Source: Asterias amurensis
Taxonomy: Eukaryota; Echinodermata; Asteroidea; Forcipulatida; Asteriidae
DNA: 64,000 nucleotides
Direction of reading: 5' to 3'
Assembly (NCBI RefSeq): GCF_032118995.1
Contig: NC_092667.1
Span: 9,142,357-9,206,356, forward strand
Both the position numbers and the translations under genes were made by a program. The notes beneath the pieces were generated by a model, which saw only the letters and a program-made list of their open reading frames with translations, searched no databases and was not told where the DNA came from. Numbering within the stretch: the stretch's first letter is position 1; each line of letters begins with the position of its first letter. Shown here piece after piece: positions 1 to 64,000 of this stretch.

Positions 1-17
1 CGTCTTCGTGGTTACTA

Positions 18-841
18 TTAAAGCCATTGGACACTTTCGGTAAACAGTATTGTCCAAAGGCTCACACTTCGTGTATCACAGCTATTTTATAAAATAACAA
101 ACCTGTAAAAATTTAGGCTCAATCAGCCATCGGAGTCGGTGGAAAATTACGGGGAAACCCACCCTTGTTTCCGAAGTTTCGCCTGTCATGACATGTGTTT
201 AAAATAAATCCGTAAATCTCGATATCGAGAATTGATAAGGGAATCAATGTGTGGTGAATAGATTTTCAACTAGTGGTTTAATCCCAACGAGGCCTGGTTC
301 TTGATAACTTTACCGAGACGAAGTCGAGGTAAATTACCAAGAACCTTGCGGGATTGAAAACCGATTCAACACACTTTGATTCCCATTCTTCGGTCAACAA
401 CATCAACAGCTATGAAATGGTAAAGCCCTCCGCCGCCCTCGGGTAAACAACTCCTCATGAGGGAATGCTGTGCGTGTCGCGCGTATCGCGAGATGTAGCA
501 CAACTGTTTCAGCCGTTGCTCTCGACCAATAGGAATGAAGAAACTGTCTTATAAGAACAGGTGCAAGCTCGCGTGTCACGCCCATGTTTCAACACTTTTT
601 ACCGATCATAAACAAAGGGTTATACACACCCACGTGACGCGCTCTCAACCAAAAGGAATAGCGAAACTGTCCAAGGTATTTATGAATATTGTTTTAATAA
701 TTTCTCAAAAAGTAAAGCATTTCATGAAATAATATTTCAAGAGAAGTCTTTCGCCATTACCTTCTGTAAACCCTGTAAGTTATTTTGAAATCTGTGAACT
801 TTGAATTTTGTTTCTGTTCCGAAAGTGTCCAATGGCTTCAA
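18..841. mobile_element. MITE with ttaaagccattggacactttcgg terminal inverted repeats
   Basis: The left end (ttaaagccattggacacttt) and the right end (aaagtgtccaatggcttcaa) are inverted repeats of about 23 bp around an 800-bp body with no convincing gene. The body begins like the abundant ggacactattgg family but is a different, longer subfamily. Confidence 0.7.
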
Positions 842-870
842 GGTTTAGTAGAGCACGCCGTGGATGTGAC

Positions 871-987
871 ACCTTTGAACGCTAGGTGGCAGCAGACTTA
901 CCAGGTAAATGCCCATTGTTTACCTAGATCTGAGAGCAATGGGTTGACCTGTTATGTCTGCTGCCAAATGGCCATCCAAAAGTCCCC
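871..987. mobile_element. Short MITE, gctaggtggcagcagactt family
   Basis: Palindromic 120-bp repeat opening gaacgctaggtggcagcaga and closing with the diverged inverse (gtctgctgccaaatggccat). Other copies lie at 3113, 7686 and 45128. Confidence 0.7.
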
Positions 988-1252
988 CAAGTATAGTATT
1001 TGGAGTTTTCCAATCGTATTTGTATAAAACGCACCTGCTATCACCAAACCTGTTTACATCCTGTATGTCTCAGAGGAGTGATGATGTAATTTCTTTATCA
1101 AAAATCCACACTTTCCTAGCATGCCAATCCGTATGACATTTTGTGAAAGATATTTGAATCGACTTCTGTTCTTTTGTTCTCTACTTTCATACTGCGCTTA
1201 CACTTAAATTACACCCCACGCGTTACAAACGCTTTGTTGATTTTTTTTTTAG

Positions 1253-1567
1253 AATCAACTTTATTGATCCACTACTTGCGTAAGCTCAGCCACAGTGACA
1301 GTTTCGATGTGGAGATCGAATGCTTAGCAAAGGCAGGACGATCCCCTAACATCACCTGGTATCGCTCGGACGACGGAGACCACTTCAGTGTGGTGTCTCC
1401 TTCATCAGGAGAAGTTGCTATCTTCGAAAGCTCCCCCAACAGCTACAGGCGGCGCTCTCTGCTAATGGTCCGCGGACTGTCATTCGCAACCGATGTCATA
1501 TTTGTTTGTGAAGCTTTAGATGGCAGAACTGGAGGAGCGGTGTCCAAAATTGTAACAATTCCAAAAC
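1253..1567 (+). CDS. aGPCR exon: first Ig domain
   Basis: Phase 1-1 exon, as is usual for Ig domains. It follows a ten-T tract with an AG acceptor and ends at C|GTAAGT. The translation has the Ig pattern of a first Cys ([13 protein letters not shown]), the core Trp (NITWYRSDD) and a second Cys ([10 protein letters not shown]). Ig domains mediate protein-protein contacts outside the cell. Confidence 0.88.
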
Positions 1568-4500
1568 GTAAGTAGGGGACGTCTTATGAGAAATAATTAT
1601 TTTATTTGAGGAGACTATAGCCCTTTTCACACTACAGGTATTTCCCGGGATATTCCCGGAAATTGCGTGGTTTTCGTTTAACTTCGTCAACAAACACGGT
1701 CGGCCATTTATGGGAGTCAAACAGTTGACTCCCATAAATGGCCGACCGTGTTAGTTCGCGACTTAAAATGAAAACCGTGCAATTTTGAGTGACACTTGTG
1801 TGGATCATTATATTTTACTTTTAAAACATCTTTCTTACCATATGCATTTCATAACAAACGGTTTCAAACGCCTTCATAGACCAACTCGTCCGATCCAAGG
1901 CATTCGAAAGGTCACAGACATCAAAAATAACGCGCCAAATAATTCGCGTGCTTACAATAGCCCTTTTTTGTTTTCTCCTTCTGGAAGTGTTTACGTTTAT
2001 GTACGAAAATAAAAGTGAATTACATCTGTAATTTATAAATAAATATATGAATTACAAAAATTGACCACGTGAATGGAATAGGAATGGAATAAATAGTTGG
2101 CGTGAACAAGCTTTCTTCTCGTACACACGCCATGTGTGTATGGTATTTATATGTACTTGGCCGTTGGTGGACTTTTGTTGTCCAGAGTCAGATTTGAGTT
2201 CTTCGATCGACATTGCTGTCTAACACCTGACAGTAAATATTTTTGTTCAATTTGTTGCTCAATTTCTTACGATGGGTAGAAGTGACCGATTGAGTGATGC
2301 TAACACTTTGAAACTAGTTGCATTGTTGGCCGACGATGCAGTCCAAAAACAGCTAGATGGGCATATAGGCCTAACAGAAACGGGAAAGTTTTCTCAAAAT
2401 TGGCTGACTGCCTGCGTGAAGCTGGATATGAACGGACCCCTGCACATTGCAGATAAAAACTGAAAACCTCGGGAAAAAAGACTACAGGTCGGTAAGATAA
2501 TAGTTTTGTTTTCAAGGCCTAAATATTTTCTATTGCGTAAGTGTTCTCCTGGAAAAACAATTTTTTTAGAAGAAACATACATTTAAAACACGGACACAAA
2601 AGTCCATTCAATTACCATTCTCAAAAGAAAACAAAAAGCTTTCGCAGAGTAGAGAGCTCCTTTCGCATTTGCTCCCAACAGTGGCCGCTCTTCTTGGTAG
2701 ACCAGATTGACCAGATTGACCTTTGACCAACACTTCCCCGAACTGCAAGACTTCTTCTCCGCCGTAATTACAGAAATATTGGTATAACAACACGCAAATA
2801 CACACGTGCAGCCATTTTGGGTCGCATGTGGCAAGGATTTTGCAGCCGGCCGTGTGTGCGGCATTGTGGGATTGGCCCTCCGTCAACAAACATTGGTAAC
2901 TTCCGCATGGGCTGACCTGTTTACCACATTTCTTGGGGTTTTATCGTAAGTGTGAAACGACCGTGCATATTCCTAGGAAAAAGTACTCACGGGAGTTACC
3001 AAATTGGGATAGTGAGAACGGTTGCTGGGGTGGCGGTGGGGATAAAAACTCTTGAGATTTTCCCGGGAGTTTATTTCCCGGGAAATGGCTCTGTAGTTTG
3101 AAGAGGGCTTATAGAACGCTAGGTGGCAGCAGACTTACCAGGTAACTTTCCATTGTTTGCGTTATTATGAGCACGCACACATTACCGAGAACAAAAGACC
3201 TTATCGCAAATACCAATGCGCAAGCGCAGACTGTTGAATGAGGTGCATTGTGGGATAGATATGAATCAAATTTTGATGCCAGCTAGACCACAATGCACCT
3301 AATTCCAACCTTTACGCGCGCGCCCCAGTATTTGGTCATGGACTGACCTGGGGCCGATTTCACAAAGCAATAAAATTCATCGCAAGACAAATTTTCAGTT
3401 TCACCATAGTGATTTGTATTGTGACATCACGTTTTACTAAGCAACTACGATTGATTTGCAGTTACGATCAATCTTAGATCTTTGTGAAATTGGCCCCTGG
3501 TAAGTATGCCGCCACCTAGCGTTCCAAATGTCCGCCATTACTTATGACGCTTGTGTAAACGGCAACTTCGTTTTAAGAATGTGCTATGGGTTTCAGGTAA
3601 CATGTACTGGACGCCGTGGTTAAGTGCTGATGACCCGGCCGATGGGGATGACGTTGAGACGCTGACAACTCATAAACAGGTTAGACATTAAACATTCCTG
3701 TCAACTGGTTTTAACAGATAATAACAGATCTTCAAACATAGCGACTGTATAATATTATCTTTATTTAATTTAAGCTTTTGTCTTATCTGGTGAAACAAAA
3801 CATATATAGCAGTAGCTGTATTCCCCCAAACAAAACGGCAGCAGGTACGGTAGAGTTGGTTATATTTGCTTCAAGTCTTATAATATTCCATATCGTTGAC
3901 TGTCCGTTTCAAAGGTTTACGATTTGCTCTGCAATATCCCGAGTGACATCCAGTGCCGTACACTTTATGACGACGTATCGTCCAATCAGACCGGGCAGAT
4001 TCTTGACATCAACTGCACGGTATCATCTGGTTTAGATTGCCGAGGAGCTTCCCAGAGCATTGAAGACGGTCGATCATGTTATGACTACGAGGTTCGGTAC
4101 TCGTGTCCAGAGTGTGAGTAGAATGTGTACTTTCATTAGGCGCTTTGGCATACAAGGAGCATTACCTAATGTTTAGCTATTAGATAAGGCGCTTTGCCCC
4201 ACAAGAAGCGACATGACTTTAAGACGCATCTTTCTCTATCTAATTTTGCTGATGTTATAGAAAGAGAAACAGCTCTAGATAACTTCTTATATATCAAAAT
4301 ACACAATGTGTTAATACATTTTCCCCTAAGATTGAGGGTAACTTATATACCTTTGTCTTTTTACGAAAGACATTGGCATGTCTTGGCCGAATGGTTGAGG
4401 GATCGGACTCAACTTCTGATGGTTGAGTCATCAGGGTGTGGGTTCGAATCCCAGTCATAACAATTGTGTCCATGACCAAGAAACTTGACTGTAATTGCCT

Positions 4501-7500
4501 TTTATCAACCAGTAGTAATAGGTGACTGAAAGGGCAGAGATAGATATATTGTGAATGACTCAGCTTAGTGCTTTACATGATATTGGCAGCACAGGCTGTA
4601 TACTCTACAGGTAGATGGGATGAAACAAACGGCACAGTGACCAGGGGGTATGGCCCAAGCGTAAGCTTACTTACTGCTTCTAAATTGGGAGATGGGAGTA
4701 TGGCAAGCCATATGCCCAATAATTCGATAACCACTGTTTATCACCGATTAACACTGTTTATCGCCGATAAACACCGTTTTTCGACCGATAAACACTGTTT
4801 TTCGAGGTGATAAATAGTTTTTCGAGGTGATAAACAGAGTTTTTCGATAAACAATGTATATCAACCAATAAACACTGTTTATCGAAAAACTATGTTTATC
4901 AAGCGATAAACAGAGTTTTTCGAGTTGAAGTTTTTGATAAACACTGTTTATCAAGTGATAAACACGGTTTATCGAAAAAAAGTGTTTATCGGGCCGACAA
5001 ACATAGTTTTTCGATAAACACAGTTTATCACTTGATAAACAAAGTTTTTTGATAAACGTAGTTTTTTTTGATAAACACAGTTATTCGCCAACGCCAAATG
5101 CTCAATAATTCGATAAACTCTGTTTATCAATTGATGAAGAATTTTTCGATAAACTCTGTTTATCGCTCGATAAACACAGTTTCGGCGATAAACACAGTTT
5201 TTCGATAAACTGTGTTTATCAGTCGATAAACATAGTTTTTCGATAAACTGTGTTTATCAGTCGATAAACAGAGTTTTTCGATAAACCGTGTTTATCACTT
5301 GATAAACAGTGTTTATCACTTGATAAACACTGTTTATCGAATTATTGGGCATCTGGCGTCTGCGTAAAACTGTGTTTATCAGTCGATAAACATAGTTTTT
5401 CGATAAACAGTGTTTATCTGTCGATAAACAGAGCTTTTCGATAAACAGTGTTTATCACTTGATAAACAGTGTTTATCACTTGATAAACACTGTTTATTGA
5501 ATTATTGGGCATCTGGCGTCGGCGTAAAACTGTGTTTATCAGTCGATAAACACAGTTTTTCTCGATTAACAGTGTTTATCAACTGATAAATACTGTTTAT
5601 CAAATTGTTGGGCGTCGGCGTAAAACTGTGTTTGTCGACCGATAAACACTGTGATTCGATAAACCATGTTTAACACTTGATAAACCATGTTTATCACTTG
5701 ATAAACAGTGTTTATCAAAAAACTATGTTTATCACCTCGAAAAACTGTGTTTATCGCTTGATAAACATAGTTTTTCGATAAACAGTGTTTATCAGTTGAT
5801 AAACAGTGTTTATCGAAAAACTCTGTTTATCACCTCGAAAAACTGTGTTTATCGCTTGATAAACACAGTTTTTCGATAAACAGTGTTTATCAGTTGATAA
5901 ACAACAGTGTTTATCGGTCGAAAAACAGTGTTTATCGGCGATAAACAGTAAACAGTGTTTATTGAATTATTGGGCATATGGCTTGTCATAGATGGGCGGA
6001 ATGATAAGCAACAAGTTCAAAATGTACATACACGCAGGTTTCATTGCGGCTAAAAGGTAGATGTACTTGTAGCTTACATTTAATCTGAACTTTCTTTCTT
6101 CCGTATAGCTACATTTCAGTGGACCGACTGGTATGACACTAGTGACCCTACAGGCTCGATGGAGAATGAGTCTCTCGCTACACATAAGCTGCAGGTAATT
6201 AAGAAAACAATCTGTTTGGGTGGAGAGTGGGCGGTCTTACCTATAGAATAATGATTATAAAGATGGGAAACACAATTAAACTGAATCCTTTCAAAATGGG
6301 CAACACTGTCTGGTCTTAATGTAATAGTTTCCCCTTCAATTTATCCACAATATTATTAGACTATTCAGGATTAACTTGCGGATTTGTAAGATCAACTGTG
6401 TAGACGTCTTTTTTGCCAGTTATCGCGATATTTTGCTTAGAATGTGCCTTTAGCGAGTATGACAAGAAAAAAGATCCGTTTCACTGCAATCATTCACAAA
6501 AAATGCATCTTAAAGGAGCATTCTTTTGTTCTTCTCTTTGTTTCTTTACTTACAAAATTTCCTGTAGACTTTGTATACAAAATTTATTATTGTGCACCCC
6601 GGTCTTTAGAATTTCCTTATGAACTTTTATTTAGTTTTGATGAACTTTTATTTAGTTTCGTACCAAAAGTGAAGGGCATTGGGTTATCCAATTAAACAGA
6701 CCTCGTCAAGTGGTGAGCTGTGTGGTCTGCCTTGTGGTTCAAACATATTGCGGAAGCTTGTGACCCTTAAACCCATAGACACATTTAATTTGTCTAGTCC
6801 CGCATGACTCTAAAAACAACTAAGGTCATGCCCATACATTCTAGACCTTAAAATGTCTCTATGGGGATAGTCAGATTTTTCCTAATCCCACATTCAATCT
6901 TCCAGCAGTTCAATGTAAACCCTTGTTTTAACAAATTATTTATCAGTCTTACCCAGATTTGTGCACCCAGCCAATCGGTGCTGAGTGTCGAATCAAAGGA
7001 ACCAATCAAGACATCCTTGACAGTGGGATTATTCCAGAGATTCCGTATCTTTGCAATGCAAACGGATTCCGCTGCCAAGATGCAAATAACACTAAGCCCT
7101 GCCCGGACGTTGAGGTGCGCTACAGATGTCCGACTACGTCAGGTAGAGTTGTCTACATTGCTTTTAATAAACTTGCCGGTTGTTGCATGTATAACTGTAA
7201 TATTCTTGTTTAAAGGGAAGGTACATGTTTGGTAGTTGTCAAAGACCAGTGTTCTCACTTGGTGTATCCCATCATAAGCATAAAATAACAAGCCTGTGAA
7301 AATTTGGGCTCAATTGGTCATCGAAGTTGCGAGAAAATGATGAAAGAAAAAACACCCTTGCTGGACGCATTTGTGTGCTTTCAGATAATAATAAAAGACT
7401 TCTAGCTAGAAGGCTTTTATTTTAGTGAGAAACTACCTCTTTCTCAAAAAATACGTTACGTTACTTAAGAGGGAGTCGTTTCTCACAACGTTACCAAATA

Positions 7501-10500
7501 AGGTTTTATGTGATTTTTTCTGGGACTCATTACCAAACGTGTACCTTCCCTTTAAAGATACTTGCCGGTTTGTTGTTGTTGTTGTTGTTTTGTCTTCATC
7601 TTCGTGATCGTGGTCGTCGTGATTTCGTTATCATTGCTGTTGAACAGTTTGCTTTTCATTCGAGTTTATTTCAATTTTAAACAATAATGGGAGACTTTTG
7701 AACGCTAGGTGGCAGCAGACTTACCAGGTACATTTCCATTGTTTACGTAGTTCTGAGCGTGCACACATGACCGAGAACAATGGATTTTACCTGGTAAGTC
7801 TGCTGCCACCAAGCGTCCCAAAAGTCTCCCATTGGAAAATGAAAGGTTTTAAAATACTTTTGGTATGTCAAATTGTTGGCCATGACTTGAACCCCTACTC
7901 ACTATGAATACAGATGTATGCCTATATGTAATATAATTTACTTCTAACTTCTATCTCATTAATCGTTTTTGAGAAGAAAAAAAATCACAGAGCGATGTTC
8001 TCATGAGAGTTGCGTTATACATGCTAAACTAAATCGTCTCATTGAGACATTATAATTATTTTGTGAAAATGATTTTAATGTAAATCTGTGGAAGTTAGTG
8101 TTTTGTGTCGTACTAAAAGCCTTTATCCCTCTTTCCGTTTAATAAACTTGATGTACTTTTCTATGTCCATACATTTAGTGACGAATCTTCAAGTTAACAG
8201 TTTACAGCAGATTAGCCACCACTTAGACCCCAATCTCAGACTGCAGTGTGACGTTACCGAAGGCATTCCAGTGTCATCCTCCTTCTCGACGGAGTGGCTG
8301 TGGCTGGATCGATCCCAGTCCCAAGCTGCCGTGCCGATATCGCCAGGTGGCGATATCACGATTACACCCCTCACATCGCAAACCTCTGTCTTGAAGATCG
8401 ACGATTTTGCCAGTGGTGGCTTCACCAACAGGACGCTTGTTTGCATCGCGAGAGACGGGATTGTTAAAGACGCAAAAACGATTAAAACAATTAAACTGCG
8501 TAAGTAACAATTTGTTCGAAAGTATCGGTCACCAATTATTTACCAAGATTTACAGCATACTGAACTACAACACTTTGTAAACCATTACATGGTGATACTG
8601 TAAAATAATTGGTATCATACTTCAAAACGTAGCTCCGCATATATCCTGCAGGAAAATACTGAAAGCGCATGGACCTCGGGGTGATATGCGCTGAATAAGA
8701 AGGGTTAGTTATGAATTATTTTAAAAGTGAACCATATTCTGAGGAAGGTTTGGTCCATTTCCATGATGATAAAATGACACTTTTAGCCCTTTTATTATGA
8801 GAACACGTAACGTTGTTTAGACTTGTCACGAGTTACTAATCCTTACTCCAGATATCATCTCTTTCCAGCCTCATAAACGCTGGTTTTAGACAGCTCTTTC
8901 TCAAAGTCGTCCCTCTCATTCCGTCAACATTTTCCCCTGATTTTGTTTCTTCTTGTGTATGTAATAAACAAAGTCCAATTAAAGGTGCTAATATAACGGA
9001 TCGAATTTGTTTCCACAACTCCAAAAATTGTTGTGATTGTTTAAAAATAAACCAATGATTGCTTGTTGTTGTTGTTGTTGATGTTGTTAATACAGCATCT
9101 GCATGCGAGGCTCCCATCGGCATTTCAAGCGGTCAGATTCAGCTGAGTCAAATCTCACCGTCTTCAGTGAAATCCGAACCGTTTAAGGTATTGTTAAGTT
9201 GGCATTATCTTCCTTTACCTACGAATTCACTTATAATAATGTACTTTTGACCCACGTTATTGTTGTTAAAACCCACTATTAACACCCATATTACTTGCCG
9301 TTGACCCACACCAGTTAATGTCTCGCGTTGTTGATTTACGTTCTTGTTGTTAAAAGACCATGCAATTCGCGCGCGTATTGAACATTTTGACCATTGTACG
9401 AAGGTGGTTCCGATAAAACTTCGAATATGCCCGAGACAACGGCGCACCCAGGATTATATATAATATCAAATAATAAACCATATATATATATTTTTTTTTG
9501 GGGGGGGCTCGAACCAATTTATTGGGTGGGGTCCATGGGCCGGCCTTACGGCCCCTGGCGGGGTCCAGGGGGGCATAGCCCCCCTGGAGCTCTGAGCTTT
9601 CTGGCGTTTTGGGGGTGAAAAATCAAGCCTCTTTATGCATAAATTTAGAAGAAAACGGTGCGCCGTTGGCCCGAGATTTGCACGACCGTGTACACCAAGC
9701 CGTCACATTATCGTTTTCCGAAGTCATGACTAAGATGGGGCGTATCTGGGAAGTGTTCGGAAGCGTTCGTCTGGGTGACGTAATGATGATATTAGGCCAC
9801 TCACATGCACTGATCAACCTCATGTACATGCCTTGTTGAACATAGCTGTATTTGGAGTTCTGATGTGAAAACCCTTTCCATTATGCTCTCTTGATATCAA
9901 CGAGTTACAAAATGTTGAAAATGTGTTTCGTTTTCAGATTCCCAGCGTCAATGGTGTTGATGCGTGGGTACCAGCTGTCAACGATACCGCTCCAATGCTT
10001 GATTTTGATCTTGGTGTTGAATATGACGTAGGTTTTTATCTTCCACCCAATCCTCCCCTCTCTTCGCCTTAGTACAATTTACTTCAATGTTAAGCTGATC
10101 ATCATCCAAATGAACGGTTTGAATATTTTAAAAAAAATTGTTTTAATGTTAAAGCTCACGTATACTTCGCGCTGTTTAAAGGCAAGTTACTAAAAGTAAT
10201 TGTTAGCTTAAAAACTTACTGGTATTGAACAAGCAAAGGGGAGCTGTTGATAGTATAAAACATTGTGAGAAACGGCTCCCTCTGAAGTAACGTAGTTTTC
10301 TAGAAAGAACTAATTTGATTTCGAGACCTCAAAATTTGTATCGAGGTCCCAAAATCAAGCATCCGAAAGCACACAACTTCTTGTGACAAGCGCGTGTTTT
10401 TTCTTCCAATATTATCTCATAACTTCGACGACCAGTTGAGTTCAAATTTTCACAGGTTTGTTATCTTATGCAAATAATGAGATACACTAAGTGAGAATAC

Positions 10501-13500
10501 TGGTCTTCGACAATTACTAAAAGTGTCCAGACAATACACGGTTCACCTATACCAAATCTTAGCTTGTTTAAAAGAATACGTTGCTTTAGGCTGGGTTATT
10601 TAAGCTATACAAGACATGTGTTATGAAATGAATGACAGTTGTTAATTACAATGATCCACATAATATGTCTCGAAAATGTATATTTCCCTTTGACTCCATG
10701 AAATTGCGGATTGTGTTAGGTCACAAAGTAAATGGGAAACCACACAATCCGAGGCGTACCCAACGCTTAAAACATCTTTCAAACATACATTTAGCGAACA
10801 TTATAGCCAAAAACGCCCAATCAAAGCCAGCGTGTCCCTCTAACTCGGTGGTTATCAATGTGTTTATTATAGATAACCGGTATTGCAGTACAAGGCGATC
10901 CGCCAACTGACAGCCCTACGTCTATGGTAACGGAACTAGACCTGTATCGTAGAGACATTGGCTCTAATACATGGACACAAGTAAGTAAAAAAACTAAAAG
11001 TTCAAACTAATTACATGCTCCCAAGTTTTGATTGACGGGGAGGGATGTTGTACAAATTACAACTTTGGCATGAGCGCATTTAAACCTCATTTTTTCTGTT
11101 TTGTTTCTTTTGCCTTGATGGTTTTTTCATATTATTGCTGTCTACTTTGTTTTAAGAGGAATGCGCCCAATTTAAATCTGTAATTTTTTTTTCTTTATAG
11201 CCCCCTATACAAAATTGATTAATCAATCAATCTATCAACCAAGCAAACAGTGAAAACTTTTTCCAAGCACTTGCAAATGAATAGCTGAACAAACAAAAAC
11301 AAATATTGTTTAAATAAAAACAAACAGACAATCGCAAATAAATCAATAAATAAAGACATTATAATGAAACTGAATAGTAACAGATAAGACAATTTTCAAA
11401 TCTGAATCACCAGCTCACATTGCCATTTATTACGATGTCTCGTTCCAGCCTCTACACATCGTAACTGCTGCTTTCAATGGAGGTCAAGTAAGCTACAATA
11501 CTCTAGATCCTAACGTCACCACGAGGTTTCTACGTTTTTACCCAACACTGTGGCAAGGTTTTGAAATCATGATGAAAGTGGAGATCTACGGCTGCGGAGT
11601 GGGAGGTACGTGTAATAAGCATTTCTTTTGTTAAACCCCAGTTGCCCAAAAGTCTGTTTGGACGTAAAATCTTCTAACTTGTCCACACACTACATGTTGT
11701 GTTTCAGCTAGAACTGAACACAGCTCCTTGCAATTTTTATCTGCAAGGTCCTCAATTTTGCATTTCTGCTCCAGTAGGGGGCATCTGAGGAGGTGATCCA
11801 TACATATAGTTTGTGGCTCTGACCCACATATGCAGTTTAGCAAGTCTTTCATCCCACATGTCAGCTCGGAGAGCTGATTTCTTAACCCTTGCCAAATGAC
11901 AACTGGCAATGCTCATCTAAAAAAAACTAATCATATACCGAGATATAAACTATAATACTGATATACTTCCCACCTCTATAGATCGTATTTCACCAATACA
12001 GGGGCGGACCCATGATTTTTTTTTCACCGATGGGGTCAGGTTTGTTGAACAATACTATTACACACGGCAGACTAAGGCTCGTTTGTGTAGGAGTCAATGA
12101 GGGAATTCCTTTAGGACAGCGGACTAGTCTATAGCCCTTTTCACACTACAGGTATTTCCCGGGAAATTCCCGGGAAATGTTAGTCGATCCGTTCACACTA
12201 CAAAACATTTCCCGGGAAGTAACATTTTCCCGGGAAATAATTTACCCAGTTAAGGGGTAGGGTTAAAGGAGTAAACCCCGGGGAAAAAAGTTTTTCCCGG
12301 GAAAAGCAGCTAGTGAGAACGAAAGCGGGTTTAACTTACCCCACCTCTTGCTTCTACTGTGTTGAGACGTCATTAATCTCGAAAGGTCACAGACGTCAAA
12401 AATAGCGCGCCAAATAATTCGCGTGGTAACAATAGCCCTTTTTTGTTTTCTCCTTCTGAAAGTGTATACGTTTAGGTACGAAAATAAAAGTGAATTACAT
12501 CTGTAATTTACAAATAAATATATGAATTAAAAAAAATTACCACGTGAATGGAACAGGAATAGCTTAAATAGTTGGCGTGAACAAGCTTCCTTCTCGTACA
12601 CACGCCATGTGTGTATGGTATTTCTTAATGCATGTATCCTTGGCCGTTGATGGACTTTGGTTGTCCAGAGTCAGATTTGAGTTCTTCGATCGACATTGCT
12701 GTCTACCACCTGACAGTAAATATTTTAGTTCAATATGTTGCTCAATTTTTTACGATGGGTAGAAGTGACCGATGGAGTGATGATGAAATTTTGGCCGACG
12801 ATGCAGTCCAAAAACAGCTAGATGGGCATATAGGACTACAAGAAACGGGAAAGTTTTCTGCCTGCGTGAAGCTGGATATTAACGGACCCCTGCCCATTGC
12901 AGATAAAAAATGAAAACCTTGGAAAAAAAGACTATAGGTCGGTATGATAATAGTTTTGTTTTTCAAGGCCTAAATATTTTCTATTGCATAAGTGTTTTTT
13001 TTTTTGAAGAAACATACATTTAAAAGTCTTTATGAAGTCATGAAAAAATGCTAGCCAATATAGGGCTAAAGCCTATTCCGTGTTCTTTCTTTGCACGATG
13101 GGAAAACAGCACTGTTGATGTTGGAAGGGAAGAATGCTTCTTTTTCCTTTTTCTTTCTACTGCTATTGTCAGATTGTGCAAAATCGACTATGCGGTATTT
13201 TTTTCTATAAAACCTTTAACTATCTTGGCCCTAACATCATGGACATTATTATGCAATCCTTCGAAAATGCCATTCAGAAAATTTCTAGGCCTTACCCCAG
13301 GGTTGATTCCCTTAACCCTGCCCCTGAGCAGGGTTAATTATTTCCTGGGAAAACGTCATTTCCCGGGAAATTCCCGGGAGTATTTTTGTAGTGTGAACAG
13401 ACCAACCAAAAGTTCCCGGGAATTTCCCGGGAAATAACTATAGTGTGAACAGGTAAAAATTGAGATGAACGCCAACACAAAACCTCTGGGTAAAACACGG

Positions 13501-16500
13501 ACACAAAAGTCCATTCAATTACAGTTCTCGAAAGAAAAAAAGCTGTCGCAGATGGAAATCTCCCTTTCGCTTTTTCTAATAGCAACTTGCTCCCACCAGT
13601 GGCCGCTCTTCATGGTAGACCAGATTGACCTTTGACCAATAAATACTTCCAGCAAGTGCCATGAAACCCGTCAATCGCACGACAAATTCCATCCGATTGT
13701 TATACCGCATGTCTTTAAAACACTGTCACAGCAATCGTCTTCTCCTGACAAGACGTCAGCGACGTCTTCCCCGAACTGCGAGACTTCTTCTCCGCCGTAA
13801 TCACACAATATGTTGGTATAACAACACGCAAATACACAATTAAAGTGCAGCCATTTTGGGTCGCATGTGGCAAGGATTTTGCAGCCGGCCGCGTGGCATT
13901 GTGGGAACGGACTTCCGTCCACAAACATTGTAACTTCCGCATGGGCTGACCTGTTTACCACATTTCCTGGGGTTTGATCGTAAGAGTGAAACGACCGTGC
14001 ATATTCCTGGGAAATAGTACTCCCGGGAGTTACTAAATTGGGATAGTGAGAACGGTTGCTGGGGTGGCGGTGGGGTTAAAAACACCCGGGATTTTCCCGG
14101 GAGTTTATTTCCCGGGAAATGGCTCTGTAGTGTGAAAAGGGCTTATGCTGTAAACAATCCAGCGGATAAACGACCTTGGCCTTTTCACTCATGGCTATAA
14201 ATTGTGTGTCTCAGTCGTAATCTGTTTGTAGTCGGGGAAGTTTGACTTTATTTGGGCTCTCTCCTGCGCCACGAGGGTTTCCTTTCTGGCTCTCAAACAC
14301 TTTATTCTCATGGGTCGATCTGTAGCTGTCTGTCATAATGCAACTTAATTACGTGCTTCCGTCTTGACCACATTGCAGCCTGCAGCCGGATTCTGCGTAT
14401 CTCAGCTTCTCAGCTGCGAATAAAGATAGTGATCCTCCCGATCCAGTATTCTTAATGTTATAAGAAATGTAGATTTTATGTTTGAAGCCAACAACTCTAA
14501 CTCCAATTGTTTTTTTCCATCGATTGCAGAGTCTACACTAAGAATTCTGGAACTTACTAAAACGTATGACGTCATTACCAATAACTTCACTTTCACCTGC
14601 CGAGCTGAGCACTACCCTGTACCCAATGTTACGTGGCTGGCTGATAATGAATCGCTATCAGCAGTAGAGGGCGTGTTTCAAATCTCTGAATACGATGGCG
14701 TGTTCCCCACAAAGGTATCTGTATTGACTCTGATTGGCTTCCAGCCGGCCAATGACAGCGTGGAGTTCTCCTGCCAGGCCACTGCAGGAGCTGATACCGC
14801 GGTGGAACGCATTAACACACAATGCAGTGAGCGGGCACTTTTGTTTAAATACTTTGACAGGAATAATCATTTTAAATTTATCATAAAGTGACACCTTTCG
14901 AAGGAAACTTCGAACGACAACAACTTCTCTGTCACAGTAAAAAAAGCATGTTGGTTTACGAAGTATTGGAAAACACATCAAAGGCAGTGGACACTATAGG
15001 TAACTACTCAAAATAATTGTTAGCATAAAACCTTACTTGGTAACGAGTAATGGGGGAGAGGTTGCTAGTATAGAACATTCTGAGAAACGGCTCCCTCTGA
15101 AGTGATGTAGTTTTCGAAAAAAAGTAATGTTTCACGAATTTGATTTCGAGACCTCAGATTTTATAATTATTTTTAGGTCTAGAAATCAAGCATCTGAAAG
15201 CACAGGGGTCCTTTTTCTTTCATGGTTATCTTGCAACTCCGACGACGAATCGAGCTCAAATTTTCACAGGTTTGTTATTGTATGCATATGTTGAGATACA
15301 CCAAGTGAGAAGACTGGCCTTTGACAATTACCAATAGTGTCCAGTGTCTTTAAGATAAAGTCTAAGTCACCCATCGTTGAAAACATTGTTAGCAGCTTCC
15401 TTTTTGTGTACTGCAAGTGCGTAGATACGGAACATAACATTAACAATTTTATGCCATGCAGTACACAAGAGATCACGCTCTGGCTGAATGGCTCATTGCA
15501 GATAACTAAATACACAAATATTATTGGAATCAATTAATGTTCATTATACCATTAACTCTTACCAACAAACACAGCAACCACAACTTCAGCGTTATTAACT
15601 AAATTGGAAAGTTCGGAAGGACCAGCAGATTTTTTACAGGTAAAGTAAATTCATTTCAATCATTTCATTCATTTCATTCATTCATTCATGCAATGGTTTA
15701 TTAAAAATCTATTCAATTCGCGGCCAGCAGCAGAATTACATGAACAGTGTTGCTGTACTCGATTCTTGTATTGTAGTAGTGTTCATATCCTTGTTTTGGT
15801 TAATTATTCGGCGTACCCTATTACGAAGCTATTTCCATGTGTTTTCGGTGTGGAATACTTGCTGTCTTTGGAGGATGAGGCTTTTTGTGTATGCAGTCCA
15901 TGGTTTATCCTTGGAGTGGACCCATGGTTGTCTTTATCTGGAAGTGTTAACGGCCTCCTGCAGAGTAGCATAAGCTGTGCATTTATCTGTACCAGTTGAT
16001 TTGCTATAAACCGCCTCCCAGTCACGGTTAGCAATCCATGAACCAAAGGCACGGATTGATGAGTCCTTCATGGGTCGGAGGACTCGGGAGAATGTTGTGT
16101 TACCAGAGCTATTTGTTTGTGAGTCCAGCTTTTTGTTCGCACAAATAAACTTTGAAGTTTTAGCCAAATCATTTGCTCCCAGGTCAAAAACCGGTTGCCT
16201 CGTGCGGTAACTGCTGCCCTACCCCCAAATTTGTTTCTGCAATTACAAAATGACCGGGAATTAGTATTTGGAAAGGTCAGCAAATTTGATGCTGATCAAC
16301 ACCCTGCGTGAAAACGTTACATCGGGCAAAACGTAATGATAGAGTGTGCACTAAGCGCCCCACCCCGTCCCGATGGATGCTAGTTTGCCGAAGATGCATA
16401 AACATGGGGCGATCAATCACGTGTTTGGGGCTCGAAATTCATCAGCTAATTCTTAGGTATCCTAGTATGCACATCTTGATGTTTTGTCTGCCACCTTTTT

Positions 16501-18609
16501 AGACGGCGATACGAAGCAGCAATTTAAGTGGTATCGTTGGGCAAGATGGCGAACTGCAAGACAGTGAGAAGGAGAACCTACAAAAGTTCCTTAAAGTCAT
16601 CCCGACCCTTCCAACACAGCAGCTTCCGGCTTCCGAAACCAGAGACGCCTCGGAGGTAAGATGTACAAATTACGAGCACTTTACCTCAGACCAGGAAAAC
16701 ATTTTGAAATGATCGTTCCTTTTTATTTTGTTTTAATTATGATGGCAAAATAAGTGGTTCTACGATAAAAATTACTTGTTTTATTACTACAACCAAAAGA
16801 AGGGTGGAAACAACAATGAAAACGACAATGACAATGACAACGACAGCAATAGCAACAGCGACATCGACATCGACAGCGTCAGAGCAAGAAACAGCGTCAG
16901 AGAAGGCGTCGGCAGTGACAGCAACAATGACAATGACAGCGAACCTGACTGCGAAATCAGCAGCAGCACTGACAGTGACAGCGTCTGCGACAGTGACAGT
17001 GACAGCGACAGCGACAGCAACAGCGAGAGTTACGGTGACAGTGACAGCGAAAGTGATACGACAGCGGCAGCACCGGTAGAAGCGGTAACATTATTATGGC
17101 AAAAACAACACCAGTAACATCAACAGCAACACCTGGCATAAGCATAAGCAACTGCAACAACAACAATAAATGTGATTTTAATTCTTTACATTTGCAGCTT
17201 GTTCTACAAGTGTACTCCAAGTTAACAGATCCCAAAGAACGTTTGGTATGTACAAACAAATCTTGTTCCATATGGCACCCAATTCTTGACTATTGACCTT
17301 ATAAACGAGTAATCTCTTATTTCAGACGTGTGTATGAGCCTCGGAAATGACACCAGGGACGAAATGTTCTATTTATGGCTCTTGACACTATTGGTAGTGA
17401 CAAACGGTTGCCTCTGAAGTAACAGTTTTTGAGAAAGAGGTTATTTCTAAATCAACTAATAACATATTTTAGCTGAAGCCTATGCATCTGAAAGCACACA
17501 TTGCAAAGTAATTGTGCAACAAAGGTGTTTTTTTCTTTCATTAGTCTCTTGCAATTTCGATGACCAACTGATGTTATAGACAAGGTTTTATGCTTATGCT
17601 GGGATACACCGCGTGAGATTATCAAAGGTGTCCAGTGTCTTCAAACAAAGAACAATATAATACAAATATTACGGAGTGTTAAGCAAATAGCGGATTTATT
17701 TTATTTATATATTTTGATCGACAGTCTGTCGAAGACCATATGTCAGTCTCAACTGATGTTGAAGATGCGATGGAGTATTTGGCGGGAACTTTGGGCCAAG
17801 GAAACTGTACACGGGCCACCTACGACACGGCAAGTAAGTAATCGACACTCCTTTGTCAAGTAACTTTAAGATTAAGGAAAATGGACGTCGGACGAGAAAG
17901 TGTAGATGCGTGGTTAGAATGTACGGGCTGAAGGCAAGTACATTGTAGTCACAAATCTACACTTTAGATTTTATTCTCTGACTTAAACTACTTCCCCGAT
18001 CTTTACACTGTTTCAAACGACGTTTGGTCGCAATTATAGCTATTTCGCCAAGTGCTTGCAACATTAATGAGTAACGTTTGTGCACTCAACTGTAGATTCG
18101 AAACGAATTTACAGTTGAATTTAGATTCTAAACGAATCTACAGTTAGGTGTAGATTCGTATCAATCATCTACACTTTCATCAACAGAGTGACGTCACAGA
18201 AATAGTATATGCACTAGTATTGACAGGCAGCGTGTCAATACATGTACAAAAAATAACAACAATAGACTGTCCTTTTAAATTGTGCTCATATTATACGCGA
18301 CTATGTGACGTAATTCCCTCTTTGGCCATGTCAGACGGCTCCCAGAAGATACACCTGCCCATGTGGCCCTCAGACTGAGCGTGGAAGCACGGGGAGGATC
18401 CCGCCCCTGCCCAGCCTGGAAGAGGCCAAGAGGCCGACCTCGCAGCACCTGGGTTGGCCAACTGGAAGCAGACTTTGAGTCCCGGGCTGGGCAGCTGTGA
18501 CAATCCGCAGCAGAGCGCATTGGTTGGGCGGCTCTACGTCCCCCTTGATGGATCAAGAGAATGATGATGATGATGATGACGACGATGATGACGATGATTA
18601 TGATGATGG

Positions 18610-18641
<32 letters not shown>

Positions 18642-21600
18642 TGACGCTCAGGGCGCTTTAGCATCCAGTATTTCCCTGTAAGGTGTAATTGTGGGGCTTG
18701 AAGTATGAGACCAAGCACCATGTCATGGTTTACAAGGTGCTGTGGTAAACATACGGCCAATCAACCCGAGACTTACAGTAAATTACATTAAATATGTATA
18801 CAAAACAGCCTTCTGGCGCAGCTGTTTCCAATGTACTCCAATTTTATTTAACAAAATTAAGTGACTTAATTGTTTCCCTTTTCCCTGTTATACAGGTGTT
18901 ACTTTGTGTCACTCTCCAACTCTCAGCCCGGTAGGTGGATTCCAGTATAGTCACAAAGTGGAAGCTGAGCCCGGGGGACTAGACATATTCGACGAAGAAC
19001 TAACGGTCGACTTGTCGGAGATAGACCTTGACACCGGTAGGAACAAAATATGATTATTGTTCCACTAATAAGGAGCCAAGCCCATGATATTTCCAAGCTA
19101 AAACTAATTACATTCTTACCGTTTGAATCTTGGCCATCCTAAATACCCCCGTCACATTTATTCGGAATCAGCAGGAATCAGGCAGAACCAGCCGGAATGA
19201 AGAACAAAATTCGTCTCACATTCGGGAGGGAATTTCAGAATGACCAAGCGTCGTTAGAAAACCCTTCGAATATTTAGAATGCGCTTCGAACCAGCCTCGA
19301 AGGATTCTTGAACATTCCTGGTATAAATTATTAGCTCTCGAATGTATTGTAGCTCGAATGTAGTTTGACCCAGTAGGAATATTTAGAATATTGTGATAAT
19401 GCAGTCAGAACATGTATGATGCACTTGAACTTATCTGTTGTTGGTTATTTAAGACAACGCAAGCAATTTTTGTTTGCAGATACCGTGCAGTTTGTGGTTT
19501 TGAGGAAGAAAACACCCGTGCAAGAAATAAACGTCACCTCCGCAGTGTTGTTCCCCACAAAGACCACCAGGTATTACTAACCTTTGTCACGGACGACTTC
19601 TATGTAAATAGGGAGTTTTAGAATTTGGCAACAGGTTTGGACCTTTAGATCTGACTGATCTCGTCAACAACTCAATTTTAGTTTAAACATATTTTCCCAC
19701 GTTTTTTGTCATTTTATATCTCCGTTTTGTTTATTTATTCTGTATCGTTTAGCCTTCAAATTTTTGCTTTTTGCCTTTCAGATTTTTGTTCACCAAAAGA
19801 TTTGAATCAGAAAAACGCTTGATGTGTTTTACATCCGAAAGCGGACATTTTTATGCACATAAACGTTTTTTCATTCACTATTTTCTTATTAATGATGGCA
19901 GCTACAAGTTTCACAGGGTGGTTATTTTGTGCACTTGCTGGGAAAAACAGAGTGAGATTACTGGTCTTAAAACTACCAAAAGTATACACTGCTTAAAAAT
20001 TATAAAGTATACTGATATTAATTAAGTTCCTCAAAGGTTGACTTGCTTTAACCTTTCCCCCTGTTTTACTTTAGCAGCAAGTCAGCACCCAACAAAACCT
20101 CAGTGCACCTGAACAGCGCCATCTTGACATTTTCTATGTTCGTAAATCGCACGAGAAAGTCAGTTCCGGTCAATTTTAGTTTGTACCATTTGCTGGTAAG
20201 AAACATTTCGATGTTTATAAATATTGGTAGTTGTTTGTTTAGCATCTCTTCCCAATATTCTTGGAGGTATTTAAACAATTTTTTTTTTTTATATATGAGC
20301 TACAAAACAGCCTTTTTATTACAAAAAAGTCAAAGTGTTACCTTCAATACCACAAACAAACACATTTTTGGGGGGTCCATAGTGCAATTGCGTAATTGAC
20401 CCCACAAGGGCTATCCCGGGTGCGATATTTTGTTCCAGCTCAGTAAGGCCCTGTCACACCATGGCGTATTGCCTGAACGTATGCCAACGTATATATGCAC
20501 AAAATAATTCGAAAATTTCCAAAGTCCAAGAACGTCCAACTTACCAACGAAGTGCATTGCAAAAGTCGACTTCTGTGTTTGAAAGGACGTATCCAGAATG
20601 TATCCATAGCGTATTCAACGTATACATAGCGTATGACTAACGCATTGATAGCGTTTCACAACTAATAACAAAGATATGACTGCGTATCACAGCGTATGCA
20701 AGCGTATGAGTAACGTATGGCTAACGCATTCGTAGCATATGTCTGCCGTGTTCAACGTTTCCTCTACGTATCCTTAACGTTCTCAACGTATCCTCAACGT
20801 ATCCTCGGCGTACGACGAACACGTGACCATGCCGTTGTAGAACGTATAAAGACGTACATCAACGTATACCAACCTACGAGTATCGTTCCTCTAACGTATG
20901 CCAGCGTATGTCAACGTATGTCTAACGTACCATGAACTTACGGGAAACTTATGCAGAACGTTTGAAGCACACGTTCAGTACGCGGAGAAATTTTGAACAT
21001 GCTCAAACAAATTTCGTGGGCTCGACGTGTTCAAAATTTAACAGCGTATCACAGCGTGCTCTTAACGTAAACGACGTACCCCAAACTTACAACAAACTAA
21101 TATATCAGCGTACACCAACGTATTTTTGATATTTCGCATACGTTGGCTTACGTTCCGGCGATACGCCATGGTGTGACAGGACCTTTAGGGAAGATTGCAA
21201 AGGAGAGTTGGAAATATGTAAGAAGTAAGAATTCGGCCGAATATCAATGAAATCAAAATATTTAAAGAAATACCATTTTAAGTGCTCAACGACCCAGGAG
21301 TGCTCGGGTACGGTAGAACATCACAGTTACGGTAGTCCAAGACCCTCAGTACTACGAAACTACCTAAAGAATTCCCGTCCAGTCAGTAGCGGCGTCAGAC
21401 CCCACGGTAGAAGTAGTAAACATCACATCCCCGAGGTTTGCACCGGTCAGCATCCCGTTCCGAGCTTCCCAGAATCGTAAGAGGGTGTAGGTTTGGCATG
21501 CGTTACCTTTTATACCACATATTTTCTCAAGCATGAGCACGTCTTGAAAGGAATAAGTGCGCCATTATCAAAGCACACGAGCAGGGAAAGTAAAGAAAGG

Positions 21601-24600
21601 AAGGTACGGCTCAGCATACACACACGCTGGCTAATAGGTTTAAAGGTACAAACTGTGACAATATAACACATGCTACAGAAAAAGATGGAATCATGGACAT
21701 TAGGACCCAATCCTCCGTTTCATGGCATTAGTTTTTTTTTTTTAAATATGACTTCACTCTTGAAATATTTTCTGTTTTACGTAGTATTTTTTAGTGGTGC
21801 AAATCTTACGCACCGAATGACGCCCAAATGGCGGCATTGGCGGCTGAAGTCCACAATGTTTGCTTTGTTCCACAGGATGTAGAGGACGAATTCACCGAAG
21901 AAGGTGCATTGAATGCTACAATGACAACGGCCTGCGTGTTCTGGGTAGAGGGAAATGGAGACAAGTAAGCTTGATTCAATAGCAACAATTATTTGAGTTT
22001 TTTGTTATATACTCAAACAATAATTATCTGAGGGTACTCAATACTCGTCTTTACATGATGCCGTCGGTCGCTTATCGAATGTCCGTTGAGAAGCTTCACA
22101 TAGTTTGGTTTATAGAGACGTTTAGTTTCAGATGCAAACAATCATGAGCTGGTAGGGAAACAGGCAAGAGGCAAACAGGTGCTGTATGTTGCTTACACCC
22201 CATGGGACCGTTTTATGGGAAAATTAAGCAAACAAATATAGATACTGACTTGCATGACCTCTTAAAGGTATGTAATCCACAGAAGTTGGCCACAAAATTA
22301 AAATAGTTGTAGAAATCTTCATAAAGCAAAATTAGACACCTTGCATTGAGCTATGGAGCTAAATTTTCACTTGGCTCTAGATTAGGGTTCATATTTGAAG
22401 GAAATTAAATCAGTTTTTATTCTGGTTGACAATTGTGTCAAAGTTGACATGAAATTTACGTTTTCTGTGTTCAGCAATACGGAAACTAAAGATTACCGTC
22501 GATTGCTGCCTAAAGTTTACTCATTTTTAATAGAGCAACTTGTTTGCATCATTTTGGTACCAAATTTAGCTGCGACAACTGCGATACACGATTTCAGGGC
22601 ATTTTTTCTGAAGCGACCACCGTACGAAACGCCTGTTTTGATTCAACCACCTGTAACGACTCGTGCGTGTGTCAGCGGTCATATTTCTCTGTTCAGCATC
22701 AAAGAAAGACCACTTTTTTATGAGAACCGCTTTTAGAAACCCTCATGAAAGCACACTTTGCTTCGCAACTTTTTTTTAACAAACTGTTTCTTTGATATGC
22801 CTAGGTTTAATTGAAATAAAATTGACAAAACGCATATTAGTAGTTATTAAACTACTGCTGACCAATCCCGATTCAGGACTATGATGACGTCATAGACCTT
22901 TAAAACTATGACCATTGAATTTCTACGTATCCGAAAACCCCTAACAACCAACTTTCCAATATAAATATGTTTAATAATTATGATCTGCATCAAAAATAGT
23001 GTTGAAATATATTTTTTGCGCACTTTTATTCAACTGGCCCACTGTGCACCGGTCTGCAGCCAGTAGACCGATTTTGTTTTTAATAACTTGTTTATTTTGT
23101 TGCAAATAAGCGTGTGAAACCATGTCAGTCCCATCCTCAGATGTTTGTGGCCTATGCAAGGGTTTGACTCTTGGACTCGGACTCTCTATAGTTAGAACAT
23201 ACTTTCTAGACACCAGGCTTGTTCACAAAAATACTGCAGTTTTACAGTGTATAGACAAATACTAATTAAACAACAAAGAGTCTGAAAAGTTAGCTTTGCA
23301 AAAATAGTGTGATAACCCAAATAAAACAAATTAATTATCATTGTTTAATACACGACGGTCTACTGGCTGCACACCTGTGGAAGCAGCTGCGTAAATCTGA
23401 CAGGGCCGGGGCATCACAGGGTATAATTAACATAAGGGGAAAATATATAGGGGTACAAGTGTTTTAAAGAATAGATTACGGGATAAAACAGTGATCCCGA
23501 GACACGTCTTCGTAGAATGTACATCTCTTTTGTTATGATAGGGAAGGTCAATGGTCGACAACAGGGTGTAGCGTTACAACTTTGAAATCATCAAGCTTTT
23601 GTTATTGCGACCATTCGACGAACTTTGCTGTCCTCATGCAAGTCACTGAATATGAGGTATGCTTATAATTGTCCATTGCACTTTTTTTGTAATGAGAACT
23701 GATAGAGCACTTAAAGGCACTGGACACCCATGGTAACTGTCAAAGACAATCTCAACATATGCATACATTAACAAACCCATGAAAATGTGAGGTCTATTGG
23801 TCGTCGAGGTTGAGAAAAATGGAAGAAAAACAGTTGTGTGTTTTCGGATGCTTGTATTCGAAACCTCAGCCGAGATCTCGATTTCAATTCAAATATTATT
23901 TTTGGGGAGAAATTGCTTCTTTCTCAAATACTAGACGTTACTTCAGAGGGGTTTCTCACAATGTTTTATACTATCAATAGCTCTCCATTGCTCAGTTTCA
24001 TTTGCTCAACAATTACATGTCGGGTGCCTTTACGTCATACTGACTCAAGTGTTTTTTTTATTTATTTTTTTAAATTCTTTTAGGGATTTTTTTTTAAATG
24101 AGAATAAATTATCATAAACTTTTACAAACTGCACCAGCAGATCACTATACTCTTCAATTCAATTTAGTTTTATTTTGTTTTCATTCTTGAACAGATTATA
24201 GCAACATGTTAAAAATATACAAAGGACATTGTACACACGAAGCTCCAAATGCCTTGAACAATGTCAATATATAGTATACCAATTTGTATTTCTAAGTCTT
24301 TTAAAGAGAATTTGGGTGTAACTATTCGTTTGTCTTATTCGTTTTTTAATTTGTTTTTATTTCATTGTTCTTATTTTGTTCTCTTGAAGATTTCCGAAGC
24401 TAACTCCTTGGCACTTATGTGGATAACGTACGTTGGATGTTGTATATCGATAATGCTATTGTTGTTTACGCTGGCGACCTATGCCTTTCTTTGGTAAGAA
24501 CGAGCTACTGTCAAACAGATACCGACAAATACAAAGTTCGTAAATGCGGTTTCATTGGTTTTATGTTTTCATATTTACATTTTTTTTAACTTAAATCTCT

Positions 24601-27600
24601 GCAGAGTATAAATTTGCGAAAAGCTTGGATATAGTATAAACCGGTCATACTACTAGCCTTTTTGAAACTTCATCAATTGAAACTGTTACTAATAGGAAGA
24701 ACAAAAACAAGAACACCCAAACAAATATGCAAACAGACAAACATATAAATAAACAAACAAAACAAATTACAGCAATAAAATAATAATAAATAACATTAGT
24801 TTATTTTTGATAAAGCGTCTTTCATAAAAACAATCTCAAAACGCTGCACAGATTTATTTCACATAAACATTATAAACAGAGTTACGAAAAATACAGCAAG
24901 GATACATTGTACAAAACGACCGACAAATACAAACAATGGCTGAAAAAAACACAACAATGAGATACAACAATACGAGTCAATCAACAATAATATCACACCA
25001 CAAGAAAAGGCAATTAATAAAAATGGTAAAAAGATTAAAAGATAATGTCTTGACTTCTAGTGCGAATTATGAGAAACGTATTGAAATGAATTATGAAAGA
25101 TAACGTGGGGCGGATTCACCTTAAGTTGATGAAAAAAACAACAGCACAAAAATGTACCCAATCAGTATTTTGATATCACTTTTTTTCTTTTTCTTTTACA
25201 ACAGGAGGAAACTTCGATCAGATAGAATATTCATTCACTCCAGCTTGGCACTTGCAATTTTGATTGCACAGTTGCTCTTCATTGGAGGCCTTGAGAGAAC
25301 TGAAGATAGAGTTAGTAGATTAATAAAGGGTGCCACCAAGAGAAGTTTTTGTTAAAATGAACTTAATGATAATTCTTCCTGACAGAGTTTACAGTAAAAA
25401 CAAACGTATCGGGGTTCACCATCAGGAACAACAATACAAACAATCATCTCTCTAGGCAGACTCTTGGTGGCGTGTTTTTTTTGTGAACATTGAGATCAAA
25501 TGTTACGTTACAAATGCTAATAGTAAAACAGACACATTGGAGAGGCACATCACAAACCGGGTTGGTGCTGTGGGGTCCTACTCTGGGACACTGATTCCGT
25601 GCCACAACCCACCTACATATGGACACCTTGTGCCGGGACTCTGGCCTGCAACGGGAGGAACTGCGTACAGCAACGGAAGACCAACGTGTTCCGCATCGAC
25701 TGACTGACTGAATTAATGGTTACACTAACATTGGTGCTATGGACTGTCATAAAATAATGGTAGTTGCTTATTATTTGTTCCAGGTAGTGTGTACGGTTAT
25801 TGCAATACTCCTACATTTCTTCTACCTGTCCGTCTTTGGTTGGATGCTTGTAGAAGGAATACACCTTTACAGGAAGGTGATCAAAGTCTACGGAAGTGAG
25901 AACATCAAGATGTATCCGTACCTACTCGTCGGCTGGGGCATTCCTGCCGCCATTACCTTGGTATCCCTTAGTATTCGTATTGAAGGCTACGGGTCGAACA
26001 AAGTGTATGTATAGTTTAAGATATTTAGTACCCTTAAAAGGCAGTTGCAGTGATTAAGCCGAATATACAAACTTTACATAATGATTGAAAATTACTCTGA
26101 GATTTAGTTCTTGAATGTCTTCAAAAATTAAGTTCATCCTTAATATTGTTTTAATTTACTATCATTGGTCTGGTTTGTTTGCACACTCGGACTTTTAATT
26201 TTGAGTCGGGATTTTGTGAAGCAATTTGAAAAACAGTGTTTAAAAATGTTGTTGTTTTTGACGCCCCCTTCCGCACGAAAAAAAAAATTAAAAATAGAGG
26301 GGAAAAAGGAATTTCAACCATTCCTCTTTGCAAGTAATTTGTTCGTTTGCTTTGCTCTGGATTGTAAAGGCTTACAGACGTCAAATTTGGAGGGGGTTGC
26401 GAAATAAACTGTGCTTATTAATCGCTGGATCATTGTTCCATACCCCCTTTTCGCCGTAAGACAGGTAACTTTTAATATATAATTAGGAAAAATATGAAAT
26501 GAAATGAACCAATACAGCAACCAGCCAGCTGCCCAATCCGACTCTAGCAATTGTTACAGATAAAGTTCCTGAATTGGCTGGATTCCTTGAAAACAATGTT
26601 TGATTATAGTACCACTATTTCTCACTTTGGCATTGAAATGACTTCGATGCCAAAGTGATAATGTGTATTTGTTTGTGTTTGATATTTTAGTTGCTGGCTT
26701 GACATCTCGTCTGGTTTGATCTGGGCTTTCGTTGTTCCAGCTCTTGGTGTCATTGGGGTAAGATACTGGAAAAAAGTCACAATCCTGGGATATTTGCACC
26801 ATGTCTTTCCGTGCTTTTCAACACCGTATGCATGTGATTGGGCTTTGGGGTGTCCCCTTAAGGGGTTTTCTTCCCACGTCTGAAACTGAAATTTCTTCAT
26901 TGGCCTTTCTTTACTAAACGTTTGTGTAATGCTCCCGTTATGATGTTTTGCAAACTATAAATTCAGATTCAGATATGGTTTACAATATAGACCAACGTCA
27001 ATTACTTTTTAAGTAAATAATTGGTTTCAACAGTGAAACTAAAGAACGCATGTGAACATTGCTTTGGGAAAATTCAGTTGCAGGTTAGAGGTTTTCTTTA
27101 AGAAATTTATGTTTGATCTTTTAGGTGAACATCGTCATGTTTGTCTTGGTTTTGCGAGTTATCGTGAAATCAGCTGAGTTAAATGATAAGGAACATGCCA
27201 GCATCAAGTAAGTGACATTGAACACTAAGAAACGAGTCTCAAATTAACCTTGTTTTACAACACTGTAGCAATAAATCCTGTCAGATAATTCAGTACTCAA
27301 GTCCAAACACACGGTAAAAGAGAGGATTCTTTCTTGGTTTTTCATGGTTTAATTCTCCACGACCTTCCTAACAGTTGTCACAACACGAAAAAACGCGTAG
27401 AATGTTTCACTGGAAGAATGTTTCACTGGAACGTGTGTTTCAACCTTTCAGCAGGGACTCGCCACATCACAGGTCCACAAGCTTCACGATGGTACTGTGT
27501 TAAAGCGCCATCTCGCTGGCGGGTTGGGACAACCGTTACACTGCCCCCTCCAAGGACACTGCTTGTCTAATTACTGACACAACTTAACATCTTTGAACAA

Positions 27601-30600
27601 ATAAAATAATTTAATAATTTTAGATGTTGAATATTCGTAACTATTCCCCCATATTGACTGATGCCCCTTTTTTATGGTTTTATTCCAAAAGAGCTGGGTT
27701 AAAGGGCGCCGTGGTACTGCTCCCAATCCTTGGTCTGACTTGGATCTTTGGACTATTGGCCGTCAATAGCGCCACCATTATGTTTCAGTACCTGTTCACC
27801 ATCTTCAACTCTTTCCAGGGTCTCTTCATATTCCTGAACCAATGCGCTTTTAACTCAGAGGTAAGCTTCGTACGATACCAAGTCGACCTGTATTTTCAGT
27901 TCACACACAGGCAGTACATTTTCATTTCACTACGTGGTCGTATACAGATCTGGTACCATGTGGTACTTGAGATGACACCAGCCCAACTGTTTCACTAGCC
28001 ACCTAGTTTTGAGTAAAAAGCTTGCATAACAAAACATGAACATCAAAATAAAACTCACGAAATGAAATCTGGACTGTGAAATGGAGTAGTCCAAACATCA
28101 TGGAGTATTTTTTTTTAAGTATACATTATTGAATAAAAATAAATCTACATTTTGGTTTAATGTTCCTCACAAATAATGAACACAACTAAACAGAAGAACC
28201 AGAACGAGACGTGAAAATATGTTTGACATGTGACGCGTAGTCTACCAATACAAATTAAAGGGGTTTATAGCTGTACTCAAATACATTCATCGTATTGGAT
28301 GGTTTCACTAAAAACATTCCTGCAATAATACTGTCAACAATCTTCTCTCTTTGTTTTGTCAGGTCAAGGCAGCGTTTTTGCGGATAAGAGAACAACGAAA
28401 GTTGTTGTTGGGTACCTCAGATAGCACAGTTAAGTACATTGTCACTAATTGTTATCATGTACGGTTTCTAATTGAATTTTTTATTATAGCGATGGTTATA
28501 AAAAGTATGTCATAAACTTTTTGTTTTATTTTTTTATTTTTTTATACACGTGTTTTGAAATCATTGTAGACGCATGTATTGCGTATTCTCATATTTTTAA
28601 GACACATGACCAATGTTTAAAACAGCCGTTGTGTTGATATCGGTATCCTGTCTAAAGATTTTGAAATAAAGATTTTGAAATAAATAAATAATTACATATT
28701 AATTTTGATGATCAAACTTCACCCCACGTAGATTATACAAGTTATTTTTCTTTTTACAAAAGTTTTACCCACTTGGTGAATGTTGAGATAAAATGGAAAT
28801 CCTAATCACATTTACTCGCTACAGGATCAGCCAGCACACTTCAATTCAACGTCGGTTACACAGAATACTGAACTGAATACCGTTTCTGACAAAGACACCA
28901 AGAAGCATCCCGCCCTTGATGATGATGATATGGAGGTGGAACCGATTGAAAACAGCGAGGAATGTATTCAAGATCTGGAAAAGGCCCCTGGTGAGTAACA
29001 ACCGTGGTAAAGTGGTTTAGACCGCACGATTTGCAATCAAAGGATAGTAGGTTCATATCCTACAAGCGGATCGCTAATGTCGTATCGTTTTGGTTTGTGA
29101 AATTCGAGGCAGAGGTCGCCCTTCGCTGCGCTGGGTGAGAGAGTTTTGACATGGAGGGACCAGTTTTCTTTGGTCATGTGATTATGAATTTTCAAAAAAG
29201 TGTGTAAACGACCAGTGCAGACTGACAAGACAACACCCCCCCCCAAAAAAAAAAAAAATAAATAAATAAATAAAATAAAATAAAAAATATTGGTAAAAAA
29301 AAAAAAATAAAAAAAAAAAAATAAATAAATAATAACAATAATAATAGTTTTAAATAATCAACAGCATAAAAATAAAAAGGTCAGTGAAATAATACATATA
29401 AATTAATTGCGAAATAAAGGAAAAACACATAATATAAAGAGGTAAACTCATATAATTCGCTTTTCTTGCTTAAAGAACCAGTATCAAATGAGCCACAGCG
29501 AAGTGAGCCCACTGGGTTGGACAAGCTACCGCCCTCTGCAAACTTAACCGCTCTGGTAAGTAGAACCAACTGAATAATCTTCATTTTGTATAGACTACTT
29601 GAAGCCGATTTCAAAAAGATTCTCGTGCTATAGTGCCTTATGGTACGTCCTGCTTACTGGTGTGTTTTTTAGCTCAATAAGTGCACACAAATTTAAATCT
29701 CAATTTGCATATTTATTTAGTGCGTTACAAAACGTCCACACGGCCCTAATAAGTAATGCAGGCGCTTAAGATATAATTATAATGATAAAAGTAAATTCAA
29801 CGTGCAGTAAGAATAAAAAAAGAGAGAGCTGTATGCGCCTGGCGTCCACTTTATCTGGGCAACCTTATTTATTGCACAGTGATGTATTATGAGAAATCCA
29901 TACACCAATACAAAAAATGTTAGAACGAAAGGCCCCTCCTTATATTTCACGATCTATTATAGGCATACAGTTTGACTACAGATTAACTAAGATTGTCATA
30001 AAACAAAGGAATTATATCAAACAATAAGAAGGAACTCACCCAAACCTGGTGTTTGTGGGTGCAGCCAATATTGGTGATGCTAATATAGCGCCCTCGATTG
30101 TTCTCTGGTTGTTAGTTTTGGTTGCAATTGCAGCCAACGGTGTAGACTGGGCCTCTGTCTTTGTAAATCCGTTGGATACAATGATATCATTAATTTGATA
30201 AACGAGCAGTGCATGCTGTGACATAGGGTGCGTTCGATAAGGTCGACCTAGGTCTTCCCTAGGTCGACCCCGAAGTGCTCACTCGGTTAGCCCCTGACAA
30301 GAACTAATCGAACGATCACACTCGCCCTCTCGTGGTGACGGCATGCACCTCGGGTCACCCCCAAGTGACTATAACCTGAACGTCTGACGTCATTCTTCGA
30401 GGCTCGTGAATAACGCCAGAGACCGGCCAAAAACCCACGTGTGGTTTGACCTTTGACATCTCATAGAGATACGCACAAATTCTACAGCAACCAAGCAAGT
30501 ATATACCGTATCCACCATGTACATGTATGTACTGTATATCTACTACCACACACATGGACACACACGTGCGGACGACCGGCGCTTTCCATATCTGTGTTTT

Positions 30601-31768
30601 GATTGAAACCGAGGTGACCTCAGACCAATCAAAACAAACCCAGCTACGGTAGCTTTCAGTCACTGCATTTATCCAATGGTATCATTATACCCAATAGCAT
30701 CATTGGATCTAAATAGCTGGTACCTGTCTTGCGGATAAAGACAGGGGCCCAGTCTACCAAGTGACCCACTCCACAAGCAGGGCACTGGGGCTGACCCGGG
30801 TGAGCCCGTCAAAGCTGTGCGAACGTACCGGGGCAGACCGGGGTCGACCCAGGAAAGCTAAACGAACGCACCCATAGATGCCCAAACAATCACTGCTGTC
30901 ACGTCCGCAATATAATTTGACTGCGTATCTCTATGTGAAATGGGGTAGGTCAAAGGTGTTGAGGCAGGTCTCTGCTCGAGGCAGGTCTCTGGCCTTATTT
31001 ACGAGCCTCGAAGTGTGACGTCAAATGTTCAAGCTACCAGCAGGGGTGCGTTTTAGCGGTCGTATACCTGTTTCGGTTGAGTTGCCCATTGTTAAAGACA
31101 CTGGACACTATTGGTATTGTCAAAGACCAGTCTTCTCATTTGGCGTATCTCAACGATATGTGCATAAACTAGCAAACCTGTGATAACTTGAGCTAATTTG
31201 GTCGTCCAAGTTGCGAGATATTAATGAAAGAAAAAAAAAACCCTTGTCACACGAAGTTGTGTGCTTCCAGAGACTTGATTTCGAGACCTCACATTCCAAA
31301 TCTGAGGTCTCGAAATCAAATTCGTTGAAAATTACTTCTTCTCGAAAACTACACGTCACTTCAGAGGGAGCTGTTTCTCACAATGTTTTATACCATCAAC
31401 CTCTCCCCATTACTCGTAATCAAGAAAGGTTTTATGCTAGTAAATTATTTTGAGTAATTACCAATAGTGTCCACTGCCTTAAAACACTGGACAACGACTG
31501 AAACAATGACAGAAACAGTCATTTATTGGTTACGACCACCTAAACGCACCCAGGCATTCGTAGTAAATGCAAGAAAAAAAAGAAAAAAGAGAAAAAAAAA
31601 GATATGAAGGTTATGAAAACAAAATTAAAGTGTACACATGTGTGGGTCAGGCACAAAAGGGTTCAAATAACGCCATATTTTATTTGTTTTATTATACATT
31701 TGTAGAGGCGGCTGCACAGCAATAAAGTCTACCCTAAATTCACGGACGGTTCGACGGAGAACAAGTGA
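1253..31768 (+). CDS. Adhesion GPCR with Ig, WxxW, discoidin, GPS and 7TM domains (30 exons, 5' end missing)
   Basis: A multi-exon receptor gene whose first exon(s), with start codon and signal peptide, lie left of the window or were not found. Exons are 1253-1567, 3597-3679, 3915-4113, 6109-6194, 6947-7142, 8179-8499, 9096-9187, 9938-10027, 10873-10984, 11414-11605, 14530-14826, 15575-15639, 16503-16655, 17198-17245, 17725-17833, 18896-19036, 19480-19570, 20075-20195, 21876-21964, 23542-23656, 24390-24493, 25205-25310, 25784-26004, 26691-26757, 27125-27207, 27692-27860, 28363-28428, 28825-28990, 29476-29555 and 31706-31768. Every junction is AG/GT and every phase matches its neighbour. Family knowledge: adhesion GPCRs are self-cleaved at the GPS and activated by the exposed Thr-starting tethered agonist, coupling extracellular adhesion to G proteins at the plasma membrane. 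The ectodomain suggests binding of glycans, lipids or extracellular matrix (inference). The ligand is unknown. Splice sites were assigned by eye; the middle GAIN exons are the least certain. Confidence 0.92.
1660..1903. mobile_element. Nested palindromic repeat (cggtcggccatttatggg family), partial
   Basis: A 60-base near-perfect hairpin centred near 1717 (cggccatttatgggagtc and its inverse) plus one outer arm. It is absent at the same place in the second Harbinger-like copy, which supports later insertion. Relatives lie at 46708 and 52398. Confidence 0.65.
2272..2463 (+). pseudogene. Relic of a Harbinger Myb/SANT-like DNA-binding protein
   Basis: Reads [20 protein letters not shown] then [20 protein letters not shown], resembling the start of the trihelix/Myb-like accessory protein of Harbinger transposons (W-S-D-x-E-x-x-x-L-L..I-x-x-x-L-D-G). 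The key Trp is lost here and the frame stops after 63 codons. A sister copy lies at 12755. Confidence 0.5.
3113..3539. mobile_element. gctaggtggcagcagactt MITE split by another MITE
   Basis: Left end at 3113-3195 (gaacgctaggtggcagcaga) and right end at about 3498-3539 (gccgccacctagcgttccaa) surround foreign DNA that includes the MITE at 3350-3497. It directly abuts the Harbinger-like element. Confidence 0.6.
3350..3497. mobile_element. MITE with ggggccgatttcacaaag ends
   Basis: Terminal inverted repeats ggggccgatttcacaaag and ctttgtgaaattggcccc around a 110-bp core. It is inserted inside another MITE, 57 bases before a receptor exon. Confidence 0.78.
3597..3679 (+). CDS. aGPCR exon: WxxW domain 1, N-terminal half
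   Basis: Short phase 1-0 exon behind gggtttcag. It reads [17 protein letters not shown] then VETLTTHKQ. The W-T-x-W start followed by an acidic D-P-x-x-G-D stretch is the signature of the WxxW domain (CysD domain of gel-forming mucins, also in cartilage intermediate layer proteins). The cysteine-rich half is in the next exon. Confidence 0.85.
3915..4113 (+). CDS. aGPCR exon: WxxW domain 1, C-terminal half
   Basis: Phase 0-1 exon. Key residues are [23 protein letters not shown], and the closing [12 protein letters not shown], which matches the C-x-(D/N)-Y-E-V-R-(F/V/Y)-x-C ending typical of WxxW/CysD domains. The donor was chosen as AGT|GTGAGT because it gives phase 1 and joins in frame to the next WxxW exon. 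Confidence 0.86.
4377..4605 (+). mobile_element. tRNA-derived SINE (class II tRNA head)
   Basis: The head contains an A box (tggccgaatggttgaggga) and B box (gggttcgaatcccag) with a long variable arm as in Ser/Leu tRNAs. The acceptor stem does not pair, and an unrelated body follows (gtgtccatgaccaagaaact), so this is a SINE rather than a tRNA gene. Confidence 0.65.
4700..5989. mobile_element. Fold-back element filled with a palindromic tgataaacactgtttatc minisatellite
   Basis: The outer ends are inverted repeats (atggcaagccatatgcccaa at 4700; ttgggcatatggcttgtcat ending 5989). Between them are dozens of variants of gataaacactgtttatc, itself a palindrome, with internal copies of attattgggcatctggcgtc. 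It sits wholly in the intron between the two WxxW domains. The sequence agatggg lies just outside both ends and may be the target duplication. Confidence 0.75.
6109..6194 (+). CDS. aGPCR exon: WxxW domain 2, N-terminal half
   Basis: Phase 1-0 exon ending CAG|GTAATT, reading [19 protein letters not shown] then SLATHKLQ. It aligns with the first WxxW half (W-T-x-W, acidic D-P, final T-H-K), so the two WxxW domains are a tandem exon-pair duplication. Confidence 0.86.
6947..7142 (+). CDS. aGPCR exon: WxxW domain 2, C-terminal half
   Basis: Phase 0-1 exon. The acceptor tttatcag|TCTTAC was chosen over the nearer acccag because only it keeps the frame [15 protein letters not shown]. The exon ends [14 protein letters not shown], the same closing motif as the first domain. 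Confidence 0.85.
7209..7556. mobile_element. Inverted-repeat MITE, family A (aaagggaaggtac subfamily)
   Basis: Ends tttaaagggaaggtac and gtaccttccctttaaa; the internal hairpin aaaagacttctag/ctagaaggctttt is shared with the copy at 60956. Confidence 0.75.
7686..7833. mobile_element. gctaggtggcagcagactt MITE, well preserved
   Basis: Ends aatgggagacttttgaacgc and (inverse) gcgtcccaaaagtctcccatt with matching inner arms; about 148 bp. Confidence 0.8.
8179..8499 (+). CDS. aGPCR exon: second Ig-like domain
   Basis: Phase 1-1 exon of 107 codons behind catttag and ending C|GTAAGT. It has Cys in [11 protein letters not shown], Trp in TEWLWLDRS and Cys in TLVCIARDG, spaced as in an Ig fold. It is more divergent than the other two Ig domains. 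Confidence 0.8.
9096..9187 (+). CDS. aGPCR exon: discoidin (F5/8 type C) domain, part 1
   Basis: Phase 1-0 exon reading [20 protein letters not shown] then [10 protein letters not shown]. The opening Cys, the (L/I)-G-(I/M)-x-S-G-x-I segment and the I-x-(A/P)-S-S step are the start of a discoidin domain, a lipid-, glycan- or collagen-binding beta-sandwich. Confidence 0.88.
9938..10027 (+). CDS. aGPCR exon: discoidin domain, part 2
   Basis: Phase 0-0 exon between ttttcag and GTAGGT, reading [16 protein letters not shown] then [14 protein letters not shown]. This matches the A-R-L-N-x-x-x-A-W-x-P..D..Q-W-L-Q-V-D-L-G block of discoidin domains. Confidence 0.87.
10175..10531. mobile_element. Inverted-repeat MITE, family A
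   Basis: Contains the family blocks gagaaacggctccctctgaa and caaattttcacaggtttgtt and ends aaagtgtccag. The left end is diverged. It lies in a discoidin intron. Confidence 0.72.
10873..10984 (+). CDS. aGPCR exon: discoidin domain, part 3
   Basis: Begins [11 protein letters not shown] (the V-T-G-I-x-T-Q-G block) and continues to [16 protein letters not shown] strong-looking donor CAA|GTAAGT would leave phase 0, which does not fit the next exon. The second GT four bases later (GTAA|GTAAAA) gives phase 1 and restores the frame, so the end was placed at 10984. This boundary is uncertain. Confidence 0.75.
11414..11605 (+). CDS. aGPCR exon: discoidin domain, part 4
   Basis: Phase 1-1 exon behind caccag. 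It reads [20 protein letters not shown] then [27 protein letters not shown] and closes IYGCG. The R-(F/Y)-(L/I)-R-x-x-P and E-(I/L)-Y-G-C ending is diagnostic of a discoidin domain. Its last Cys would pair with the Cys in the first discoidin exon. Confidence 0.86.
11631..11909 (-). pseudogene. LINE fragment: C-terminal tail of a non-LTR reverse transcriptase
   Basis: The minus-strand frame reads [20 protein letters not shown] then [15 protein letters not shown]. The C-x-C-G-x-x-x-Q-T..D-H-L-L-x-C-P-L-L motif is the zinc-knuckle-like end of many CR1/Jockey-type LINE proteins. It is truncated, with no RT core nearby, and lies just after a receptor exon. Confidence 0.7.
12133..14143. mobile_element. 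Harbinger-like DNA transposon copy 2 (TAT target duplication)
   Basis: The ends agcccttttcacactacagg and (inverse) ctgtagtgtgaaaagggct are near-perfect, with TAT on both sides. It is longer than copy 1 (2.0 kb) and lacks the nested palindrome. Internal sequence matches copy 1 around the Myb-like relic. It lies in the intron between the discoidin and third Ig exons. Confidence 0.78.
12755..12913 (+). pseudogene. Relic of Harbinger Myb/SANT-like protein, copy 2
   Basis: Reads [20 protein letters not shown] then [20 protein letters not shown]. It keeps the W-S-D-D-E start typical of the Myb/SANT-like domain, but lacks seven residues present in copy 1 and stops after 52 codons. Confidence 0.55.
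14530..14826 (+). CDS. aGPCR exon: third Ig domain
   Basis: Phase 1-1 exon of 99 codons behind gattgcag. It has Cys in [11 protein letters not shown], Trp in [10 protein letters not shown] and Cys in [11 protein letters not shown], a clear I-set-like pattern. The donor is A|GTGAGC. It joins directly to the short stalk exon at 15575. Confidence 0.9.
14980..15353. mobile_element. Inverted-repeat MITE, family A, near full length
   Basis: Ends aaggcagtggacactatagg and ccaatagtgtccagtgtctt; about 370 bp. A good reference copy of the family. Confidence 0.82.
15575..15639 (+). CDS. aGPCR exon: stalk, Thr/Ser-rich
   Basis: Phase 1-0 exon reading [19 protein letters not shown] then LQ. It sits between the last Ig domain and the GAIN region and is likely a linker or the start of the GAIN A subdomain. 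It is supported by phase and position; there is no diagnostic motif. Confidence 0.68.
15690..16290 (-). pseudogene. LINE fragment: region before the reverse transcriptase
   Basis: Minus-strand pieces in different frames read [20 protein letters not shown] then RDWEAVY, and [16 protein letters not shown]. They resemble the R-P-x-(R/K)-D-S-x-(L/I)-R-x-F-G-x-W-(I/L)..D-W and D-K-P-W-x-T-P-R-I-K blocks between the endonuclease and RT of CR1-like LINEs. Broken by frame changes. Confidence 0.6.
16503..16655 (+). CDS. aGPCR exon: GAIN A subdomain region
   Basis: Phase 0-0 exon of 51 codons behind ccacctttttag, ending GAG|GTAAGA. It includes [20 protein letters not shown], a predicted helical, polar segment as in the helical GAIN A subdomain. 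Confidence 0.75.
16812..17083 (+). repeat. Hexanucleotide-type minisatellite (gacagc/gacaat)
   Basis: An imperfect array of six-base units (gacaat, gacagc, gacagt) with a 3-base sub-period, so it stays open in several frames (Asp-Ser, Thr-Ala or Gln-rich on one strand). It lies within a receptor intron and has no splice signals in frame with it. Confidence 0.75.
17198..17245 (+). CDS. aGPCR exon: short GAIN exon
   Basis: A 48-nt phase 0-0 exon behind a pyrimidine-rich tttgcag, reading [16 protein letters not shown], a helical segment. It is accepted because both splice sites are good and the phases fit on both sides. Confidence 0.68.
17376..17644. mobile_element. Inverted-repeat MITE, family A, shortened
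   Basis: Ends ttgacactattggtagtgac and aaaggtgtccagtgtctt, with inner deletions relative to other copies. Confidence 0.68.
17725..17833 (+). CDS. aGPCR exon: GAIN region
   Basis: Phase 0-1 exon reading [20 protein letters not shown] then [16 protein letters not shown], with an N-glycosylation sequon (NCT). Donor A|GTAAGT. Confidence 0.72.
18290..18645 (+). pseudogene. 5'-truncated LINE 3' end with (GAT)n tail
   Basis: Plus-strand frame reads [19 protein letters not shown] then [20 protein letters not shown], the typical last coding block of a LINE pol (same family as 37.9-38.1 kb). It ends in about 80 bases of gat/atg repeats, as expected for a LINE 3' tail. It lies in the intron before exon 18896. 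Confidence 0.75.
18896..19036 (+). CDS. aGPCR exon: GAIN region
   Basis: Phase 1-1 exon behind tgttatacag. It includes [15 protein letters not shown] and an acidic end [10 protein letters not shown]. It lies just after a LINE insertion in the preceding intron (18290-18645). Confidence 0.72.
19480..19570 (+). CDS. aGPCR exon: GAIN B region
   Basis: Phase 1-2 exon behind tttgtttgcag, reading [20 protein letters not shown] and then AVLFPTK. The alternating hydrophobic strands suit the beta-rich GAIN B subdomain. It has one N-glycosylation sequon (NVT). Confidence 0.75.
19806..19994. mobile_element. Decayed family A MITE fragment
   Basis: Recognisable pieces include tttcacagggtggttattttg and agagtgagattactggtctt followed by agtatacactgctt. 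Confidence 0.5.
20075..20195 (+). CDS. aGPCR exon: GAIN B region
   Basis: Phase 2-0 exon behind ttttactttag, reading [20 protein letters not shown] then [13 protein letters not shown]. The N-x-S/T sites and hydrophobic strands ([14 protein letters not shown]) resemble the strands preceding the GPS in adhesion GPCRs. Confidence 0.82.
20445..21185. mobile_element. Inverted-repeat element with aaggccctgtcacaccatggcgta ends and an aacgtat-rich body
   Basis: The left end aaggccctgtcacaccatgg and right end ccatggtgtgacaggacctt are inverted. The 740-bp body is filled with irregular aacgtatgcc/agcgtatg words. It lies in the intron before the GPS. Confidence 0.78.
21876..21964 (+). CDS. aGPCR exon: GAIN B, first half of GPS
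   Basis: Phase 0-2 exon reading [20 protein letters not shown] then [10 protein letters not shown]. The C-V-F-W segment is the first conserved Cys/Trp block of the GPS motif; the rest is in the next exon. A 740-bp inverted-repeat element (20445-21185) lies in the intron before it. Confidence 0.9.
23047..23383. mobile_element. Probable MITE with cggtctgcagccagtagaccg ends
   Basis: The left end ctgcagccagtagaccg is inverted at the right end (cggtctactggctgcacacc). The body is AT-rich and non-coding. Confidence 0.5.
23542..23656 (+). CDS. aGPCR exon: GPS cleavage site and tethered agonist
   Basis: Phase 2-0 exon. It reads W-S-T-T-G-C, then [16 protein letters not shown]. The C-x-C-x-H-x-T core of the GPS is intact, with CAT TCG ACG at 23612-23620, so self-cleavage between Ser and Thr is expected. 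The new N-terminus TNFAVLMQV matches the known tethered agonist (Stachel) pattern T-x-F-A-V-L-M. Confidence 0.95.
23711..24033. mobile_element. Inverted-repeat MITE, family A
   Basis: Begins ttaaaggcactggacaccca and ends gtcgggtgccttta, with the internal blocks of the family. It lies 55 bases after the GPS exon. Confidence 0.7.
24390..24493 (+). CDS. aGPCR exon: transmembrane helix 1
   Basis: Phase 0-2 exon reading [20 protein letters not shown] then TLATYAFLW. The I-T-Y-(V/I)-G-C-x-I-S pattern is typical of helix 1 in adhesion GPCRs. Confidence 0.95.
25205..25310 (+). CDS. aGPCR exon: transmembrane helix 2
   Basis: Phase 2-0 exon behind tttttcttttacaacag. It reads [20 protein letters not shown] then [15 protein letters not shown], matching helix 2 (R-x-L-R..R-I-x-I-x-x-x-L-A-L-x-I-A-Q-L-L-F). 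The donor AGA|GTTAGT is weak, but it is the only one that joins correctly to helix 3. Confidence 0.93.
25440..25706. other. GC-richer unidentified stretch in the helix 2-3 intron
   Basis: Runs from gcagactcttggtggcgtg to a short tgactgactga run. It differs in composition from its AT-rich surroundings and may be a repeat fragment. No motif was recognised. Confidence 0.3.
25784..26004 (+). CDS. aGPCR exon: transmembrane helices 3 and 4
   Basis: Phase 0-2 exon. It begins with the conserved helix-3 Cys ([18 protein letters not shown]) and continues [19 protein letters not shown], then helix 4 ([20 protein letters not shown]). The W-M-L-x-E-G-x-x-L-Y block is a hallmark of the adhesion/secretin superfamily. 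The donor was placed at GT|GTATGT to give phase 2. Confidence 0.96.
26691..26757 (+). CDS. aGPCR exon: extracellular loop 2 Cys and start of helix 5
   Basis: Phase 2-0 exon reading [20 protein letters not shown]. The C-W-L segment carries the loop-2 Cys that pairs with the helix-3 Cys, and W-A-F-V-(V/G)-P is typical of helix 5. Confidence 0.95.
27125..27207 (+). CDS. aGPCR exon: end of helix 5 and intracellular loop 3
   Basis: Phase 0-2 exon reading [19 protein letters not shown] then [11 protein letters not shown]-x-(V/I)-x-F-x-L-V-x-(R/K) is the cytoplasmic end of helix 5. Confidence 0.93.
27692..27860 (+). CDS. aGPCR exon: helices 6 and 7
   Basis: Phase 2-0 exon. It reads [20 protein letters not shown] for helix 6 and [17 protein letters not shown] for helix 7. 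Both G-L-T-W-(I/V)-F-G and the N-S-x-Q-G-x-F-I-F motif are adhesion-GPCR signatures. Confidence 0.96.
28363..28428 (+). CDS. aGPCR exon: juxtamembrane tail
   Basis: Phase 0-0 exon reading [20 protein letters not shown] then ST. A basic amphipathic helix after helix 7 is usual. The donor ACA|GTTAAG was chosen because the next exon starts in phase 0. Confidence 0.82.
28825..28990 (+). CDS. aGPCR exon: acidic cytoplasmic tail
   Basis: Phase 0-1 exon with a run of aspartates ([19 protein letters not shown]). It is probably disordered. No recognised domain. A SINE begins about 12 bases after the donor. Confidence 0.8.
29002..29335 (+). mobile_element. tRNA-derived SINE with A-rich tail
   Basis: The head has an A-box-like ccgtggtaaagtggtttaga and B-box-like taggttcatatcctac. 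A body including cgcccttcgctgcgctgggt follows, and then about 100 bases of A-rich tail (aaaaaataaataaata). It lies just downstream of a receptor exon donor. Confidence 0.68.
29476..29555 (+). CDS. aGPCR exon: cytoplasmic tail, Pro-rich
   Basis: Phase 1-0 exon behind cttgcttaaag, reading [20 protein letters not shown] then ANLTAL. No recognised domain. Confidence 0.75.
30236..30873. mobile_element. Inverted-repeat element with gggtgcgttcg ends
   Basis: The ends gggtgcgttcgataaggtcg and aaagctaaacgaacgcaccc are inverted; ATA flanks both sides. The GC-rich body has ggtcgacc palindromes. Confidence 0.68.
31043..31551. mobile_element. ggggtgcgtttt MITE interrupted by a family A MITE
   Basis: Outer ends ggggtgcgttttagcggtcg and ggttacgaccacctaaacgc (then accc) surround a whole family A copy at 31092-31483. 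An uninterrupted relative lies at 39361-39453. Confidence 0.72.
31092..31483. mobile_element. Inverted-repeat MITE, family A, near full length (nested)
   Basis: Ends ttaaagacactggacactat and ccaatagtgtccactgcctt, with the central hairpin tttcgagacctca/tgaggtctcgaaa. Confidence 0.82.
31706..31768 (+). CDS. aGPCR terminal exon (candidate A)
   Basis: Phase 0 exon behind tttattatacatttgtag reading [20 protein letters not shown] and a TGA stop. The stop overlaps a potential donor AA|GTGAGG, so the exon could also be spliced onward. A possible poly(A) signal lies at 31921-31926. Confidence 0.65.
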   Translation, partial: RRLHSNKVYPKFTDGSTENK

Positions 31769-31920
31769 GGTGTTTTCTTTTTCAATTTTTCTTCTTTTTC
31801 TTAATCTAGATTAGGTTTGTTGGTTAAATTAATCATTCATTGTATACATAATTATTATTTCATGCTCCTTCGCTGCGCTCATACGCATGAAAAACAGTTT
31901 CACTTTATTGTAGGACACAC

Positions 31921-31926
31921 AATAAA
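31921..31926 (+). terminator. Candidate poly(A) signal AATAAA for the aGPCR
   Basis: AATAAA lies about 150 bases after the TGA of the terminal exon at 31768. A single hexamer in AT-rich DNA is weak evidence. Confidence 0.35.
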
Positions 31927-32079
31927 CACACCTTGAAACATTATTTAGTTTCAGAATTTATTAAATCATGGGAGTGGGCCGTTGTTAAACTGCATAGTGT
32001 AGTTTGCACTAAACATTAGAATACAGTGTGGTTGTAGACAATAATTAGTATAACAGTTTATTATTAATAAGTTAGTAGT

Positions 32080-32570
32080 TTTAGTACATGTCACCGTTTC
32101 TCAATGATTCGTCTGAATCATGGCTCTTTAAGCCCTCCGGGTTTCTACCGGGATCTCTCTCAAATTAAACTTCGCATTATAGTTCATTCCAAACAATTCA
32201 TATGATGGTTCCTTATAAGCCTCCTGTATCGGATTGTTTAACTTTATTTAATAATAATTATTATAATAATGATTATATCAAGTTTTCTATATCATGAGTA
32301 AATTGTTCCTTTCTATCCTTTGACAACTCTCTTGATTCATCTGAATCATGGGTCTTTAAGCCCTTCCGGATTTCTAACGGGATCTCTCTCATATAAAACT
32401 TCGCATTACAGTTCATTCCAAACAATTCATATTATGTTTCCTATAAGCCTCCTGTATAGGATTGTTTAACTTTTGATTATTATACCGATTATTCTATATA
32501 ATAATTCATTGCATTGGGTAAAAGTATATTTTATGTACCTTTGAAAACACTCTTGATATCTATCGAATTT
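32080..32570. repeat. Degenerate tandem duplication, period about 229 bp
   Basis: The segment ttcgcattatagttcattcc..ctcctgtatcggattgttta is repeated after 229 bases with scattered changes, followed by a partial third unit. AT-rich, no gene. Confidence 0.72.
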
Positions 32571-32586
32571 ATAGTTTTATTTTAAC

Positions 32587-32893
32587 TATAATCGTACATA
32601 GCTGATACATTTTAATTTCACTCTATAATCAAAAACTGTATGACGTATCGTTTTTTACGATAAAACTAGTTAAAGTGTAATGTTATACGATTATTTTCAA
32701 GTTATAGTAGCTCCAATAATTATTCTTAATGGTTCGTAAGTATAATCGTACATAGCTGATACATTTAAATTTCACTCTATAATAAAAAACTGTATGACGT
32801 ATCGTTTTTGACGATAAAACTAGTTAAGGTGTAATGTTATACGATTATTTTCAAGTTATAGTAACTCCAATAATTATTCTTAATGGTTCGTAA
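32587..32893. repeat. Tandem duplication, period 154 bp (two copies)
   Basis: tataatcgtacatagctgat opens both copies (32587 and 32741), which are about 95 percent alike by eye. It directly follows the 229-bp array. Confidence 0.8.
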
Positions 32894-34497
32894 GAATACA
32901 CGCATCCGAGTTTAGTGTTACTATTTTCTGATCTGAGGTACACAAGCTTGCTGTTTTGCACGGTGAGGGAGTGCCGTAGACACAAATACATCTTCTCCCA
33001 TTTATATTGCATTTGAAAGGTATAACTTTAGGATGAAAACCGGAGAGTAATATTATCAGCACGCGGAAATGACTGTTATTGAACCACCTCTGAAGATGTC
33101 CATTTTTGATATGGGGGATAAAGAACGGATAGCCCATTTCTTTTTGGCAATTCAGAAATGTGGCTGGCTTTAAAGTTGTGTCATTTCATGTCTAAAAAAA
33201 GTGATGGCAATTCCAATGAAACATAACACGCTATTCTGAGATACAAAAGGCTAATCGGACCCCAAATTTGTCAACTGCCTTGTTTATACTGGTCAAGAGA
33301 AATTGGTTCTTTTTGCATTGGGAGATTGTGGAGTTGACTAGTGTTGTATATACATGTAATATTTTGTAGCGATGGTGAATACAGAATTGATGTATCTATT
33401 TTATGGCAGAGGCTGAGAGGGTTTAATAGTTTGGCACTGTTTTTCTTGTGAACAATATAAGCTGCGACGATTTAGCTTTAATTTGAAAGTTTTATATCAA
33501 TTTATAATTATTTCAAATAATTGAAAACGATTTCTACAGTTATACAAGCCAAAAGCTTGTTTGACAAGAAAAAAAAGTTTAGCCTTAAAAATCAAAAGAG
33601 GCTGTAGTTAGTGACCCAGTAATTGATTTATCGATGAGCAAAGGGGCCAATATTAACTACCGCATCATCCATAATTATCTTTGAAAAAAGATTATGGTAA
33701 AAAAGGGGGCCCGATCCCCCTTTAAATTGTGTGCATTGGTCTATTCTAGGATATCAATAATGTTGACTCTCATTATTTTTTAAAGATACCATTTTATTAT
33801 TGATCATGTGGTGACAGCAGTAGACCCTGTTAAAAGGTGACTGTGTTATTTATTAGAATAAGGTTATAATAAATACTGACTTTACAGTTCATAAAGGCAA
33901 CTTTAAACATCTCTGTAAACAATTTTCGCTCTATTTTAACAAATTCAGTCTTTTCTTAGTCAATTGTTGTTACAAATAAAATAAGAAATCGTTAGAACAA
34001 TTTTTTGGTAGCAGCTTTTTGTTTCAAATGAGAATTTGTATACTCGTCTTCATGAGCCCATAGTTATTATAGTACAAGTAATAATTTGGAGGAAGTGGGT
34101 TCGAGGTGAGTTTACTTCGTTTATCTATATCAATAAAATAATGCAGACATAATGAAATCGTAATCTGCGAAACAAGCGGTGCAGCAAGGTCGTTTCTCCT
34201 TAATTCGGAGTTAAAGTGAAACGGGAGTTTTATGGATGTCCAACGGTCTCATCTTGCGTAACCTATGATCGCCCACCAGTCTGTAACGTGTCACACTAAA
34301 TTATTGCGGCCGTGTGATAGTGCATCGTTTGCCGTGTGATAAGTCGGAAGACAATCACACGGCGTGCAGTACCCAGACCTCTTTTTACCCACCTCGAACC
34401 CAATTAGTCGTGCATCTGTGTATCTGAAACGCGCGTTACGAACGTTACGTGTACGAATATGATAAATTATTTGTTGGTGTGTTATAAAACAAATATG
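32894..34497. other. AT-rich non-coding stretch
   Basis: I see no supportable gene. Reading frames are short and unconserved; a minus-strand Cys-containing frame at 32880-33137 has no splice partners. Confidence 0.5.
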
Positions 34498-34648
34498 GAC
34501 TGCTTTACCCTCGTGCTATGGTTAAAACTACGACTCCCTCGGTGATCCCCGGCCCGTTCAATTTCCCCTCGGCTGCGTCTCGGGTAAATAGAACGCTCCG
34601 GGGAACACTTCGGAAATCGTAGTTTTAACCATAGCATTTATAGCAGTC
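34498..34648. mobile_element. Short fold-back element (gactgct..agcagtc)
   Basis: Arms gctatggttaaaactacga and tcgtagttttaaccatagc flank a GC-rich loop; 151 bp in all. Confidence 0.7.
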
Positions 34649-35055
34649 AATATTTGTGTATTAAACAGCGGCTATACAGGATAATATTAATATTCTACCT
34701 AACCATTAATACGCTTAAAATTAGCATTTGGTAATAAATACTTCTAGGCAAAAATCCACCTCTCCGCGCGGCTTTTTTAGCCACGAGTCAAAAACGGCTT
34801 CGTGCTTTGAGTCAGCAAAACCGAAGACATGTCGATTCTGCAATGAGACTTGTAAGCGTTTTCGTCTTCTGGAACGTTTAAGATCCGCCAATATCAGTTG
34901 CATACGAAAAGGGTGCGGCACAATTACAACAACAGTAAAAACGAAAACAACACAACATAAAAAGATACACTTTATTTCCCCGTTGAAGTACTCCAACAAT
35001 TTTTTGGGTTGTTCCGAACATTAAAAGAACAACACAAACTATTAAATTGTCTTAC

Positions 35056-35121
35056 CTTCAGAAATTTCTGATGAAAAAAGAGAGCAACAAGTACGACCAG
35101 TGGCACTATGAACTGCGCCAT
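35056..35121 (-). pseudogene. Orphan, frameshifted copy of the FReD signal-peptide exon
   Basis: ATG at 35121 opens MAQFIVPLVVLVALFFHQK, then FLK|GTAAGA. The first 13 residues equal the FReD signal peptide at 50.8 kb, but the exon is 66 rather than 67 nt. One base is missing in the T-rich stretch, so the reading frame changes and the exon ends in phase 0. Upstream DNA is also conserved (ggcgttgcgccgagccac and catttggtgtatggc, read on the minus strand). No matching FReD exons were seen downstream (lower coordinates). It is either a dead copy from a segmental duplication or an alternative first exon spliced to something unseen. Confidence 0.7.
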
Positions 35122-36071
35122 TTTTGTATAATTCTTTTTCTCTTCACCGAAGCCATACACCAAATGGAATGCACTAATAGTGGCTCGGCGCAACGCCTTT
35201 AGAATTAATGCATGCTCAATCAATTCGTCAATATTTTGGCCCTGAGCTGTTTTTCGTTGAGCATAAAAAAATAAAATAAAATAAAAACATTTTTCTGAAT
35301 TGTTTTCCTTTTCCACACCTACAAACTCATCACTACATAATCTCTGGCGTCAAATATTGTATTTGTAACAACCTTTTTTCAAATTGCTCTAGAACCAACA
35401 CAGAACAAAATAACAAAGCATCAAAAGAAAACAGATCTAGTAAGTTAAAACGTATAATTTAATAGATAAATAAACTTACCATTCCATTTTCCTATGTAGG
35501 CCCATAGGTAATAATTACATTCAAACAAGCAATGTATCGCTTTTCCGTGAATAAGTAATAATAAGTAAATACAGAAAGAACTATTAAATACTGTAAAATT
35601 CTATGTTGACTATTACATTTCAGTTTGAAAGCATGGTGTCAACTTATCATAAAATAAATTACCATATTCAAACCAAATAATAAAACCAACCAGGAAAAAC
35701 GTGGCGTGTAAACCATTAAAGATGCTTCCATTGTCGCCGGTCGAGTTTACGGTCGGTGCGCATTACTTAAGTCACGGTATTGCTTTCAATATAAAGATCC
35801 CAAAGTAAAAACGCAATAACCGTTCATTATCTCCCTTGAGTCATCAAAAATAAAATCCTTGAGAAAAATAAAACCATTGACAACTGGCTAGAATGCCGTT
35901 ACGTTGCGTTGTAATGCAAATGATCATTGCATTTTATTTTCTCAGTATCTTTTTGAAAATTAAAGTATCAAGGTTTAAATTCTGAAACATAGCGAGTTTT
36001 AAAAGCATCAACTTGTTAACGCCGTTTTCTCCAAGCAACAAGGGACCCTGGTGTATTTTATGGCATTCTAG

Positions 36072-39065
36072 ATAGTCCAGGCATTTCAGGGAAAAAATGG
36101 GTCAACCTCGGACAAATTGCAACAGAAAGTCTGTAAACTGTTTCATATTCAGAATGTTGTCCTCTATAACATATCAAAACTCTTAAGCAAGCCGTGTGGG
36201 GGAAAATGTCATGGCGGCCATTTTTTGAAATGGCCGTCATAAACCCGATATTTCCCAATATCACCGCTTCTGTAATGTAATTAATAGGACTTTAATTTTA
36301 AGTAGTAAAAATACATTTTCACTGACAAGAAATCAAATGAAACGCATTTCGTATCGCTAAACCTGGTCAAAAAGCAAAAATGGCCGCCACTTTTTCAAAA
36401 TTACCACCATTTTCCAAAATGGTCGCCATATACAGATGTTTCTTAGTATTTCCGCTTCTAAATGACTTAGGGCTTTAGTTTTTAGTGCTAAACGTACATT
36501 TTCTGGAAATCCAATGACACACGTTACAATAAGGTAAACCTGACCAAAAAGCACAACAATGGCAGCCATTTTCCAAAATGGCCGCAAAATAACAGACATT
36601 TTCCTATTCTTTCCGCTTCTAAATAGGCCTATCATTGAGATTCAATTGTAAGTGGTTTTGTGAGGATCCCTTCTTCTGTTTTCTAAATGAAGTGTTGTTT
36701 TAATGATGTTATTCTCTAGTTTGATTTTTCTCAATAATGTTGCTCCCATACTAGCTGAGGTACGTTGTGCTATCAGGAAGCTTTTAGAACGGACGTGCTG
36801 CAGGACCTGATGGCATTCCTCCCGAACTGCTCAAGTGTGCCGAGGGCCCGATAAGCATTAGCTCTTTACAAACTCTTCATCAAAGTATGGTCCTCAGGAA
36901 GGGTTCCTTCCTATTGGAGGAATGGTGTCATCATCTCCATATACAAAGGGAAGTGTAAGAGAAACCAATACAGCAGCTACAGGCTTATTACTCAATCCAT
37001 GGAAAGGTTTTCTGTCATGTACTCCTGTCTCGCCTGGAACCTCTACTCACCCGTCACCGCCGACCCCAGCAGTCTGGCTTCACAAGGGACCGTTCAACAA
37101 TGGATGCAGTGCTCGCCCTTCGACTCCTGTCAGAACTGCACTGCGAGTTTGAACTACCTCTCAACGTTGCTTATGTCGACATTAAGGCAGCTTTTGACTC
37201 TATAGATCGGGAAGCCCTATGGAAAGCACTGAAAACAACCAGAGTTCCACCGTTTCTTCTTCACCTGGTTCAGGACCTGCTTCAGGCAACAACATCTCCT
37301 GTCTCTTCCTCAGCACCTCCGCGGTGTTCGCCAAGGCTGCGTCCTGGCCAAAGCCCTATTTTGCTGTGCCATTGACTGGGTACTAAATCGCTGTCAGGCT
37401 GATCTCGGCATATTGGCTGGACCTAGCCTACGCTGACGATGCCGCCCTGTTCGCAAGAGAGCCCAATGAGTGGCCTACCAAGCTCCAGAAGTTCGAGGAA
37501 GAAGCTGAGACAATGGGTCTACGAAATCAAGTTGCGTGGCCTACCGAGATCCAGAACTGCGCCTCAAACCACCTTCCGCCCCAGCGTCTGTACAGGGCCA
37601 GCCTGTCAAGACCACAGATAAGTTCAGATAATCTCGGTTGCGAAATCTGTTCTGAAGGTCACTCTTCTCCCGACATCCTTCGACGACTCGGGCTCGCCTT
37701 TTCAACCTTTGACCAATTAGATCGTGTGTGGCGTCTCAACCTCAAAACTAAGTTCAGGGTGTACACAACATGCGTTCTTCCCATCTTTCTCTACGGGTCA
37801 GAAACCTGGACACTTTTGGTGTAAGATGGACGTAGGCTTCAAACATTTAACACCAGATGCCAATGGTGGATACTCGGTGTCCGTTGGTCAGACTTCGTCT
37901 CCAACGAAACATTTTTGGAAACCACCGGGCTCGAGGACATCCGTGTGACCACCTCACGGCGACGCCACTCCCTCTTTGGCCACGTCCGTCGGCTTCCAGA
38001 AGACACCCCAGCACATGCCACCCTCAAGCTGAGCGTCAACGCTGGGGGGGGGGGGGGGACCTCGGTCCTTGCCAAGCCTGGAAGAGACCCAGAGGGCGTC
38101 CACGCAACACCTGGTTGATGAGCTTGCTGCCCTCTACAAGAACCAGACGGAAGGTTCCGTATCTGCAGAGGAGTTCTGCCAAGCTGATGTGTTAACCAGG
38201 ATCAAGGAGCTCCTCGGGGCCAAAACCAAGTCATTGAAGTCATTTAGCACTGCCACGCACTAGTTGCAGCACTTGGAGATGGTGGATATACTTCGGAAGT
38301 TTGTCAGAGAAGAGCGCATTGGCAACTGGACGTTGCACATTGAAGCTGTGTCAGAAATGATGCGCTACCTGGCACAACCCCTACACCAAATCAGCCTACC
38401 TCTGTGTGCATCGGATGAGCAAGCTCAAGGATGAACATCAAGATGTATACCGACGATTCGAATAAGGGTTACATCTTTTCAGAAGAAGTGATCGCCTTTG
38501 GACTGGTCTGTCACCATCGAAAAGGTCCTGATGAGGAAAGACCAGCGGTGGCCTGATGAGAGGGCGAGGCATATGACGAGTTGTATTAAAATGATTGACA
38601 CTTCCTCAGAATATGCTTTTTGGTCAAGTTTAGCTCATGAAAACAGGTATGATTGGATTCCTGGCCCCAGAAAATGTATGTCTAGCACTTACAATTAAAG
38701 CCCTAAGTCGTTTAGAAGCGGAGATAATTGGAAATATCTGTTTTATGGCGGCCATTTTGGAAAATGGCCGTCATGTACTGTTTGGCCACGTTTAACTTTA
38801 CGGAATGCGTTTGACTTGAATCTTAGTCAGTGAAAATGTATTTTAAGCACTTAAAATTTAAGTCCTTAGTTATTTAGAAGCGGAGATATTAGGAAAAAAT
38901 CGGGTTTTGGCGGCCATTTTGAAAAATGGCCGCCATGACACTTTCCCCCACCCGGATTGCTTAATAGTTCTGATATGTTATAGAGGACAAAATTCTGAGT
39001 ATGAAACGATTCCAGACTTTCTGTGGCAATTTGTCCGAGGTCATATCAAATAATGCCTGGACTAT
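36072..39065. mobile_element. Large fold-back element carrying a broken LINE
   Basis: Arms at 36072-36640 and 38690-39065 are inverted copies. Both hold repeated units of about 150 bp built round the palindrome ggcggccatttt-aaaatggccgcc. The left arm has about three units and the right arm about two. The space between (about 36.7-38.5 kb) is mostly a LINE fragment in + orientation. Confidence 0.7.
36770..38275 (+). pseudogene. LINE reverse transcriptase fragment, several frame breaks
   Basis: Successive + frames show the RT blocks AGPDGIPPELLKCAEG, VAYVDIKAAFDSIDREALWK, CVLPIFLYGSETWTL, then [20 protein letters not shown]. These are RT fingers, the first part of the palm, a C-terminal Y-G-S-E-T-W-T motif and the tail shared with 18290. 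The order is normal but the frame changes several times, and the F-A-D-D-type catalytic block appears only as a frame-broken LAYADDA-like remnant near 37425. It is CR1/Jockey-like by motif; the exact clade is unsure. Confidence 0.78.
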
Positions 39066-39360
39066 AGGGGGACTGGTCACTGAATGTTGCATGCGAAGCC
39101 GCAAACACGAGCATTGCAACGTCTCGTGATAATACACCAATACTGGGTTTTGTTTGGAGTTTGTACACTTTTTCTATTGAACTTAAGTCCATGCACTCGT
39201 CTAGAGTTATTTGTTCTGAATTTTCTGCACCTTTTTTGTGTGCAAAAAAATAAATAAAACCGAACGTGTACTCAGCAGATGTAATGTACGAGCCCTGACT
39301 GCACGCGTTCTCATCTTCAAAGATCCCGCGCTTCGTTTGACGTCACAAACAGCGCCATCT

Positions 39361-39453
39361 GGGGTGCGTTTTGGTGGTCGTAACCAATTACTGTTTCGGT
39401 AACAAGTTCAACCGAAACATTTTTTTTGGGTTACGACTGCAAAAACGCACCCC
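39361..39453. mobile_element. Short ggggtgcgtttt MITE
   Basis: Ends ggggtgcgttttggtggtcg and (inverse) acgactgcaaaaacgcacccc; 93 bp with a cggttgaac-type core. Uninterrupted relative of 31043-31551. Confidence 0.75.
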
Positions 39454-39725
39454 TGGTTGAACGTAAGGGGGGCTTACTCATGTAAAGTATAATTATGCTA
39501 TTTGTTTATTTACAATCCACTCATTAACACGTATTGATGTCAAAAGCTGTTTTTTATACAAATGTACCAGTGACAGAATCCCTCAAAGCCTCTTTCAATT
39601 CGTCCAAAAGTATTTAGGTACGCACTTGAACATGTGTATACAAAACAAATTGTTAGTATTCACCGGAAAGGGGCTTTATCAAAGGATTATCTGGTCAACA
39701 GTTATTTGGGTTTTCCTGCTTTCAG

Positions 39726-39812
39726 AATCGAAGTTTATCAAAATTAAAGACAATCAACGGATCTAGTTCGGAACAGGACTTCGAATATAAACGCAACTTC
39801 TGCTGCCCATAA
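39726..39812 (+). CDS. Possible alternative last exon of the aGPCR
   Basis: Behind a strong acceptor (gggttttcctgctttcag) a phase-0 frame reads NRSLSKLKTINGSSSEQDFE then YKRNFCCP and a TAA stop. An AATAAA follows at 39998-40003. Exon 29 of the receptor ends in phase 0 (29555), so direct splicing would swap the 20-residue tail for a 28-residue tail ending in a Cys pair. It is about 8 kb downstream with no other support; it could be chance. Confidence 0.25.
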   Translation, partial: NRSLSKLKTINGSSSEQDFEYKRNFCCP

Positions 39813-39842
39813 CATCGATTTAACATGCACAAGCACACTATC

Positions 39843-39846
<4 letters not shown>

Positions 39847-39874
<28 letters not shown>

Positions 39875-40178
39875 AACTTATTTATTTGTCTTTTATTTGT
39901 CTTTTTTTCTCATAATGTTTTGTAGCTTTGTCGTTTCTGTTTCCTCCTTTCATTATTGCCTTGTTTTGTATTTTCTGTACTTGTACTGTTGAGGTTGAAT
40001 AAATATAATAATAACAAGAATGGACTAATCTAATCAAAAAGGGGGTATATAAGAAAACACAAACAAATAATGATGACAATATTGGTAAATCACAATAACT
40101 TTACACCAAATGTTAAGGTAATCCTTGTTACATTCCACTGTAAACACATACTTAAAACTGTTAGTTCACGAATTAAAA

Positions 40179-40233
<55 letters not shown>

Positions 40234-40235
40234 AC
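39847..40235. repeat. Simple repeats (gatt)n and (aaat)n
   Basis: gattgattgattgattgatt at about 39847-39873 and a (taaa)n tract of about 55 bases at 40176-40233. Confidence 0.85.
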
Positions 40236-40805
40236 TAGGGATGTATTGTGAAAATCACTTAACTCTACTTTGGAAAACCAAAAATCCAATCCAATCAATA
40301 ACAGAGATAGCAACATTGTCCGGACATGTCAAACATATTTCAATCAAGTTCTATACTTGACATCTAAAAAATGTGATCCTTTTTTAGTAAAAAGTTTGTA
40401 AGAGTGTAGGCAAGTACCTTCTAAAGATCTAGATACAGAAAATATGAATTAATACTAAATTTTTACTGCTTTTCCGATTTGACTTACACCAGTTTGTAAA
40501 AATGTTTGCCTTTTTAAGTTACATTGTATAAAGGAATCTGGATTTTGTCCTTTTAGATTTCATATTTACACCAACTAAACTCAATGAGCTGCTATATTTC
40601 TTAAACTTAAATATTGCGATAAGTGTGCTTAGTTTCTACACAACATGCTTGAAGATGCGTGACTTATTTCCCACAGAGCTATATACTTCCCGACAACTTT
40701 GTCATCTATACATGCTTATAATACATGCTCAGCTAATGTCTAGGTTAATTTGAGTTATTAAGATACGAAGTAATTGATTTATTACCATTAATTAGCTGAA
40801 TAACA

Positions 40806-41242
40806 TACACCGCGTTTACACTTGATCCTCCTACAAGGATCCAAGGAGGATCAGATCCCTAAATCGAGATGAAGCATTTTTGTGCCGCGTTCACACTTGA
40901 GTGTGATCTCGCATTGATTTCGCATAGGAAAACTGAAGTACTGCAAAGGTTACTACGCGGAGTCATTGATTGCGGCAGGTTTTCTTTTGCATGACTCGAC
41001 ACACCGGATGTGAGCAGCATAAAAAAATGCAGGACCCGATCTCGAACTGCGTTCACTCTTATTTTTTGATCGCCCTTGCGGAATCTGATCTCCCTTTAAT
41101 CTCGCAAAAAGGGAGATCAAAAGGGAGGATCTGATCCTGATCCCGATCGCGTTCGTACTAGACGGTGATCTTCTCTTGATCGCCCTTTCGAGATCAGACC
41201 CTCCTTTGATCCTCCTGGCAGGATCAAGTGTGAACGCGGTGT
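40806..41242. mobile_element. MITE with acaccgcgttcacacttgatcct ends
   Basis: The ends acaccgcgtttacacttgat and atcaagtgtgaacgcggtgt are inverted; the body is rich in ggatcagatc/gatcctgatc words. 437 bp. Confidence 0.8.
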
Positions 41243-41493
41243 CAGAATGAGCTAAACTTCTCAACTTTACGCAGAGGAGCGAAATACCAAGAGTATTTAC
41301 TCTAACACAATCAATAACATTCATGTAAGATATATAAAGTATGTGTATTTCCTAGAATTATACTTGCACTTGCGGTACAATTTGCAGCTGGAATGCAAGC
41401 TGCATTGACTTTAATATTCTCTCAAATACCCGTTTTGTGTTTGGGAGAGGCACTTGTTTGAAGCTCTATAAACTCCTACGCAAGGTTCTTCTA

Positions 41494-41887
41494 TAAAGAC
41501 TCTGGACACTATACCGGTAATTGTCAAAGATCAGTCTTCTCACTATTGGTAATTGTCAAAGACTAGCATTCTCACTTGGTGTATCTCAACATATGCATAA
41601 AATAACAAACCTGTGATCATTTGAGCTCAATTGGTTGTCGAAGTTGCGAGATAATAATGAAGTTGTGTGCTTTAAGATGCTTGATTTCGAGACCTCAAAT
41701 GCTTTATCTGAGGTCTCGAAATCAAATTTGTGGAAAACTTCCTCTTTCTCGAAAACTACATAAGTTCAGAGGGAGCCTTTTATCACAATGTTTTATACTA
41801 TCAATAGCTCCCAATTACTCGTTACCAAGTGAGATTTTATGCCAATAACTATTTTGAGTAATTACCAATAGTGTCCACTGCCTTTAA
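41494..41887. mobile_element. Inverted-repeat MITE, family A, full length
   Basis: Ends aaagactctggacactatac and ccaatagtgtccactgccttt, with the central hairpin tttcgagacctcaaat. A second partial left end (cactattggtaattgtcaaa) is duplicated at 41541. Confidence 0.82.
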
Positions 41888-42178
41888 GTTAGGTGTACCT
41901 TGGTGGCATGACACTGGTCACTGCTTTTATGCGCGTAGCAAGCTTTCTCGTGCTGAATGACGAGCATAGTCATTGTTTCCCAATGATTAATTAACGTCCA
42001 GATTATTCAAGAATAAGTAACACTTATACTGATATGATATAGTTTTCAAAAAGCCAGACTTTACGATGGTTTTGAAACTAGCCCAAGCCGTCACTTCATC
42101 TTCCACAATATAATACCGAGAAGCACATCACATCTTGGTATACAAACAATTAGGTCTTTCTATTGTAAACGAAAACAA

Positions 42179-42184
42179 TTTATT
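42179..42184 (-). terminator. Candidate poly(A) signal for the FReD gene
   Basis: AATAAA on the minus strand about 140 bases after the FReD stop codon. Confidence 0.45.
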
Positions 42185-42321
42185 TACGTTCTGGTTTGTC
42201 TGCCAACCCCATATACACTGGGAAAATTGTTAGTTCACAGTGAAACATTTTGCCCACAGCGAATAATTCAAATACTTTTCGTGGCACCGTTTGTGCAACA
42301 GTATATGAAAAGGATGGGCTA

Positions 42322-50884
<8,563 letters not shown>

Positions 50885-51296
50885 TTTAATATGTTGGTCT
50901 TCACCGCAGCTATACACCAAATGGAATGCCCTCAGTGGCTCGGCGCAACACCTTTGTACACAAGACACACTTTGCCAATACGCCAATGGTGTGACCTCGA
51001 GCGATAATTTGTTTTTCTTTGAGCAATGAAAATGAAAATTATCGCCCAATGAAAATTATCGTAAAAATATGATTTTAAAGCGTCTTGGTCATTATACAGT
51101 TTTTTTTTCCTTGCACGTTCAAGACTCATCAAAACATAAACTCTGCCAACAAATATTGCAATTACAACAATTTGTTTTATTTCCTTTTTGAATCCCCAAC
51201 ACGTTTATACGCATTTTACATTATTATTCTCTTTACGGCAAAATAACAAATAACAATAACAATTTGTTAAATGTTTTTAAAGACGGTATTTTAATT
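50885..51296 (-). promoter_or_regulatory. Upstream region of the FReD gene
   Basis: DNA directly upstream of the FReD ATG. Part of it (about 50885-50960) matches the DNA upstream of the orphan exon at 35121, including gttgcgccgagccact and a gcattccatttggtgtat block. Conservation of non-coding sequence next to the start suggests a promoter or 5' UTR. No clear TATA box was identified. Confidence 0.4.
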
Positions 51297-51925
51297 AATA
51301 ACTAGTTATAGGGCCTACTAATCAAGCTCTAGATCGTGTGGGTCAAACTCAGTTCCTTCTAAGTAGTATATACTCCACTATGTTGTTTTTAAACGGTATT
51401 GTACATCAAAATTCCCCATAACAGCAAAATAACTTAACAATATATTTTTTTTTAAATGTTTTTAAAGTGTATTTTACTTGATAACTAGTTATAGGGACTA
51501 CTAATCAAGCTCTAGATCCTGTGGTTCAAACTCAGCTGCTTCTGAGTAATATATACTCCACTATGATGTTTTTAAACGGTATTTTACATCAAAATTCCCC
51601 ATAACAGCAAAATAACTTAACAATATATTTTTTTTTAAATGTTTTTAAAGTGTATTTTAATTGATAACTAGTTATAGGGACTACTAATCAAGCTCTAGAT
51701 CGTGTGGTTCAAACTCAGTTGCTTCTGAGTAATATATACTCCACTATGATGTTTTTAAACGGTATTTTACATCAAAATTCCCCATAACAGCAAAATAACT
51801 TAACAATATTTTTTTAAAATGTTTTTAAAGTGTATTTTCATTGCTAACCAGTTGTAGGGCCTACTAATCAAGCTCTAGATCGTGTGGTTCAAACTCAGTT
51901 GCTTCTGAGTAATATATACCCCACT
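51297..51925. repeat. Tandem array, period about 180-184 bp, 3.5 copies
   Basis: The block aactagttatagggactact starts near 51299, 51483, 51666 and 51846 (the last as aaccagttgtagggcctact). Units share caagctctagatcgtgtgg, tatatactccactatg and caaaattccccataacag. AT-rich. Confidence 0.88.
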
Positions 51926-52397
51926 GAGCAATGTACTGTTTTGCCTGCTTCAAAGCATTACTAATAACCATTAATAAATAAATCGATACAAAATACAAAT
52001 CATATTTTAAAACAAAATTATTCGTGACAATCAAAACAAGCTGCCAACTTATCATAAATTATCATATTCACCTCAAGTATTCTAATACAAAACACCTTGT
52101 AAAGCGTGGCGTACCAATTTAGAGTTGCCTTCATCATTGTACACCGGCAGAGTAATTTTAGTTTACGGTCAGCGCGTTTCTTATTGCAATTACTTACATC
52201 ATAATTATAGACTTTCTCTCCAGAAATAGCACGACCATTACAGTTCAACACGTAATAATCGTTCTGCATTATAGGCCTATCCGTTGAATTTTCGAAACAT
52301 ATTCTTGAAAACTAGAACTATCAAATTTGTTTGATAGTTTAATATCAATGCATGCGTGTTTACATGAACGAGCACACACACAATACGACTTTAGAGG

Positions 52398-52708
52398 AAC
52401 ACGTTACCTTGGATCGAACGAGTTGGTCTATAAAATGCGTTTGTAACCGTTTGTTATAAAATGAATATGGTTAGAAAGATGTTGTAAAAGTAGAATACAA
52501 TTATATACACAAATATCCTTCGAAATTGCGTGTTTTTCCTTTATCGTCGACGACTCCCATAAATGGCCGACCGTGTTTCTTCTCGACGTAAAAGGCCGGG
52601 AAAACCGTGAAATTCCGAGGCATGTTCATGTGGGGATCATTAAATTATCTATTTAACCATATGCACTTCATAACAAACGGTTTCAAACGCAACGTGTCCC
52701 TTTAAACA
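52398..52708. mobile_element. Palindromic repeat, cggtcggccatttatggg family, most complete copy
   Basis: Left arm aacgagttggtctataaaatgcgtttgtaacc and right arm aacaaacggtttcaaacgca flank a reduced centre (tcccataaatggccgaccgtg). The ends read gaacacgtt and aacgtgtcc. Confidence 0.65.
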
Positions 52709-54379
52709 TGTCATTGTAAATAACCACACCCAGTGTTCTTCGTTAAACCGTGGAGGAAGGAAGAGAAGGAGTTCGAACGAAGGGACTTCAAAAGTCGAAC
52801 CCGTGGTGCCGCGGTCGTTTAACATACACCCACATACCTTACATAAACAATGAGCGACCTGGCGGGCGTGAGTTTGCGCGTGCGCACTTGGTTCTTCACG
52901 CAAATGTGGCGTTGTATGTCGTATGGATATAAAAAGAAAAAAAAACTAGTTTTTGAAGACCTGATAAAATTTGTGGCCACTCGTGGTCACCAGAACGAAA
53001 ACAAACCAATTGAATACCAACCACCCTCGTGTGCTTATACCCAAATTTTGATCCACTGCTTGTGACCGGAAAGTTGCAAAAAATGTAAAATTAATATGCT
53101 ATGATATTTTCATGAAAACATCACAAACGGTAATGAAGAAGTGTATATTCACAATTCTTGCCTCCAATGATTCAACTTTACACGAAGGCAACAGTGCAGA
53201 GTGGTGGTGCCACGCCTCTGTACAAAAATATTTAATCGAGGTCACCTATCTTTTTCCACTGGTCAGACAGGGGCATTGTCAGGGTTTTCTTTTGTTACTC
53301 TGCGGCTTGGCGGGCCGTTCATACCCCCTTCTCTTCCTTCCTCCATGGTTAAACAGACGCTCAGACATTATGTCTGTCATTTTGTTTTTCTGTCGGAATA
53401 ATAAGTCTACCCGCAGGTCACTCGATATAATAAATTTCCTTTGTGATTTATCTGCATGAGTGGGTGTGATTTTTCGTGCGTGACCTCTGTGTGAATATAT
53501 AATTAGTCAAAAGGGCTTTTGGAATTTGGTAATTTTCAGCCCTTTCTGAAAAGTCTCAACCAAAATAATGTACCAGTAAATTGAAACGAAGAGCATATCT
53601 GTCGTTTTGTATGAAAAAAATCGGTGCAACTCAAATTTTTAAAAGAGAAATTTGTACGTAAAAATGGCTTTAAAAACAGAGAAAACAAGTCACAAAAACA
53701 CGGCAAATTTAAATGTTCCCGTTATGAATGTCGGCAACAGTCCCCAAGTAGTATGTATTGATAGATTATTTCATTTTCTACCTGGAAATGTTAAAAACGA
53801 GACCGGATCGTACCTAGTCCAGTCAAGATACAGCGATTTCCACCGTTAATCCAAAACTCCCATTACGAAAAAACAACAACTATTATACAGCATGGTTTTC
53901 CTGCACGGGTGATTGACTGACGATGACATCATCGACGAACATGGCAGCAAGCTGTTTTTCGTTGGCATGGTGCCCCACAAAGGCAGCATTAGTCAATAAC
54001 AAAAGAACCTGTCTGTAGCCTGTGATGCTATAGTCTTGGCCCAAGACGATGGTGCTTGATTCTGGATAGTGTACTACGCGCGGTTGAATCGCCAAAGCGC
54101 GCCCGCCACGGTATGATTTAGTTACGTGGACGGCTCGAAATCTAGACTACACTCTGCAAGCTACCATCGTCTTGGCAATCCTGCAGCGCTGCGTGCACTG
54201 TGGGCGTTGCCGTATTATGTAAATAAGGCCGTTGTCAAGGTTGTGTAATGCATATTCAATATGTGAACAACATGGCAGCGCCCAGCAGCATGAAATGAAG
54301 TCGGGCCACGGTCGGACGTACGTACGGGACGAACGAGTGATGCTATATAGTAGATGTTAAATTTGTATCGGGGATAAAG

Positions 54380-54558
54380 AATATTAATTTTTTTTTTGGT
54401 TTTTACCCATACACCGATGTGTGTTAGCACTGTATACTCAGTACTTTCCCGAATCCTGTGAAAAAATATCACAGGCATGTTACTCGGGTGGGATTCGAAC
54501 CCACGACCCTTGCAATTCTAGAGCAGTGTCTTACCAACTAGACTACCGAGGTTGCCCG
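54380..54558 (-). mobile_element. tRNA-derived SINE (minus strand)
   Basis: Minus-strand head has box A tagtctagttggtaagac and box B gggttcgaatcccac. The acceptor ends (acctcgg and ccgagta) pair for only five positions, and a body with a cctgtgatattttttcacagg hairpin follows, so it is a SINE rather than a tRNA gene. Confidence 0.7.
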
Positions 54559-55263
54559 GCAACCGAGTGATACTATAGTATGGTTTGCCTAGCCATACTA
54601 AACGAACGCAATGCAGGGATTTAAATTCTACATCCCCTTTTCCCAGAAAACCAAATAATAATTATTGTCGTTATTCTGAAGAATAGCTGACTACAGAATG
54701 TCTGAGAGAAAACTGACTAAGGAGGAATTAAGAAACAAAATGCTTGCATCTTCGTTACGTGTCGTGTTTGTTTTATGGTTTTATACTTCCCGAATGATTT
54801 GTCGTGGGCAGATCACATGAACCACAGACAGACGAACTACCCGCAGTGCATATATTATACCATGGAGGTACCTCCATGATTATACTCACATGGAGGTAGA
54901 AACCTCCATGATACTACCGTATATAGTAGTTTTACTACAGCAAACACTATTCACTGTACATGTACAATTTAATTGTCGTTCAGGCATCGACTCATGTGAC
55001 TTTGCACATGTATTAAACTTTAGGGCTACTAATTGTGTCACAGTCACATGAATACCTAATAGTCAGTATGTTATAATTAACAATGATGTATTGTGTCTAA
55101 AAACAATTGATACAGTTTAATTAAAATTATTTCTAAATAAAGGCCAACACAAATTACTTGTTCATAAAATTGATTTCTTTATTGCCAAACACAAATTCTT
55201 CACAGAACAGTGGCTATTAAAATGATCAGGTTTGTAAACAGGCTATAACAACGATACCCCACA

Positions 55264-55791
55264 ATTAAAGCCTGAGCGACTAGTGAAATTTGCTTCTCAA
55301 CTATTCTTGCCTCAAATAGTCGCAACTTCAACACACTAGTCATTTTTCATGCCCCAAAATGCATTGCGACGTATTATTTGCTGCAGGTGCAATAGAGTAA
55401 AACTCACGCTGAAAGGATTTAAGGATTGTGTCACTTTATGTCTAGGGCTGGGCGACTAGTGCGACACAGTGTCAAACTTGTCGCACAGTCGAGATTATTA
55501 AAATCACTAGTCGTGTTGCGACTACTTTTTTTAAATTCCTAATTGAATAATCGTGTACTACAAAAATAGTAACAACTTCCTGTTTGGTGAACTGTCTATT
55601 GTATCGCTCACGACTATTCATGGCAACATAATTTACACAGTCAGTGACACCAGTGACAATCCTTCAATCCTCTTAGCACGAAATTTACCATATTGCCCCT
55701 GCGGCAAACAAGTCGTGACTAGTGTCGCAGTCATGACTTTTTGAGGTGTGACTAGTCGAGTAGTAACTTACACTAGTGGCCCAGGCTTACT
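55264..55791. mobile_element. MITE with aagcctgagcgactagtg ends and gactagtcg-rich body
   Basis: Left end taaagcctgagcgactagtg and right end cactagtggcccaggctta are inverted. The body repeats gtcgcgac/actagtcg words. It is nested inside the 54031-58004 element; similar words continue to about 56000. Confidence 0.62.
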
Positions 55792-56103
55792 GATGTCTGG
55801 TTGTGTTTCATAGGTAAATTATGTTGTCATGAAAAGTCGTGACTGTGAGCGACACAATTTTTTCAGCAAGCAGGAATAGTCGCAACTATTTTAGTTGTTG
55901 TGGTGGCTCGATTTACGGAGTAGGTGAATAATGGCAGTCGTAACTCGACTAAGCAATAACTAGTTGCGATTTCGACATCAATCGTAGTGCGTACCACTAG
56001 TCGCCAATCACAGGCTTTCCCACAGCAGCATTTAAAGTGCACAGGTATCACAGCAGTTATACACAATACTGTTTGTACTATGTACTTGTGTGAGCGGCTG
56101 AGC

Positions 56104-56600
56104 CTACGACCACTCTTCTACATTGTGGGGTACAATGCAGTTTTCATCTGATTCTCTGTGTCTTAGATAGTTTATGGCAGTTGAAAGACCATGTTGCTCA
56201 TCTCGCCCAACTCTTCCACTTAGTTGTACATTTTCATCTTGGTGTTCAAAATAATGACAAACATCAACCCCAGTCCAAAAGCATCGGTTGCTAAGAGTAT
56301 GCACACAGTTCCCACAGTGTTGAAAAAGCTATGTAAACTCATCTTGAAAGTCAATCTCTGTATTGGTATGGTATGATACATGTCGACAATAAATTGTGAT
56401 ACAGTGGTGGAACTTTGCAGCAAAATGTAGAGTACCAGTTCTTCACATACGTCTTTCTTGATTGACAGTTAATATGATGTTCCATCTTTTCCTTTTCTCT
56501 TGAGACTTCCTCTGCAGCAAAATATCTCTTCCACAATTATATACGCTTGAATCTTGATTCTGTCACAGATTTGTCTCTCTTGAATCAAGAACTCCATTCC
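56104..56600 (-). pseudogene. Decayed RecQ-type helicase C-terminal half
   Basis: Minus-strand pieces in more than one frame read VDMYHTIPIQRLTFKMSLHS then GTVCILLATDAFGLG (motif V, I-A-T-x-A-F-G-x-G) and SGRVGRDEQHGLSTAINYL (motif VI, G-R-x-G-R-D-x..S-x-A-x-x-Y). The segment between motifs V and VI is shortened and the frame changes near 56270. A possible degenerate motif II region (VVDCSAIKEW) lies further upstream, near 56600, interrupted by stops. RecQ helicases unwind DNA in the 3'-5' direction; this copy cannot be functional as read. Confidence 0.68.
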
Positions 56601-57466
56601 TTAATTGCAGAGCAGTCGACTACCCATTCATCTGACAAGACGAGGCCTAAAAAGTATCAGTACTCCAAGGTGGGCATGCAGCAGTTCTCTAAAAGCAGAC
56701 TCCTTTCCTGGAAATGTGCCCTATCAGAAGAATGAAACAAATACAAATCATAGAATAAGTTCAGTGATTATATTGGGTCTCATTGTGCTAAACTTTTTCT
56801 GCATCAAGCTTAATGTAAAATGTATATCTGTTTTGATTATTAATATTAAACCGTTGACCAGCGAGGGTTACGATCATCAATCAACCCAACTATAGCAATT
56901 GCAAACAAGTGTTAATTGCTTGTGCACAGAAGAAAAATGTAAGTTAAAAAAAAAATGTCAGCCAATGAGCCATTTTCAAATCGAGGGATATGTATCTGTG
57001 TGCATTGAAGTGTTGGTGACTCGAGTCAGACAAATCCAATCTCACATAAAGCTGGGCTATGTTCGTTCCAAACCGAAACAAAACCAAGGAGTAGGCTCAT
57101 ACTTCCTTTGAATGCGAATGCGAAGTGGATTTTGGTGAGGCAATACTTTTACGAGCTGCCCTTCCATAAGTGAGACACAAGAAAATTGTGCTTCGCATGA
57201 TGAAATAGCACTGCTATTTAGCAGGAAGGAGGTCTACCTACATAAATAACAACAAGTTTTGAAGTATTCAAACATGACAAACAATGACTACTTACAAATG
57301 TGTGACTTTACGTTTTCTAATTCTATACAGATTCGATCAATATAAACAAGATTCTCTCCACTCAACCACTTTGTGACACTGACAGTTACATAATGACTTG
57401 GGATCCATGACTTGCTCAGTTGCAAACGTTGGTGGTATGTGGTATCATGCTCTAGTTCCCTATAGT

Positions 57467-57658
57467 TTATTCACACCCGGACATCCTACCTCCATGGTCC
57501 AACTGCTGCCTGCACGAGAACTGACGGAGTTTATCGCAAAACCAGACCGTCCGCAGAGAGGGCACTAGCTGGTATATTTTGACATAGTCGTTCATTAATT
57601 GCCATCTAGATAGCAGATCAATATAGCTTCGGCTCACTTGTTCATCTTTAGCATTCAT
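57467..57658 (-). CDS. Unidentified small frame near the inner edge of the right TIR
   Basis: Minus-strand frame opens MNAKDEQVSRSYIDLLSRWQ then LMNDYVKIYQLVPSLRTVWF and ends after 63 codons. It is in the same orientation as the helicase relic and 186 bases inside the right TIR, where a transposon gene would begin; a possible donor GGAG|GTAGGA lies near its end. It is not recognised and could be a first exon of the element's gene or chance. Confidence 0.25.
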   Translation of the reverse strand: MNAKDEQVSRSYIDLLSRWQLMNDYVKIYQLVPSLRTVWFCDKLRQFSCRQQLDHGGRMSGCE

Positions 57659-59412
57659 AATCGTGAATATTTCCTATTTTCTTACGATTTTTCCTCCACG
57701 GCAAACACGGAGCTGCCAATGCCATGTAATCATAACATGAATGACCCCGGGGTCAACTAATACATTATGTTAATTTATTACAACGATCGCACGCTGATTG
57801 GTCCTACACAAAGCTGTAGAAGAAAACAATGAAAAAGTTAACACAGCGCTGCAGGATTGCCAAGACGATGGTAGCTTGCAGAGTGTAGTCTAGATTTCGA
57901 GCCGTCCACGTAACTAAATCATACCGTGGCGGGCGCGCTTTGGCGATTCAACCGCGCGTAGTACACTATCCAGAATCAAGCACCATCGTCTTGGGCCAAG
58001 ACTAGTGACGCTACAGGTCGTCGCTTATTTAAGTTCAGGAATATTTTACTCAGCAATGAGACGCACCAAATTAACTGTAAAACTTTCTTTAGTGTTCTTG
58101 ATCCGCAGGTAGAATTACTTTATAATTACTGTGACGAATAAACTTTGATTTGACGATTGAGTTCTGATTGTAAACAAGATTACTAATTAGTGTTGACGGT
58201 TGACTGTTGAAATAGAGGTGGCAATTAACTTACTGGATGGCGGTAGTAGTATACTATAGTTAGGTTGACGATATTACTTTGATTAGGTGGCGTAGGTGTT
58301 TGGTGACTACGGTGTAGTTGGTGGTTCAACTAAAGAGAAAATAACAAGTTGCAATAAAGACATGAACCATGGTCATATTTTGACTTAAACTATATAATCA
58401 ATTAGGACTATAATCAATGGCATCAATTATGCATACATGAACGTATAATACAGAGCAATGGGCCTACATGTCATGTACATACATGTACACGCGTGTAATT
58501 TCCACTCAACAAAAACCTTAATTTTGCATAACAAAATACTTCCAAATTACTCAATACCGACAATAACAATGCTAAATAAAATGATAACACTCACTTTGCT
58601 GAGCTGCCTTGGTTTTAGTGGCAATAGATGTCTTAAATAATGTTTTTTTGTTCCTTTCTGTATCTTGGCAATGTCATGAAAATAGCGCCTCTATTGACTA
58701 TTGAAAAGGCGAGGCGCTGCACAAAAAAGGTAAACAAAAGGGGTATTCTGGAGGCTACACCGTCTATACCATGGGATGAATGAGATTCAGCTCATAGTTT
58801 AGACAGGCGCTTTTATAATTATACAATTTTATATTCACACAGAGGTCACGCACGAAAAACGATGCATACTCTGCAGATAAATCACAAAGGAAATTAGTGA
58901 CCTGCGGGTAGACTGTAATACCAAACTATTTTCAAAGCTTGACGCAACCTTTAAGTTGGGCCTACAATATTTACGATGTATGACCAAAACATGACTACTT
59001 TTAGAATGTTCCTTGTAATAAACTTACCACATGTCCACAATGTGAATGTAACAAAGATACATTGTGGTAAACGTAGATAGTCCGCGTGAAGATGTGATGG
59101 TCGTCAAAACATAATAATTCGTTACAAGACGAACTTTTCAGTTAAAAATGAAGTACATTTTCTTAATAGCATGAAGGTATATGTTCTTAGGTAAAACAAA
59201 GTTCCTAAAACTAAAATATGCCTTAAGCGAAAAATTGCCTTTTTATTTATGAAAACCGACATAAAGTATACATTTGGAGCTAAAAACATTGTTTGTAATG
59301 TTAAAACATTTTGACGCATAACCATTCAAATTTTACCTCAGTGCGCACGGTACAGGCCTACTGGAGCATGGTAATGAATTATTCCATTAATTAACCATAA
59401 GATATCAACTGT

Positions 59413-59484
59413 GACTTCGTGGCGCAACGGTAGCGCGTCTGACTCCAGATCAGAAGGTTGCGTGTTCGAATCACGTCGGGGTCA
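59413..59484 (+). tRNA. tRNA-Trp (anticodon CCA)
   Basis: A 72-nt cloverleaf. The acceptor GACTTCG pairs with CGGGGTC (two G-T wobbles) before discriminator A. The D arm includes GGCGCAACGGTAGCG, the anticodon loop is CTCCAGA with CCA, and the T arm is GCGTGTTCGAATCACGT. A T-run (59491 onward) follows as RNA polymerase III terminator. It lies just beyond the 3' end of the Ly6 gene. Confidence 0.95.
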
Positions 59485-59555
59485 AATAGTATTTTTGTTC
59501 AATTGTTTCTCTTTCATATGGAAGCATAATTTGACATTAACAAAAACAAAATCCA

Positions 59556-59789
59556 CTAGGCTTTAAGTCCAAACGTAGACAGCATCATTGCCAGGGCAAT
59601 AGTCAGACTCATTTTTGTAGAGCCCGCGCCGTTGCACTTGACGCCGTCGCAGCAGTACAAACAGAATTCACGTTGTGTGTTGGTGTCGGTTGTGCAGTAT
59701 CCCTCAGGCTTTTGGCACAATGCTTTCCCGGAGGAAGTGCCGACGAAGCACCCTCTGAAGTTCTGGCCGTTATCCTGGAACACTGCTTT
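59556..59789 (-). CDS. Ly6 exon 3: rest of domain, GPI signal and stop
   Basis: Phase 0 terminal exon behind cattgtttacag. It reads KAVFQDNGQNFRGCFVGTSS then REFCLYCCDGVKCNGAGS and a hydrophobic C-terminus ending TFGLKA with TAG. Confidence 0.92.
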   Translation of the reverse strand, partial: KAVFQDNGQNFRGCFVGTSSGKALCQKPEGYCTTDTNTQREFCLYCCDGVKCNGAGSTKMSLTIALAMMLSTFGLKA

Positions 59790-61778
59790 CTGTAAACAAT
59801 GATATGTATGAGCTAATATTTCAAGGCTGTGTTTTAAATAAAAACCAAACAAATAATTTATATTTTTTTTTACTTTGAACGTCTCTGATTTGCTTTCATA
59901 ATACACAACTGATGGGAACGTTGCTTTAATTAAACAAAACGTAAAATATTAACTCTATGATTTACCGGGTCCACAGGCATAATTGATCTAGTACAGATCT
60001 GTCAGAAGAAAACAAAGACTATTTTATACCACTGAAAAAACATGAATAATGAAGGCGCTCCTAAAAAACCCAATGTTACTTGTTTGAGTTGCAGCCGTCG
60101 AAATATGCTAAGTGTAAACGTGTTGACGCCGCCTGCCCAAAACATGAATTGTTTGTCACATAAAACACAATTCCCGAATTATATTTACTTTTCCAGATTG
60201 GTTGTTGTAATGTATTATGAATGTTAAGTGGCGCTTTAGATTTTGTCACATTTCTCATGTTCTGATTAATTATTTTATTTTCCAACAATAAACGTTTACA
60301 AATGAATTAAAGTGACGTCACGTAGCCCGCCCTGGGCGTTACCGCTTAGCTTATGCCAGTGACACGGAATAATAGTTCAGCTCACAATAAATTAGTTCGT
60401 GATTTAACAAATGCTACTGATTGTTCTATGTCATGTAGTTACAAATACTAGGAGTAGTTTACTACCAAATGTATAAGGAAAAGAGCAAACAAAGATGGCG
60501 ACGTTAACAAAGATAAGCCAACACAAGAGGGCGCTAAAGCAACTACTGCCTGTGGTTGATTTTATTATTCCAAAGAGCAAGCCACGTGTTTTCCCTTACC
60601 GCGCATCCTAATAAACATTCTGTTGTCCAACGTGGATGGTCCCCCAACAGTGCAGAGGTATCAATGCTGTTTCCTTTACAGTCACTACCAACAACACTGC
60701 TGTCACATAACCAACAAGTTTGGTAATTAGCTAGCACAGGCAATACTGAATGGGAAAAACAATGCAAACGTAGATCTTCCATTAAAATAAAATCACAAAC
60801 TATTTAAAATAAAGGTTCGTTTCGTAAAAACGACATTAATATGTATAGGTACGCCTCCTTTTTAGGAATTACCATTGACCCCCAACACAATTTAGTTAAA
60901 CCAAAATAAAATATTATTCAATAAAACTGTTTTTTTTTTCCCAACTCAGTTACTCTTAAAGGGAAAGTACACGTTTGGTAATTGTCAAAGACCAGTCTTC
61001 TCGCTTGGTGTACCCCAACAAAGCATAAAATAACAAGCCTGTGAAAATTTGAGCTAAATTGGTCATCGAAAGTGCAAGAATATGATGAAAGAAAAAATAC
61101 TCTTGGTGGACGAATTTGTGTGCTTTCAGATTGAATAAAAGACTTCTGGTTAGAAGTCTTTTATCATTTTAGTGAGAAATTACCTCTTTCTGAAAACCTC
61201 GTTACCAAGTCAATTTTTAAGTTAATATTTGTTTTGAGTAATTACCAAACGTGTACCTTCCCTTTAAAATGCCATGCTATTTTCTACAAGCTCATTTGAG
61301 TCCTTTAGACCCAGTAATGATTATATTTATCTTATAAAGTTCAGTTCATTTTTTAATTGGTTCAGGAATCAACGTTTAACACTTAAATCGTTGTACACGT
61401 TTTGGTATTACTAAACAAGTTATAATTATCACAATATAGTTAGTGTAGCTTTAGAGAAAGGGTACCTTTATACCCGTAGTTTGAATGTAAAGAAAGACCA
61501 TTAAGAAAACCTTTCTCAGCCATCTGACTGAAAGCACACAATCCATCCGATCCTTATTTTATTGCAACTTCAATGACCAATCGGAGCCGAAACAATGGTT
61601 TGTTTTTGTGTGCATGTTGCGATACACCAAGTGAGAATACTGGTCTCTGTAAATAAATGATACCCTGCCTTTAGGCTTATCCCCCATGCTTGATACCAAT
61701 CATCAAACATAAATCTCTATACAAGCACATCCACTTACCGCTAAATAAAAGCACCACTGTCCAGACGAGAACAGTCAT
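59556..61778 (-). CDS. Ly6/uPAR three-finger protein, GPI-anchored, complete 3-exon gene
   Basis: Minus-strand exons 61739-61778, 60600-60745 and 59556-59789 total 420 nt and encode 139 residues plus stop; phases match (1, 0). The protein starts MTVLVWTVVLLFSVLPVLA, a signal peptide crossing the first splice, then NYQTCWLCDSSVVGSDCKG. It ends with the Ly6 signature CCDGVKCN and a hydrophobic tail (MSLTIALAMMLSTFGLKA) expected to be replaced by a GPI anchor near GAGS. Twelve cysteines are present in the mature part. Family knowledge: Ly6/CD59-type proteins are small GPI-linked surface proteins acting in complement control, receptor modulation or regeneration. The specific role is unknown. Confidence 0.92.
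60600..60745 (-). CDS. Ly6 exon 2: first part of three-finger domain
   Basis: Phase 1-0 exon behind tttttcccattcag. It reads LPVLANYQTCWLCDSSVVGS then WTTECLLGCA, with donor GCG|GTAAGG. The C-x-x-C opening is typical. Confidence 0.88.
60956..61268. mobile_element. Family A MITE, aaagggaaagtac subfamily
   Basis: Ends ttaaagggaaagtacacgtt and accaaacgtgtaccttcccttta; central hairpin aaaagacttctggttagaagtctttt. In Ly6 intron 1; closest to 7209. Confidence 0.78.
61452..61673. mobile_element. Decayed family A MITE
   Basis: Keeps tgaaagcacacaatc, gcgatacaccaagtgagaata and a ccctgccttta end; the rest is diverged. Confidence 0.5.
61739..61778 (-). CDS. Ly6 exon 1: signal peptide start
   Basis: ATG at 61778; reads MTVLVWTVVLLFS and ends G|GTAAGTGG in phase 1. 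A 40-nt first exon splitting the signal peptide is common in Ly6 genes. Confidence 0.85.
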
Positions 61779-62215
61779 GTTCACTATGTTAATAGTAAAC
61801 AATTGGTGTATTTCTAGATTTGAATTCACTCATTAATTCAGATTTACAACGAACAGAACGACTGTGTGAGTGACATGGAACAAACGATGTCGCAGTAACG
61901 TCTGAGCTCGGTCATTGTGAACTTGCCATTGAATCAATTGTTTATTCCCTTCGTTTTATAATAATAATGCACAGACCATTCATAGTCAGAGCTATTGTTT
62001 GTAACACTTTAACAATGCGTGGTATTGATTGTTCTGGATTGAGGTCGTCTGCTGTCAGCCAGCCCAGTATGGTGCACTATAGATATAACCATGGATCTGT
62101 AATCGTCGTGCTTCACATTTTGATGCAAATACGCCACTGTTATCATTATGATTTAAACAACTTAAATAGATGCGCACTTTGCAGTGCATCTAAGAAGTCG
62201 GTGTGGCGATCACAA

Positions 62216-62300
62216 GAGCAGCATTAGCAGCAGCAGCAGCAGCAACGGCAAAAGCAGCAACACCAGCAATCGGGTTGCTAATCCGCAGCAGCAACGAACA
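62216..62300. repeat. (CAG)n-like microsatellite
   Basis: Imperfect cagcag/caacag repeat (agcagcagcagcagcagcaa) with interruptions. Confidence 0.85.
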
Positions 62301-62624
62301 CTCAAAAAGGATTTATTTACTAAGAAGTTATTATATAGTGCCATCCGACTAATTTTTCTGAAATAAGTATTTAATGATGACGACATCCTCAGAAACAACC
62401 TCAGCCTAGACAGTGTATATTTTACGCTACCCTACCGCTGTAATGCAGTATACACATTTTGGTCTACAGTGTAACTCCTTAATCATTCAAGGATATCGTA
62501 CAAATAACAACCTTTGTTGACAACAAAGAAGGAATTCTATTGGATATACCTCTTCGCTTCACCGCTCACTCAAAACTACTGAGATGAAAATTAGAAGTAA
62601 AGTTTAGTTCTTTATTAAGGCAGG

Positions 62625-62775
62625 GGCGTCAATCCGTCTTGAAGTGTTGGGGTGGGGCATAACATTTACGGCGTGGGGTCCGGGGCCCGCTTTAGGGCCC
62701 CGGAAATTTTTAGCCCGTAGATGCTCTCTGATTCAATCTAGTGAATCTGACGGATGATGTTCCCCCAGTCTCAAA
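62625..62775. repeat. GC-rich repeat fragment (ggggcgtcaatccgtctt..ggggcccg)
   Basis: Short GC-rich island in AT-rich DNA. It resembles in style the stretches at 9500-9600 (ggggtccatgggccggcctt) and 12000-12040, and is probably part of a dispersed repeat. Confidence 0.35.
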
Positions 62776-62845
62776 TGTTGGAATGTAATGCCTATTTCAA
62801 ACTATGATGCACCTATTTTTGCTATCATGGTTATTGTACCTAAAA

Positions 62846-62995
62846 TGCAACTCTAATTCTGAGGTCTCGAAAACTACTTTACTTCAGAGGGAGCCGTTTC
62901 GCACAATCAACATCCCTTCAGTGCTGGTTACCAAGAAAATTTGTTGTGCTAAAAATTTTTTTGAGTAATTCCCAATAGTGTCCACTGCCTTTAAA
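62846..62995. mobile_element. Right half of a family A MITE
   Basis: Starts inside the family (ctgaggtctcgaaaactact), ends ccaatagtgtccactgccttta; the left half is missing. Confidence 0.65.
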
Positions 62996-63615
62996 CAACT
63001 CCCCAAAATGTCATCCCGAGATAAACGATGCAACACGAGGTGAATGCTAAAATTATTGGAAACCATACTTTCTGTATCACAATTCAAATGGTCGAGAGTC
63101 TCGAGTCACGTATAAAGTGCATGCCTCATTGTGTTTCTAATAATAAAGATTGCAGTCAACGTCAAAGGCAATTCTGTTTTTATTACAGATAAAACCCGCT
63201 TCAGTTAATTAGAATTATGGCAAGCGTATCAGTTCCTAATGGAGTTATTAGTGGCGATGCGCTCGTCTGTGTTGTGTTACAAAATATAAGTTTTCAATCA
63301 CTGACGACAGAACTCCTCAACTCGACTTAATGGTCGAGATAATTAAACGAAGTATCTGCGTTATGAACAGCGGTTGAGAAGCATAATTGCATTTCTAATA
63401 CGCACTGTTTGTCATGGTCATTTTCAGGGAGCTTTATGTAAACATTAATTTTAATCTGATAATGTATGCGGCGGCACGTCTAATACAAAAGCGCAGCACT
63501 ACTCATCAGATGTATATCAAGATACGACATGCACGTCTGAAGCCTGTTGATCGCTCATTTAGCGAGTCACTGGTGGGCAGATAAAAAGTGATACACAGCT
63601 AGTGTCTTCATATTG
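62996..63615. promoter_or_regulatory. Upstream region of the rhodopsin-like GPCR
   Basis: No gene seen. This intergenic DNA would contain the promoter of the receptor at 63664, but no TATA box or other element could be assigned. Confidence 0.3.
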
Positions 63616-63663
63616 ATGCATCAGGCCAATGCAAAGTGGATTCACCAATTATTTACAAAGAAA

Positions 63664-64000
63664 ATGTCAAGCCTTCTTTCTAACGCGACTTTTCTGAATG
63701 AGGCGGACCAACTCAGCCCGGCATTGGTGGTACTGCGAACGGCGTACATCACCGTAACGAGCCTCACCATCATCTGCTTGAATAGCATGACCATCGCCGT
63801 CATGCTGAGGATAAGAGGGGAGTTCCCACCTGATTCCACCAAAGTTGCCATGACCTCGCTCGCCATTTCAGATCTAGGGGTCGGGATCATGTCCGTTTTC
63901 TGTATCCCACTATCGGCCTTGGACAGGTGGCCCTTTGAGGTAATGTGGCCATGCACAGTGATGTGCTCTGTGACCGTTCTACTTGGTAGTATCTCCGTTT
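63664..64000 (+). CDS. Rhodopsin-like (class A) GPCR, N-terminal part, runs off right edge
   Basis: An open frame starting MSSLLSNATFLNEADQLS (one N-glycosylation site, NAT) and continuing through helix 1 (TIICLNSMTIAVMLRI, with the conserved Asn), helix 2 (AMTSLAISDLGVGIMSVF, with the conserved L-A-x-x-D) and the helix-3 Cys (MWPCTVMCSVTVLLGSISV). There is no intron so far, as in many invertebrate class A receptor genes. An in-frame upstream ATG at 63616 would add 16 residues; 63664 has the better context (A at -3) and gives a more usual N-terminus. The ligand cannot be judged from this part, though the layout resembles aminergic or trace-amine-like orphan receptors. Confidence 0.9.
   Translation, partial: MSSLLSNATFLNEADQLSPALVVLRTAYITVTSLTIICLNSMTIAVMLRIRGEFPPDSTKVAMTSLAISDLGVGIMSVFCIPLSALDRWPFEVMWPCTVMCSVTVLLGSISV

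Follow-up and report, generated by a model that had tools for sequence, protein, structure and literature searches.

A candidate Asterias amurensis adhesion GPCR gene with CysD, discoidin and Ig-like modules on an ADGRD1-like signaling core

Receptors of the ADGRD group carry a pentraxin domain, and CysD domains are part of the gel-forming mucins. Human ADGRD1 (GPR133) has its 7TM domain, its tethered agonist and the layout of its GPS in common with the candidate receptor described here, which differs from it in bearing CysD, discoidin and Ig modules, with no pentraxin seen in the visible part. The gel-forming mucins MUC2, MUC5AC and MUC5B share the CysD module, with its WxxW motif and six cysteines, whereas the present protein is a membrane receptor with 7TM and GPS, in whose visible part Pfam finds no other mucin-type domain. 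CILP-type matrix proteins, which we take to combine WxxW and Ig modules within one extracellular protein, resemble it in this respect, and we know of no CILP with a 7TM domain or a GPS. With neuropilins and coagulation factors V and VIII, the F5/8 C domain and its terminal cysteine pair are the sole shared module.

Precedents for part of this ectodomain come from amphioxus, where discoidin and Ig I-set were reported in 2008 among the adhesion GPCR domains missing from the human set, in addition to kringle, somatomedin B, SRCR and others (passages of PMC2246102). Lineage-specific module sets are thus an established pattern, and the amphioxus receptors share with the present one both this feature and the discoidin and Ig modules; in the passages at hand, the text and legend of that report do not name the WxxW/CysD module and do not give the co-occurrence of modules (PMC2246102). 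Of 56 adhesion receptors in the transcriptome of one holothurian and 39 in the genome of another, 50 and 38, respectively, are unclassified (passages of PMC7042368). A search of the open-licence literature found no report of CysD/Mucin2_WxxW on an adhesion GPCR, and domain databases or genome annotations may list it; the two papers found there that mention WxxW together with adhesion GPCRs concern tryptophan mannosylation, as judged from titles and the start of abstracts.

The gene lies in a window of 64,000 nucleotides of A. amurensis (contig NC_092667.1), by which we mean the whole stretch of DNA that was analyzed. An initial annotation had proposed the gene as a candidate for an undescribed system with an unusual ectodomain. 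The ectodomain is indeed unusual in its CysD/WxxW modules, but not in its discoidin and Ig I-set modules, for which the amphioxus receptors provide a precedent (passages of PMC2246102), and the notion of an undescribed system is not upheld, the signaling core being an ordinary one for adhesion GPCRs, with a 7TM domain like that of ADGRD1 and a standard tethered agonist. Judged from its sequence, the receptor appears to be a domain-shuffled member of a known family, in which a new-looking domain combination sits on a familiar signaling core.

Exon chain and ectodomain modules

Open reading frames and splice sites were enumerated on the plus strand of the first 33 kb of the window, and exons were built around coding cores (Table 1). 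The resulting model comprises 27 phase-compatible exons between 1253 and 29555 on the plus strand, which encode 1,253 residues in one stop-free frame; the coding-like stretches are flanked by AG acceptors and GT donors, mostly of good consensus. Thirty exons had been claimed at first, of which 27 are supported, exons 12 and 16 being weak members. When the best-scoring sites were picked for each exon independently of its neighbors, they were the model's own at 24 of the 27 acceptors and 25 of the 27 donors, and phases agreed at 21 of the 26 junctions; when exon order was shuffled 10,000 times, 9.36 junctions agreed on average and never more than 19. In 300 trials with randomized flanks, compatible junctions averaged 6.33 and never exceeded 14, as opposed to 26 of 26 in the model; this null is weaker and flatters the result, because it also destroys the reading frames at exon edges. 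Both controls are non-blind, since the exons were chosen by eye from coding cores, and to keep the phase, the model uses lower-scoring acceptors at exons 5 and 8 and a lower-scoring donor at exon 20.

Table 1. Exons of the receptor model and one possible terminal exon (positions in the window).
Feature	Positions	Strand	Evidence and remarks
Exon 1, Ig-like domain 1, phase 1-1, internal exon	1253..1567	+	Ig_3 20.7 bits, cut-off 30
Exon 2, CysD/WxxW domain 1, first half (WTPW)	3597..3679	+	Pfam; PDB MUC2 CysD 6tm6 8.4e-10
Exon 3, CysD/WxxW domain 1, second half	3915..4113	+	Pfam, PDB
Exon 4, CysD/WxxW domain 2, first half (WTDW)	6109..6194	+	Pfam
Exon 5, CysD/WxxW domain 2, second half	6947..7142	+	Pfam; acceptor 6957 outscores, misfits phase
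Exon 6, putative Ig-like domain 2, phase 1-1	8179..8499	+	Cys/Trp spacing; without Pfam or relevant PDB match
Exon 7, F5/8 type C (discoidin), part 1	9096..9187	+	Pfam, PDB
Exon 8, F5/8 type C, part 2	9938..10027	+	Pfam; acceptor 9946 outscores, misfits phase
Exon 9, F5/8 type C, part 3	10873..10980	+	Pfam
Exon 10, F5/8 type C, part 4	11449..11605	+	Pfam
Exon 11, Ig-like domain 3, phase 1-1	14530..14826	+	Scanned alone: Ig_3 32.2 bits (cut-off 30), I-set 24.9 bits, both over cut-off
Exon 12, linker/start of GAIN subdomain A, weak candidate	15575..15639	+	Splice sites and phase only
Exon 13, probable GAIN subdomain A helix	17725..17833	+	Exon model; no profile match
Exon 14, probable GAIN A/B	18896..19036	+	Acceptor 3.9, donor 2.5
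Exon 15, probable GAIN subdomain B strands	19480..19570	+	Exon model
Exon 16, probable GAIN subdomain B strands	21370..21484	+	Two uncertain boundaries
Exon 17, GPS first half (CVFW)	21876..21964	+	Pfam GPS
Exon 18, GPS second half and tethered agonist; predicted HS|T cleavage before base 23618	23542..23656	+	GPS 4.9e-11, alignments
Exon 19, TM1	24390..24493	+	7tm_2, PDB
Exon 20, TM2	25205..25310	+	PDB; weak donor, 25329 outscores but misfits phase
Exon 21, TM3-TM4	25784..26004	+	Exon model, PDB
Exon 22, ECL2-TM5	26691..26757	+	Exon model, PDB
Exon 23, TM5 end and ICL3	27125..27207	+	Exon model, PDB
Exon 24, TM6-TM7	27692..27860	+	Exon model, PDB
Exon 25, helix 8/cytoplasmic tail start	28363..28458	+	Exon model, PDB
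Exon 26, acidic cytoplasmic tail	28825..28990	+	Exon model, codon statistics
Exon 27, cytoplasmic tail	29476..29555	+	Exon model
Possible terminal exon, 20 codons, phase 0	31706..31768	+	Ten other candidates outscore it

Linked by canonical splice sites, the exons lie on one strand and give, in this order, WxxW, WxxW, F5/8 C, Ig, GPS and 7TM modules. A domain search of the spliced translation, one of the checks that the initial annotation had proposed, recovered in Pfam a complete 7tm_2 domain preceded by two Mucin2_WxxW domains, F5/8 type C, Ig and GPS. Mucin2_WxxW (PF13330) matches two stretches at 4.1e-26, the better one covering profile positions 1-88 of 88, and either copy has the WxxW motif and keeps the six conserved cysteines. 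Submitted together, the CysD pair matched the CysD structures of MUC2, MUC5AC and MUC5B in the PDB (8.4e-10 to 7.1e-6), with the best match over the first copy; between the second-half exons of the two copies, tblastn shows weak similarity (31-32% identity, E 0.13 and 0.65). The discoidin domain (F5_F8_type_C, 2e-11, profile 19-126 of 127) is bounded by a terminal cysteine pair, Cys 403 and Cys 545, and its nearest PDB matches belong to factor V/VIII-type and neuropilin C domains: a snake factor V-like chain (7.4e-18), neuropilin-2 (1e-16), factor V (1.9e-13) and factor VIII (2.1e-13).

Three Ig domains had been read from the sequence, and they fare differently. The third passes Pfam alone, the first stays below the cut-off (Table 1) and the second is without a match; in the whole translation Ig_3 matches two stretches at 4e-11, and the exon of the third copy matches that of the first weakly (32%, E 0.28, tblastn). 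For the exon of copy 2, no Pfam family was found up to E = 10, a search in which the HMMER filters drop most matches above about 0.1, and the PDB gave irrelevant matches only. Its cysteine pair lies 65 residues apart, with tryptophans 16 and 18 residues past the first cysteine, and because its support is this Ig-like spacing without a profile match, the domain is a by-eye reading; a single-sequence fold of the exon (mean pLDDT 33.8) is uninformative.

Exon shuffling is known to leave a symmetric 1-1 phase pattern. All six modules preceding GAIN have phase 1 at both ends in the model, and a phase-0 intron splits CysD copies 1 and 2 at the corresponding place; two of the acceptors behind this pattern of phase 1 and phase 0 (exons 5 and 8) rank second in score. 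The symmetric phases and the matching intron suggest that one CysD was duplicated from the other or that both arrived with the same gene structure. The best explanation of the visible part of the ectodomain, Ig - CysD - CysD - Ig-like - discoidin - Ig - GAIN/GPS, is assembly by phase-1 module shuffling.

The introns between these exons also hold repeats. Between the CysD domains, about 1.2 kb at 4725-5949 is an array of short palindromes around GATAAACA and TGTTTATC, with a period of about 20, which self-aligns in both orientations. A two-part repeat occurs in two copies in two introns of the receptor gene (1904-2588/12379-13025, 86%; 2733-3112/13766-14146, 91%). Members of an interspersed repeat family, about 340-390 bases long, are present in both orientations at 10187-10530, 14981-15353, 31092-31483, 41541-41887 and 48174-48560. 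Self-matches of the window of at least 60 bases (blastn, E up to 1e-8) overlap none of the 27 exons.

Cleavage site, tethered agonist and helical bundle

The 7tm_2, GPS and 7TM structure matches all agree with the first reading of the receptor as an adhesion GPCR, and on this sequence evidence its membership of the family, class B2, is well supported. The secretin-type 7tm_2 profile is matched at 7.7e-60 over positions 3-250 of 250. Six peaks stand out clearly when the 7TM region is scanned for hydropathy by a simple method, the seventh being fused with the sixth, and Ig 1 has one further peak. Among the best 60 of 108 PDB matches to the GPS end and 7TM domain, ADGRD1 leads with 282.6 bits, followed by ADGRL3 (229.5), ADGRL2 (198.7), ADGRL4 (161) and ADGRE5 (151.3), with members of the G and F groups also lower and no ADGRD2 among these 60. 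Over the same region, identity is 144/295 to human ADGRD1 and 124/288 to ADGRL3.

The GPS has the layout CVFW...W...GC... and the site CYCDHS|T, and it keeps four cysteines and two tryptophans, with a histidine two residues ahead of the cut and a threonine behind it. The cleavage site expected of adhesion GPCRs is CxCxHL|T (passages of PMC13197933); the residue before the cut is S here and L in the expected site, and the efficiency of cleavage is therefore uncertain. Since the GPS cysteines and the cleavage site are kept, self-cleavage and tethered-agonist signaling are likely, as far as can be predicted from the residues. A full GAIN domain is not recovered: the GPS alone is matched by profile, to which the PDB adds a weak match with ADGRG2 (E 2.4e-4) over residues 146-238 of the GAIN/GPS segment of 242 residues, with no Pfam match for GAIN subdomain A in the exon segment. 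When the GAIN/GPS segment alone is compared with the PDB, ADGRD1 comes eighth of 19 (25.2 bits versus 32.2 for the best), behind ADGRG3, ADGRG1, ADGRE5, three ADGRL3 entries and BAI3. This segment is thus not closest to ADGRD1, and the assignment to ADGRD serves as a lead rather than as a phylogenetic placement.

A more specific reading, which is compatible with the best explanation, takes the gene as an invertebrate ADGRD1 orthologue with an exchanged ectodomain that does the same job as the vertebrate receptor. ADGRD1 provides the closest solved 7TM domain among the best 60 of 108 matches, including the NSEV-AAF end of the bundle, its agonist is near-identical (TNFAILMQV, as compared with TNFAVLMQV here), and ADGRD is present in lamprey and Ciona (passages of PMC8584163). 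However, the same source, in the passages at hand, reports no ADGRD found in lancelet and describes two early-chordate families with up to 20 receptors that are missing from vertebrates (PMC8584163), the GAIN/GPS segment is closer to other receptors, and Pfam finds no pentraxin domain in the visible 1,253 residues, the N-terminus very probably lying outside the window. We regard orthology in this strict sense as less likely than not.

Extent of the gene and number of products

Neither end first assigned to the gene is confirmed. Position 1253, taken as its start, is a phase-1 acceptor whose frame has no upstream ATG, and a scan of 1-1252 gave no convincing exon and no signal-like first exon; the ectodomain may therefore exceed the visible part. 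A start codon and a signal peptide were not located within the window, and the 5' end of the gene, with the N-terminus, very probably lies outside it. At the other end, the exon that closes at 31768 may be real, but ten other candidates for a phase-0 terminal exon outscore it, all of them weak, and none stands out after exon 27; the stop codon was not located. One or two exons may be absent from the model in the GAIN region, where exons 12-14 are without profile support and the boundaries of exon 16 are poor. By eye, the introns of the ectodomain contain no convincing additional exon, and tblastn (E up to 1) revealed no second receptor copy within the window. Unconstrained gene finding by codon statistics returned only 8 exons, one of which (18495-18640) lies inside a low-complexity run of Asp codons; a phase 1-1 exon at 18495-18608 was excluded, its good score being due only to this run.

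A single gene could also give several products, namely the full-length receptor and secreted ectodomain isoforms, for example by read-through into intron 11. The frame of exon 11 continues for 21 codons beyond 14825 and stops after codon 14886-14888, and the extracellular domains of adhesion GPCRs can be included or excluded by splicing (passages of PMC13197933); a stop shortly past a donor is, however, expected by chance, and we consider such isoforms unlikely.

Two neighboring genes, that is, a secreted or membrane-bound Ig-CysD-CysD-Ig-discoidin-Ig matrix protein ending past 14826 and a separate short adhesion GPCR whose start precedes the GAIN exons, would fit the weakness of exon 12, which bridges Ig 3 and GAIN, and an ATG exon at 15740-15847 with a hydrophobic stretch and a donor in the phase required by exon 13. 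Among 100 random sequences modeled on the segment, 9 contain one or more exons of this kind, and the segment's minus strand contains none; AATAAA at 16144 and 17165 is taken as uninformative in AT-rich DNA. The two-gene arrangement is improbable: donor 14826 and acceptor 15575 join in phase 1, like the remaining borders between modules, the ATG exon by eye resembles an anchor more than a signal peptide because an RR pair directly follows its hydrophobic stretch, and no other signal-like first exon of the required phase was found in the nine intervals searched.

Several other features lie downstream in the window. Pieces of a gene for a fibrinogen C-terminal domain are found on the minus strand at 42325-42624, 44459-44740 and 44775-45020 (PF00147, 1.7e-25, 2.3e-29 and 2e-13), and a further piece, without a Pfam match, is possible at 45709-45957 on the same strand. 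Remains of a reverse transcriptase extend over 36855-38260 on the plus strand (36959-37372, RVT_1, 5.4e-8), and frame changes, judged by eye, suggest a decayed retroelement. By eye, the start and the first two helices of a rhodopsin-type GPCR leave the window at 63592-63999 (plus strand), and 59559-59948 (minus strand) resembles the cysteine-rich end of a GPI-anchored three-finger protein of the Ly6/uPAR type; neither has a Pfam match at 0.01. In addition, tRNA-like genes for Ser (aga) and Trp (cca) lie at 54479-54552 (minus strand) and 59412-59485 (plus strand).

A proposed mechanism and its meaning

Taken as a whole, one gene for a class B2 adhesion GPCR with an ADGRD1-like core, a shuffled ectodomain and a mechanism of cleavage and tethered agonism is the reading that we regard as quite probable. 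In this receptor the GAIN domain would cleave itself at HS|T, and the outer fragment would remain attached. Through its CysD, discoidin and Ig modules, the outer fragment could bind a matrix, mucin-like or cell-surface partner, and a pull by this partner, or a reshaping induced by its binding, would allow the tethered agonist to enter the helical bundle. There, the agonist would activate a G protein, probably Gs, with cAMP as the downstream signal. ADGRD1 is reported to be activated by PTK7 together with mechanical force and to signal through cAMP (PMC12206920), and Gs and force are therefore the natural guess for the receptor described here.

Loss of transglutaminase 3 leads to the degradation of MUC2, and the passages at hand do not name CysD as the cross-linked part (PMC8752817); a receptor anchored in mucus or matrix is for this reason put forward as a tentative hypothesis. 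The same standing applies to the sensing of mucus, matrix, glycans or lipids that had been proposed for the receptor. In one elaborate version, to which we give little credence, the protein would be a sensor of mucus or matrix tension: the CysD pair would tie the cleaved fragment into a mucin-like or matrix network by association or cross-linking, shear or stretch would detach the fragment and fire the ADGRD1-like agonist, and the discoidin and Ig modules would hold the cell side or give specificity.

If the novelty lies in the domain combination alone, the receptor extends a known evolutionary pattern only modestly; CysD would join the modules that have been shuffled onto the adhesion GPCR family. 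Many adhesion GPCRs are orphans. A CysD-bearing receptor would point to a class of ligands, the secreted mucin or matrix networks, and would suggest a mechanical route, open to testing, by which such a network could act on a G protein.
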